From assembly GCA_963969365.1 (NCBI GenBank), contig OZ017756.1, forward strand, positions 124,001 through 188,000: a stretch of 64,000 nucleotides of DNA. Direction: 5' to 3'. Both the position numbers and the translations under genes were made by a program. Under the pieces are notes generated by a model. That model was not told where the DNA came from, did no database searches, and was given only the letters and a program-made list of their open reading frames with translations. Source of the DNA: Asterochloris sp. CNOR1. Lineage: Eukaryota > Chlorophyta > Trebouxiophyceae > Trebouxiales > Trebouxiaceae. Within the stretch, counting starts at the first letter, position 1. Each line of letters begins with the position of its first letter. Shown here piece by piece: positions 1 through 64,000 of the stretch.

Positions 1-2130
1 AACGAGCAGAAGCAGCAAGACAAAATAATTCCGGACTCATCCTGCTGTGTCAGGAGGCCACAGATGGCAAACATAATTCTGCTTCCATTGCTTCAGGTCT
101 GCATGTGTCACTCTCCAGGCTCGGGTCAGGATGAGGTGCGCAGGGTTACTCGTTGGAGCTGATGATGCCAACTCCCCTGTACTCTATGGCCATCTCTGTA
201 CCGCTGTGAGGAAGCACCCTGCATGAGGGCCCAGAGCGCAACAAGCTGACCCTCCTGCATGCTTGCACTGGGAGGGACTAGCGTATTGTCACCCTCATGC
301 GGCCCCATCAGTTACTGGAAGGGCCAAATGAAAAGGACAGCTACGCTGGACCCACTCAGTGCAAGCATGCACCCATCAAACTCAGAGGCTGCCTGCAGCC
401 ACATGTCAGGCAGTGCAGCGCTGGTGGTCTGCGGTGCTGCCTCAGCTCTGCTGAAGCTGCAGGCAGAGGCCAGAGCTGGAGAGCGGAGACAGCTCACGAC
501 AGGCAGCAAATGCAAGCTGCAGGCAGCGCCTGTATGCAAGTGCATTATCTGCAGAGCCCAGCATCTAGCGGGGCAACCCTGCTGCAGCAGCACTGTAGCT
601 CCCATTCCCGCAAGCAATGCAGGGAGGCCTACATTTATAGCAGCATGCTTCCAGTCTATGGATGGAACCCCAACGCCCGCTCAGCTAAAGCTTAACCTTG
701 CCAATGTGGCGTGGCAAAGGCTGCACCCCAATGGGCAGGGCAGCCACAGGAGCCAGCCCAGGATAAACTTGGCGGTTTGATATTACTCTGCCTGATGGCT
801 GACCTCACAATGGGCCGTGATCTTCCAGCTACAGGAAGAAGATCTTCCTGCTACTAGAGAAGGCGAGTTCATTGTGAGCTCAGTCACCTCGCAGAGTCAC
901 AGCACAACCAGGACCATCCCAGGCTGGAAGTTCGGGCTGGCAGGTGGAGCTCAGTGATTGAACACTGAGCAGGCCCAAGAGTCCAAAACCCTGCAACCTC
1001 TATGGATAGTTGTGACGGAAGCCAGAAGGTTCCCTGATTGGGGCGCATGAGGACGGATCTGCTGGCCCTACTCAATGCCCGCATGCATGAGCACAGCTCT
1101 GACGACTTGGAGAGATGCATCCTTGCACTGAGTGGGACCAGAGTAGTCCGTGCATGCAGACTCATCACAGGCAGTGCAGCGCTGCTGGTCTGGGGTGCTG
1201 CCTCAGCTCTGCTGAAGCTTCAGGTAGAGGCTAGAGCTGGAGAGCAGAGGCAAAGGCGACAGGCAGCAGATGCAACTGTGGGCAGCGCCTCTCAGCGTGT
1301 GCTTTCAATGCAGTGCCTGTGATGTAGCGGGGCAACTCTGCTGGAGCAGCAGCCCTGCCAGAGCAGCCTTGCAGCTCTGTTTTACCCGCAAGCAATGCAA
1401 GGAGGCCTATGACCAGACTTTGGCACACTTTCAGTCTATAAGTGAAACCCAACGCCCGCTCAGCTATGGCTCAACGTTGCCATTGTGGTGTGGCAGAAGG
1501 CTGCAACCAACAAGAAGGTGGCTACAGGATCCAGCCTGGGGCAACCTTGGCATTGAGGTAAGACTTGGGCTGCTGGCAGGTCTCAGAACAGGGCGCGGTC
1601 TTCCAGCTACAGGTAAAAGATCTTCCTGCTACAGGAAGTGGACAGCCCTTTGTGAGAGCTGCATCATCAGGCAGAGTGGTACCACAAGTCCACGATTTCC
1701 CTGAGCTGCAAGTCGAGCTGGAAGGCGGAGCTTAGCAACACAAAGACTGAGCAGGCCAACAATTCCAGACAAGCTTACACCCTCTGCGATAGAATGCGGC
1801 GGAAGCCAGATGAGTCCTGATTGGACCGAGTGAGAGGGACCAATACACGTAAGTCCCCACTTACTTCGAGCATGCATATGCCTAATTCTGAACTGGACAG
1901 ATCTACCACTGCATTGGACAGATGCATGCTTGCGATGAGCGGGACCAGTATATTGAATCCTGCCTGCAAACTCATCACAGGCAGTGCCGCGCTGCTGGTC
2001 TGTGGTGCAGCCTCAGCTTTGCTGAAGCCGCAGGAAAGGCCAGAGCTGGAGAGCAGAGACAGATCATGCCAGGCAGCAGACTGATTCCTAGGCAGCGCCT
2101 GTCTGCAGTGGCTGTACTTGCACCGCCAGA
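1..2130. repeat. Tandem ~0.8 kb repeat, three or more degenerate copies
   Basis: A block starting GGCAGTGCAGCGCTG recurs near 409, 1171 and 1980 (spacing about 762 and 809). A second shared block, ending AAGATCTTCCTGCTAC, recurs near 820 and 1597. In minus-strand translation each copy keeps a similar frame (AEAAPQTSSAALPVM near 1980-2050), followed by a degenerate stretch rich in LVPLSA and MHLS. The frames decay between copies. The block lies directly downstream of the last confident UTP20 exon, so it may be a multiplied UTP20 exon with flanking intron, but the coding sense is not proven. Confidence 0.7.
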
Positions 2131-2463
2131 TCACAGGCTCTGCACTCAAGGCAAGCACTGTAGCGACGTGACCCGTGCTTGATCTCACTAAGAGCAGCAA
2201 TAGCGATGAAGGTAGCAAGCCTGGTAGCCACAACCCCCCGAACTGATGTGCATGCCATGCTTGAGCAGCATGCACCTTCTGTGCGACTCCAGGTAGTGCC
2301 TCACATTGCAGCATGCAATGTCTGCCTAATTCCTGACAGTGCCTCATAATGCAGGATTCCCCACCAGCCAACTGTGTGAATGGGCACTGGGAATGGCAGT
2401 GGGGTTTCCCTTGTGCTGCTTCCATGTGGCTGGTCCTGCCCCCCATCACAGAGAAGCGCTTAC

Positions 2464-5400
2464 CTGATGTGGAGAGCCCCCAGCAGGCACAGCACCACTG
2501 CGCTCAGCTGCTCTGCAGGCAGCTGGCTGTACTCCAGCTGGGTCTGCAGCCTGCCCACAGCAACGCTGGAGGCCCTGCCGCCATCAACGGAACAGCCCTG
2601 CACAAGTACAGTTCGTTCTGTGAGAGCGTAGTGGCGGCTGCCAGGCTGTTGGGCCATCGTGTATGTGTTTCCAAAGAACGCATAGCACCGCTTTACAGAT
2701 AGCAGCCATGTCCTGAAACAAGACTCAACCTGTGCCATTTCCACGTGCTGGCAAGGCTGACCCAGTGCAGGCTTACCTGAGACTCAATCTGGAGGAATTG
2801 AGGAAAGATGGCACTCCTCGCACTGCTCTGGTCCCTGTCTGCTTCAGTGGCGGCAGCTGGCGGCAGAAGGGGCTGCTGGAAGCAGCACAGCAGGCGCAGG
2901 GTTGCCACGCGTACAGCTGAGGAGGGGTGGGCCAGGTTGGGGGCCACCAGGGGGAGCACCTCCTGCAAGTCACAGCAAAGGGGTTTCAGACCCTAAAAGT
3001 CCTTGGAATTGCATGCGCAGTTGAGCCCCTCCTCAAAGGCAGTCCTGGCAGTGGATCTGGATGGCAGGTGGTAGACAGTTCAGAATGGCATCACTTGTTA
3101 GTCTCCACGATAGCACCTAGTGAGACTGCTCAATCACTGCCAATATGCACAGGAGTTGCAAAGCCTGCAAGACCAAGCAGCCAGTTCCACCCTGTTTGCA
3201 GATCAAGCTCACCAGGAGCTGATCAACAGGCAGTTCTGCCTGCACGACTTTGGCTGATGCCAGGATGTCTGCTGCACCCGCCACGACGTGGAATCTGTGG
3301 GGAGCCCGCTTGACGCTGGCGAAGGCCAGCGCAGCCAGGCTGTGAGATTCGGCTGCCTCACTGGCTTCGTGCAGAAGGGAGGCTGTTAAGCCCAGCGCCC
3401 ACATGGACAGCATTTCCAGCTGCTCCTGCAGGGCAACACAAATATCGTCAACTAGACAGAAACTGTAATGTGGCGGTGGTGCATCTAGCAACTCATGCCA
3501 AAGAATGAGCCATGCTGGCAAGGCAGCATGCCACAAGAAGCATGCTGGAGATGGAGCATGTTGGTGCTACCATGATCCCCCGACATGAGGGGCGGCAGTA
3601 AAACTGCTGGACTCTAGCTCGCACAGGTGGCCTGTGCATACCGCTGCAGGCCTCCTGTGACATGCATGCAAGACGTTGCTGACAGCACAGCACATGGTAA
3701 TGATGTTTCTATGATCTACCCCTGAGTTGCCCGACCTCATGCAGTCTCCCCAGCAGCAGCGACCCGTGTTGCAATCTCCCCAGCAGCATCCTCAGCAGCA
3801 GCAAAGCCTGCTACTGCTGTTGCTACTGCTGAGACTGCCGTCAAGAAGAGGCAAGAAGTGCAGGCCAGCCAGGTGTGTGTTTGTGTATACATGCTCAGCA
3901 CAATATGACAAGCAGCACAGTATCATCAATTACATGACAAAAAAGATGTGGATTTTGGGCATGTTAGGTGCCTTGCATGCATGCAGGACAAAATTGGTTC
4001 TCGGACAACCCTGCTAGGTCCTGGACAGGGCAGCCACCTGCAGCCCCAGGTTGCAGGTCATATTCAGTCCCAGCAGCAAGTGTGCCATTTACAGACATCC
4101 CAGGCTGTTCTGAGGGCGTTGGCTGCTTCCCTGTTGCTCAGATCCTGGGAACTGCAGGCTCTGAGCAACAAGAGCAGTCAAAGGATCACAGATGCAGCCG
4201 CACTTTGTGTTCAAGACAGCCTCGAGGAGCTCCAGGCTGTTTGTCAGCCCCCTGTGGTTTGTTTGCTGCCAGCAACAGCTGTTCTGCTGTGGACTCTTGA
4301 CACCCTGAGGCATGCAGTGTTAGGACCTGTGTACTCCAGACTGCCTGTCAGCCAGCCTTACAAAACAGGCTCTAACACAGCATTCCCAAGGCTTTCAAGG
4401 ACCCATCCACCATGTGCAGTTGATGATTGCAAAAGAAATGCTCATCTGCACTTGCCTCCCACACCAAGGTCCAGTCGAGTGACCAGTGCATCAACACCAC
4501 TGGTCCCTTCACATTGCAATAGACAAACCATGGAATACTGCATCACCTGATGAGGTAGCGAGAACAGTCACACCTGATTGAGGCAAGCGGGCATCGACTG
4601 CCTCAATGCTGTGTGTTTGTTCCCACTACCTGATAGATTGTAGAGTCGGCATCAGTCTACTGCACACAGCCAGCCTGTTGCATGGTGAGGCTGATTGGAT
4701 GGACACAGGGCTTTGCAAGGCTGGTGAGCAAAGTACATTTCCAGAAGTGCTTCATGCACTAGCCAAACCTATCTGACTGCATGCTGAGATGTGACAAAGA
4801 TAAGGATTCAGGAGGACTGCTGCACGTAAGTTCCTGCTTCAGTCCCTTTCAATGTTGCAACGTGCAGGAATGTGCCGTGCCAGACAAAGATGTGCCCATC
4901 TGCCCTTTGCGCAACACCGACGCTCAAAATTTGCTGATGCATGCATGGTGTGCAAACTGCAGTACTCACGTGCATGACTCTCTAACACCACCAAAGCAGC
5001 TTTATATGTGAGGGCGGCAAGGAGAAAGCCATGGCAGTGGCTCAAGCCCAGCAGGTCCTCTTGTTGATGCCCCTGTGACAAACGCACCATGCCAGGGAAG
5101 GTGGAAGTTGCGTTGGACCCGCGTCTTGCTGCACATGTCCCTGTCAGCACCCACTGTGGGCAAGTAGCTTACAGCAGTTGCTGATATGGCACATGCAGCA
5201 GGCACAAATGATGAGCAGGCAGCAGGAGTGTGTGCTGCGGCCTGCATCCTGCACTGCCACAAGGCGTTGCCAAGGGGATGAGCAGCTACCTCACAGCACA
5301 GCATACTGCATTGCCCACCAGGGGGACGACAGCAGGGCCAACACCACAAACATCAGATGTTTGCATGCAGGTGAACCCCATAAAGGCTATTAGGCAGCTG

Positions 5401-8400
5401 ACATGTTGACCATTCAAGGACTGTCAAGGGATTGTGACCACGCACTGCACTTGACTGGTCACAACCTCATGACAATCCATAAATGGTCAACATGTCTGCT
5501 GCCTAGTAGCCTTGCACTGCGCACTTGCCTGGTCACGATCTCATGACAATCCTTAAGTGGTCAGCCTGGCATGCTCGCAGGACACCGGTGAGGCCACTGT
5601 GTCTTGACTGCCATCCCCAGCAGGGGTTGTAAAGCAACCATCCAGGGCCTATGGAAGATACTCCATGGAAATGTTGCTGAGCAGGAGCTGGTCAATGTTG
5701 TCTGTCTGGGTGCTGGCCATCATCAGGAAGGCTTCAGGGGCGATCATGCAGTCCCTCATCAAGGGGAGCAAAGCGCCGCCCTCATTCTGCTTGGCAGGGC
5801 CTCCAGGCTGTCTGTGAGCAGCATCCAGACTACATCTGGCAGCAGAAACCCACGAGGGCTGTTGAGCTAGGGCAGCAGCAGTGTTGACCTGCTACAGACA
5901 TACAATGTCTGGCGACGCCCCCTGCATCGGGACACTGGATCTCCCTGCAGAGGCGCTCTGTGTGCCTGGCATGCTGGTGGTCCACCTGTGACCCTACTTC
6001 CAGCCAGCAGTTGCAAAGCAGCAGATCCAGGGCCCAAGAAGGGGATGACACCCTCTACATGCATGCACCCCCAGGCAGACGACCTTTGCCTTGTCTCAAG
6101 AAGAACTCTGTGCAGGAAGGACAGTAGAAACTGTCATTCCTGCACAGATTCCTGACCACAGATGAAGCCGGAGTCTTCTGGCTTGTTGGGATATGCCTAC
6201 AGCTTTAGCCATGCACCAGCAGGAGACGTTCAGAGGGGCAACATTGTGACACATACTAACAAGGGCCCAAGAAGGGGATGACAGCCTCTACATGCATGTA
6301 CCCCCGGGCAGAAGACCTGTTCCTCGTCTGAAGGGCAATGTTGCGCGGAGACGACAGCCTGGAGATTCACGCGCCCCATTGGGGTGCGGACGGCCCATGG
6401 GGGTGCATGGATACCGAGACTGTCGTGCCCATGAACGGCCCCCTCCAAGCGAGGCAACAGTCGGCTTGTCAAACTATGTCCACAGGAGCAGCAGCAGGGC
6501 GCCTCAGACATGTGGGGCGATACAGTGGGTAAGCACAACTCCCATGGCTGCAGGACTACACCAGCACCAGGCCAGCACGTCAGCAGGGTTGACAACATCC
6601 TGGCAGCTCAAGGTAAGCTCTTGCGGCTTGCAGGCCATGTCTCGCAGCCAGGAACAGTGGCATCGAATGCCATAAGCATGGACAAGGGTTGTTGCGGCCA
6701 TCTGAGTGGCCGCTGCAGTGTGAAGCGGACGTGCAGCTGAGGCCATCTGTGTAAACAGTTTCAGGCAAGCACACGAGCTGGCCGAGCTCAGCATCCTACA
6801 TAGCATGAGGCAGGAGCTGGGACCTAAAGATGTCATGCCATCCTGAGGCCTCAGTGTCTACCTCAGTCAATGTGGGCCAGGACCGGCTGCTGAGGCTTGG
6901 TGGCGGCAGTGGCTGCTGTGGGTACATTGTGCTGCCCCGCAGCTTTTTGTGGCTTCGCCGGCGGAAGCAGGATGGACCCTGATGTATGTTGCTAAGCAGG
7001 AGCTGCTGCTGCTTGACATGTTTCTCAATGTGGGTGCAAGCCATCATCACGAGATGTTCAGGCATGCCTAAGGCAACCCTACTGACCTCACCAACAAGAC
7101 AAGCCCTTGTCCTGCTTGGTGGGGATCCAGGTTGTCTCAGAGCAGCCTCTGAAGTAATGCTGGCAGCAGAATCTAGCATTGAGGCTAGAAGTGGAGGAGG
7201 CTTGGGTGCATCCTAATGCTTTTGCTATACGTGAGTCAGCCTGAGGTGCTCTCTGAAGTGTTGGTAACACAACACATACTGGATTGGGCTGCGCAACATG
7301 GCAGCCATCCAGTGAACTCGACAGGCAAAGCCCCTCAAACACCTTGTGCTAGTGGGTCTTGGTCTGTCAGGGTCACTGGATCTTGATGAGCACACTTGTC
7401 AAAGATGATTGCCGTCATCATTGGGACCAGCGCAAAAACAGCCCTGGAGGGCGACATCAACAAGACCCAGGAATCCCGTTGATCTGCTTGACAGGGCTCC
7501 CAGGCTGGCTTTGTCTGGTCCCGCACTTCATGCCAGCACCTCAGCTTCAGGATCAGGCCAGAGGTGCTGATTTACCAGACAATCGTAATCTAAGCACCTG
7601 CCAGCAAAGAATGCATGCAGCCCTAGCAGCCCGATCGGCAGGCCAGCCTCACCTTCACACGCGGCTCTGCTTGTGCATGGGCAGCATCAGCTCTGTCCGC
7701 GAGGGTCCGGCACATGATCCCAGCTTCCTGCGGCTGCTGGCAGGCGTGTGGCAGCAGCTGGATGCCCATCCAGGCCTGCAGGCATCAAAGCAGCACTGTC
7801 TGCTTGATTGCGGCTTGCTGCAGCTGCTGGCAGGCCTACAGGCAGTAATAGATGCAAGTTGTGCAGCACAGACTAAGTTGCCTTTCACGATGCCCATCAC
7901 AGGCCCACCGCTCAAGTGCTCAGGTGCATAGGAATGCAGCTTTAAGATCTCAGCGCTCAGGGCACTGCTGACATTGAAGTGAAGGCGGAGAACAACAGCT
8001 CTCAGGAGTCCTTGAGCGCTCAGCTGGTGGGGTGCAGCATTGTCAGCTGCAAGGGCACAGCTCAGAATCAAGCCAGAAAGAAGAGCCCTCTCCCTGCCTC
8101 ACCTGCGCAACTTCGTCTGAGGTGGGCGCAACTCCCTGGGGCAGCAGTGAGTTGGCTACCAGACTGCGCACATGCTCTGCCAGCTGGCGCCCATACTTGG
8201 GAGCCCTCAGGAGCACAGGAACTGCCCTCTGGTGTGGCGACCCCTGCAGAGGCAAGGTCCAGGGTCGAGGTTGAGGCCTTTTTGGAAAGCGCCTGATAGC
8301 TCTGGAGCAAGGGAAATCCTCACAGTGAGGCCAAAGCTCCAGGGCATCTCAGACATATCAGTTCTTGAGGTGTATGCCAGGTGAAGCTAGAGCTCCAGTG

Positions 8401-11400
8401 ATCAGAGGTGGGGCAATCGCACAACATCCCGATTCCTCAGACTTTGAGTCCCGCAATGCCCAAGTGCAACACATCAGCAATGCACAGCAGTTTTGCCTGA
8501 GCCGCACATAGCCCACCTGAGCTGCAACCACCTCGCACAGGTCCAGCAGCAGGGGCAGCACCACCTGCTGCAGTGGTTGTCCTGGGTCCAGCACTAGGCT
8601 CCCAGCAGCCCCCAGAGCCTGGGGCCCAAACAGAAGTGCCACTGCAGGGGCTCCCCGCGCGGAGCGCACCAGCCCGTGCAGGAAAGGCACCAGCAGCTGG
8701 GGCGGTGGGGCGGTGAAGGCGGCTGCCCAGGCCACGGGGGCCATGCGCAGGTCCTGCATGTTGTGGTGCCCCCTGACGTCCTGCAGGGCGCGGTGGCCTC
8801 AAGTCAGGATGGCAGACGAGTGCCCAAAGTATGCGATCATGAGGCAAAAGGACATCTGTGCTTTGCGGGAGCCCGAAGCCATGTGCACATTGGATTTTGT
8901 CCAGGGCTGGGGAGCAGTCATTGGCTGAGCAATTCATGTCAGGCATGAGCAACTCTGTCTCTGTCAAACCTGCCGCCCGTGTACCAGCATCATGCAGTGG
9001 GAAGGCTGCATGCTGCTCTGCCTGCAGCTGGGCAGGTGAGATCTTACAACCTGAGAAGCATTGGCCATCAACTCCAAGGGTTGCCCTACATAATCAAAGA
9101 GTTGCCCTGCATGGTGCAAAGCTTGCTGTGCCACATATCGCTCAGTCCTTGCCCACAGAGCTCTAGATCTGGTACCCGCAGGTGCATCTGCAAGAGCGGC
9201 AGGCAATGCAGCATCCTGCCGCACAGGAAACTCCTCTGCAAACTGGGCACATAACTGTATGCCAAGTCTTATAGTACCGTGAGCGCAAAAGTACACAGTG
9301 TAATGCAGTTGGCATTGACATGGCTGTCGAGGCCCCAGCACTGGCTTTGAACAGGGCGCTGCTCATCGTGTGGCCAGTCTTCTCATGTTGCTGTGGGCTG
9401 CCACCTCCGCCATGATAAGGCACAACACTTTGAGGCACAGCGAGAGCAGTTGGTATTGGAGCACCTCTTGAATTCTAGCAGCGCTGACTTCAACGAATGC
9501 TGGCCATCCTTTACACCTCAAACCCAAATGCTGACCTTGCTGTGGGCTGCCACCACCGCCAGCAGAAGGCGCAACACCTCGCGGCACAGCACAGGCTCCT
9601 CAAAGGGCGCTGCCGGTTCCGCTGGTGTCTCCTTGTCGTCAAGGCCGACCCTGAGGGGCTGGACGTCCTCAGTCACAGGCAGCTGGACTGCCGCTGTCTT
9701 GCTGGCTGCGCCCAGCAGGCCGCCAGCTGCTGCTCTGCCGGCAGCCGCCAGGATGGCAGCAGAGTCCTGCACTCGAGCGCCCTCCTCGAAGGCCACGCAA
9801 GCCGTCAGCAGGGCCACTGCGCGTGCAGCAGAGCGCTGGCGCTGGTTTAAAAGGGCCTTGTCTGCCGTGCCTGCAGGCAACATGTGGTGCTGTTGCTTAG
9901 ATAGTGCGACACCCAAAGAAGGGGAGGTTCACATGCAATGCCCAAGACTTGTTTCTTTTGCTGCCTGGCTGGCACCAAGTCTTGCCAGGTAGCAACAGCA
10001 ACAATGACTGAGGCATTGAATGGGTCCCATGCACAGCAAGGGTCTGGGGTTCCACATGCAGGAGGACGGCTGCTGCCTGATAGTCCACAACTTCAACATG
10101 CAGTATTCAGCAAGCACAGCTGGTCATTTAGCTGCGCTGGCAGAACGACTGCAAAGAAATTGCCAGGTGTTGCCAAAGAGGCCATCAGCTTGAAGCCCTG
10201 CCAGGACATGTCTCATACACAGCGCTGACACTCCCATGACAGACACAGCGCTGAGCTGGCACTCAACAACAATCTGCCAGTGGCGGATGTCTGTCAAGGG
10301 AAGGACGCGTTGGGAGCCGAAAGGCATGCCCTGCTCAACAACTTGTATGCCAACAATTTGTATGGCAACAACTTGTATGCCAACAAAGTATCCACACATG
10401 GGCCCTCATTGAAGCACAGAGGTGCAGCCTGATGTAGATCTCGCCCAGCAGAGCTTGCTGAGTGCTAGGCATGGAGGATGCATGTTTGGAAACCAGATGT
10501 CACTGGCTGCTACCCAGTTCTGCAGCCTCCTCCGCAAGACACTCAGTTTTGCAGCCTCCTCACAAAGCTCGCTGCTGTCGCTAATTGTTCATTCAGCCTG
10601 CCACAGGGCAACAGACACAGTTCAATTACTGACAAGTCATGAAGCAGAGGCACATGAGTGCCATCTAAGGCCCCACAGTGCAACACCAGACCCTATGCAG
10701 TTGATGAAGCTCTGCCAGTCAATGACATTCTGCCAGGACATGCCATGCTGGGCACTTCAGGGAATGCAGCAAGTGCACAAGCAAGATTGCACTGGACTCT
10801 CCAGCCCAATACTGCTGGACGTGTTGCATTACCTGACGCAGCCAGGGCAGTAACAGCCTGGCAAACGTATCAAGGCAACTAAGCCCATTCGGACACGTGC
10901 CCCCTGGTGAGCTGTCCCTGTGCCCCCAGCTGTGCCTGCCACCAATGCACCATGTATAGGCCTGAGCCCCCTAGGGCCACTGCAGGGAAGTTGCCGAGCC
11001 CACTCGCTGGAGCTCTTGCACCAGAAGTGGGAAGTCCAAGGCGTGGCCATTGTGGGCAACTGGCGGTGTTGGTAGCCTTCAACGGACGTGCCTTGCCCTT
11101 CCCAATTACGGTAAGAGTCCCGGCGAGTGGGCGTTGCCCCCTGGCCATACACACCTTGTAACACCCCTCTGCAATAGCAATGACTGACAACTGCAAAAGC
11201 TGAGTTCTGCCAGACACAGATGCAGTGCCTTGCTTAAAAGTAGCACCATTGCACATCTGTGCAAAGTGACCAAGCCCTGCTGGCCTGCAGCTGACGCAGT
11301 ACGGTAAGGGTTTGGGTTATAGGGCTTAGGAAGCCGGCCGCTGCCTGACAGTCCACAAGAGGGATGCGCTGTATCCAGCAAGGGCAGGTAGTCATCCAAC

Positions 11401-12247
11401 TGCGTCAGCTGACAAACGCGACAGGCTGGCAGGTGTTGCCAAGAGACGCCCATCAGATCAAGCCCCTCCCATGACAACCTCATGACATCTTTCCCACAGC
11501 ACAGAGCCCCACTCCTGCTGGCGTGCAGTTGGAGGGGAAGGATCAGTTATCAGCCTTGCCAGCTACCACATATTCGAGAAACCACATATTTGAGGTAGCT
11601 GGCAAGGCTGATGTTTGATTCATGTGCCTCCTGGACCTGTCAACAATTGCCAATCCTGTGCGTCCCCTCACAGCATGTAGTGCTGGCCAGGTGGTGCCAC
11701 TGTCCCGCCATGCCTTTGTGTTGTGAGAGTACCAAATGCAACCTGAACCCATCCAGTTGCCACCCAGGACAGGCAGCCCAACGACACCTAGCTGACGTGA
11801 GGTGGCAGGCAGCCCGGCATAGCGGCCCTTGCGACAAACCATTGAAAGTTGCGTGGAAGTCGCGCGCAGCCATGCGCGGTCGCAGCCCAGCTGGCTGCGC
11901 ACGTCATCCAGGTAGAGTTCAAGCAGCAACACCCACGAGCTGCACGCTAAGTTTGACTTATTTGGCGGACACGCACAACATACACAGCAAGCAGATTTGA
12001 CACCAAGTCTTGAAACCATGGCCTTTATGTGCTAGCCATGGTGTGACATCCTCACGCCTCAGCACCTTGCTGGCTACGCAGCGTGAGGTGACAGGCAGCC
12101 CAGCATGGCAGACCTGGCAACAGACCCTTGAACTTTGCATGCATGTCGTGCACAGCCAGCTCGGCTCTCCAGCTGGCTGCGCGCAACATCCAGACAGAGT
12201 TCAAGCAGCAATACCCACAAGCTGCACGCAGGTCTTACTTGTTTGGT

Positions 12248-12283
<36 letters not shown>

Positions 12284-15200
12284 CAAGCAGGTTTCAGACC
12301 AAAGTCATGAAACACGTCCTTTACATGCTCAGCATTATGTGGCATCCTCACGCCTCAGGTGTGGTCAGCATGCAGAGCCACCCCATCCACACAGCTGGCT
12401 ATAATGTTGGAGCTCTGAACAGACGCTTGCTGCCTGTGTGAGGCTCTAAGGTCGATGCCAGCCAGTGAGCATGGGTTGCCTCCTTGGGCATGCAGGTCCT
12501 GAGCGCTACCTGCCACTACACAGACCAAGCTGTCCATGGGCAGGCTGCTCATTGACAGAGATGCTCAAAAAGACGCTTGCTTCTTGTCGGGTTCAGAAGC
12601 CATAGCCAGTCGATGCAAGCACATCATGAGTGAGTTACATCAGGTAGGAACAGACAGCCAGCATATGTTTGTACCTCAATTGCTTGTTGCCAGCCTGTGG
12701 TCAGTAACACAGACCAGGCATGGCCAGGGCAGCTTGGCAACCGGCCGGCAAGCAGCGCTGTGCCACAGACAGATGCTGGCTGTCTGTTGATTAACTCCTA
12801 AAAGCTCACAGGCAAGCGAGGCATGGGATGCTGCTTTTGCACATGCCGGTCCCAGGCGGCATCTGCTGCACAGCCAATCAGGCATGACCAGGACACTTCT
12901 GCTACTCCATCTACTGCTGCTGAGGCGAGTGTGCCCGCGACAACAGGAGGCGGGGCAGTGGACATGCCGGCTTGGAAGGCAGTGGACATTGCACACATGC
13001 TGGCTCGGCGGGAGCTTGTTGGCCCCAGCATCACTGTGCTGGGTCCAACAGCTCAATCAGAAGCCTGCATGCTAGCAGTGCCTACGCTCCAGACTGGCAC
13101 TGACACACCGCCGCTTCACAGGCAGAGGACTCAAGGTGTGTCCTTGACACATGCCACAAAACAGCTTGCTCAACTGAGGTGCGCCATCAGACTCGGTTCA
13201 GAAGTCGAGGCGCTGGCTGAAACTGTGAGCTGTGGGGCCCTGTGATACGCAACCAGAAGGGATCAGAATCAGGCCTCCCAACACATGCATTCATGGTCTC
13301 ATGGTTCCCTGTGCAGCAACACACCACCTGAGCTGCCAATCAAAGACTTTGCCTGTCCCTTACCATCTCATACCACAAGTGTGACACATGGATGCACTTT
13401 CCTTCAAACCTGCCCGCCAGTTCATCTCTGAGATGCAGGCCTTGGGGCCCTGGAAAGGGCAAGGGGAATACTGCAGCACGAGGGCTGCTGCGACCACTCT
13501 TGGTGGAAGCAGCCAGACAATCTCATCATGAGACCAGTCAACCCTTGATGTGCCCTAAAGGGTTCCCAGCAGGGGCCTGCACCCTAGCCCTGCATGCCCC
13601 CCACGCTGCTGTTGGGCATTCCCTGGCAGAAAAGGCATCACTCAATGCTGTCTCTCCCAGGCGCAAGATGCCCCATCATCTCTGTCAATTGTATTTCCAT
13701 GGCCAGGCCAGCTCATGTTTCACATGGGTCATCGGTCTACAAGGATCCAGCGCAGCCTCCCTCTGAGATTGAGTGGCCCATGCACCTTGTTTGCAGCGAA
13801 AGTTGCAGGCAGTGCCAGTCTTGCTGGCGCGCCCCCGACCCCCACCTGTAGCCTCCTCTGTGGCCTCCAGCCGGGAATGTGCCTCCTGTACAACTGCGTG
13901 CCACAGGTCGGCGCTCTTTGGGGCGGCCACGTGCTTCAGCAGCACACGCAGCGTTGCAGCAGCGACTGCAGTGCTGGCCGCATAAATGCTCTCGGCGGAG
14001 AGGTGCGCCAAGGGGGCGTCGCCCTACAGGCAACAGGGCGTGGGTGTGCCAAGAAGCCAAGAGTGCTGGGGCAGTCTCAGCCGCAGCAATGCTGCCCGGA
14101 GAGGTGTGCTGAGGAGAGGTGTGCTGCTGGATTGTCGCATCCCAGGCAGGGGTCACAAGCAATGGATTTGGGGAAGGTCAGACATGCAGCCAGGCGTACA
14201 GGACAGCTGTGCCCACCTTCAAAGAATTGTAACTCTGCAGGAGTGGCAGGGTCCACTGCCAGCGCGTCTGGGGCCCGCCTGTGCAGGCAATCTGTGACAA
14301 TGCTCTTGGCTGATCCTCCGTCAAGACATGCAGCCCATACACAGGACAGCTGCGCTCACCTTGTATAAGTTTCAGGTCTGCAGGAGTGACAGCACCCCCT
14401 GCAGCACCCATCAGCCTCACCTCTGCTGCAATGTCAGGGCAGAAAGCAACCATCAGTCGCACCCCTACTGGTGTGGCAGGGCAGAAAGAAAACCTGCCCG
14501 GGTCAAACAGGATTCCCACATGCAGGGGGGGGTGTGCCCGACCCACCTTGGAGGATCTGAAGCCTGCTGGAGTGACCAGGCCCTCCTGCAGGACCAGTGC
14601 CAGCACCTCTGGTGCCCGGCTGTGCAGTCCGCCAGATGCCCCAGCCACTGCTGCGGCCAGCAGCCTTCCGGCGCCGTCGACATGCTCCGTGTCTGGCTGC
14701 AGAGCGGCGACGGCCACAAGGGCTTTGACCGCTCCCTTGAGGTGGACGCTGGAGGCGTGTCTGCATGGCAGCAGGGGGTCACCGTCGGTGCACTGCTGCA
14801 AGCAGGTATGTGCTGCAAAAGTGCCTGCAGGATCAGCATCCAACAGCAGGGCATTGACCGCTCCCTCTTGCTGGATGCTGGAGGGATGCTTGCAGGGCAC
14901 AGGGGAGAAACATTGATTGAAGGCTCTGTGGGTCCATGATAGCTGCTGCCCAGTCAGCAAAGCAATCCCACATGGCCTTCTGGGCACTGCACTCTGTGCC
15001 CGCATCAGTCATGACCACAAGTCTCGGGACATGCCTGCAGCTTACATGACAAGCTCAATGAGCTCGTGCAGCTAGCATTTGCAGATATGGTGATGTCCTC
15101 AAAATATGGTGGTGACCTAATGTATTTGGCACCTGTGTTGCCCAGCCTCACCTGAGCAGGAACCCAACGGCCTTGGCTGCCAGGCTGCGCACGTGCTTGG

Positions 15201-18200
15201 CTGGGGCATATCGCAGGCGCGCCGTCTGTGTCAGCACCCCCGAGACCTGGGTTGTCAGGTGGCGTGCCAGGTGCTTCATCATGGCGGCCAGCGCGTTGAA
15301 GGTGGGCTGCAGGGCCTCAGGCTCCCTGCTGCCGCCTGCAGGCAGAGAGAAGGAAGAGGTTACCATGAGAGATGTCTGGGGGTCCCTGAGCCCAAATGAC
15401 AGCTGCAGGTAGAGGTGTTCTCATGGCCAAGACAACAGTGTGGCAGGCCATGGCACCCCTGCTGTCCCTGCAGACAGGAACTTCCAGTATTGACGTAAGA
15501 TGGCTGCCAGCATGGTTGACATTGGGCTGTACAGCCTGCGACTCATTGGTGCTGCCTGCATGCAAACAGCATTTGAGAGGCAGAGCCTCAAGCCCAACTG
15601 TTCCGCTTTGCAGATGCTGCAAGTTGAGGGCCTTCCAAGCAGTGTACACTGGGCTGCAGGCCCTTCGAGTTCCGCCTGCACCAGATGAGCTAAGGAGAGG
15701 CGCATGCAGCTCATCAAGGGGTGACCTGCACGGCACTGAGCATGGCCTGCAGCTTTGTGGATGGTCTTGCAGAGTATGACGCTGGCCTGCAAGCTGCGTG
15801 GAGGACAGCTTGCAGGGCAGTGTTCTGCTCAGCAAGACCACTCAACAGCTTGCAGGGCATGATGCTTGCCTCACAGGCTGCACCACACCCCCACAGCCTA
15901 CAGAGATTGTACTTCTCATGACCTTGACCTGCTTCAATTTGTTGTCAAGGCACTCTTTGTGCACTGCTAGAGAAGGGACATGGGAAAGCACAATCATAAC
16001 TTATTATGCATCACGGTCCCTACAATGTGACTGAGCACCAGGGCTTCACAGCAGAAGGCGGCCCCAACTACAACATCTGCTTGCGCAGCTTCTCACCGGG
16101 CTGTTGTTAGGTGTTTCGCTCATCCTGTGCCTTGTCAAACTGTCTGGCTCACCTACATGAACCAGTCTGCCCGATGAGGCAGCCACAGCCCACTTCAGGG
16201 TCAGCAACGCACCCACAGCCAACCTCAGACATTGGCAGCCTGGCACTACAAGCGCAATGGTGATTGGCAGGCTACTCAGCACTCTTGCCAGAAATAGGAA
16301 GAGGCACCCTAAACCCTCAAGACATACCTGCAAATATCCGATTTACCGGGCATTACAGTGAAAACCCACCCGATTAAACCCAGCGACACACCCACAGCCC
16401 ACCCCTGAAGCAACAGCGTGGACCACAAGAGACAGGCTCACCAGCATTGACGAGGTCAGCCATGGCTGCTGTGATGCGGGGCAGGTAGGCCACGGCCTCC
16501 TGTTGCAGGTCGCGCACAAAGGCGACCACCAAAGGCAGCAGGGCTTCCAGTGAAAGGATGGCCCCCATGTTGATGCGCTGCAGGAGGACGTCCAGGATTG
16601 CCTCCTGCAGGGGTGGCGGCACAACAGACAGTCCCAAGCAGCCCAGATCATCACCCAGATACTCACCTGGTCATCATGAGAGGAGTGAGGGGAAGGCTGA
16701 CGCAGCAGCTGCAGGGGCAGCCCAAGGTTTGCAAAGTTGGTTGTGAGGCATTCCCAACAAGGACTGCTGCACGCTGAATGTGTACAAGAGAGTCCGTCCC
16801 AAGCAGCCCACATCAGCAGCATTTTGGGGGGGACCGACACAGCAGCTGTAGGGACAGCCCAAGGGGTGAAGTGCTGCATGTGAGACCTTTACCAGAAGGA
16901 TTGCTGCATGCTGAACACGTGCACAAAAGACATCAGCAGCAGCTGAAGGGACAGCCCAAGGAGTGAATTGGTGACTGTGAGGCTATCTCCTTGAAGGACC
17001 TGCTGCATGCTGAACAAGGGCAACTGAAGGCTACGAAGCTCATCAAGGCAGCAGCACCCAAACCTGCCTTGTTGTGCACCAGCAGCGGCAGGGTTTGCGC
17101 AAGTGGGTTTATGGCAGAGGCTGCCGCCATGAAGTCTGCAGCTGTGTTAATCTCACGCCAGCGCGCAATCTCCTCCTGCAGGCAGGGTCAGCGCTGTCAC
17201 CAAAGATCTGTCATGTGGGTCTTGTGGGCCGAATGCCAGACGAGGCCGGGGCTGTCAGCCTGCACCAAAGATCTCTGGGCCTGCAGGTGGGTATTGTGAG
17301 TGCACCAAGAGTCGAGGCAGGGGCGCTCATTGAAGCATACATGACAACGTCATTGGGCTCCCAGCTGTGGCCTACTGTACACACAGCATGTTGTCACAAG
17401 ATCGGGAGCCTGGACATGCTGCTGGATAAAGACCCATGCGATGTGGGTTCAGGCTAAGCTGCATGACAGTTTAGGCATGGGGCCAGATGCAACTGAGTTG
17501 TGGCCACCAGGGTATGACCAAGGGGAGTCCCAAATGTCTCTGCAGGGGCGTTTTGCCTACCCAGGGTCAATTACTGAGGGACCCAAAGGCCCAACTCTGG
17601 GTGCAACCAGGCCTGATGCTCTACAGCCTGACATGCAGTTGGGGCAGGACCCACATCACAGACAGGGAGACACACTACAAAAATCAGGTCCAGCATGCCA
17701 GGGCGCACAGGGACACAATCCAACTGCTGCAACTGGGCCATAGTTTCAAACACACAAGGGCAGGAGGCCTGCGCAGGCAGGATCCCTGCAACACCCAGAT
17801 CACAATGTGGGCACGGCAGCCAAGCCCACAACACATGACAAAGACTTGTCATACCCATACAGAAGGCTGCCCCCACCCAGCCTGCTTGTGGTTTGGTGAG
17901 TCTGAGACCAGCCTGCTGCTGGGCGCTGAAACAAACCCAGCAGAGGGGGCTGCACCAGGTGGGCTGCTCTGCAAATCACCTGGAGGAAGCTGTGACTCCC
18001 AGCAAGGGGCTCAGCCCTGGTGGGTGCGAGCGTCCTGTAGACATTGACGTCCACCTGCAGGCAAGGGTGAGCTTGAGGCCGTGCATTGATCAGACTGTGC
18101 CAGTGCATGCCTTGCCCAAGAAGAAGCAGGCGGAGATCAGCTGGCAGAGCAAGTAGGGCTGGCTGTCCTCTGCCCCCCATGCATCAGGCGAGACTTGTCA

Positions 18201-18423
18201 CACACAAGCTGGAGGATGGTGCACTGGGCTCTGCTGTGCAGGAATAAGGGCTGCTGTACAGCGATCACAGGGGCAGTGCAGTGCAGGACTGCAGATGAGT
18301 TTGCACCTCTGCTATTCTCTCTCCCAGTTTCTTGAACTTGAACTTCCTGGGCCTCTTTGCCGGAGGGGCCTGTGCATCTGCATCAGAGTCTGACTCCTGC
18401 ATCTTGCGCTTGGCCGGCGGCAT
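2464..18423 (-). CDS. UTP20: UTP20-like SSU processome HEAT-repeat protein, N-terminal third (partial)
   Basis: UTP20 is a nucleolar scaffold of the small-subunit processome, needed for 18S rRNA maturation. Mapped minus-strand exons: 18423-18307 (ATG; MPPAKRK, then the basic KFKFKKLGERIAEV), 18054-17980, 17175-17068 (EEIARWREINTAADF; probable GC donor AAG|GCAGGT), 16604-16442 (LVVAFVRDLQQ), 15335-15152 (AKHVRSLAAKAVGFLLR), 14760-14547 (GAGRLLAAAVAGASGGLHSR), 14023-13786, 9870-9536, 9254-9176, 8797-8517, 8243-8103, 7775-7653, 3425-3315, 2962-2777 and 2597-2464. Splice phases agree from exon to exon. The order of the RDLQ, H(V/I)RxxAA and GxGxLL motifs follows the UTP20 N-terminus, and the rest looks like alpha-solenoid. 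About 830 of an expected 2500-2800 residues are here; the gene runs off the left end. Exons beyond 9.5 kb rest on frame and splice signals more than on motif matches. Confidence 0.82.
3540..7652. other. Long UTP20 intron, no confident exon
   Basis: This 4.2 kb stretch separates exons that join in phase (7653 and 3425). Only short open frames in all directions are visible. A minus-strand frame near 6640-6760 is open, but the expected GT donor is absent. The intron holds a fold-back element near 5.4 kb. Confidence 0.5.
5383..5565. repeat. Fold-back inverted repeat, MITE-like, plus extra half copy
   Basis: The arm at 5383-5440 (AGGCTATTAGGCAGC, then ACATGTTGACCATT) matches the reverse complement of 5455-5513 (ATGGTCAACATGT, then GCTGCCTAGTAGCCTT) along almost all of about 58 bases, with a short spacer. 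A further direct partial copy of the right arm (TGGTCACGATCTCATGACAATCC) follows at about 5528-5565. This could be a small non-autonomous DNA transposon or a local palindrome. No transposase is visible nearby. Confidence 0.7.
9363..9470 (-). repeat. Degenerate copy of a UTP20 exon 3' end inside the next intron
   Basis: The minus-strand translation EVLCLIMAEVAAHSN closely resembles the end of the exon at 9870-9536 (REVLRLLLAVVAAHSK). The copy is about 100 bases, lies just downstream of the real exon and has lost the matching donor. Confidence 0.65.
11549..11612. repeat. Perfect 19-bp inverted repeat (hairpin)
   Basis: ATCAGCCTTGCCAGCTACC at 11549-11567 is the exact reverse complement of 11594-11612. 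The 26-base loop contains two direct copies of ACATATT. It sits within a UTP20 intron. It could be a tiny mobile-element end pair or a fold in the pre-mRNA. Confidence 0.8.
12249..12282. repeat. (CA)17 microsatellite
   Basis: Seventeen uninterrupted CA dinucleotides, located in a UTP20 intron. Confidence 0.97.
14178..14460 (-). repeat. Two degenerate copies of the 3' end of a UTP20 exon with donor sites
   Basis: Reading minus, the real exon ends VTPAGFRSSK and is followed by GTGGGT (14547). Downstream, VTPADLKLIQ followed by GTGAGC (about 14360-14410) and ATPAELQFFE followed by GTGGGC (about 14215-14260) repeat that edge, including the following CTGTCCTGT-G(C/T)A block. The copies keep usable donors and open frames, so they could act as alternative or decoy exons. 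They most likely arose by tandem duplication over the exon-intron junction. Confidence 0.7.
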
Positions 18424-18585
18424 AGCTCTGTGCAGACAACTGCAGCTGGCCTCAGCTGTGAGCAATTGATGGCGAAGGCTGCTCAAGTGCCCGTCTGAGC
18501 AGCAATCATGTGGGCAGGTCAAGTGCCCCTGTCTTTCTAGGAACTCTGAAATCTAACAGTCTGAAAGCAGTCGTCTGCTCAATGC
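18424..18585. promoter_or_regulatory. Bidirectional promoter, UTP20 / OXLD1-like
   Basis: Only 162 bases separate the divergent start codons (UTP20 at 18423 minus, OXLD1-like at 18586 plus), so both promoters and 5' UTRs must lie here or overlap the genes. No TATA box or other motif stands out. Confidence 0.6.
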
Positions 18586-19031
18586 ATGGCCCTACGGATC
18601 GTGCACAGCAAGCTCAAAGGCTCCCTGAGACCATCAGCCTTTGTGAGTCCAGGTCTTGCCCACAGCAATGCCAGGGGACAGCAGCACAGAGCTCTTCACA
18701 TCAAGGTAACAGCTGCAGCAGAGGTGGACATCCCTGAGCCACGGGAGCCAGGCCCAGAAGACTGCTGCCAGAGTGAGCCTGACAATTGCGCCAAGAGGAG
18801 CTCTTCCAGGCCCAATGCTGAGTGCCCTGCTATCCGCCCGCAGGCGGCTGCTTGGAGTGTGTCTGGGAGCAATATCGCCGCCAGCTGCAGCAGTACCAGG
18901 CTCAGGAAGCCAGGAAGCGTGGGGAGGCTTTCGTGCCTGTAGAGGACCCCTTTGAGGCCATGGAGAGGCAGCTTGCTGAGCAGCAGAAGCAGTACCAGCA
19001 ACGCCAGCAGGAACAGCAGAGCTCGTCATAG
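18586..19031 (+). CDS. OXLD1-like (oxidoreductase-like domain) protein, 124 aa
   Basis: There are two exons, 18586-18772 and 18844-19031, with a 71-base GTGAG/CGCAG intron. The join falls inside a Ser codon and restores EDCCQSGCLECVWEQYRRQL, the cysteine-rich signature of the small oxidoreductase-like family (PDDCCxSGCxxCVWxxY) known from mitochondrial and plant proteins. The first ~45 residues are basic, Ser-rich and without acidic residues, which suits an organelle transit peptide. The C-terminal half is charged and Gln-rich (MERQLAEQQKQYQQRQQ), probably helical. The family is thought to bind metal or redox partners; the precise role is not established. Frame and splice phase are fully consistent. 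Confidence 0.85.
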
Positions 19032-20372
19032 TGGCAGCTTGCCCCCAACCTGTCCATGGCTGACTGCCATCAAAGGACTTGATTGCTGTCCACTGCTGGA
19101 TTAGAGCCGTGTTGGCATGACTCCCAGTGGGACCATGGGACTGCAGGCTGCTGAGCAGTGCCAGCGATGTAGGGGCCTGAAATCCCCAGTGTGCTGAGCA
19201 AGCACGTTTCGTGATCTGTTGAATGCAGCTTGATCATGCAGAGATGATGCATGGCTGTACCCTGTCATCTGGCATCATCTGCCGTCCTGTCTGACACAGG
19301 GAGTCCGATTCAGATGTTGAGGAGTTTGGCAACAGCTCAGACAACTTTGCAGGAGAGCTGGTACTTTTCAAGGTCCACACTGCTGTCCAAATACAGCACA
19401 AGGACTTATCCCCACAATTCATGCATTTGCAAGCCTTGTCTGCAATAGCTGAGACCTCAGCAGACGGGAAAAGTAGACTTCAGAGGTGAGAAGGCTGCCG
19501 GTCTGACTGGGCTGTGGCATGAGTTGACAACCCTTCCTGGCCCCAAGGCAAGCGCAATAGTCTAGCAATAGCCCTAAGGGGCCTGTTTCAAGAAGTGTCA
19601 CCCCACCAGGCATGGCTTCAGGTTTCCTGGCTGCTGCCATCAGGGCTGCCATGGGATTGCAAGGGGACAGCCCTTGAAGTGCACATCAGTCGATGCATCC
19701 AGGATGGCTTGGCCATTTGCCTTGTCAGATGTTTCATACCATGCCAGGCGTACACATCTGACTCCTTGCTGATAGCATTGGTACCTGACAACCTCACCGG
19801 GAAGCATGCGCTGCAAAGGACGCTCCAGAGAGCTGTGCTGCTAGTGGGCTGCAAGCTGCTGCAAAGTGGAAATCCACTACAGCACCCAAACAAGGTTTGC
19901 ACCCAAGCCCAGTGTTTGACTCTACACCACCGTGGCACTGGCTATAAAGCTCTGATGATAGCATCTGATGCAGGCATGCTTTGAGCATAGCATTGGCCTG
20001 AGGCTGCTGCATAGCTATGCTGCATGCTAGAGGCAGCATGTCCTGCTAGCAGACGTCTGACCAGGGTGCCACCTAATGAGTGCCACCTAGGTGATGGTCT
20101 GCTACTCTGTCTGGCGCACAGTTCCGCGCCGATCCTGCAAGTGACTTTGTCATTTGTACCTGGGGATGGTCAAGTGGCCTCATCAGACTCTGCTGCCAAA
20201 TCCAGCCATACTGTAAGGCTCACCTGCTGCATGCTCTGTGGCAGCACTGCAAGATCTGGTCTGTAGTTGGCCCAGCAACCTCCTGGCTAGCAGTCAGCAG
20301 GTGCACCCGTACTTGAGGTCCCTTGTTTGTCAGCAATTGTCAAGTCATTAACAGCCATGCCAAGCCCTCATC
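19032..20372. other. Mostly non-coding interval with one exon-like segment
   Basis: A plus-strand segment at 19300-19485 begins after GACACAG, is open (ESDSDVEEFGNSSDNFAGEL onward) and ends with a clean donor AGAG|GTGAG. No matching upstream start or downstream exon could be joined, so it is either an isolated exon of an unidentified gene or chance. The rest looks non-coding and should include the OXLD1 3' UTR and the upstream promoter of U1. Confidence 0.3.
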
Positions 20373-20533
20373 ATACTTACCTGCTCGGGGCATCTGGGGG
20401 ATCACCAAGCCCCAGTGCCTAGCCGCAGCGGCTGGCCTTGCACTGCGCCAGCTGCTGGGCTACTGCTGTACCAAGTGTGCAGCAGACGGGATCATTTCTG
20501 GTAGGCTGGGACTCTGCTACGGCAGACCCGGTG
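20373..20533 (+). ncRNA. U1 spliceosomal snRNA
   Basis: U1 RNA base-pairs with 5' splice sites. The sequence opens with ATACTTACCTG, the invariant 5' end. Stem-loop I presents GATCACCAAG (20400-20409) in a GGGG/CCCC hairpin, close to the U1-70K site GAUCACGAAG. Stem-loop II is a GCTGG/CCAGC hairpin with CTTGCAC in the loop (20437-20443), matching the U1A-type AUUGCAC loop. An Sm-like site, ATTTCTGGTAG, sits near 20494 (compare AUUUGUGGUAG), followed by a terminal hairpin TCTGC-TACG-GCAGA. The length of about 161 nt is normal. No TATA or upstream element was identified with confidence. Confidence 0.93.
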
Positions 20534-21035
20534 TAATTTACCCAACATACACACCAAAAACACACCTTCCATTACCTGCATCCTCCTTTCCTCTTCCTGG
20601 AACATCCACCCAGCGGGCAGTCACAGACTGCAAGGCCACCTGCAACCCCTCCCAGCTGTCACCAGGCCTCTTTCCCTGCTTTTCTTGCCAAGCACTGCAC
20701 AGCAACACAGGAGGTCATTTGGTGGGCCAAGAGTAGGTTGGCCACAAGGGCCTCGAAATGTTGTTGATCCAGTTGAGTGTGGTCAGGACACTGCAATGCT
20801 TAGTAGAAGGCGTAGCATTGGTGAGCCTCTGTCCTGGCCACGCCAAGATGGCAATGGAAATGCCTTGACGCTGCGGGCATCCTCAAGTTTGATTCATTAA
20901 TGTAACCAGTTGCCTGATCGCTGTCAACAGCTGAGCTAGGCAAGCATCCCTGATTTGATTGCGCCAGCTGGCGGTGGCCATGTAGCACTGATAGGAAGTA
21001 AATTGAATTGTAAGATGAAAGGCAGTTCAGGACAA
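20534..21035. other. Spacer between convergent U1 and U2 genes
   Basis: About 500 bases lie between the 3' ends of the two snRNA genes. Only short overlapping open frames occur, without splice support. It should hold the 3'-end formation signals of both RNAs, but no motif was recognised. Confidence 0.5.
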
Positions 21036-21225
21036 GGGTGCGCGTGCTGGGGTGGAGTGTGAGCCCCAGCCCACGCATGTGCTGCCGCCTGGCAAGCCAG
21101 GTGATGGCAAGCTCCCCCTAGAGAAGTCAAGGTGATCGTTAAGTCCCATTGAGACTTGTTGAAGCGATCAAACTTCATAGAACAGATACTACACTTGATC
21201 TTAGCCAAAAGGCCGAGAAAGGTAT
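21036..21225 (-). ncRNA. U2 spliceosomal snRNA, diverged 3' half
   Basis: U2 RNA pairs with the intron branch site. Reading minus from 21225, the first ~45 bases are near-invariant U2: ATACCTTTCTCGGCC, then TTTTGGCTAAGATC and AAGTGTAGTATCTGTTC, including the GTAGTA branch-site element. The rest diverges but keeps the architecture. Stem IIa is TGAAG/CTTCA with loop TTTGATCG. The loop's TGATCG is complementary to downstream CGATCA, as in the conserved IIa/IIc pairing. AAGTC/GACTT forms IIb, CCTGGC-TT-GCCAGG a stem III, and GCTGGGG/CCCCAGC with an 11-base loop stem IV. The 3' end is GCGCACCC and the length about 190 nt. The usual AUUUUUG Sm site is replaced by ACTTCTCTAG. Confidence 0.9.
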
Positions 21226-21841
21226 GAGCTACAGGTGCTAGGGGCCCGTCACAATGCTCCAGGTGGCACTCCAGGGATTCTCGATTATGGGTCGCTGCCT
21301 TTGCCATTGTCTGAGCAGGATGATGGCGAGCATCAGGTGGCAGGCTCACCAGGCCATAAACGCACTGGCTACCCACTGTTTCTCTCAATATGGGTCAGTG
21401 CACAGAGGGGCAGCTTGCACACACAACAAATGCTTGTGATGGAGCGCAGTGCTCAAGGTGGTGCGTTGAAATGGCCAAATTTGTAGAGATCCACAGCTAC
21501 TCGCAGCAGCACTGGTAGCTCTTGCTTGAAATGAGCGACAGCATACAGACATGGCAATCACCAGCCATCCATGACTAAGGTGCTAAGGGGACTTGGCCAC
21601 CTGGTGGTCTTCAGTCAAATCCTGGGCGGACTTGGAATACTTGAAAAGCTCACAGTAATGAGGCACGCAATGTGAGCCAGGCAAGTTAAAAGTTTTGACT
21701 GTTGTCAATCCCTTCAACTTGAGGAAACCTCCATGCACCAGATGAAGCAAAACTCTCAGTGATGTTGACGGGGACACAGCGCTAAACAGCTTGAGCAGTG
21801 AGCTGTGGTGCATTCAAAAGCGGACAAGCAAGGCTTCTGGC
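21226..21841. other. Intergenic: U2 promoter and 3' flank of the kinase-like gene
   Basis: No gene is seen. The U2 promoter should lie just above 21225 on the minus strand. The 3' UTR of the minus-strand kinase-like gene should end in this interval. Confidence 0.5.
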
Positions 21842-24800
21842 TCAGGCAGTGTCCAGGACCCCAGCAGCTGTGCATCCATGTCCGCAGCATCCAATCCATT
21901 CGTGGCCAAGCAGACCTGCTGCTGTGGGGCCAGCTTCATCAGAGGCATGCTTCAGCTGTTGCAGGAATGCTCTACCTAGTGTGCTTCTCACAGTTCCAGT
22001 TTTGGTGAGCATGTCGCCCACAGCAATAAGGTCAGACGCCATGGTGTAGGCTCCAGCCGGCAGCATGCCATTGCTCCATGTACTCCATCTGAAGCCGGGC
22101 ATACCTGGCTTCCCAGACTGCTCCAGGTCCAGCAGGAAGTGGCGGACGCTGAAGAGTGCATGCAGTGTTCTCCCACCGAAGATATATGTGCACGTAGCCG
22201 GCCTGCAGGCAGAAGCAAGTCACGCTGCATGGCCTGCATGCGCTGCAGCAAGACATGAACCTCGCAAGTTGGGGTCCCGTACCTTGTGAAGCGCAGCCAG
22301 GCCATGCAGGAGGCCGTGGACTGCATTGGCTGCGGCCTGCTCGCTGGCTGGTTCAGCATCACCGCGCTGCAGGCCGATGGGCGCCAGGTAGATGGAGTAG
22401 GTGTCCTCTGTGTCTTCCAGGGTGGGGGCCTCCAGAGCATGCACGAGGCCTGCAGCTTGAGCGGTGCCAGAGTACATCTTTTTCAGCTCTGGAAGGTCGA
22501 TGGTCCAGCCTTGCTGAATGTGCTCCACGGCTTGATGGTCTTATGGACTATCATGTCGCTCCTGAAGCACCTGCAGCCGTTCAACAGCTTGACTGGACAG
22601 AAGTACAACTACAACCACGCAAAGGGTCCTGCTGGACTTGATAGACAGCAGCTGCTTCAGGCACAGGCTGTGGGCCCAGCTGTGCCGTGTGTTGCCTGAT
22701 GCGCAATGCTGTTGTCAGCCTCACAGGCTGCCCTCAGCTTGCTGAGGAAAACACTCACAGTGACCGCACATAGCCAAGCTCATGCTGATGCCTCTGGACG
22801 ACATCCACTGGGAGGACCCAGCGTGGAAGGAGAGCCTCTGTGACACGTAGCAGGCGGTGCAGATTGATGACTGCTATTGCTGCCTTGGCTCGGCCTGCCG
22901 CCATAGTCAGCTGCAGCGGAGGACCAACAGCGTAGGGCCTTGCTAGGCTGTCGCGCACCAGGGCAAAGAACTGCAGCGTGTTTCCAGCGACCGCAGCTGC
23001 CAGGAGGTAGGGCAGGTCCCCATAGTACAGGCGTGACCAGGAAGCCATCTATTCTGCAGTCTAGCAAATATCCAGTCCTTGAGCTGCCCCAAGTTGCATT
23101 CAGACGAGCCAAGCCGCTGAGCAGATGTGGTCATACGTGCCACTGCTGCACTTTGCAAGCCAGCACCCAGTTGCAAGACGGTGCACGCCTCAATCTGGAA
23201 GGCTTCTGGTTTTTGAGGGCAATACAGGTGTCCATGCGCCCACAGAAGTAGACCGACAAGCTGGAGAAGTCACTCTTCAAGTCCTCCACAGCATCGTCCA
23301 GGGAGGCTCCTGCGCCCTTCTCCTCCCATTTGAACAGAAGGCGCTTCCCATCCCTGCTGCGCAGCTGGCCATCTGGGCACAGACTTTTGCGGGAAGCTGA
23401 CAGCCTGGTCATGGTGCTGTCTGAGACACCCTTGTCACGCAGCACAGACAGACCCAGGGGTTCTTGCACCAGCCTGTCCAGGCTGAACACCAGCAGGTCC
23501 AGGAGGAACCTATTGATGCCGCTCATGGTCAATGCCTCCTCACCGACGGGGAATGGAGTGTGCATGGCCTGGGTCAGGCCCACGCACAGGGTGGCACAGC
23601 TGCCATTGTCCCCCTGGCACAACGCTGCAAGGGCATCGTGATCTGCCAGGCCACCCTTCACAGCTGCTGTGACTGGCAGCTTAGCAGCTGGGGTCTGGAA
23701 CAGGGCCCCTTCCAGGTCTGACAGCCTAGGCAGGCGTGACAGCGGAGCTTGCACCAGCTGTTGCGCCCGCTGCACAGACACATCTGGGCGGGGATCTGCA
23801 GCGCAGACAGCCAGAGCAACAGGCAGAGCCCAAAGTGGAATACGAGCGCCTTGCTGCTTTTGCCCCAGTGGTCACCCAGTGCATCCCCCAAAGCATGCTG
23901 CTTCTCCTCCAGCCCTCCCAACCTTTTCAATGGCCCCCAAGTACAGGGCGACTGGCCAGGTGAGCCCCACTCCCCCAGCTTCGCTGCAGGCGCAGCTTGC
24001 TGTAGAGTCAGGCTCTGCACTGAATTCACAGCCTGTGTAGCCCAATCCTCCACTGGCTCAGTGCGCAGCAAGCTTACTGCCTGCGGCGAGGCTCCAGCCA
24101 TGTGATGAGGTTCTTCCTGCTTCAGGGCCACCATACTTCACCAGCAGCAGCAGCATGCCAGACCACGCCTTTAACCAGGCCCCTTACACAGACATCAGGT
24201 CAGCCATTAGAGCAGTTGCCAGCAAGCAGCTGTAAGGAATGCCCATGTTTTGGACGCCAAAGACAGTATGGACAACACAGCGCAGGCACCCTTCCCACTA
24301 GAGATGGGGCCATCTTGGCCTGCCAAACAGAGATGAGTGTGTGTCCCTGAAAACAGCCCCACTATGTGAGCCAGCTCACAAGCTGCAGCCCACCTGCCCA
24401 GACCCCTCACAAGTTGATCACAGCCAGGCCCAGATAGGACCGTTACTGGAGTCTTGTCCATCACCAGGAAGCATGCCTTGTCCAACTGATACAGGGTGCA
24501 CAATATGCTTGTGGGCACTGCAGGCTGCTGTCCCTTACACAGGATCTCACCTGCGCACTTGGACCCCTGCCAGCCCTTGTAGACCCAGAATAGGTTCATC
24601 AGGTACTGTTGGACCATAAATGCTATAGTACCCCTGAACACCACCACTTCAAGCGCTGCAACTGCGATGTTTGCACTCACAGACCACTGCAAACAACCAG
24701 ACTGAGCAGGCGGACCACAGCATGAGCAGACCTCACCAATGGCTTAAGGCTCCCATGAAGCCCTGCCAACAATGGCAGGAGTATGCATGCTGATGAGACT

Positions 24801-25356
24801 TGTTGAGCCTGAGGCAAATGGCGCTCGACAACAGAGCACAGACCCGTGATGCTGGACCTCACCTGCTGTCTGCCTGTCGAGCTGTGCAACTAAAGAGTCC
24901 ACCCGCCTCTCGTACCGCACCACCAAATCCTTATCGTGGCCTGCGCCTTTGCGGAGCTCTTGAAATGCCAGCTTGTTCAGCTCATTCAGCTGCTCCTGCA
25001 GCTCTTTGAATGTCGATGAAGATGGCCCTGCCATGTTGACAGGGGCTGCAGGTGACAAAGACAGAGGAGTGGTCAGGCTCACATCAGCTAACAGCGATGT
25101 GAAAAAAGTGCACACTTGAGCAGACAGGCAACAGGTGCTTGAGACAGCTGTCCTTCATGCCCACACCACTTTGAAGGTGCGTTTGGTCTGACAAGATGTG
25201 CGGCTGACCGCGTGATGCTTGCCGCAGTCTGGTGGCTTCGCCCAGAATGTTCGACAGCAATGCATGAAATGTTAATACTGCCTGCTCAGATCCATAGATG
25301 AGCTGCAGGGTGACTCGACTGGCCTCTTCGAACTTCCTTATATGTGTTGACCAAGC
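21842..25356 (-). CDS. Kinase-fold protein with degenerate catalytic loop (probable pseudokinase)
   Basis: Minus-strand exons inferred: 25356 to about 25170 (AWSTHIRKFEEASRVTLQL), 25045-24863 (coiled-coil, KELQEQLNELNKLAFQELRK), 24655-24551, about 23800-23250 (RLLFKWEEKGAGASLDDAV), about 23060-22759 (YYGDLPYLLAAAVAGNTLQF), about 22530-22283 (GLLHGLAALHK), 22202-22105 and about 22048-21842 (YTMASDLIAVGDML, then LLGHEWIGC). The order LHGLAALHKAGYVHxxxRWEN, RHFLLDLEQ, ASDLxxxGxxL, LLxHEWI is that of kinase-like proteins with an upstream EEK / YG-LPY module. In the catalytic loop the expected HRDIRWEN reads HIYLRWEN, so the catalytic Asp is missing. A one-base shift separates RWEN from RHFLLDLE (about 22165). 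Substrate and function are unknown, and several exon borders are uncertain. Confidence 0.6.
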
Positions 25357-25436
25357 CTGGCGACAGCACCTGGGCACCCCTGACCAGTCGGTCACGTGGG
25401 AGGGAGCCATAAGTGACCTCTTGGTTGGGCTTCAAA

Positions 25437-26510
25437 GCACAGACACAAGGGACACAGAGGACACAACAAAATCACCCCAGCGTACTCACCACAAGCTAAT
25501 GATTCTGCTCCAGGCCCGCCCCCCGCCATGCAAATTGCATGCTTGCCAGTAGCTGAGGCCCTGGCAGGCTGTGTCCTTTGTGTCATTGTCTCTCAATGAG
25601 ATGTGGAGATGTCTTGGGAGGTGGTGGCTTTGGCCAGTCCTCCGCTTCCCAGTTTGGGGTGAGGCCAGCCATGTGCCACCTGGCGTTCCCTGTTCCATCA
25701 GAGCAATACAGCTGCAGCATGTGATGACGAAAGGTATGTTGCCTTCCTGGCCTCTGAGCATCTTGCTGGTCCCCCCTGAGACAACGCTGTGTTGCAGCTG
25801 GAGAGGGATCTCCCTTTGACTGAGCCTTGTTTCAAGCCCCGCAGGCCCTGATCAGGGCCTTGGCCTCCAAGGCTGCCACAGGAACCACCTCAAGTGGCCT
25901 GGTAAATCTGATCATTCGATGAGTGGCACTCAGTCCAGTCTCCGAGATGCTTGAGCAAGCTTGCAAGGGGTGGTTATTGCAAATGCCCTGTAGATCATGT
26001 AGACCAAGTCTGGTATCAACTCAAGTCTGAGAGGACAGGCCTCAAGGGGCTTGCCCTGGTGGGCCATGAGAGCTCTGGTGAGGCATCTCAGCACCGACAC
26101 AAGGGACACACAGGACACAACGAAATCACCCCAGCGCATTGTGCGCAAGTTCATGATACTGCTCCAGGCACCCAGGCAGATTGCATGCTTGCCAGCAGCT
26201 GGGGCCCTGGCAGGCTGTGTCCTTTGTGTTTTTGAGTCTTGCTAAGATTTGGGGATGTGTTGTGGGAGGTGGCACATGGAGGGCCTCACCCCAATCTGGC
26301 AAGGGCAGGATTGGCCAAAGCCACCTTGCTTTCCCCATTTCACCAGGGCAATACTGCTGCAGCATGTGATGACGTCAGGTGTGCTGCCTTCCTGACCTTT
26401 GAGCATCTTGCTAGTCCTCCCTGAGACAATGTTGTGTTACAGCTGGAAAGGGACCTGCCTCTGACTGATCCTTCTTTAATCCTCGCAGGCCCTGATCAGG
26501 GCCTTGGCCT
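25437..26510. repeat. Tandem duplication, ~650 bp unit
   Basis: ACAAGGGACACA-AGGACACAAC and the following sequence at about 25446 recur at about 26099. GCCCTGATCAGGGCCTTGGCCT at about 25846 recurs at about 26491. The offset is 645-653 bases throughout. Minus-strand frames containing WGDFVVSCVSLVSVL occur in both copies (26130 and 25470), so an exon of the downstream kinase-like gene may have been duplicated. The copy at 25930-26154 has the longer frame. Confidence 0.75.
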
Positions 26511-26740
26511 GCAATGCTCTGAGCTTGCCCTTGTGGGAGGCGTGTGTGTCTGTGAAGTGAAAATGCTACACTGCTCAACTCAAGGACATTTGAACATGAC
26601 TTTCAGCAGAGATATTGTGACCTGTGCAGGTAAATGGCAGTAAGAATTGTCAATGCAGATCAGCAAACAATCAAAGGCTTGCTCAGCCGCTCTGCGTACG
26701 CTTGCCAAGCAGCTTGGAGTCATTGCTGTACCTGCTGCAG

Positions 26741-27000
26741 TGAGCTGGCTGTCCTGGTGGGTGGGATGCGCTCACGTTCCATCTCTAAAGCCCCGACACC
26801 AGCAGCCATGGTGCTTCCCAAGGCAGCCATGGTGCTTCCCAAGGCAGCCATGGTGCTTCCCAAGGCAGCCATGCGGGTTTCAACCTCAGCGGCGAGGCCT
26901 TCATTGAATCTTGAGAAGGCCGTGCTGCTGGCCCTTGCTGCCATGCCACCTGCGAAACTCTGAAGGCACCGCTGAGATCTTGGAGAACGCCTCAAATGCT
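26741..27000 (-). CDS. Exon-like open frame with in-frame 21-bp minisatellite
   Basis: The minus-strand frame reads FAGGMAARASSTAF and SRFNEGLAAEVE, then the heptad MAALGST three times (26803-26865), then AAGVGALEMERERIPP. It ends at a good donor CTGCAG|GTACAG (26741). The beginning is not resolved: a better frame upstream (TVPEAFEAFSKISAVPSEF) is offset by one base at about 26960. It may be an upstream exon of the kinase-like gene at 21.8-25.4 kb or a separate gene. No family recognised. Confidence 0.4.
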
Positions 27001-27117
27001 TCTGGGACTGTTTGCAAGTCTGAGAGCTTCCAGACACTACTCGGTTCTTTACAGCAAAATGTCAAGGGTGATACATGCAATGAGAGGACCGGAAAACACA
27101 TGGTGGACATACAAATG

Positions 27118-30100
27118 TCAAGGCATCTGGGGAGGAGGTGGGATGCTGGGTGCTGCAGGTGGGGCTGGTGGACCACTGGGCGGTGCCGGAAGACCCCCTG
27201 GAGGGCCTGGCAGTCCCCCAGGTGGCCCAGGCGGCGGTCGAAAGTTCTGCAGGGCATCAGCAAGATACATCAGCAGCCAGCATTGCGGCACACCAACATG
27301 AGTCATGTGCTGAGCCCTCTTGCAGACACGCCCTGTCTCCACTCTTGCCGCCCCAGCCGCCAGGCTGGTGGCAGCACAAGGCAAGGCATGTGTCGTGAAT
27401 TTGACCCACTGGTGGGACCATGATGTGCAAGAGAGACAGGTGCAGGCTCACTTGCTGGTTGAAGGGTGGAGGCGGAGGCCCCTGAGGAGGCAGCCCCATT
27501 GGCGGCCGCGGCACACCACCAAAGCCTGCAAGGACAGCAAACCATCAGCAAGGGTAATGAATGGCTGAGCCAGACCACTGATGTACCAGGTAGAGGATCT
27601 GCTGCAGTCCCTGTGACACCCCCATGCTGCCCCAGCAAGAGCACTGGCAAGTCAGCACGTTGCGCGGTGACTGCATACCCAACTTGACGTGCCTCTTGAC
27701 ACTGCCAGTCAAGATGCAGCAGCCCCACTAAGCTCTGACCGAAGAGTCTCACCGGGTGGGGGAGGAATGGGCATGGGCACCCCCTGCTGTGCAGCCTGCA
27801 CCCGCGCCAGCTTCTCGGGCTCCGGCTTAAAGGGCAGCTGCAGGGAGTAGGTCTTGCTGTCGCCATCCCTGCACAGGCATCAGACAAGTCCCAGCTTGCT
27901 TGGAGGTGCGCAGGGCCTGCACCTGCAGGTGGCAGCAAGAGACCTGTGGCTTCGCATCGGGCTGCGGCTTGAAGGGTGCTGCAGGCATCACGTCTCGCTA
28001 TCCCCCGCCCCTGCACAAGCAGGAATGCAGTGTCAGACTGGGACACCAGCCTGCTTGCAGATCTTTCACCCTCTCAAGCAGCCAGTCCAGCAGTGCTTGG
28101 GCCTCCTTCTCAGCCCCATGCCCTGACAGCAGACAGCCCCATCACTGCCACCTTCCCCATCACTAACATAGGGTGCACTCCATGTCCACCTCTTTGTTAT
28201 GAATTCTCAATTCTCAGCAAGCCACGCTGCAAAGGCCAGGCACATGCATAATCAGCTTGCTTGTCCCAGCCAGCAGATTCTTCTCACCAGAACTGTGTCA
28301 TGTCGCCCCTGTTGCCCCTGCCAACAATCTGATGCGCAACAGCATCCGGCCTCACCAGTGAGAGAAGAGGCGCTCCGAGCGGTCCACCTCAGTGTTGGGG
28401 ATTTTAAAGGAGATGACCTCGTAGGGGTCTGCAGCAAACAGCAGGAACTGGAACCTCCGATCCTGCGCCTCCTTCCTCTGCTCAAAGGCCGACATGAAGC
28501 GGTGGCGTGGCTTGGAGCCCTCCTCTATCTCTGGGTAGTCTACCTGCAGGGGAGGCATGGGAGACATGTGCTCAGAGAGTTACATTCTTTTGATGGGCAA
28601 AGGGGGGGGGGGGGGTTCCAATTCAGGTGCAGAGCGTGATCAAGATGTGGAAGCAGAGAAGACACTGCTGTTGAAACCCTGCTTCAGTCAGAGGGCGCTC
28701 TGCACCTGCTCTCTGCCATGATGTCGTCCCAGCAAGCAGCAGCAGCAGCCCCATGAAACAATTTGATGTCATTCCAGCAATCAACAGCAGGCTTGAAGAA
28801 CGGATTGACACGGGCTCAGAAAGCGGCAGCAAGGCTGATTGACAGCAGGCCCACACTGATCATCAGCAGCAGCACGTGAGGCATGACAAGAGCGCAGCAT
28901 ACCATGTCTCCTCACCTGGAACAACAGAGACCTTGCGTGTGTGTTCTGGTCGTACTGTTTTGTGACTTTGTAGCCAGGCCGCCCTATCTTGACTGCAGAG
29001 CACAGCAGCAGGAGCTCAGCTAGCATATAGATAGAGACAACGTGGTTGCGCAGTAGAGCATTGAATCCTGCCTGCACGGCAGGGCACCAGCGGGCCGGCC
29101 GGCACACAACAACCTTCAGGTCCTAGCTGGGGTTCCCCATCAAAGACGCAGCAGGGCAGGGCTTGTATTTGAACAGAGTTATCTCAACTGTGCAAAATGG
29201 CTGCAGGGCCAACCATGCAGCATGGGCGCCCATCCTGAGTTCATGTCAGGGCAGCAGGGGGTGACAGCCAGCACGCCAGGAGCTGGAAGGGGTCCACAAA
29301 GGGACCACTCCTGACTGCCCAGCTTGGCACATTGGTGCATCAGCCAGGCCCAGCACCAGCAGACCCGCAGAGGCTACAGAGCAGTGACAGCAGGTCACTA
29401 CATGCTGTGGCTTGGGGTGTGCTGTCACAGCTGCAGCGCATCGCAGACAAGGCAGCGCAGGAACAGCAAGCAGGACCAGAGCAAGCAGGGTCCTGTGCTG
29501 CGAGAGCTGCACAAGCAGGGTTGTACAGACAGCAAAGCTCCTCAGAAGAATTCAAGAGACTCTGTGTTTGAGCCTCACATGCACCACCACAGCAGCCCAA
29601 GCCAGGGCCTGCCCGCCAGATGGTGGTTGCTGCTGTTCTGGCCGCTTCATGGGGCTGCATGGGCAGCTGTGCAGCGTGCGGAGGGCTCATTTAGCATGTG
29701 TTGGCAGGTCATGGCCTCATCTGCCTGCAGCAGATGCCCCACGCCTAGCCATGGCACGCCAGCCCTCTCCATGGCTGGAGCTTGTGACTGACCCACCTGT
29801 CTTCTTGATGGGGACTCGTCTCTGCGGCTGCGGCAGTATGGGCTTCTCTGCAGCCTCTCTGGCGGCACGCTTGGCCAGATTCTGCTGATGCCGCTTGCCC
29901 TGCAGTGTGAGGTAGTGAGCAGGCTGCTGCTATGCTCCTATGCACTGCAGCGGCACTGCACTTGGAGACATGTGTCGGGCTGGAGGACTGCTCGGCGCTG
30001 CCGCTGGGCCAGTGCAGGAAAGTGCCCAGCAGCCCTTCAGTGCCATACAGCTTGTCCCCTGTGCACCCAGGGGGGCACCGCTTCATGCACCTCCCAAAAC

Positions 30101-31227
30101 AAAGAAGCAACAGTCGCCCACCTGAGGGCGCACCAGATTGGCGCCCTCACTGTTGTGCAGCGTGAGACAGGCAACAAGACACCCTTGTGCCATACTCCTG
30201 GCCACACAGCTATTGCGGCAGGGTGCAGATGCATTGCGTGTCCAGCCCTGACATGCCTCAGGTCGTTCTCCTGTCAACCACGGACCTGGGTATGCGCCAG
30301 ATAGTTGCCCTCATTGTTGTGCAGCGTGAGACAGAGGCGGCACTCGTACTGCCCCAGGTGGTTGCGCATGAAGTAGGGGTCCTTTGTGAGGTCGATGGTC
30401 TCCAGCGCGAGGCGCCGCAGACGCTCCCTCCTGTCGATGGCCTGCAGGAGAAGTGGCAATTGCAGCAGCAGGATGCAGGAAGGAGCGACAACATCAGAGC
30501 CAGGCTGACAGGCAGCCAGCCTGAGCAGGCGCTCCCTCCTGTCGCTGGGCTTTGGGACAAGTGGCCATTGCAGCAGCAGGACACAGCGAGAAGTGACACG
30601 ATCAGAGCCAGGCTGACAGGCAGTCAGCCTGAGCAGGCGCTCCCTTCTGACGATGGGCTGCGGGACAAGTGGCAATTGCAGCATCAGGACACAGTGAGAG
30701 GCGACCCAATCAGAGCCAGGCTGACAGGCAGCAAGCCTGAGCAGGCACTCTCCTCCGGTCGATGGCCTGGAGCAGGAAAGGCAATCAGCAGAAGCAGCAC
30801 AGCAAATGTCACAGAGCTCGCACAGACACAGCCAGCCTGGCAGGGAGCAAGCCCGAGCAAGCACTGCCGCCTGCACTCCTGTAAAACAGAGAGGTGCAAG
30901 TGTGGGTTATTTGGTGCTGCCTCGCAGAAAGTCTCTGTTGAATTGATGACGTCCACCGCCAGATGTTGCAGAGGCTCGCTCCTGACAGTTATCTGTGTCA
31001 CAATGGGCAAATGCCTGAGCGTGCGTAGAAAGGGTACACCTTTGCACGAAAGAGGCTAGCATGGCGCAAGAACTGTGTGAACCTGTGCAACAGGAAGCTG
31101 AAGAATGCTCCGCGCGTTCAAGGAGGCCCGCTCCATGACTTTGAGGATGTGCTGCCGTGCGCACCTCATTTTGAGAACTTGCTGCTCCCCCCGACCCTGG
31201 CTTAGAGCCACCCTCCCTGCCATCCAT
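27118..31227 (-). CDS. SF3A2: Splicing factor 3A subunit 2 (SF3A2 / PRP11), 301 aa
   Basis: SF3A2 is a U2 snRNP subunit that helps bind the branch site. Eight minus-strand exons give one uninterrupted frame: 31227-31165, 30441-30286, 29899-29797, 28992-28916, 28543-28356, 27868-27753, 27525-27452 and 27246-27118 (906 nt including stop). The N-terminus MDGREGGSKPGSGGAASSQNE, then IDRRERLRRLALETIDL, is typical. The matrin-type zinc finger uses C55, C58, H71 and H77. KIGRPGYKVTKQYD, then DYPEIEEG-KPRHRFMSA-EQR, completes the core domain. The C-terminus (about residues 205-301) is a Pro/Gly-rich tail ending PPPPQMP, shorter than the animal tail and like the plant form. Met 31227 is preferred over an in-frame ATG at 31236 because it matches plant N-termini. 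It is divergent from the ammonium transporter. Confidence 0.95.
28602..28615 (+). repeat. Poly-G tract (G14)
   Basis: A run of fourteen G on the plus strand (C on the coding strand) within the SF3A2 intron upstream of the exon at 28543. Confidence 0.95.
30442..30840 (-). repeat. Three to four degenerate tandem copies of the SF3A2 exon 2 start
   Basis: Reading minus towards the real exon 2 (QAIDRRERLRRLA), the motif recurs as RPSTGGECLLRLAACQ, QPIVRRERLLRLTACQ and KPSDRRERLLRLAACQ, each followed by PGSD and a similar intron filler. The units are about 100-120 bases. The acceptor region and the first ~10 codons of the exon have multiplied into the upstream intron. Confidence 0.85.
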
Positions 31228-31857
31228 GAAGCTCATGCTACCCCTGCTCCTGGCCTTGGCAGGCCCTCTTCAGGCACCTCTATCCAATTCAGTACCCTCT
31301 CCACAACGCGGATCTGATCCAGAAATGTTCTACCCACAACCAGACACTCTGGAGGGCCCGTCTGGTGGCAAGCAATCAGAATTAGCTGCCAGCGGCGGCA
31401 GCTGTGGCATGATGATAAAGGAAGTGGAATGATTGGTTGACCCAGACGAGCGCCCTAATAGCGCTTGCTGGCAGCTGGGGACCACAGGGACTTCAAGTAG
31501 CACTTAACAACAAACAACTGAAGGTCGTTGACTTTGGCCCAAGCCAGGGGCATCGGATCCAGGTTGCTGCAGCATTTGGAGCAGGCACAGCCAGGTGCCC
31601 CGCGCAATCAGCAGTGGCGGAGAAGCAGTCGCGGAGAAGGGGCGCAAATAAAGGGCCTTCACCCCAATTGCCTAATCAGGTGAGCCAAATGGCGATGATC
31701 AAGCCCAACAAGGTGCCAGCCAGGCTGGCCCAGCCTCCCCTGAGCATGCAGCCTGTTGCAAGCATCCCTTAGCGTTCATCCCTCCCCTGTGCATACAGAA
31801 AACCTGCGGCCAATGCCCTGCAGCTGATTGTAGGCTGCGATCTGAGACCTAGCCATC
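31228..31857. promoter_or_regulatory. Divergent promoter region, SF3A2 / ammonium transporter
   Basis: These 630 bases separate the SF3A2 ATG (31227 minus) from the AMT ATG (31858 plus). Open frames here are short and lack splice support, so both promoters and 5' UTRs are expected. No ammonium-response element was recognised. Confidence 0.55.
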
Positions 31858-34800
31858 ATGTCAACGGTTGATATAACCTCCCCGGCCTTTGAGGAGGCAG
31901 TGGCAGAGATTGTGGAGGCCAAGACGTGAGTTAGTATGCAGACGTATGCTGGGTCTGATGCAAAGTCATCCACTGCCCCGCTGAGCAGTCAGTTTTGCGC
32001 CCAGTGCCTGTCAAGCAGCAGCTCAGGGAGTTTACTGGTTTTGCCAGCCGTGTCCAACATTGGCTTGACATGGGCTGATCTGCTGGTGCTCCCTGACCTG
32101 CATCAGCATATGAGGCACCGCTTTTGCACTGACTTCTGTGCTGACGCTTGCTGCAGCTACAACTGGATTGGGGACATCAACATTGAATTTGTGCTGGCCA
32201 GCGGGTGAGCTCTGCACCGCACTGAGCTTCTGAGAAAATGCTTACTGCCCCTGTCATGACATAATTGAGTCCAGCATGCCGGAGGCTATGTATCCCAACC
32301 CCTGCCATCGGCTGCAGGTATCTGGTGTTCATCATGCAGCTTGGCTTTGCTCTGGTGAGTGGAAGTTTTCTGATTTTGAGGCCCGACACGTTTTGAGTTC
32401 GTGAGAATTTCTCAGGTGTTGCTGTCTGCCACCTGCTGATACAAGATGGCATGTCTTGGGTGCCTGCAGCTGACCATTGGGGCCGTGCGAGCAAAGAGTG
32501 CCAAGAGCGTGGCGCTCAAGGTGGGCACGGTGCACCTGCAGACGCTGTGGGACCAGCTGTCATTCAACAAGTGCTGCAAGCACTCCAGATGCCCACTGCT
32601 TGGGCTGCCCCTGCAGCTGCTGTGCCGGCCTGCCCAGGACTGCTGATGATGTGGGCTGCTTGGGGCTGACTTGTTTCGCATAGTTAGGGTGCGAGTCCTT
32701 ATTGAAAAGGCCTCACAGCCACCCATTCACCCCTTTGGGCTGCATGACCAGACAACATGCAGCAGCTTGCAACTGGCATGCTGGCACAGAGAGGGAGTTC
32801 ACAATGCGTTTTGAGAGTCTGCTGGTCTGACGAAAACATGCAGGACAGGATCTGGAAGATGGGTCTGCTTTGCCAGAATTCCAGCCTAGTGGGATCTGTA
32901 GCCTCCTTTGTCACGACTGCCAGACCTGAATGTCCTGGGATTGTGCTCTCAAAGTCCAGTCCTTGCCCAGATTGCCTTGCTGTCCGCCTGCAGAATGTCA
33001 TGGACGTGTGTGCTGGTGGTATTGGCTACTACATCTTTGGTGAGGGGATTGGGCCTGACTCACCCCACGGGCTGGTTGAAAGGCTGCTTTGCGTCCAGGG
33101 GCCTGTTGCATTGGTGCCATTTCCAGTCCTGGCAGCAAGAGGCCAGGTGCCCCAATGGTTGCAAGACGTATCAACCTGCTCTATACGTCAGTGCTTGCTG
33201 CCACCTGTTGGCTGCTGCAGAGCAGCAATATTGAGCATGCTGACTGCATGACTGGCGTGTGTGCAGGTTGGGCGTTCGCCTACGGTGACTCGTCGCACTG
33301 CGATGCTAAAGGCAACTGCACCAAGTCAGGCAAGCTGTGCGGTGCAAGCGTCCACCTGGTGGACGCTGTTCAGCATGTCTGCACCTGTCCGCAAGCCTTG
33401 CCTCTGGGGCTGTGCCGGTGCGTCACCCCTGCTATCTCAGCGAGCGTTGCTGCCCTGCAGGCAACCCCTTCATTGGGTCCCAGATGTTTGCCTTGTCGGG
33501 CATGCCCTCCACCAGCTACTCAACCTTCTATTTCCAGTTTGTGTTTGCCATCTCCACGGCAACAATCGTGTCGGGAGCTGTGGCAGAGCGAGTCAGGTTC
33601 ATGGCGTACGGGGTGAGCTGTGCCACTCACTTCTTGCCTCAGTGTGGGGCTGGCAATTGAGTAGCAAAGTGTGGCGTCCAGCTTGCGGGTGGAAGTGCAG
33701 GTGCTATGCAGGCAGGCAACGCAACTGTGGGGGCCTCACTTTTGTTGACAGGACCAGCCTGAAAATGTTTGTGTTGGGTACAGACACTATGCGTGGGTCA
33801 CCTGCAGTTGCACGTACTTTCCTTGAAAACTGGCCAACTATGGACAACTCCCGCCTGCAGATGTATGTTGCCTGTTCGCAACCTGCTGGATCCACTCAGT
33901 GCCCAGCCACTGGGTGTCAGACTGCCTACAGATGCAGGCGCTGCCCTTGAGCAGTACCCCTGCGTCTGCTCCTGCCCTGCTGACCGCAGATGGGTCCTGC
34001 CGGCTGATGTATGTATCCGCTGGTCACCGCCTGGGTTACACTGCCTGCCTCCCCTGAGGTCCTGTGGCAAGGCATGCGCTCCTCCTGTGCTGCTAACAAC
34101 TGCTAGTCACAGAGCACCCCTGCCTGCAGATGTACGCCCTGTTCCTGACTGCGTGGGTCTACCCCGTGCTCAGCCACTGGGTGTGGTCCCCAACGGGCTG
34201 GGCCTCCACCACTCGCGCAGATGGGCCCCTGCTGTTTGGGAGCGGCGCCTATGACACAGTGGGCAGCGGAGCAGTGCACATGGTGGGCGGCGTTGCAGGC
34301 CTTGCAGGTGAGCACTCTACTGGCAGGGGCGTTGACTACAGCCCTCCTCAAGCTGGTGTACCTTCAGCTGAGGAAGCTTTCGCCCTTGACATCGCTTTTG
34401 CTCCGAGGAGTCATGCTTGGTAGCATAGCTTGATGTGCTCGGGCTCTACCGCCGTTCAATGCGCGCACTGCATGCTGGAGCAGTCCCACCACTGCTGCCC
34501 TTTCTACCAGAATGGCATTGTGGCAGGCGCATGGACTGCAGCGCTTTGAGTGCTGGGGTGCGCTAGCATCTATTGGCAGCGCTCGTGTTGCAGCTGCAAA
34601 CCTTGTGCCATGTCGCGCAGGTGCAATTGTGGCAGGCCCACGCATTGGCCGTTTTACAGCCGATGGCAAACCAGTGGACATGCCGGGCCACAACACCATC
34701 TTCTACATGATGGGCGTCCTGCTGCTTTGGGTGAGGCAGATGTGCTCACTGAGTGGCACCCAATAGATGATGCACAGCTGTCACGTGCCAAGTCCAGGCT

Positions 34801-37800
34801 CCTGCTGTGGGCGCGGCACAGGGCTGATGCCGGGCTCAAATCGAATGCATGGGTGTACTGCTCATCTGCTTGGATGTTGCGATGCTCCTGGGTTCAGCAA
34901 CAGGCTGCCGCAGAGCTCGGGAGTGCTAGCCTTGGATGCATTGGCACATGCGCTTGCATGCGCGTGTGCCTTGCAATTGGGCCGTGTCTCAGTGCTGGGT
35001 GCAGGTCCAAATGTTGGTGTGACATATGCATGGGTTTCATGAATGGCCCACCATGACCATGCTGTTGCACTCCTGTTGGTGGAGCACTTGCCCTGAAACA
35101 CTAACATGCAGATGTATCGAGGCCAAGCTCCACGGAGCGTCCGCCAGTGTCGGCTCTTGCACCTGCAAAGTGCTTTTGATCTGACTGAGAGGCATGGGGC
35201 CCTGCAATGCAGCTCTACTCAGGCCTTGTGCTGCTCTGCCATGTGCACCACCATTTTTATGCTGACTCAGGATATGCTGATTGACTGTGGCCCTCCTCCT
35301 TGCCTGCCTGCATCTGATATGCTGGCTGACTGAGGCCTTCCTTTGCCTGCCTGCATCACATGTGCTGGCTGACTGAGGCCCTCCTCCTTGCCTGCCTGCA
35401 TCACATGTGCTGGCTGACTGAGGCCTTCTTTGCCAGTCTGCATCACATGTGCTGGCTGACTGAGGCCTTCTTTGCCAGTCTGCATCACATGTGCTGGCTG
35501 ACTGAGGCCCTGCCCCTTGTCTCTGCCTGCAGCTGGGCTTCTATGGCTTCAACCCTGGAACCATGGGCCAGATCATTGCAACAGACGGCACAGACTTTGC
35601 CATAGTGAGCAACAACAGGCTGCTCATATGCCATTAGCAGCAATGGGGTTGAGAGAAACTCTGTTTGGGGCGGGCAGCAGGCACATGCCGTTTTGCTGCG
35701 TCCTGTGGATAGCTAGGCTCATCAGCCGCCTTGCATCTTCATGTCAGCAGCACTACTCGGATGTGTGCATGCCCCAGCCAGTGCTGCAAGCTGGACCTGG
35801 AGCTGGAGCTTAGCTCTGCATTGTTCAACGGCATGGGCGGCGTCTTGGGCAGGTAGACATGCTTGCTAGCTCTGGACAAGACCCAGTCCTGTGCACAGCC
35901 CTGCAGGAGACCTGATGTTCCCCTTGCACCCATCTTGCAGCAGGCGCCTATGGCTGCATCACTGCAAACAGGATGGACTTGGCAGCTACATGTAGCACGT
36001 AGCACACTTGTCTTGATGCCGATGGTGGGTGACGGTGTGGTGTGTCATGCCAGCACAGCAGAGTACCTGCAATGCAGCAGCGCCAAGGTATCCCAGCCAC
36101 AGTGCTGATTGTGCTGAGCGGTGAGGCTGGCTGCAAGTAATGCATGAGGCCATGGCAGCCAGCGTGAGAGACCCCTTTCCCCTGCCGGCAGGTGGTTGCT
36201 CGCTGCGCCATTTCGACGACCATGGGCGCCTGCTTCGGCGGGTGCACTGCGCTGGTGGTGTCCCTCATCTACTACAGGATCAAAGAGGGGAAGATCATCT
36301 GGGACCTGGGCCCCTGCTGCAATGGCGCTCTCACAGGTGAGTCATGTTGCAGTTCCGCCCCTTTCAGGACACGGCCATGTCAATCATCCTAATCCGTGCT
36401 GCAGTGGGGGCTTGAGTGGTGTGCAGGCACTGTGGGATCCTCCATTCATTCTTAGATGTGCCTAGAGGTTTGCTGGGCTGCCCAGAGCTTTGATGCACTG
36501 GCGCTGTCAAAAGTGGGTAATGTTGAGCTTACAGTCTTGACTCCTAGACCAGTGGTTGCCAGGCCCCTACAGGTAAGGACACAAGCCAGACAGTGGGGCC
36601 GACAAATTCACAAACCTTGGGGCGGGCTTCTTGACTGTGCTAGGACCCGGTCCCGGCGCCCTTACAGGTATCACCTGCTCATGCCACTGCACAACTTTTG
36701 TGAATGTTGACCGTCTGCTGAGCAGGAGCTCTGCCGCGTCTTTCCTCCTGTTATTGCAGACATGCAGAGCAGGCCTGCTGGGAGCGTTTGTGCATGCCAG
36801 CCTGGTTGCAGTCAGGGTGTATGGGGCATGCTCCGCTTTGCAGAGGCTGGCCAGCAAACTTGGAAGTCAAAGATATGCAGCAGCAGTGTCAAGCGGAGGA
36901 GACAGAACTGCAGGGAACTGTTGCCCAAACCTTTGTTGTCTGCCTCCTCAGTGGCTGGCTGTGCAGCTGCACTCCCCTGTCGAGGGCCCAGCTGGAGCCA
37001 CCCCACTCACTCCCTGCTAGTCATGCAGGCATGGTGGCAGCACCTTCAAAGGCAGCTATGCCACTCAATTGGGCCACGGCTTGCCCTGGGCTGATTGTTC
37101 TGTCCCAGCTCAATCCTCGCAACCCCTGCAGGCATGGTCGTCATCACATCTGGCTGCGCGACCTATGAGCCCTGGGCGGCAGCCATCGGCGGCATCATCG
37201 GTGGCCTAGTCGTGGTTCCCGGCGGCTGGTTCATGCTGCACGTCTGCAAGGTTGACGACCCAGTGGATGCCTTCACGGTGAGTGGCACCACCTCTGAGGC
37301 TGTGGGTCTCACCCAGGCATTGCATTGCATTGATTGCTGAGCCGCATGCTTGGCAGGGACAGCCGAGAAGGGCCAGCGCTTGTCACGCAGCATTGCATGC
37401 TTCTACGCTCTGCGCGGAGGCTGCTGGCACAGTCACCTCGCTCCAGCAGCTGGAGCACCAGTGCTGCTGGGGTGCAGAAGTGCCAGCAGGCAGATCAGCA
37501 ATCTGTTGCTGGCTCCCCGCTGGATGCACCATCTTGCTGCACTGCTGCTGGCTCTCCGCTGTGTGCGCTATCTGCTGCACATCGTGGTCGCCGATGTGAG
37601 CGTGGTGACGCTCGACCACATTGCTGACATCTCAACTTTTCTCCTGCCAGCTGGTGCTAAGCCTTGCAGCACACTGACCAAGTCTGGCAAGCACACTGTG
37701 AGATTTGTTGTTTCTTTTGACCTGCAGGTTCATGGCATGGGAGGTGCTTTGGGTGTCTGGTGGTACTCCCTGGCCGCCAAGGAGGGTTTCGTGCACGAGC

Positions 37801-39286
37801 TGTACGGTGAGGCGCTTGCAGTGCCCACAGCGGTGCCCTGCCTTGCGCAGACTTCTCCTCTTTGTGCTGCGTGCCTGCATCTTTGAAGCTGTGTCCCTGC
37901 AAAGAATGTGAGCACCCTTTGGCTGCGCAAGCGCCACCACTCTGACATCCTGCTTTCCCAGCACTGACGGCCACGGCAACACGCTGCATATGCTTTCCTG
38001 CCATGCAGGCGCCACCAACCCTGACGGCGTGACTCCCCGACACTATGGCTGGTGGATGGGCGACGACGCAACCATCCTGGGAGCCAACACGGTGTGGATT
38101 CTGGTCATCTTTGGCTGGACGATGGGCATGATGCTGCCCTTCTTCTACGGCCTGAAGCTGTGCGGGTGGCTGCGCGTGTCTGCAGAGGAGGAACTGGTGA
38201 GAGGGCCCTGCCAGCTGTTGACTTGCAGTCTCTGGTGCCTGTGGACGAGGCATGTGTCAGAGAGCCCTGCCAGCTGTTTGCTTGCAGTCTGTGGTGCCTG
38301 TGGAGGACGAAGTGATGTGAGAGGCCTGCCAGCTGTTGCTTGCAGTCTTTGGCTGGACGCTGGTCATAATGCTGCCCCTGTTGTGTGGCTCAAAGCCGGG
38401 CCCAGACCTTTGGACATCTGGGCACTTTGATCCTGCCACCTGGAGATATCCTGCTGCAAAGTAGCAGGGCTTTGAGCAATCATCGGTCGGCCCTGTTCAG
38501 CAGTCCTGCAACACCTGTATTCCACCTGCTGTGCCAGCCTGTGCCCTGCTGCAGAGCGGTGTGAATGGTTCCCAAGCATGGTGGGCACGCCTCACCCCCC
38601 TCTCTGCCTATGCTGCACAAACTGCCTGTTTGACCTGGAGCCTCTTTGTTGCAGGCTGGCGTGGATGTGTCCAAACATGGCGGCCACGCCTACCCTGGCA
38701 TGGAGAAGGTGTATGACCTAGAGGTGGCCACCAACGGCATGGGCGACACCCTGCCGTCCCACAAGATGCGGGACTCTGACGACTCCAACAAGGGAGCTCC
38801 CAATGACTTACAGCTCAGGGTGAGCTGGTGTTGGCTGTGACGTTGTGTGCCTGAGTGTGTGTGCGAGGCTGCAAGGCCTGGCCTGAGATTTGGGTTACAA
38901 AGCGGAAGCGTGAGCTGTGAGTGTCATCAGCCAATGCACAAGAAAAGAGTGATGCCAATGCTGCTTGTGCAGCGCCTTTCAGTAGACTTGCACTCAGAAG
39001 GGGACAGGACACATGTCAGCTGCAAGTGCTCTGCCTCTGCTGTGCTCAAGTGGTGATGCCAGAGTATCTGGCATGTATGTGAGCATGTAATTTCGAGGAA
39101 TCAGTTCCCCTGTAAACTTCCCACCAGTCTTCTAGTCTTTCAGGCGTCCCTGTTCCAGCTGTTGACCTGTCACTCACTGCACCTTGCCTGCTGCAGGTGC
39201 GAGACTTAGAGGCCCAGCTAAAGCAGGTGCTGGCTCACCAAAGCAACTCTACAGAGCAGACCCCATTGAACACTACAGTGGTCTGA
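31858..39286 (+). CDS. AMT1: AMT-type ammonium transporter, 545 aa
   Basis: Plasma-membrane ammonium uptake channel/transporter of the Amt/Mep/Rh superfamily. Sixteen exons splice into one frame: 31858-31925, 32157-32204, 32318-32354, 32470-32520, 32994-33039, 33267-33329, 33461-33612, 34130-34307, 34621-34730, 35533-35604, 36192-36336, 37132-37277, 37728-37806, 38009-38196, 38655-38819 and 39197-39286 (1638 nt). Intron 6 uses a GC donor (TCAG|GCAAGC). Family landmarks are DVCAGGIGYYIFGWAFAYGD, GNPFIGSQMFALSG, the first pore His (H205 in GAVHMVGG), GFYGFNPGT, and the second pore His (H374 in VHGMGGALGVWW). The cytosolic tail has GVDVSKHGGHAYP, where Ser467 replaces the regulatory Thr of plant AMT1 tails. 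The N-terminus is short and starts at the first ATG of its frame. Confidence 0.96.
33740..34129 (+). repeat. Degenerate copies of AMT exon 8 start in intron 7
   Basis: CTGCAGATGTATG at about 33856, followed by GCCCAGCCACTGGGTGTCAG near 33901, mimics the real exon 8 edge CTGCAG|ATGTACG with CTCAGCCACTGGGTG. Weaker copies (CGCAGATGGGTCCTG) follow near 33985. The frames are broken. Confidence 0.65.
35278..35525 (+). repeat. Minisatellite in AMT intron 9, ~46-52 bp unit, five to six copies
   Basis: The unit TGCTGGCTGACTGAGGCC, then CCT(C/T)CTTTGCC and TGCATCACATG, repeats in tandem up to the acceptor of exon 10. Unit length varies by about 3-6 bases. No coding sense is apparent. Confidence 0.9.
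38197..38400 (+). repeat. Tandem copies of the exon 14 edge in AMT intron 14
   Basis: GCCCTGCCAGCTGTT(G)-CTTGCAGTCT recurs three times. The last copy continues into TTTGGCTGGACGCTGG and ATAATGCTGCCC, a degenerate copy of exon 14 (IFGWTMGMMLP). Confidence 0.75.
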
Positions 39287-40639
39287 GGCACAAAGGTGCT
39301 CTGCACGTCCCTTGCATGTGTTACCAGGGACGCACTGGTCAGTCAATCCGCGGTTCTTCAAGCTTACTGTCTAAGTTACAGCGCTTGGGTTGGGCACCAT
39401 GTGACACAGCGTCTCGCCTCAAGATGCTGCAGTTGAAGATGGCCCTGTGGCTATTTGGGGGACTCTGCAGACTCGGTGACTTCAGATTAACTTGAGGCAA
39501 TCTGTGCCCTGGGTCTGCTCATCAGCCGCTTACTGACCCCTAAAGCAGAAGCTCATCCGGATAATTTGACCTGAAGCGGTAGCTCTCTGATTCCCACCCC
39601 ATCAAACCTCATACCAGCCTGCATGTGGCCTGCTTGACATGTTTGCCATCCCCCTAGGTTTCACACTAGTTTGGCTACACAGTGCATTTTGATATGAAAT
39701 GCTGCCAGTCCTTGTGCGTTGTATCCCCTCTTTTACAAAGTTGGTTTTGTTGTATGCCTTGTTCCTTGTAAAGCCAGCAGCATGTGCCTGCACCCTCCCT
39801 TGAAAGGGCATGCCAGGAGGCGCACATACCAGATTGCAGACATCTGAGAGCAGCATCAAGGTCCACGACTGCGTCCTCCTGGTCTGGGTGTTGCGACGTA
39901 CAGGGTCGCGCAGCTTCACCTGGTCTGGGTATGCACTGTGGGGTAGCAGCCAGGCCTGAACGCTCACCATGATGTGGCAGTGCCACAAGATGCACTGCTG
40001 GGGGTGTACATGTGCACCACCATTGGTTTGGTACCTGCCTTGCTCCACTGGTGGCTTTGGTGTTATTGATTCCTCTCAATACACTCTGTGGGAATTGTAC
40101 ACCCAGTGCCGGTTGCATCTGCATCATGATTGTACGTGCCCAAGGCGGTCCATGCCCACTCCTCATTCAATCCGTCTTGCGGGCATCAGATGCTGTTCAG
40201 GCATCAATTTTTCATCTTCGCTGGAGCATGCCCGTCATGAGCCAGTGACTCTCCACAGTGACAACGTAAAACATCAATTGTACTGATAATATGAATAGAA
40301 AAGCAAGAAGAGAAAATCTCTGACCTAAGCCATGCCCATTCAGTCAGGCAACATGATGGCAAACAATCAGGCCCTCATCATGCAGCACTCAAGTAAGCAA
40401 TGTTTTGGATCATCCAGACATATGACACTGCCTGCATCTGCTTTGCCTGGGTGTGGTGGCAGCACATCAGCCACACATAGACACATGCAGGCTACAGTGT
40501 GCCAAGCAGCCCCACAGAAGGTATGGTGTCCTGAATGCATGCTTCTCTGCTGAATTCCAGTCTGTGGCTGCAAGTGACGCACATGCCAGAACTACAACTT
40601 GAGCAGGCACCATAGTTGAGATGGTGAGCGGTGCTGCAG
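39287..40639. other. Intergenic: AMT 3' flank and GST-like gene 5' region
   Basis: No convincing exon. The plastid transit peptide exon of the GST-like gene should lie here but could not be chosen; a plus-strand Arg/Ser/Ala-rich frame at 39784-39972 is one weak candidate. Confidence 0.4.
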
Positions 40640-43600
40640 AGTCAGCAGCAATACAAGAGGAGTGGTAAGGAGCCAAAACGTTTCACGCCAGCACCTGGTC
40701 AGATTGGGAACCTGGCATCTGCGGCCTTTCCCTTCCTTGTCAGGTCAGTGGCGTCCATTGTACTGTTCAGCATGACAGTAGCATGTGAGCAGGGTAGCAG
40801 GGAGTCATGCTCTGCACAAGTAAGGCAGGCGGCAGCGACTCACACCAAGTCACGCCTGCACGCCTGCACAGCAGTAAGGGTCTGCACATATCCTGGTTGA
40901 GGCGGGCAGCAGTATCCTACAAGTACAAGTGAGGGGGTCAGGGCCAGTGGCCCTGCACGGAGGCACAGCAATATTGCGTGGTTGCCTGCAAGAAGCAGGG
41001 CTGCCCCAGCCTGGAGGCACAACCACGTCTGCACGCCGCACATGGCCCGCACTTGTGTCCAGCACAGCAACGCCTGCATGTGACTGATAGCCTTGAAGGA
41101 CAGCAACACTTGCAGATTGCATGTGGAAGATGGGGCTGCCTTTTTAAGTAGGGACAGCATTGCCTGCGCATCACCTACAGGAGGCAGGGCTGCGCAGCAT
41201 GGAAGCACAGCGATGCCTGCTCATGTTACACAGACTTAATGCGACTGTGCCAATGACCTCAATCTGCGTGCAGGCAGCAGGGCCGCTCAGCTAGTAGCAG
41301 GAAGAAGGCAATGCAGACGCAGCATGCAAGACACACAGAAACAAGGCTCTGTAGTCCTGGCTTGCACTGCCACAATGGTCTCATGCCTGCGGCATACCTG
41401 CAGGCTGGGCTCTGGTGGCTTTGCTAGCGGCTACAGCAGCAAGCTGACAAGAAAAGATGATAGCTACGCAGTCCTCAAAGTTGGGGGCTGGCAGGTGAGG
41501 ACCTGCATGATTCAGTCTGCTCAGGTTAGGCACGGCTGATTTGTACGTCCTGTCCTGAAAGATGGGACTGGCAGGCTCTTGTCTGCGGCGCTTGACGTCC
41601 AATGCCTGGCATACTCAGGCAGCACATGTTACGCACGCAGCGTGCCGGTGCTGTGGCAGCGCTGAACTTCATGTCAGACTGACAGACATCCGTTGCAATG
41701 GTGCCCTGCCGTGCCACACCTGCCAGTGCATGGAATACCCAGGCCGCACAGGCTAAGAGCAGCGTGCTAGCTTTGCGGCAGCACAGTACCTCATGTCAGA
41801 CTGCCAGGCAGGCAGCGGCTCCGTGGCAATGATGCATTGCCCTGCCACGCCTGCCGTTGCATGGCATACACAGGCATCACAGGCTGGAAGCAGCGCATCC
41901 ATGAGTGCTGCCCTGGGCTGCAGGTGAAGGAGACCAGCCGTGTGGGCAGCTTCAAGCGGCCCCAGAAGCCCATCGAGCTTTACGAGTATGAGACCTGCCC
42001 ATTCTGCCGGCGGGTGAGCAGGCCAGCAGGGCAGGGCTGTCTTGTCTTGCGCCCAGTGCTTGGCTGTGCGACATGCATGCAGTGTAAGGCTGTGTTGTCC
42101 TGGCGACTAGTGCTGGCCTGTGCGCCATGTGGCACACTCTATCGTTGGAGGGGCCCGAGTCTGGGCGGTACTAGTGTCTACTCTGCGTGCGGTGAGGTTC
42201 GATGCTGTGCAGGCCGTTCACCTCCTGGGAAGCCCAGCGCTTGTTGTTGGTGGGTGGTGAATACCAGGCTGGACATCATAGTGATCCCACTACACCTGGC
42301 TCTTGGTGGTGTAAGCCCACAAAGCTGCTTGAGCCAGAGGCAGCCACAGCGACTGCCAGGAAACACTGTCCATGTCGACCTGCTGCTTGGCCGTGCTGCA
42401 CCTTTGCTGAGCAGTGGCAGTGCTGGACCTGCAGAAACAGGGAGAAACACCCTGGGCTCTGCAATCCAGAGAGGTTCAGGCAGCCCCATAGTCTTACAAA
42501 GCCTACGCCCTTCCTACAATCAGCTTGCCTGTTTGATGTCGCAGATCGACAATCCTGTTGCAGTGCTGCACATCCAGGGGCAAGCTTGCCCCTTGGTCTT
42601 GCAGGTCAGGGAGTTTGCTGCAGCTAAGGCAGCCGCCACACAGGCATGTCTGCATCCAGCATCGCCAGACTCTGCCTTGCTGGTGCTGCAGGTCCGTGAA
42701 GCTGTCGCAGTGCTGGACCTGGAGGTGCTGTACCGCCCCTGCCCAGCAAATGGACCCATGTGGCGAGCCAAAGCACGCGAGATGGGTGGGAAGGCTTCCT
42801 TTCCCTTCATGTATGACCCCAACACAGGTATGCCCTTGAACTTGAAGTTCCAGTCCATCTGAGGCATCCCAGTCAGCCCTTGAATCGAAAGCAATCAATC
42901 AATTCGTTTGCTACGCATGCAAAGCACTTGCGTGCGAAGCATCACTGGCAACAAATTGCTTCAGCAAGGCCATTCATCATGTGTGGTCACCAGCTGGCTC
43001 CAGATCAGCAGGGTTGGTACAGCTGCGCAACAGTGAGTCAGGCAACAGGCAGGCAGGCATTTATTCAAAGATGTCCTTTCTGTCGCTTGGGGCACTCCTG
43101 CCAGCATGTTTTGAGACAGGGGCTGCTGCCCAGACTGGTTCCTTGTCCACCCAGCCCTTATGCAGCCAGGCAGCTGCGCGTGTCCCTTTGCAGGCATTCT
43201 AATGCTTCACCGCAAACTGTATGGGGCAGGGAGTGCTGTGCGTTCGGTGAAGCCAGCTTTGTCATTGCCCACTTGTCAGCAAAGCATGGCCTTGCGTGGG
43301 GAGCAAGTGGGTGAGAGGCGTCATCACTGCATCTGGAGGCACTCAGATGCCTCAGGGCCACCTTGTTTGGGTGCTGGGCAGCCATCTGCCACTCTGTGTG
43401 ACGTTGCAGCCAAGGAGAGGTCCAAGCCATCTAAAGCATATCTGCATGCAGTTCAGAGCCTGACTCTGTCCATTTGGCGGACACGCAGGGACCGCAGAAG
43501 GCTGCAGGCTGGCCATTCAGCTGCAGTACACCAGCGTTAGTGCTCTGTTTGTCAAGAAGCGGTGGGTGCCTGCACGCACACATTGTAAGGGGCAGCAAGA

Positions 43601-46195
43601 TGGTAACAGCTGGGTCACCAGCACTTGTTGTTCAGCAAACGCTGCTTGTGTAAGCAGGCACCCCTCAGTGCAAGTCTGTAAGCTTTTACGAGGCATGGCA
43701 TTGGCGCCTGACCTGTGTCAATGGATTGCTGCATGTGCTTGCAGAAACCCAGATGTATGAGTCAGGCAATATCATCAAGTACCTGTTTGAGAACTATTCG
43801 GATGGGCAGACCAAGCCGCCGTGGGGCCTGATGCTGGGCCCCCTCACCGCCATCAGCTGCACTCTGGGCATGCTGCCGCGGGTGAGGCTGCAGCCTCATC
43901 CCAATGCTGTGTCATTGGGCTCTTGGCTGCACCAAAGCTGGGCCCCCTGAGCGTCATTGGCTCCATGCTGAGCATGCTACCACTGGTGAGCCTGCCGCCC
44001 TGGCCTGATGCTGTGTTGTGGGCCTCTCGACTGCACTCTAAAGGTGAGTCTGCAGGCCTGCACCAATGCTGGGCCCCTGAGTGTCATCAGCTGCATACTG
44101 GGCCTGCTTCTGCGGGTGAGCTTGCCGCTCTTTCCTGGGTCTGATGCTGTGTCGAGGGCCTCCTGGCTGCACCCTACAGGTGAGGCTGCAGCCCTGGGCA
44201 CCCTGAGTGAGTTCACAGCCATCTCTTGATGCTGTGGCTGTGGGCTGTGAGCTGCATGCTGGGGATGCTGACAGGGGTAGGCCTGTTAGTGGCGAGTGTG
44301 TCAAGGGCCTCTTTGGGGATGCTGCAGAGATGAGCCTGCAAGTTCAACTCAATGCTGGGTTCTTGGGCTTTGGGCCACACGCTGCCTGTCAGCCTGCAGC
44401 CCTCTTCTGGAACTGTGGTAAGGACTTCTTGGGGCAAGCTGCTTTGGGCCGGCCTGCAGCGCTGGGTTGATGCTCTGTTCTGGCTGTTTTGGTCATGCTG
44501 CTGGGGTGTAACCCCCTTCAGTCTCCATGTTGTGCTCTCGGGCTCTTGGCCACACGCTGCGTGTCAGCCTGCAGCCCTCTCCTGATACTGTGGTGGGGGT
44601 GGTCAAGGGGCGTGCTTCAGGGGGTGAGCCTGCAGCCCTTGGTCAATGCTGTGTTGTTGCCTTTCTGGGCATGCTGCCGGGGTCAGCCTGCACTTCGCTT
44701 TTACTGCTGTGGTGTGGGCCTCTAGGCTGCACACTGTAGGTTAGCCTGCAGCCCAGATGTGATGCTATCCTGACGGCCTCCCTGGACTTGCTGTCAGGGC
44801 TAGCCTGCAGTCCTGTCCTGATGCTGGATTGTAATGCTTGTAGCCGCACGTTGCAATCTGGCCTGCAGCCCACATATGATGCTGCATTGATGGACATGCT
44901 GCCAGGGCTGGCCTGCACTCTTCCCTCAATGTCATGGTGTGGGGCCCTGGGGCTGCATTCTGCGAGTTGGCCTGCAACCCTTGTTCGATGCTGTTGTAGA
45001 TCTCTGTGGGTATGCTGCTGCAAATGAGTCTGTCGCCCGGTTGCCATGCGGTGTGTGGCCTCTCAGAATTTTAGGGGAGCTCAGAGTAGCACAGCCAGGG
45101 ACACGCCTTGATCTCACAGATCCCTGCAGAAGCTTGACAAACATGGCATGCTCAAAAGGCGCAGGCAGAGAGGCTACCCGAGACTTGTAGACTTGCCGTG
45201 CAAGCCCCCAGCAAGGCATTTGTCCAAGACCTGTGGAAATCTGCTGATCCCTGGTGCTTTGCTGCAGGGCAGGAAGGGGGGCATGTACTCCAAGGCCCGC
45301 CAGCCACAGACGCCTCTCATCCTGTGGTCCTATGAGGTGGGCTGCTGGTTTGCTGCTTGCCTGGTGTCAGGCATGATGTCAGGCATGATGCCTGAAGTGA
45401 AACGCTGTGGAACACTGCATAAAGGCTGCTGAAGGTTGCCTTCAAAACTGTGCCGGCCTATGATCTGGCCAGAGATGGGCGCCCACATGTTGTTCATGCA
45501 CTTGCCATGTCAGGAGCGTTTTGTCCATCTGCCTTGCTTCTCCATTGCACCGGCCTTGTCAGGTGCACTTTGTCCTCTGCCTTGCGTCAAGCAGATGTCA
45601 CCCATGCTTGAGGTGGCCCGCGAAACACAGAACGGCTGCTCCTGCCCATGACTGGCATGGGCACACAGATGACACCACCCTCATGTTCATGCAGGCCAGC
45701 CCTTTCTGCAAGGTGGTGAGAGAGGTGCTGTGCGAGCTGGAGCTGCCCTTTGTGCAGCAAACAGTGTCGAGGGGCAGCCCGCGCCGCCAAGAACTTTATG
45801 ACCAGGAAGGCCATTTTCAGGTGGGCTGTGCAGCGCTACCGGTGGTCTTTCTGTTTTGACTGCCGGCTCAGACTGTAGCTGCACAGGGTCTAGCACACAC
45901 AAGCTGGTGTTCACAAGTGGTTGCTTGTATGCAGGTGCCCTTCTTGCAGGACCCCAACACAGGCGCCAGCATGTTTGAGAGTGCTGACATCATGCAGTGA
46001 GTCCCAGCTTGCTTTGCCGGCCGCACACTTTGCACACTGTCAGGCAGGCAGGCTGCTTGCTTGTAGTTGCTTGCTGCTCATTGGCAGCCCAGGGCCCATC
46101 TCAAGAATTTTTGCACTCTGAGAACACCAAGAAGGCAGGCACCCACAAGCACAGCTGTTGTCTACAGGTATCTGCGAGACACCTACCAGCTATGA
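40640..46195 (+). CDS. Plastid-type protein with two GST N-terminal (thioredoxin-fold) domains, 5' end missing
   Basis: Plus-strand exons: 40640-40743 (KEPKRFTPAPGQIG), 41404-41494 (LGSGGFASGYSSKL), 41924-42013 (IELYEYETCPFCRR), 42692-42827 (VREAVAVLDLEVLYRPCP), 43745-43881 (MYESGNIIKYLFENY), 45268-45336, 45695-45820 (ASPFCKVVREVLCELELP), 45935-45996 (VPFLQDPNTGASMFESADI) and 46168-46195 (YLRDTYQL, stop). All phases join, giving 280 residues plus an unseen N-terminus. The architecture matches plant chloroplast proteins with tandem GST-N domains, the first with a CPFC active site and the second with SPFC, each followed by DPNTG...(Y/F)ES. A plastid redox or conjugation role is inferred. The last three exons are repeated as relics in the array downstream. 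Confidence 0.88.
42300..42691 (+). repeat. Degenerate exon-edge copies before the third-domain exon of the GST-like gene
   Basis: CTTGCAGGTCAGGGAGTTTGCTGCAG (42599) and the segment CAGTGGCAGTGCTGGACCTGCAG (42415) resemble the acceptor and first codons of the real exon at 42692 (CTGCAG|GTCCGTGAAGCTGTC, then CAGTGCTGGACCTGGAG). They have no usable frame. Confidence 0.6.
43882..45000 (+). repeat. Array of about ten degenerate copies of an exon 3' end plus donor
   Basis: The exon at 43745-43881 ends CTGGGCATGCTGCCGCGG|GTGAGG. The following 1.1 kb repeats this edge and its flank at about 90-130 base intervals: CTGGGCCCCTGAG(C/T)GTCAT, then GCTGCATACTGGGCCTGCT, then GGTGAGC(C/T)TGC, then TGATGCTGTG(T)... 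Many copies retain a GGTGAG donor. The intron has evidently grown by serial tandem duplication of its own 5' splice site. Confidence 0.85.
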
Positions 46196-46640
46196 TCGCT
46201 AAACATGCTGGCCTGTGTTCATGATAAGATCATAAAATGACCTCGGAATCGATTTTTTGCTCAGCTCCTCGCCAATCAGACATGTCCAGCTGCGGCGTTG
46301 TCAATCTCTCTCAGATGTCAAGCAGGCTTCGCGTGTTCAAGAGTCCAACTCAATGTCTTGCCCAAGAGTGCGGCTCTGAGATATTTTCTTGTCATCATGC
46401 GTTGATTGACTGCATGCATTGCATTTCCCCATGGGGTGTGATGCAATCCAGCATGTTGTTTAGTTCTGGCATGTTATCATGAAGTTCTATGCGACTTTAG
46501 ACATGGCTCAATTGAGAGACAAGGCCACTGAAATGCTGTCTCCAGATAGATTGATCCAAGACGCAGTAGCTAATTGCCAGCTGGCACTGCAGTGTAGCTG
46601 GCTGACAAGACCCCAGCTTCTCAGCTCCTTGCCTCAGGTA
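46196..46640. other. Relic sequence related to the unknown gene family of the array
   Basis: TTTAGACATGGCTCAATTGAGAGACA (about 46496) resembles GACATGGCTCGAATGAGAGACATGG at about 57189, inside exon 2 of family copy D. The preceding 200 bases loosely match the 3' flanks of the other copies. This is a decayed zeroth copy with no usable frame. Confidence 0.45.
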
Positions 46641-46886
46641 GACCTCTTCTCCATGAAGCCATAGTCGTCCAGCACCTCATCTGTGAGCTCCCAGCCGGCA
46701 GCCTGCAACCGTCTGAACTCCCTGCTCTTGCAGGCGTTTGCAGACCTCGTCCAGGGAGCAACACCCATCCAACATCCACTTGGCCCTAAGGGTCTCGGTG
46801 TTGTCCACCCATTCAGACTCTGAGACCTGAGAGATGGAATCGCTGTCTGCATCGCTGACCTCGCCTGGGGCCTTCTCCATCGTCAC
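46634..46886 (-). pseudogene. Small acidic protein with GWEL...DYGF motif, frame-shifted
   Basis: Reading minus from about 46880 the frame gives MEKAPGEVSDADSDSISQ and ESEWVDNTETLRAKWMLDG to CKRLQEQ. One base later the coding sense moves to EFRRLQAAGWELTDEVLDDY, GFMEKRST and stop (46634). The two parts overlap at about 46735. The C-terminal GWEL-x-V-x-DYGF pattern resembles short plant, algal or cyanobacterial proteins of unknown function (from memory, unchecked). The frame break is a genuine lesion or a single-base assembly error. About 80 residues if restored. Confidence 0.45.
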
Positions 46887-46889
46887 ACA

Positions 46890-48160
46890 ATGGAATACAA
46901 GCTACCTCGCAAGCCTCAGCTGGGTCCAGTGCTTGCAGACCTACAGCAGCAGGTAACCTGCGCCTCAAACTGGGTCAGGCAGGAGCAGTGTCTGACAGCA
47001 CCAAGGGTTTGGGCATACAGGACCAACAGCAGGCAGAGATCAAATAGCAAGGGAGTGAAGCTACCTGTAGGCAAGCCGGATGACAGGGAGCGTGCACATG
47101 CAGGTTGGACAGCTCACTTAAAGACGATGGGAATTGTCGTCCGAAGGCGTTAAGCTCTCTCTGCGCAGGTGGGCAGTCAGACACTCAAGTGCCTGATTCC
47201 ACACATGGGTTTTCAGACTCTGAAGGAGGTGGCTCTGCACAACAATAAGGATGATAGTTGGATCGTGGTGGCTGTGGAAGGCGTATGACAGTGCGAAACT
47301 CCTGCAGGAGCAACAGGGCTGGACTTGTGGGTGCAGGTGTGCCCTCTGTCTGCACTCTGCCTGCACAGCAAGAGCATGTTGTGTGAGCTGCCCGCCAGGC
47401 AATCTGCAGTCAATCTGCAGCTGCTGCCCTCTGCATGCTTCACCTCCGTGCTGCCAGTACATCAACTCAATGCCCTGATGTCGGCTCTGTCCTAAGATCT
47501 ACAATCTTCTCCCATGGCAGCAGCATGTCGTGCATAAATCAGCGGGCTGCACTGCTGCACTGGCATGTGCCCAGCTCTGTGCCAGCTGCAGAGTGGGAGT
47601 TCTGCCTCTGTGTGCATGCTGCTGCTCTGCTGCAACAGCAGCCGTCTCTGCTACATGCACTTGCAGTGCTGCTCTTCCTGGCTGCAGCATGCTGCGCAGC
47701 GCCTGTGCAGCTGGCAGGGTCTCATCTGCACAAGCTACACACTTGTGCACGGCAGACCGCACGAGGGATGATGAGCTCAGAGTCCACTCCTGTTTTGAGC
47801 ATTTCGCTGCAGTCAGTGCCCAACACCCTCAGAATGGCCAGCGGCGTGCTCACACTTCAGCCAGCACGGTCAGAGAGTGGTCAATCAGGGTGGCACAGCA
47901 AGCTGACTGCCGCATGAGCAGCACGCTGTTTGTCCCTCACCTGGCCACTATCTGTTGGGTGCTGCTCAACAAGTGTTCAACAACAATGCAGCACGCTTCT
48001 TGCCTTGATGCTTTCTGTTTCCCAAGTGAAGCTGCCCATTGGCAGCCCAGACCACTTTGACATCTTGCACATCTTTACTGTCACACAACCAAAGCAAGCC
48101 CTCTCAAGCACAGCTGTTGTCTACAGGTCTCTGCAGACAAAGTACCAGCTGTGATTGCTG
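46890..48160 (+). pseudogene. Relic cytochrome b5-like copy 1 with GST tail exon
   Basis: TLKEVALHNNKDDSWIVV at about 47216-47270 matches the first main exon of the intact b5-like gene, but the frame breaks before the VYDITKF motif. The second b5 exon is present on the opposite strand (about 47795-47870). CTACAGGTCTCTGCAGACAA at about 48121, followed by a CAGCTGTGA stop, is a copy of the final GST exon (YLRDTYQL). Confidence 0.65.
47765..47930 (-). repeat. Inverted internal segment of the b5-like repeat
   Basis: The reverse complement of about 47765-47930 reads GTGAGCACGCCGCTGGCCATTCTG, GAGGGTGTTGGGCACTGACTG and upstream GTGCTGCTCATGCGGCAGTCAGC. That matches 58680-58800 in the intact copy, whereas sequence on both sides matches it in direct orientation. 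A local inversion of about 160 bases explains this. Confidence 0.75.
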
Positions 48161-48311
48161 CCGAGCTTGAGGGCCAGTCATCATTGTGTGCCCCCAGACT
48201 GGCAACTTTGTTTGCAGCTCTTCGCTGGTCAGCCAATGTCCAGCTGAGTCATGGTGACCTTCTCAGATCTTCAATGAAGATTTGCTCATCAGCTGTCAAT
48301 CTTAACAATTT

Positions 48312-49165
48312 TTATTCTAGACCCAACAGTGCGCCAACCAGTGAGCTCTCAAACAACTTCAAGTTGTCATCGAGACGAATTCCAGCATATCCATCATCCG
48401 CTTCCCTGAGCAAAAGGTATTCCAGCAGGTTCATCAAGTCTGGCATGCGACAGTGACACCCTTGCCAACACAGATCAGACATGGCTTGAGTGAGGGACAT
48501 GGCTGTGATAGTCATGTCAAGTCCAGAGTAAACCTCCGCCTGAAACATCCAAGCACACCATGCTTCTGCTTTATCGGCATCTGCTTCACCAGGGCCGATG
48601 CGGTTGTCCAGTAACACGGCACCTCGGCCCAGCATCGCAGCTGCATAGCTCAACTGGACCTCACCTCTAGTATCAATTTGCTGTGCCTGCAGACCAGAAC
48701 ATCATTTCCATCAGCGGCTGTACTGTCCAGGCTACCAGAACACACCCCGGCCCAGTCAAACTCACCACAGCCATGGTGGCTCCCGGCGCAGCAGATAGCA
48801 TCCCTGTCAGCAGCTCAATGATGGCCCTGTCAAATTTAGTCTAGATCTTGAAGATCTTGTGTCCGCTTGCGGTACATATGGATGTATGTAGTCAGCACCC
48901 CTGCGGCCAGCTTCACAGAAGGCCCGCCCAGGATGCCCTGAGTAAGTATGGGCGCTGCAGCTGCGCCCACATGGAAGGACAGGCGCAGGCAGCAGCTGTA
49001 CTGTTCAAATAGTCTTGCGAGACTCGCAGCCTCTTGGCTTTCTCGGCCAGGTTGCATGGCCTGCACCAGGTTGACCCAACACTGTGCGTAGCCCTTTGTG
49101 ATGCTGTCGGGGGCTGCGAGAGCAAGGATGTCACATATAATCCCGCGCTGCATGCTGCTTGGCAA
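48312..49165 (-). pseudogene. Two-exon unknown family, copy A (frame-shifted)
   Basis: Exon 1 is 49165-48766 (MPSSMQRGIICDILALAAPD, then LSFHVGAAAAPILTQGILGG); exon 2 is 48686-48312 (EVQLSYAAAMLGRGAVLLDN to ESSLVGALLGLE). Exon 1 hits a stop in its frame (48836), and the conserved LLTGMLSAAPGATMAV resumes one frame over, so the copy looks broken. The intron is GTGAGT/CTGCAG. No domain recognised. Copies B, C and D share the layout. Confidence 0.65.
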
Positions 49166-49456
49166 GCCTCAGCTGCAGGTGGTGTCCTGCGCCTCAATCT
49201 GGGTCAGGCATGAGCACTGCCTGACCGCCAAAGAGTCTGGACGCATAGATCAAACAGCAGGCAAAGATCAGGACGAGAGTCATTCAAAACCACCTCTAGG
49301 CATGCAGGCTGAGACCGCAGCATGCACATGCGCACTGGACATTTTACCTGATTGAGCACCGATCAGATGGTGAGCTTAACAAAGAAGAGCGGTCAAATAC
49401 TCGTATGCCTGATTCTGCACATGACTTTCAATGCTATTTTCTACTGCTGCACTTCA

Positions 49457-50780
49457 ATGAAGGCTCAAGGCAGATCCCTGGTGGGGGTGATGCCTGTCTC
49501 TGACAGCTTTGTTGAGCTGTCCCTGGCTGAAGGGCTTCTGCAGGTGATTGACCTTTGTCTTGCAGACTCTGGAGGAGGTGGCTCAGCTCAACAACAAAAG
49601 TGATGTATTGATTGTTGTGGGCGGGGAGGTGTCAGACATCATACAATTTTGTAAAGGAGCACCAAGGTAGACTCGCAGGTGCAGGTGCGCCCCTGGATCT
49701 GCCATATGCTCCCGTGGCAGTGACATGTGCGTGCTGCCACCAGGTGCTCAGCATCTGCAGCTGCTGCTTTCTGCATGCTGCACTGCTGAAGTAGCAGCAC
49801 ACCTACCAGATGCTTCGAGCGCCAGCTCAGTCCCGTGACTGGCAGTCTGCCTCAATTACAGTGACATGTCAGGCATCGAGCCTGCCGGCTGCGCTGCTGC
49901 TCTGGCAACCTGTGGTGGTCAGCTCTTGTTCCTGGCATAGTCTCTAGCCTGCTGCTGCTCTGGGTGCATGCTGCTCTGCGGTACTAGCATCAGATGCTTG
50001 CGCTTGTGTTCAGCCCGGCTCTGTGCTCGCTGCAGAGTTGGAGGCGTGTCTTTTTGCGCATGCTGCTCTGCAGTGGCTGCAGCTATCTCTGCCTTGTGCA
50101 CTTCATGTGCTGTCCTTCCTGGCTGCAGCGGCGCCTGTGCTGCTCATGCGGCAATCAGCTTGCTGTGCCACTGTGCTTGACCACTCTCTGACTGTGCTGA
50201 CTGCAGTGTGAGCACGCTGCTGACCATCCTGCGGGTGTGGGGCACCGACTGCAGTGAAGCGTTCAACCAGGTGGTCAGCCCAGGCACATCAAGCAGCCCG
50301 CCAGGCACAAGTATTAGCTGGGCCGATCAGACCGTGCCAGCTTCACCCTGATACAGTGGAGGTTTTTCCTGTTGTGCAACATGCCACTAATATTGTGAGT
50401 GCTGCTCGGTCTCGCGTATTAGCAAAAGGCAACACGCGTCTTGCCTCCAGATTTGTAGGAGTCTTGGCAAGCTGCCAAACCGGCAGCAGCAAGGCAGCAG
50501 GAGTGAATGCATCTGTTGCTGATCTTGCCTTTCATCTGGCAGCTTAACACAGAGCGCTGAGCAGTGTTTGCTGTGCATGCCATGTTTCGTGTCCCTTGAC
50601 CTGACAGTCTCGCCTCATGTGCTGCCTGACAGCTTGTCTTTCTTGTCTGCAGGTGCACGAGGCCCGCATCAGGGCAAAGCTCAAACCATACTGCGTTGGG
50701 GACCTGCAGCCTGCAGCCACAGCCTCCACGAACACACCAGCGAAACTCATTCAGTCAGTGAGCCTCCAACAACACAGCTG
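49457..50780 (+). pseudogene. Cytochrome b5-like copy 2, frame-shifted
   Basis: All four exons are recognisable: 49457-49480 (MKAQGRSL), about 49566-49680 (TLEEVAQLNNKSD), 50197-50263 (VSTLLTILRVWGTDCSEAFN) and about 50653-50780 (VHEARIRAKLKPYCVGDLQP). One indel near 49640 shifts the VYDITKFVQEH region (reads ...SDIIQFCKGAPR, stop). Its start is 292 bases from the divergent start of family copy A. Confidence 0.7.
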
Positions 50781-51119
50781 ACCAGCAACAAAAGCATGTC
50801 TGCCGTGTGTGTGCGTGGGGCTGGTGCACTATGCAAAACTTCCTTTAGCATCTCGACTCAGGTTTGTGTGTGGCAACCTGCGGCATGTGTTGCTTGATGC
50901 AATGGTGCACATGCAGGCATGGTAACTCAATGATTTGTGACATCTTAGGGAGCTTTGGAGGGCAGACTTCCTGGGCAGCCTAGACTCCTCCAGCATCTAT
51001 AACCAGGCAGGTGGCAGCTCATGGATTGTACTGCAGGATATACCAGCACAGCTTCCTGGCACAGCCATGCATGGTGAAATTGTCGTCATCTCCTCAATGC
51101 ACACACATTGCTCCTCTTT

Positions 51120-51260
51120 AGGCAGGGCTGGCCAAGCTGTGAGCGCCTGCCTTGTTTGCAGCCTCCGCAAGCATCAAGCAGCATGCCTCTTGCAGGCTTC
51201 AACACAGACTATTCAGTCGTAAAGCCGCTGGTCAAGGCCTGATGTCGTATCTGAGACGCT
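51120..51260 (+). repeat. Copy of the strumpellin 5' leader
   Basis: GGCAGGGCTGGCCAAGCT at about 51121, followed by AGCAGCATGCC(T)CTTGCAGGCTTC, matches 59765-59850 around the strumpellin start. The duplicated unit of the array therefore extends to the 5' end of the next gene. Confidence 0.7.
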
Positions 51261-51479
51261 GCAGCAGGCTTGCTCCCCACTGCTGAAGGTAAATTCAAAC
51301 CTGTGGCCGGCTTGCGATGTGAAAACAGTCAAGCACCCATGTGCTGCGTGTTGTGTGTGCGCTGGCAAATATCAGAAGCGGTGCACTGCCATGCGCCTTA
51401 CATCAAGCGGGTGCCTGGCCTGCTTCTTATGGCCCAGCTGCTGCTGCCTGTGGCTAAATCTGGGCTCACAGGTGAGATC

Positions 51480-51960
51480 AGCAGTTCCTACATGCAGGCT
51501 GGCCCCTTCTGCAAGGTGTGAGAGAGGTGATGCGCAAGCTGGAGCTGCCCTTTGTGCAGCAGCATCAAGGGGCAGCCTGCGCCGCCCGCCAATCGGCAAG
51601 GGGCACCCCACGCCGCCAAAAGTTGTTGGACCAGGAAGGAGTGCTTCAGGTGGGCTTCTCAGCGCCAGTCTTTGTTTCTTGAGGGCGGGCTCAGATGTGT
51701 ACACAGCTGTACGGCGCCAGCATGTTTGAGAGTGGCAGTTCCCTGCAGAAGTTCCCAGCTTGTTCTGCCAACCGAACACTGTGCACACCGTCAGTCAATC
51801 AGGTTGCTGCTTTCATGTGATTCTTGGCAACCCAGGCCACCTCTTATATGCTTTTGGGGGTCTGCTCACAACTGTGACCCTCAAGTGTGTGAGCAGGCCA
51901 CCAAAAGCTCAACTGTTGTCAGTGGTCATCTGTGGGACACTTACTGGCTAAAACTGCTAT
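51480..51960 (+). pseudogene. GST-like 3' fragment, relic copy
   Basis: AGPFCKV and KLELPFVQQ at about 51500-51560, RRQKLLDQEG near 51615, then GGCGCCAGCATGTTTGAGAG at 51713, parallel the last exons of the GST-like gene (45695-45996). Indels disrupt the frame within SPFCKVVREV and the RGSPRRQ stretch is duplicated. Confidence 0.75.
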
Positions 51961-52110
51961 TAAGCTTGCTGGTCAGTGATCATGGTGTGCCCTCAGCAAT
52001 GCAACCCTTCTCAGCTGCGCGCCAGCACTGGCGTGGACTGCTCCATTGACGTCAGACATTGTGCAGCTGTGTCAACACAACTTCCTGAAACCTACAGCAG
52101 ACTTTGTTGC

Positions 52111-52941
52111 TTATTTGTCCTTCTTCACTATCTTGATGTCCATGCCTAAGAGTGCGCCAACCAGTAAACTCTCAAAAATGTTTTTGTCATTGAAGTTCAA
52201 TAAGTGATCATTGGCCGCATCCTCTTGCAAGAATAAAAAGCAAGCCAGTGAATTTGTGACACCTGACATGCTGTCAGGATGATCAAACATGGCTCTAGTG
52301 AGAGACATGGCTATTACTGTCACGCCAAAACTACATCTGTACCAGTTGTGTGTCATATAAATCCAATCAAACCATGTATCTGCTTCCGTGCGGGCACCAG
52401 TGCGGAGGTCCAACATGACGGCACCCCACCCCAGCATCTCAGCTTCCTGGCTCAGCCACACCTCTTCCCTCGTGTCATCGTGCTGTGCCTGCAGACCAGT
52501 GAGTCACTTTCAACTGCAGCTGTGCTGTCCAGGCGACCGCAATTTGCAGGCACATTCCAGACTCGCCACAGCCATGGTGGCTCCTGGTGCAGCAGATAAC
52601 ATCCCTGTCAGCAGCGCCACAACCAGTTGGTAGTTGCCTATCATGTCAGAAATGGCATTGTAGGTCATCAAGACTCTTCCGGCCAGCTTGGCTGAAGGCA
52701 CGCCCAGGATGCCCGGACTGAGTATGGGCGCTGCAGCAGCGCCCACGAGGAAGGACAGGCGTTGGGAGCTGCTGTGCTGCTCTATCAGTTGTGCCAGGGT
52801 CTCAGCCTCTTGGCTTTCTCGGCCAGGTTGCATGGCCTGCACCAGGTCGATCCAGCACTGTGCGTAGCCTTTCAACATGCTGTCAGGAGCTGCCAGGGCG
52901 AGGATGTCGCATATGATCTCGCGCTGCATGCTGCCTGGCAA
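52111..52941 (-). CDS. Two-exon protein of unknown family, copy B (intact), 250 aa
   Basis: Exon 1 is 52941-52567 and exon 2 is 52488-52111 (753 nt including stop). The intron is short, with a probable GC donor (GCTGTG|GCGAGT) where copies A and D have GTGAGT. Conserved blocks across the family: M-REI(I/V)CDILA(L/F)AAPDS, GYAQCW(I/V)DLVQAMQPG, LSF-VGAAAAPILS-GI(L)GVPS-KLA-RVL, LLTGMLSAAPGA, then EMLGWGAVMLD, ADTWFDWIY, AMSLTRAM and FESLLVGALLG. The Ala-rich VGAAAAPIL segment is mildly hydrophobic, but there is no clear membrane span or signal peptide. The N-terminal block is faintly F-box-like, which I would not rely on. Function unknown. It is divergent from a relic b5-like copy. Confidence 0.7.
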
Positions 52942-52944
52942 GCC

Positions 52945-53470
52945 TCAGCTGCCCACTGCTTGGGCAGGCCTGCAGCAGCAGGTGTCCTGCGCCTCAGCCT
53001 GGATCAGGCAAGAGCAACGTCTGAAAGCTCTTGCGTCTGGACACACAAGACAAATAGAGGCAAGATCAGGGCGATGGGGGCGTCGACAATCTTTTGGCAT
53101 GCAGGCTGAGAGGAAACCTCAACATGCAGACTGGACATCCTACCTGAAGAGCAATGCTTCAGACTGTGCAGAAGGGCAGCAGAATACTCGAGTGCCCGCT
53201 TTCTGAACATGGGTTTCAGTCCTAAGGACAATGTTGTCTTTCTGCTGCATTTGCCATGTCTGTTTCTGATATTTCTGTTGAGCAGTCCCTGGCTAATGGG
53301 CTTCATGCAAGTAGACCATATGTGGGTTGCAGACTCTGGATGAGGTGACTCAGCTTAACAACAAGATGACGGCTGGATCATGGTGGCACCTGGGAAGGTT
53401 TATGACATCACAAAGTCGGGGCAGGAGCACCAGGGCCGAACTTGTGGGTGCAGGTGCACCCCTGGATCTG
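52945..53470 (+). pseudogene. Cytochrome b5-like copy 3, truncated relic
   Basis: The leader resembles the other copies (GGCAAGCCTCAGCTG, then GTGTCCTGCGCCTCAG). The main exon at about 53335 (TLDEVTQLNNK) loses its frame at a deletion in the DDGWIVV segment. The second and third b5 exons were not found before the following GST relic. Confidence 0.65.
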
Positions 53471-53884
53471 CAACCTGTCCCCACGGCAAGAGCATGTTGT
53501 GTGTGCTGCCACCAGGCGCTCCGGCATCCATCTGCAGCTGCTGCCCTCTGCATGCTGGATTGCTGCGCTGGCGTCACATGTACCGTGGTACATCTGGCCA
53601 GATGCTCTAACACCAGAGACTTTAAAGGGGTCAGAGATGAGAACCACTCAATGCCAGAGCAGCAGTGCAGGCCGCTGGCTTGATTTGTGACATGCTGCTG
53701 AGATGGGAGCGGCTTGCTGTGCAACCATGGTCCTGCGCCCATGTGCTGCATGTTGTCTGTCTGCTGGCCAATGTCGGAAGCGCTGCAACTTGCTGTGCCT
53801 TGTGCCAAGCAGATGTCTGGCCTGTGCCTCACAGCTAAGCTGCTGCTGCCTGTGGCTGGCATGGGCTCACAAATGAGACCACCA

Positions 53885-54375
53885 TCTTGTACATTCAGGC
53901 CAGCCCCTTGTTCAAGGTGGTAAAGGCTGGCCTTTGTGCAGCAAGTAGTCTCAAAGGGCAGCCCACACTGCCAACTGTTGGACCAGAGAGGCAATTTCCA
54001 GGTGGACTTTGCGGTGCTAGCCCTTTCTGTTCAATTGCCAGCTCAGAGGTGTCCAGCAGCTGCATGGTCCTGCACTCATGATTCCTGCTGATGTGCTGGT
54101 GCCTGTTAGGGGGAACCCAATACAGGCGTCAGCATGTTCGACAATGCTGATCTCAGGCAGTGAGGTCAAGTTTGGTGAGCTTGCTGCACAATGTGCACAC
54201 CAACACTCATGCAAATTGCTGCTTTGCTCTACACTATTGCTGCACATTGGTGGCCCTGGCCAACTTGAACTTTTTCAGATGTCCACACAACCAAAGCAGG
54301 CACCCATGTGGATGTGCACAAGCATAGCTTTTGTCTACAGGTATCTGCAAATGCAAGCCACCTACCAGCTATGAT
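53885..54375 (+). pseudogene. GST-like 3' fragment, relic copy
   Basis: ASPLFKVVKAGL near 53900, the CCAGAGAGGCAATTTCCAGGTGG exon end near 53980, GGCGTCAGCATGTTCGACAATGC near 54126 and the terminal exon CTACAGGTATCTGCAAATGC...CTACCAGCTATGA (about 54338-54375) follow the parent's exon order. The frame is lost in the first exon. Confidence 0.7.
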
Positions 54376-54519
54376 TGTTGTGAAGCTCGCATGACAGTAC
54401 CGGTCTCAATGTTTGTCCCCAGAGTGGCACTTTTGGACCCAGCTCTGCGCAAGTCAGACAGGATTCAAGGGAGTCATGGTGACATGTTCAAACCTTGAGC
54501 GACCTGCTGTTTAACTGTC

Positions 54520-55326
54520 AATCTTCACAACTTTCATGTCTGAACCCAACAGCGCACCAACCAGCAAGCTCTCAAACACTTTCAAATTGTCAAAATCATT
54601 CTCATCATCCTCTTCTCTGAGTTAAAAAGTACTCCAGCAGGTCCATCATGTCCGGCATGCCATCATACTCTCCCAACCAAGAGTATTTAGCCATAGCCAG
54701 ACTGAGAGCCATGGCTGTCACTGTCATGTCAAGCTCAGCCCGAATGTGTGTGTGTTCAAGCCAATTAAACCATGAAAATGCATTATCACCGCCACCAGAA
54801 TGGTTGTCCAGCATGACGACACCCAACCCCAGCATCTCAGCGTCCTTGCTCAATTGGACCTCTTCTCTAATATCATCCTGCTGCGCCTGCAGACCAGTAG
54901 ATCATTATCATCAGCAGCTGTACTGTCCAGGCTACCACACAACCTAGGCCCAGTCAGAGCCACCACAGCCGTGAAGGCTCCTGGCGCAGCAGATAACATC
55001 CCCGTCAGCAGCGAAGTGATGCCCTCATACTTGTGGCGTTTAAATTCTGTCCGCATGTGTGTACACAGCACCCTTCCGGCCAGCTCCTTGGAAGGCATGC
55101 CCAGAACACCCTGACTGAGTATGGGTGCTGCAGCTGCGCCCACATGGAAAGACAGGTGCGGGCAGCAGCTGTGCTGTTTGATCAGGCGTGCGAGACTGGC
55201 AGCCTCTTGGGTTTTTTGGCCAGGTTGCATGGCCTGCACCAGGTCGATCCAGCACTGTGCATAGCCTTTCAACATGCTGTCAGGGGCTGCAAAAGCGAGG
55301 ATGTCGCATACAATCTCGCGCTGCAT
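54520..55326 (-). pseudogene. Two-exon unknown family, copy C (frame-shifted in exon 2)
   Basis: Exon 1 is 55326-54964 (MQREIVCDILAFAAPDS to SAAPGAFTAV), fully open. Exon 2 starts at 54886 (QQDDIREEVQLSKDAEMLG). An extra A at about 54617 turns LEYFLLREEDD into LEYFLTQRRG and a stop (54605). Beyond it the other frame retains KVFESLLVGALLG. Open frame also extends upstream of Met 55326, but alignment with the other copies favours that start. Confidence 0.65.
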
Positions 55327-55329
55327 GCT

Positions 55330-56470
55330 GCCCCAGCTGCATTCAGTGCTTGGGCAAGCCTGCAGCAACAGCTGAATGTCAGTAGTGACATTCAGCGCCT
55401 TAGCCTGCGAAGGACAACGTCTGACAGCCCAATCAGGACATACAGGAATTGGAGGCAAATTCAGGCTACAGTCATGCAAGCTGCCTCTAGGCATGCAGGC
55501 TGACAGGAAGCATGCACGTGTGGGCTGGACATCGCACCTGAAGGTTCGGGCACGATCTGGATTGCGACCTGAACAGAAGGACAGTCGAATACTCGAGTGC
55601 CTGGCCTGGTTTCAGCATTGAGAGAAGAAAATGAGACAAGAAGACAGTCTGCTGCTCTTTGTGGGAATCGTGCCTGCATCTACTAATTCTGTTGAGCCTA
55701 GCTAAACGGCTGAAGCAAGTTTACCACATGGGTGTTGCGGCCTCTGGAGGAGGTGGCTCAGCACAACATTGTGGTGGCATGGGAAGGCATATGACACACA
55801 AATCTTGTGCAGGAGCACCAGGGCGGATCTTGTGGGTGCAGGTGTGCAGGTGTGCAGGCGTGCCCCTGGATCAGCCCTCTGCCCATAAGCCAACAGCATG
55901 TGTGTGCTGCCACCAGTGGCACTCTGCCATCAATCTGCAGCCCTCTGCATGCTGCACTTCTGCGTTGCCAGCACACCTACCAGATGCCCTGATGTCGCCT
56001 CTGTCCTAAGATTTACAGTCTGCTCCCATGCAGCAGCATGTCAAGAATGAAACCAGCAGGCTGCACTGGTGCTCCGGCAATAAGTGGTAGTGGTCCTCAG
56101 CTCTGTACTGTCACAGTCTCTAGCCTGCAGCTGCTCTGATTGCATGCTGCTAGCAGCCGCTTGTGGTCAGGCCAGCTCTGTGCTTGCCGCAGCGGGGGAG
56201 TCCTGCCTCTCTGTACATGCTGCTCTGCTGCAGCAGCAGCTATCTCTGCCAAGTGCACTTCAGATGCTGTCCTTCCTGGCTGCAGCAGCGCCTGTGCTGC
56301 TCATGCAGCAATCGGCGTGCTGTACTGGAGTGCATGACCCCTTCCTGACCATGCTGGCTGCAGTGTGAGCAAGCTGCTGGGCCATGTTGAGGATGTTGGG
56401 CACTGACTGCAGAGCAAAGAGTTAACAAGGTGAGGCAGCCTGAGCATGTCATACCTAAAGCAGCCTGCCA
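55330..56470 (+). pseudogene. Cytochrome b5-like copy 4, relic
   Basis: CCTCTGGAGGAGGTGGCTCAGCAC at about 55740 is the main b5 exon with an internal deletion. GTGTGAGCAAGCTGCTGGGCC at about 56363 is the second exon, with its own indels (GTTGAGGATGTTGGGCACTGACTG). No third exon was identified. Confidence 0.65.
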
Positions 56471-56739
56471 GGCATGAGTTGTTATGGCTGCTCCGATCAG
56501 ATGCTGCCAGCGCCACACTGATTGGAGCTGCATTCTGTCGCTCACCTGGCTACTAATGCTGGGTGCTGCTCAGCCTTGTGTCCAAGAAGGGTGCAGCACA
56601 TCCATTGCCTCTGAATCAGTCAATGTCTTTGCATGCTGTTAAAGGGGCAGCAGGAAGGCAGCAGGAGCGTAATGTATCTGTTGCTTTCCTTGCCTTATTC
56701 CTGGCAGCCCAACAGGGAGCGCTGAGCAGCGCCGCTGTG

Positions 56740-57005
56740 CATGCCATGTTTCCTGTCCCCAACAAAGGCGCTGGGATGTTTGCCAGTGCTGAATACAGCC
56801 AGTGAGTACCAGCTTGCTTTGCCAAGCGCACATTGTGCGCACCCTGATCCAGGCAGGTCGCTGCCTTTTTGTAGCTGCTTGCTGCTCGTGGGCAGGCCAG
56901 CGCTGGCTAGCCCTCCTCTCAGGTTTTTACGCATTGGGAACCCCACCAGAAAGGCACCCAACAACACAGCTGTTGTCTACAGATATCTGCAAGACACCTA
57001 ACTGC
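56740..57005 (+). pseudogene. GST-like 3' fragment, relic copy
   Basis: CCCAACAAAGGCGCTGGGATGTTTGC (about 56758; PNKGAGMF versus PNTGASMF of the parent) ends with a conserved CAGTGAGTACC donor. CTACAGATATCTGCAAGACACC at about 56980 is the last exon, lacking the parent's stop context. Confidence 0.7.
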
Positions 57006-57075
57006 TGTCAAATTTGCCGGTCAGTGATCATTGTGTGGCCTCAGCGATGCATCCCTGCCCAGGTCCAGGCCGGAA

Positions 57076-57818
57076 CTAGTGTGGACTCGACAGACGTTGT
57101 CCAGCTGCGTCATGGCAACATTCTCTCAGATATTCATACATTAGCTCTGGCATATTGTCTAGATGTTCACTCCGGTAAGAGCTTTGAGACATGGCTCGAA
57201 TGAGAGACATGGCTACTTCTGTCATGTCAAGTTCAGTTTGCATCTCGGTGTCGTAAATCCAGTCGAACCATGCATCTGCTGCAGCAGCAGTTCCATTGTG
57301 GTCGTCTAACATAAGGGCACCCCACCCCAGCATCTTGGCTTCCTGGCTCAGCCCCACCTCTTCTCTAGTATCATCCTGCTGCGCCTGCAGAAAAATAGTT
57401 TGACTTTCATCAGCGGCTGTGTTGTCCCCGCCTACCACAACATTCAGGCCCTCTCCAGACTCACCACAGCCATAGTAGCTCCTGGTGCAGCAGATAACAT
57501 CCCTGACAGCAGCGGCGTTACCAATCTGAAGTCGGCCTCTGCGCATGTATTCAGCACCCTTCGGGCCAGCTTCACGGAAGGCACGCCAGGGATGCCCCGA
57601 CTGAGTATGGGCGCTGCAGCTGCGCCCACGAGGAAGGACAGGCGTGTGGAGTTGCTGTTCTGATCTATCAATTGTCTGAGGGCCGCAGCCTCATCGCGGT
57701 CAGGTGGCCTGGCCCGCATCAGGTCGACCCAGCACTGTGCGTAGCCTTTTAAGATACTGACAGAGGCTGCGAAAGCGAGGATGTTGCATACATGCCCGCG
57801 GTCCATGCTGCACGCCAA
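57076..57818 (-). CDS. Two-exon protein of unknown family, copy D (open, shorter C-terminus), 220 aa
   Basis: Exon 1 is 57818-57465 (MACSMDRGHVCNILAFAASV, then LSFLVGAAAAPILSRGIPGV) and exon 2 is 57384-57076 (QQDDTREEVGLSQEAKMLGW to CCHDAAGQRLSSPH). Splice sites are canonical (GTGAGT/CTGCAG) and the frame is open throughout. The last ~25 residues of copy B (FESLLVGALLG...) are missing because the frame ends early. It is divergent from the intact b5-like gene, with 310 bases between the starts. Confidence 0.65.
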
Positions 57819-58128
57819 GCCTCAGCTGCCTCCAGTGCTTGGCAAGCCTGCAGCAGCAGGTGCCCTGCGCTTTAGCCTGGATCCGGCAGGAGCCCTGTCT
57901 TACAGCCCAAGGGCGTGGGCGCACGGCACAAAGATCAGGGCGGGAGTCATTCTAAGCTACACCTAGGCATGTAGGCTGGCAGGAAGCATGCAATTGCCGG
58001 CTGTATATCTCACCTAATCCAGACCCGATCACACTTCCAGACGGTGAGACTCGACAGAAGGGCAGTCGAATAATCGAGTGCCTGGTTCTGCACATGGGAT
58101 TGCAGCAGTGCCTTCTGCCACATTCAGA
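57819..58128. promoter_or_regulatory. Divergent promoter between family copy D and the b5-like gene
   Basis: These 310 bases are repeated with moderate identity upstream of the other b5-like copies (about 49166-49456, 52942 onward and 55327 onward), sharing GCAAGCCTCAGCTG, a CCTGCGC(C/T)T(C/T)A block and GGCATG(C/T)AGGCTG. No core motif was identified. Confidence 0.5.
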
Positions 58129-59169
58129 ATGAAGGCTCGGGGCAGATCGCTGGTAGGAGCTATGCTTGCCACTGATGATTGTGTTGATCCGTGGCTATAG
58201 GGCTCGTGCAAGTGGTTACCTTTTGTGTTGCAGACTCTGGAGGAGGTGGCTGAGCACAATAACAAGGATGATGGCTGGATCGTGGTGTCTGGGAAGGTGT
58301 ATGACATTACAAAGTTTGTGCAGGAGCACCAGGGCTGGACTTGTGGGTGCAGGTGTGTCCCTGGATCTGTAAATTGCCCCCATGCCACAGCATGTTGTAT
58401 GTGCTGGCACCAGGCCATATACACAGCCGCAGCTGCAGCTGCTGCCCTCTGCATGCTGCACTGCTGCGCTGGCAGCACACCTAACAGATGCTCTGACGCC
58501 AGCTCTTTCCCCACAACAACCTGCCCCTGTCCCAGCAGCACGTCATGAATCATTGCACTGCTGCACCAGCTCTAAGCTTGCTGCAGAGTGTGACTTCTGC
58601 CTCTCTGTGCCTGCTGCAGCAGCTGTGTCTGCCAAGTGCACTTCAGAATCCTGTCCTTCCTGGCTGCAGCAGCGCCTGTGCTGCTCATGCGGCCATCAGC
58701 TTGCTGTGCCACAGTGCTTGACCCCTCTCTGACCATGCTGGCTGCAGTGTGAGCACGCTGCTGGCCATTCTGAGGGTGTTGGGCACCGACTGTAGCGAAG
58801 AGTTCAACGAGGTAGGGAGGCTGAGCGCACCATCCCTCATGCAGCCCGCCAGGGCTGTGCCGTTCAGAAGCTGCCAGCTTCACACTGTATGGAGCTGCAT
58901 TCCTGTTGCCTACCTGGCCACTGAGCTTGGGTGCTGCTCAGCCTGTAATGGAGTCAAAAGGCAGCACACTTGTTGCTGCGCATGCCATCTTTATGTTCCT
59001 GCACCGGACAGACCTACCTCATATGCTGGTGTGCGTGGCCCCTGACAGCTGCAAAATCTGCCTTTCTTGTCTGCAGGTGCATGAGCCCCGCATCAGGGCA
59101 CAGCTCAAGTCATATTACATTGGGGACCTGCAGCAGCTGGCAGAAACAGCTACAGAAGGCACACAATGA
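58129..59169 (+). CDS. Cytochrome b5-like single-domain protein, 99 aa (intact copy)
   Basis: Four exons join in phase: 58129-58152 (MKARGRSL), 58234-58352, 58748-58811 and 59077-59169. The first exon is supported by its conserved counterpart in copy 2. TLEEVAEHNNKDDGWIVV, then GKVYDITKFVQEH, then LGTDCSEEFNEVHEPRIRAQ and YYIGDL, follow the cytochrome b5 fold, closest in feel to the heme domain of nitrate reductase (GTDC-EEF-x-x-H). Both axial His candidates are present (VQEH and NEVH), but the canonical HPGG loop reads HQGWTCGC. The protein has no membrane anchor, so it would be soluble. Partner unknown. It is divergent from family copy D. Confidence 0.75.
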
Positions 59170-59242
59170 ACATGCTGGAGGACGAAGTCACCCAACTGGT
59201 GCGCTCTGGGATGGCATAGTTTGCAAAGCAAGCAGCAGAAAC

Positions 59243-59746
59243 TCATCTGGGCTGAGGCCTGTAGACGGTCAGCGCAAGAGCCCAGGTAGAGGCTTTCATG
59301 GCGCCCAGTAGCGAGGTACCACCCTGCCAAAATGGAGACATGGGGACCAGGCGCTGCTGCTGGTCAAGTATGTTGTTGACCCTGACGGTGGCATCCACCT
59401 CACAATGGAGGCTCACTTGTGGCAGTCTGCAGCGTGCGTTTGCTTGACGCAATGGAGCAAGACCCCGATAATGCGCAGGCATGAAGTTACGATGCTGTAC
59501 ATCACCAGTGATCCATACACCGCATTGAGAAGGTCGGTGTCCCATGCCAAACTGCCATGAACCTGCTGTTGACGATCTCGCCTGACTTGATGCCATGCTG
59601 TACGGAGTCCAGGTCGTTTGCTGGCGATACAAATGCTGGTGGCAGCGTATGGCTGCATCAAACTGTATAATGTCCGCACCGTCACAGCTATTGGGCACAG
59701 CCTGACATTGGGAACCCATTATCCTGTCAGGGTCCCCCGCAACCAC
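59243..59746 (-). other. Open frames of uncertain status between b5-like gene and strumpellin
   Basis: One minus-strand frame is open for 167 codons (ending DQQQRLVPMSPFWQGG and STWALALTVYRPQPR). A second overlapping frame reads VYGSLVMYSIVTSCLRIIGV. Part of the interval matches 50865-50940 in the array. Neither frame could be joined to a start or assigned to a family. Confidence 0.25.
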
Positions 59747-59825
59747 ACGCTTTGCTCCGCTTCAGGCAGGGCTGGCCAAGCTCCAAGCCGCCCGCCGCCA
59801 CGGTAGCCTCCTGTTAGCAGGCAGC

Positions 59826-62800
59826 ATGCTCCTTGCAGGCTCCATTAGTCTGCCAAATGTTTTGCTGGCTCAATCCACCCTTCAGGTGGCGGCAGGTGAC
59901 TACTTGACAGTCCAGCAATGGCCTTGCAGCTGCCCAACTGTCCTCAACTTCACCCTTGAACTGCGTCACATCACCCGTCTGCGCTCATGCAGGTCGCAGG
60001 CGGCCTTATGCTGGGCGCCCAGCTGCGTTGCATTGCCCTGCAGCTGCCATCCTTCTCATGTCAAGTCCCGCGCCTGCGCCGCTGCAGGAGGCCCCACTGA
60101 GCGTCCAGCTGCGCCGCAGCCCCCTGAAATCATGCTTCCTGTTGGCTCTGGTGACAGGCAACCTCTCCTGGTGCCTTACCTATGCACTTTGCGCTGCAGG
60201 TGGCGGCTGGCCACAGTCTGAGCACTCAGCCTCGTCACCCGTCTGCGCTCCTGCAGGTCGCTGAGGGCGGCCATGTACACGCACAGCTGCATTGTGTTGC
60301 CCTGCAGCTGCCATGCTTGCCCACTGCAGGTCCCTGATGCGCACCCCACCAAGAGGCAGCTGATAAGGCACGTGGCGCAGAGCTGCAACGCACCCCGTGC
60401 CATCATGCTTCCTGTTGCCTGACCTGTGCATGTCGCCCCGCAGGTGGCGGCTGGCCACACTCTGAGCGCTCAGCTGCGGCGCACCGCCCTGCAGCTGCCC
60501 CGCTTCCTGTCCTTGGCGCCAGCCCGGCACCGCTTTGGCCCCGTCATGATGGGAGCAGCCTACTTCCAGAGCAGAGCAGCTGTGGAGGCTCGGGTCTCTG
60601 GCAGTGCCCACCTGCGGCAGCTCGACACAGAGCTGCGCGAGGTGCGCTGGGCTGAGAAGATTGCAGCCAGACATCTATGTTGTTTCAATGTCACAGCGAG
60701 ACCTACATTTGTAAGAGAGGTTGGCACGGCCACACGGCTGTGTTGAAGCCTGCTGTCAGGCAATGCGCCCTCTGTAAGCAGGAGGGTCACATGCACGTCT
60801 GGTGTTGGGGGTGTTCTGTCCCAGCTGTCAAAGGACAGGAGGTTCATGCGAGGGACACAGTGTGCAGCGCGGCACCCCACAAACAAGTCTTGAACTTTGG
60901 ATGTGCCTGTCAGTGTTCACGACTCCATTTGTGCTCAGTGGGCTGGAGGCCCCTCCTGGCGCAGCTGTGGCAGCTGTTTGCTGACGTGGCTGACCACTGA
61001 GCTGCTTGACTGACTTCATTGACATGAAGGCTCCCTCAAGGGGCACTGTGTGGAGTGCAGCACTACAAGTTGCATGACTACCATGCTGTCTGTGCTTGCA
61101 GGGCTTTGGACCCCTCCTGGCACAGCTGTGGCAGCTGTTTGCGGGCATGGCTGACTACTGCAGCCAGCTGAAGAGGCTGCTGCAGGGACGGGCAAGGCCG
61201 CCGGCCCAGCAGGCAGCACCCAGCAGTGCCAACGCAACAGGCAGTAAGGCTGTGCCTCTGCCTGCAACCCCGCTGGGCCAGGCGCTCCAAGTGAGACACA
61301 TGCCATGCAGTAGGATGTTGCATCTTGGCGGTATGCGCTGCACCACCAGTAGCGAGTCCCTGCAGGCAGAACACATGCCACAGCATGGCGTCTGCAAGCA
61401 GTGTTAGTGAAGGGCGGGCCCCTGCTGTACCACCACTCAGCCTGGCAACGCAGGTCAAACAGAGAAAGTTTGCCACGCCTTCAGTGGGAGAGCCCAGTGC
61501 AAGGCACGCAAGGGGCAATGTTGCTCGATTTTGTGCCTGATCTGCTGCATATCAGCGAGGTGATGGGGCTGCTGGTGGAGGCTGCTGCTCACTGGGTGGC
61601 CTGCAGCTGCTGCACGACCAGCACCTGCCAGCAACTGCATGTGATCGGCGTATTGTGCCTGCAGCGCCTCGGGCATCGCCTCACCTCACATCCGCTTCCC
61701 TGCAAAGCGGCAAGCTGCGGAGGCTGCTGATGGGGACCATGGGCCCTGGGGGTTCCTGCAGCTGCTGCTGACCACACAATGCTAATTTAGCTTTACACAC
61801 ACTGCTTGCACTCTCGACTCACACCCACTGCTCCCAGCAGCTAAGCCTTCAGCATGTTGACAAAGCTCAGTGATATTCTGAGTTGGGGCAAGTCTGCCAA
61901 CACTATTGCCTACCGCCCTGCAGAGCAACAAGGCACTGAGGCTGCAGGTGGAGACTGTGGCTGGCCTGCATCTGTCCGCGACAATACGGGATTGGATCTT
62001 CATTGCTGCTGGACTAGGCACTCCGCATAAGCTCCACACCCACCGCTATGCAGAGCAGCAAGACGCTGAGGCTGCTGGCGGAGTCTGTCGCTCTCTGGGG
62101 GGCCTTGCTGCTGCTTCTGGACCAGCACCTGCCAGCAGCGGCGCGTGAGAGGGCGGTGGTGGCTCACGTGCGTGCAGTGTTGGCCTCCACCACTGAAGGG
62201 TCAGATGCAGCGCAGCGGGTGGAGCGCGGCCTGCCGGGGGTGCTGGCCCTCATACGGGGCTTGCCGGGGCAGGGAGCAAAAGGCGGTGCCTCAGCAGGTA
62301 AGTGATCTGCATGTCAGCTGGCAGCCTGCGCTGATGATGAGAGGGCGCTGCCTCAGGAGGTCAGCCGATTTGCTGACCAGCATCTGCATGTCAGCTGGCA
62401 GCCTGCGCTGATGATGAGAGGGCGCTGCCTCAGGAGGTCAGCCGATATGCTGACCAGCATCTGCATGTCAGCTGGCAGCCTGCGATGATGATGAGGAGGC
62501 GCTGCCTCAGGAGGTCAGCCGGTGTGCTGACCAGCATCTGTATGTCAGCTGGCAGCCTGCACAGATGATGAGAGGGTGCTGCCTCAGGAGGTCAGCTGAT
62601 AGCATCTGCTTGTCACCTGGCAGCCTTGCAGATGACGAGAGGGCCTCAGGGCACACAGAGCTGCTCCGGCTGTTTCTGCCTGGCCCACGCTGGGGTGCGA
62701 CCAGGCCAAAACGGCTCCATCAGACAAGAGAGCCTTCCCTGCTTTCAGGCCAGGCAGACCAGCTGTTTGCGCGCGCTTCTCTGCCGCGCCCTGTCCTCCT

Positions 62801-63962
62801 GGCCGTCCTGCGCGGCCTGGCAGCGTCAGAGGCCCCGCAGCCGGCCCACCCAAACCCCCTAAACCCTAGCGCCCCACAGGGAGCGCTGGACATGGCGGAG
62901 GCCGCCCTGCAGGGGCAGGTGCACCTGCTGCTGCACTTTGTGCCTGAGGTGCTGCACCGGGACCAGCAGCTTATGCAGGTGGGAGCCATGTGCAGTGTCA
63001 CTGACACTGAATCCCTCAAGCAACCAGCTATACACGCGTATTGAGGCAGCCTGCTTGCTGGAAACATTGATGAGGCTGAGCTGGTCCCCATGTATGAGAG
63101 TTATTGGCCCTGAGCACATGATGGCCCCCTGCCACACCATCCCGCTGATGCGAAGACATCTTTCAAACTGCATGTTCTGTTGCAGGACATAGCTGGCCGC
63201 TTCTTTGCCAGCAGCTGGGTGGTCGAGTGGGCCCCTGGGCACTATGCAGATGTGGCACACTCCTGGGAAAGCTATCGTGCTGCCCGCGGAGCCATGGCAG
63301 CCGTTCAAAGTGTCCAGCAGGTGAGGTTTAGTGTGTCCACTCTTCTCAGCTGCTCACTTGTGCTGGCCAAGTCTCCATGCTGGGCTCAACAGGTCCCGAG
63401 CCGTGGCAGCACCGCAGGGTGTCCAGCAGGTCAATCATTGTGTGACCAGCGTGTCACACGGGTTGATAGGCTTGGATGATTACCTGAGCCTGATTAGCTG
63501 AGCTTGGAGTGTAGTTTCAGGAGACAGAGCTCTTGGTATATGGCTGGCCAAGACTGCTTCTGGTCTGCTGCTGTTGGCGCAGCAGGATCAATATGCCCCT
63601 CTTGCAGGGCACCTCTCCTGCAGCTCGCTGCTGTAGCGTGGCGGCTGCAGCTTCAGGACCCTTCCCTGCCACCCTATTATAGCCGACAGCACAATGCAGC
63701 AGCTGCGCAGCTGATCTTCCCTTTTTGGCATGCATGATATTTCAGGACAAGCTGTGCTTATAGTGCCTTTTCGTCAGGCTTGCAAACATGCAGAGCTGTG
63801 TAGTGCTTGCTTAAAGTTCAGGCTTGCAGATAATGCAGATCTTTGTCAAACAGCACAGTTTTCGTTCTGCAGGCCAAGGATACAGCAGCCCGCCACATGA
63901 CCGAGCTGCGCCAGCTGCAGCAGCAGTGCCAGGCTCTGCTGCTGCATGAGAGCGCCTTGCAG
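59826..63962 (+). CDS. WASHC5: WASH complex subunit strumpellin, N-terminal part (runs off the right end)
   Basis: Strumpellin is the scaffold of the endosomal WASH complex that activates Arp2/3. Plus-strand exons: 59826-59885 (ATG, inferred), 60444-60641 (GHTLSAQLRRTALQLPRFL, then FGPVMMGAAYFQ), 61102-61290 (FGPLLAQLWQLFAGMADYC), 62054-62297 (TLRLLAESVALWGALLLLLD), 62632-62978 (DQLFARASLPRPVLLAVLRG, then LLLHFVPEVLHRDQQLMQ), 63186-63320 (AGRFFASSWVVEWAPGHYAD, then WESYRAARGAM) and 63873-63962. All phases agree. The sequence follows strumpellin block by block: LLxEAxxLxGxxLLxxDQ; ILYFEPxxLHxxQxxM; VDKYFxxNWVI...W-x-YKAAKTA. About 421 of ~1160 residues are present. The first exon is the weakest call because decayed repeats precede exon 2. 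Confidence 0.87.
59880..60440 (+). repeat. Degenerate copies of strumpellin exon 2 in intron 1
   Basis: The real exon edge CAGGTGGCGGCTGGCCACACTCTGAGCGCTCAG (60441) is echoed by GTGGCGGCAGGTGACTAC (59886), GGTGGCGGCTGGCCACAGTCTGAGC (60199), and two more diverged copies with GCAGCTGC(G/A)TTG(C/T)(A/G)TTGCCCTGCAGCTGCCA (about 59990-60050 and 60256-60312) that mimic AQL--TALQLP. At least four copies. Confidence 0.8.
60940..61000 (+). repeat. Copy of strumpellin exon 3 in intron 2
   Basis: GGGCTGGAGGCCCCTCCTGGCGC, then AGCTGTGGCAGCTGTTTGCTGACGTGGCTGACCA, closely matches the true exon at 61102 (GGCTTTGGACCCCTCCTGGCAC, then AGCTGTGGCAGCTGTTTGC). A frameshift removes the coding sense. Confidence 0.85.
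61515..61980 (+). repeat. Copies of strumpellin exons 4 and 5 in intron 3
   Basis: GGCAATGTTGCTCGATTTTGTGCCTGATCTGCTGCA (about 61515) resembles exon 5 (CACCTGCTGCTGCACTTTGTGCCTGAGGTGCTGCA at 62921). CTGCTGCACGACCAGCACCTGCCAGCA (about 61606) resembles exon 4 (DQHLPAA). TGCAGAGCAACAAGGCACTGAGGCTGC (61919) resembles the exon 4 start at 62051. An exon 5 fragment upstream of exon 4 is out of order. Confidence 0.7.
62298..62631 (+). repeat. 75-bp tandem repeat built from the acceptor and start of strumpellin exon 5
   Basis: The unit (C)ATGTCAGCTGGCAGCCTGCG and TGATGATGAGAGGGCGCTGC, then CTCAGGAGGTCAGCCG-TGCTGACCAGCATCTG, occurs at about 62313, 62387, 62464 and 62540. The fifth unit, at about 62608, is the real boundary (CTGGCAGCCTTGCAG|ATGACGAGAGGGCC). 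The entire intron is this array. Confidence 0.92.
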
Positions 63963-64000
63963 GTGTGCTGACATGCAATCTTTCTGCCTCTTTCCCAATC

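Follow-up and report, generated by a model that had tools for sequence, protein, structure and literature searches.

Small tandem duplications are a product of break repair and are reported as the commonest short (<100 bp) insertions of the human genome (PMC8355091). For Daphnia neointrons, PMC4202315 describes repeated staggered breaks that lengthen introns, and a temporal spike of intron gain; direct repeats inside the introns, and 4-12 bp repeats of the adjacent exon end in newly gained introns, are read there as break repair. In intron gain of the Rogers/AGGT type, as reported for potato RdRp (PMC4974935) and Drosophila (PMC2891723), the duplicated segment can cross the exon-intron boundary. 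Tandem exon duplication, as described in PMC9013439 and for Exonize (PMC12343006), leaves an exon-like copy beside the exon in the same gene.

The duplications analysed here resemble those reported for break repair in being in place, on the same strand, short and in unrelated sequence, but are old and decayed, with breakpoints and microhomology unreadable. As in Daphnia, introns hold direct repeats and repeats of the adjacent exon end; here, however, copies of exons run to tens of bp, offsets are mostly 65-300 and the introns look established. Duplicated segments can cross exon-intron boundaries as in Rogers/AGGT gain, whereas 518 of 519 introns lack donor and acceptor edges in register, and duplication appears to lengthen introns. 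The copies lie beside an exon of the same gene, as in tandem exon duplication, but cover only part of an exon, at its end, have decayed and are for the most part out of frame.

The stretch analysed (the window) was 64,000 nt of Asterochloris sp. CNOR1, assembly GCA_963969365.1, contig OZ017756.1, positions 124,001-188,000, forward strand. Site positions are given in window numbering, position 1 being the first letter of the 64,000 nt. Gene models were produced ab initio, without RNA, by a self-trained splice-site/codon HMM, and some decayed copies were called as exons, including the GST-like gene copy at 44056-44115. Exon copies were scored in 687 intron/adjacent-exon pairs from 463 of 626 introns with a match threshold of score ≥20, excluding exons with a coding score <5 or a length <25 bp and introns <80 bp. 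The gene array at 45.5-59.86 kb was removed before exon-copy, junction and simulation counts, and overlapping loci L032 and L042 were dropped before counting. Low-complexity segments were left out of event counts and simulations, and offsets <40 out of simulation comparisons. For the simulations, we chose the range of ages and the rate of indels ourselves.

Four Pfam scans of read-through frames in parts of the window (UTP20 region, both strands; SF3A2, AMT and GST regions; strumpellin and part of the array, wrong strand) gave only the AMT exons above cut-off, so spliced gene models were required. Gene names were checked as Utp20 (E 2.7e-4), SF3A2 (5.5e-83), ammonium transporter (1.8e-33), Strumpellin PF10266 (2.1e-33) and GST_N_3 (3.8e-7). 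The UTP20 piece matched no Pfam family even as a spliced model, and a PDB search with the strumpellin piece gave no match.

Decayed same-strand copies of the adjacent exon end, which the initial annotation had described in introns at eight named sites, were clear at seven of them, the 42.4 kb site being weak (Table 1). The strumpellin region at 59.9-62.6 kb holds several pairs, three of them clearly at an exon edge.

Table 1. Duplications in the window, in window numbering.
Feature	Positions	Strand	Remarks
UTP20-like gene, intronic copy 9388-9441 of exon 9536-9870 end (9537-9590)	9388..9590	-	offset 149; 54 bp, 85% identity; splice site outside copy
UTP20-like gene, pairs 14180-14291 ~ 14324-14432 and 14694-14777 ~ 14822-14905 near exon 14547-14760	14180..14905	-	first pair 70%; exon end also copied into its intron
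SF3A2, exon 30286-30441 copied from both ends into flanking introns	30120..30873	-	3.3 units of 108 bp (30417-30769) beginning within exon, decayed on to 30873; other end copied at 30120-30170
AMT, copy 33847-33917 of acceptor and head of exon 34130-34307	33847..34184	+	acceptor intact, 78%
AMT, pairs 38108-38163 ~ 38346-38401 and 38176-38235 ~ 38294-38352, source exon 38009-38196	38108..38401	+	
GST-like gene, pair 42386-42434 ~ 42676-42724 across acceptor of exon 42692-42827	42386..42724	+	weak; one pair only, 49 bp, 74%, E≤0.05; may be chance
GST-like gene, decayed tandem array from exon 43745-43881 end and donor	43831..45064	+	initial periods 104, 136; exon end and donor recognisable at eight places including original, weakest one or two uncertain
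Strumpellin gene, duplications near exon 60444-60641	59960..60506	+	offsets 264, 451
Strumpellin gene, exon 61102-61290 head copied	60930..61160	+	offset 161
Strumpellin gene, exon 62054-62297 head copied	61545..62148	+	offsets 373, 503
Strumpellin gene, 77-bp unit x 3.9 copies (62305-62601), intron after exon 62054-62297	62282..62650	+	intronic; starts 8 bp past exon end
Mostly noncoding duplication, little exon in it	390..2127	.	offset 761, 71%; same process
Intron-internal tandem duplication, far from predicted exons	11796..12358	.	offset 286, 75%
Duplication between predicted genes	25406..26518	.	offset 657, 77%

Self-comparison of the window gave 51 same-strand pairs <3 kb apart, 7 of which are copies of the tandem gene array; all 20 of the farther pairs lie inside that array (45.5-59.85 kb). 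Tandem Repeats Finder returned 18 rows for the 64 kb, 16 with 1.9-3.9 copies and the others with 5.8 copies and a 17-unit CA run. A minisatellite, with many near-identical head-to-tail units, was rejected on the low copy numbers of those 16 rows.

Local same-strand copies are real and far beyond chance. At score ≥20, 47/687 intron/adjacent-exon pairs matched, against 2.7 predicted from mispaired exons and 0/687 with reverse-complemented exons; 18 random stretches gave 22/417 pairs against 1.25 expected. The proposal of a genome-wide process therefore holds in the sample, having survived the comparison set beforehand as its refutation, intron-exon similarity no higher than under random pairing. 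Its extension to nearly every multi-exon gene was too broad, as an exon copy was detectable in 26 of 59 predicted gene pieces (each with ≥3 tested introns) and in 47 of 463 introns.

With a cut-off of E≤1e-3, 24 dinucleotide-shuffled ten-kb stretches yielded 0 pairs. The 24 pairings of unrelated stretches gave 21 hits, 19 of them between two window pieces sharing the gene array; the 23 unrelated pairings that avoid the array account for the other 2. An assembly artefact or chance similarity is scarcely credible: nothing was found in its favour, the shuffles were empty and the identities of the copies lie mostly at 69-89% (10-90% range), short of near-identity. Those 2 hits also mean that related copies at many unrelated loci, as left by introners or transposons, were not seen among the sampled stretches, which share no element. 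Insertion of exon pieces by an RNA-templated or transposon-like route, to which the minority of copies ending at an exon edge would lend itself, is extremely improbable, since none of 37 copies tested carried a spliced junction. Continuation into the next exon scored ≥12 in 4/37 copies (0.5 expected); by coordinates, three of these run into the next exon itself across a short intron, and the fourth falls within a separate local duplication.

The copies are local and on the same strand, as in short-range tandem duplication. At spacings of 11-150 bp, 11-mers recurred 19-23 times per million, compared with 1.3-1.7 at spacings above 600 bp, a pair count that a few arrays can swell, and offsets were <150 in 53/78 events of the random stretches. 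The match spanned ≥70% of the offset in 45/140 hits, and exon copies abutted or overlapped their source in 14/47 pairs; small gaps fit the spacing better than a strict head-to-tail arrangement.

Duplicates were found on all kinds of sequence sampled. Noncoding pseudo-exons had copies in 6.16% of 3,425 overlapping draws, exons in 6.84%. Duplicates covered 9.1% of junctions and 10.0% of intron interiors; outside the window the values were 8.1% and 6.3%, slightly more at junctions. Copying thus seems mostly blind to exons. Where the initial annotation had introns growing from exon edges, the copies stand, while the edges as their source are not supported as stated, pseudo-exons and intron interiors being copied about equally.

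A preference for exon edges, through transcription- or splicing-tied breaks or copying that stops at the edge, with introns growing mainly in this way, is unlikely, though several counts point towards it. A junction was held by 61/165 events (37%), whereas rigid shifts gave 23% and in 0/400 cases attained the observed level; random stretches (31/78 vs 23.5%) and Pfam-hit loci (20/48 vs 25.5%) behaved alike, but the window alone showed no significant excess (10/39 vs 21%) and a BLAST-hit test gave p=0.06. The adjacent exon edge was reached by 38/47 exon copies, and an arbitrary edge less often by pseudo-exon copies (89/191). Donor and acceptor sides were alike (26 and 21), which argues against the preference, as do the equal rates in noncoding sequence. 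The splice site, which had been described as part of the copies, was not confirmed as a regular part; the edge was crossed by >5 bp in 31/47 matches.

The matches probably reflect background tandem duplication over short ranges, filtered through an exon clamp. DNA of this genome was duplicated repeatedly in place or very near, on the same strand and mostly at offsets <150 bp. Units whose two copies both lie inside an exon were found only in frame, offsets being divisible by 3 in 10/10 exon-exon events. In noncoding DNA both copies decayed. In a unit spanning a splice junction the spliced copy would stay under selection, and the surplus copy would become intron and decay. One frozen partner would about halve divergence, so exon-edge duplicates would stay recognisable over roughly double the time and make up most of what is noticed; similarity between introns and exons would overstate the role of exons, since these preserve old duplicates. 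Introns with exon copies are longer, and the process therefore probably lengthens existing introns. Fill-in of staggered or paired-nick breaks, then end joining, would be the most likely molecular origin; unequal exchange or slippage would add units to arrays.

Exon parts were more identical than pseudo-exons chosen likewise (0.761 vs 0.683, p 9e-6). The geometry agrees with this reading: even placement would bring 6.5 of 47 exon copies to the adjacent edge, which 38 reached and 31 crossed by >5 bp. A model with frozen exons and splice sites and a divergence of 0.2-0.5 per site gave 0.56 for mixed and 0.42 for noncoding duplications (observed 0.54 and 0.39) and fits the identities (KS p 0.6). 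The junction excess shrank, without vanishing, once the simulations were conditioned on age and splice sites were frozen; ages spread evenly from zero left a larger excess. Holding exons and splice sites still while the rest decays, together with old age, largely reproduced the excess in these simulations, suggesting that junction-holding duplicates are over-represented mostly because exons hardly change and old matches stay visible. This further weakens an edge preference, and we infer that the clamp is the main cause of the edge bias.

Residual edge effects exceeding the clamp model remain. The junction lay inside the copy in 0.40 of cases (modelled 0.28-0.32), and alignments ended ≤3 bp from the exon edge in 9/47 (modelled 2-6%), the latter favouring an edge preference. 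The edge was crossed by >5 bp in 66% (modelled 86-94%) and reached in 81% (modelled 90-97%). The exon share of the offset was 0.46, against 0.59-0.68 modelled for strict head-to-tail copies and 0.44-0.48 with copies 0-100 bp away.

The duplicates are old. Only 10/144 events were ≥90% identical, where a steady process would give ~32%, and duplication does not look to be at full strength today. That duplication came in a past wave linked to splice junctions, as a favouring of edges beyond selection and age, the copies stopping exactly there and the scarcity of young copies would suggest, is quite unlikely; if true, about a tenth of the introns would have been enlarged within one period by splicing-linked breaks in an ancestor. 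From the shortage of young copies follows the testable proposal that duplication has slowed in this lineage. The copies would also form a datable, polarised record of intron lengthening: with the almost constant exon as reference for its decayed copy, a single genome would reveal both the history of duplication and the spectra of neutral mutation.

The initial annotation had further proposed the copies as a source of new introns, decoy splice sites and alternative exons. Intron creation by tandem duplication, of the AGGT or boundary-crossing type reported in potato RdRp and Drosophila, is very unlikely here. Donor and acceptor edges, lying at the same place in two unit copies, were alike in register in a single intron (L015 5832-5930), the same one being counted at every threshold from ≥8 to ≥16; it scored 17, with none expected at ≥16, and its predicted donor is GC, which makes the gene model itself doubtful.

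Decoy sites are present, the splice dinucleotide being kept in 22/37 copies, but at about the neutral level. Selection against them was considered, with TGCAGG at 231 sense and 354 antisense occurrences in introns; it is not claimed, because TTGCAG is even (184 vs 190) and the dinucleotide is kept at a near-neutral rate. That the copies are live alternative, mutually exclusive or protein-repeat exons is highly improbable. The retained dinucleotides and the calling of some copies as exons (e.g., 44056-44115) would suit such exons, but the retention would equal a neutral 0.76 squared, and neither frame nor coding constraint is kept, as in noncoding DNA: 72/77 indels are out of frame and mismatches are nearly flat across codon positions (18.3, 17.5 and 22.8%).

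Repeat-induced mutation was considered as an explanation of the decay and rejected (C>T 0.109 vs T>C 0.096). CpG was the only raised mutation context, at 22/97 against 59/649.

The tested sequence came to 313,762 bases, about 0.6% of the genome, and comprised the window (C11:124001-188000), 18 ten-kb stretches (500001-510000 of each large contig) and loci with Pfam hits (ABC transporter, GST). The nuclear genome is 56.4 Mb, and its 18 large contigs (1.99-4.47 Mb each) were taken for chromosomes. Genes were modelled with a two-strand HMM (codon, intron and splice-site models) trained on the sampled sequences themselves. The output comprised 746 exons of mean length 116 bp, with a median intron of 222 bp and the splice consensus CAG/GTGAG (donor) and CTGCAG/G (acceptor). 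Each of 24 Pfam-hit exons was covered 62-100% by the HMM; these same exons had given the starting codon model and served as anchors in rounds 1-4 of 10.

Features in the window and elsewhere in the genome
Feature	Sequence	Coordinates	Observation
UTP20 gene	window		Utp20 match, E 2.7e-4
SF3A2 gene	window		SF3A2 match, E 5.5e-83
AMT gene	window		ammonium transporters match, E 1.8e-33
Strumpellin gene	window		Strumpellin match, E 2.1e-33
GST-like gene	window		GST_N_3 match, E 3.8e-7
GST-like exon	window	43745-43881	exon end plus donor at eight places including the original, up to 44931
Tandem gene array	window	45500-59860	cytochrome b5-like copies, about 62-76% identical to one another; Cyt-b5 match, E 1.7e-16
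Hairpin cluster	window	256-17660	long, imperfect; e.g. 5383-5513, 12649-12788, 15725-15877
Predicted 99-bp intron	L015, sampled sequence outside the window	5832-5930	in-register resemblance of the two edges, score 17 (no intron expected to reach 16); predicted donor GC
Inverted repeat	L010, stretch outside the window	7057-8264 / 8793-10000	100% identical, at least 1.2 kb, reaches stretch end
Kinase-like frame	G000:C19, another contig (43 kb)	10167-10916	uninterrupted 713-aa frame; full-length protein kinase match, E 1.5e-68

Each intron was scored against its own flanking exons, as the initial annotation had proposed, with mispaired exons as the expectation. Scores of at least 20 were obtained for 47 of 687 intron/own-exon pairs (2.7 predicted), of at least 25 for 26 (0.2 predicted) and of at least 30 for 13 (0.05 predicted). 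The suggestion of a genome-wide process thus held in the sample: at the lowest threshold the random stretches gave 22/417 (expected 1.25), the Pfam-hit loci 15/185 (0.35) and the five named window genes 10/69 (0.95), while window tests outside those genes gave 0/16. Exons of the same gene at least three introns away matched in 0.5% of 2,570 tests against 6.8% for adjacent exons, and reverse-complemented exons in 0/687 at a score of at least 20. Copies were found in 47 of 463 tested introns and, among the 59 gene pieces in which three or more introns were tested, in 26, well short of the "nearly every multi-exon gene" first claimed.

Decayed exon-end copies were present at the intron sites reported by the initial annotation, with only one weak pair at 42.4 kb; the threshold for this pair was also passed by unrelated stretches, of which 19 pairings yielded 15 hits, while local comparison within 41 sequences yielded 189. 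The clearest case was the GST-like gene, whose seven copies scored 18.5-38. As 200 random windows of equal length reached 19 at best (mean 13.7), the weakest one or two copies are uncertain. In the tandem array, self-comparison of the window gave no duplication at an offset below 1.9 kb.

The copies decay like plain intron, as judged from mismatches at codon positions 1, 2 and 3 (151/827, 146/832 and 188/825; third-position excess p 0.014), from indels that were not a multiple of three in 72 of 77 cases, and from splice dinucleotides kept in 22 of 37 edge-reaching copies, where neutrality predicts about 58%. Where both copies were exonic the offset was a multiple of three in 10/10 events, some of them short coding repeats, which shows that frame is under selection and lends support to the gene models. 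None of the 37 edge-reaching copies ran on into the next exon in the way that a spliced RNA would. As a source of new introns the process yielded one doubtful candidate among 519 introns, the L015 intron, which was possibly made by tandem duplication. Median length was 402 bp for the 47 copy-holding introns and 237 bp for the remaining 511 that measured 80 bp or more, a set that includes 95 untested introns, a difference only consistent with growth because longer introns offer more room. In the introns of 41 sequences the acceptor-like TGCAGG was rarer in sense than its reverse complement (231 vs 354); TTGCAG had no such deficit (184 vs 190).

Against exon edges as a special source of duplication, noncoding pseudo-exons of matched length scored at least 20 in 6.2% of 3,425 mutually overlapping draws, about as often as real adjacent exons, and at least 30 in 2.9% against 1.9% for real exons. 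Points within a duplicate made up 9.1% of 795 junctions and 10.0% of 5,579 intron interiors, with 3.9% of 2,555 exon interiors and 4.7% of 1,586 intergenic points; outside the window the shares were 8.1%, 6.3%, 3.3% and 2.5%, respectively. BLAST pairs holding a junction numbered 76/189 against 60.4 expected (p=0.06). A preference for exon edges is favoured by the independent events, 61/165 of which (37%) held a junction against 23% under rigid shifts, with excesses in random stretches (31/78; 23.5% expected) and Pfam-hit loci (20/48; 25.5%); the window alone gave 10/39 (21% expected; not significant).

The preferred explanation is a clamp, by which selection would act on the spliced copy of an exon-edge duplicate and not on the other, keeping old duplicates recognisable longer. 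Exon parts should then be more identical than noncoding pairs chosen alike, and were so (0.761 in 39 cases vs 0.683 in 72, p 9e-6); the remainder of the unit gave 0.584 vs 0.540 (p 0.10), and random introns 0.514. Simulations of random duplication in which exons were frozen and ages began at zero produced too few exon-containing events. A revised simulation, in which splice sites as well as exons were frozen and divergence was 0.2-0.5 per site, matched the identities (KS p 0.6); since the age range was picked to do so, the class shares are the actual test. Mixed, noncoding and junction shares were 0.56, 0.42 and 0.28 modelled and 0.54, 0.39 and 0.40 observed (139 events), so that the clamp model fails in part, on the junction share. 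Copies ended at the exon edge in 9/47 cases (2-6% modelled), crossed it in 66% (86-94%) and reached it in 81% (90-97%). The exon share of the offset was 0.46 against 0.59-0.68 modelled; letting copies be placed as far as 100 bp away gives 0.44-0.48, which fits this share and leaves the other edge residuals. Exon copies reached the adjacent exon edge in 38/47 cases and pseudo-exon copies an arbitrary edge in 89/191; for this reason the clamp is trusted slightly less, and preferred duplication at edges more.

Events at least 90% identical were few (10/144 across 41 sequences, 6.9%), where steady duplication predicts 31-32% (KS p 1.6e-9 and 2.7e-9). Loss of unstable young repeats would be ruled out as the cause, because survival should only fall with age. 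It seems that the duplication rate relative to substitution has fallen, or that the clock used is too simple.

Of the 78 event offsets in random stretches, 53 were under 150 bp, none fell at 150-174 bp and 20 fell at 175-299 bp; 11-mer recurrence per million was 19.5 at 100-150 bp, 2.8 at 150-200 bp and 5 at 200-400 bp. In a Daphnia study, internal repeats of new introns are interpreted as repeated staggered breaks lengthening introns (PMC4202315). Staggered-break repair that lengthens introns, with slippage or unequal exchange then adding units to arrays, would be the leading candidate for the origin here, a view held with about evenly divided confidence. Tandem duplication has been described before, as have introns that grow or, rarely, arise through it (PMC4202315, PMC4974935 and PMC2891723); among the matches listed in a literature search, none described this in a green alga. 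Added here are the scale of the process in a single genome, the bias expected from the clamp and the shortage of young copies.

Long imperfect hairpins numbered 18 in the first 20 kb of the window, whereas the random stretches, 180 kb in all, held 10. Of 14 window hairpins checked, 9 lay wholly within predicted introns, and three folded window hairpins had predicted RNA energies of -72 to -92 kcal/mol. Other protein kinase matches, among the matches listed, were partial and exon by exon, unlike the frame on G000:C19. The L010 inverted repeat probably explains an opposite-strand 11-mer excess at 600-4000 bp.
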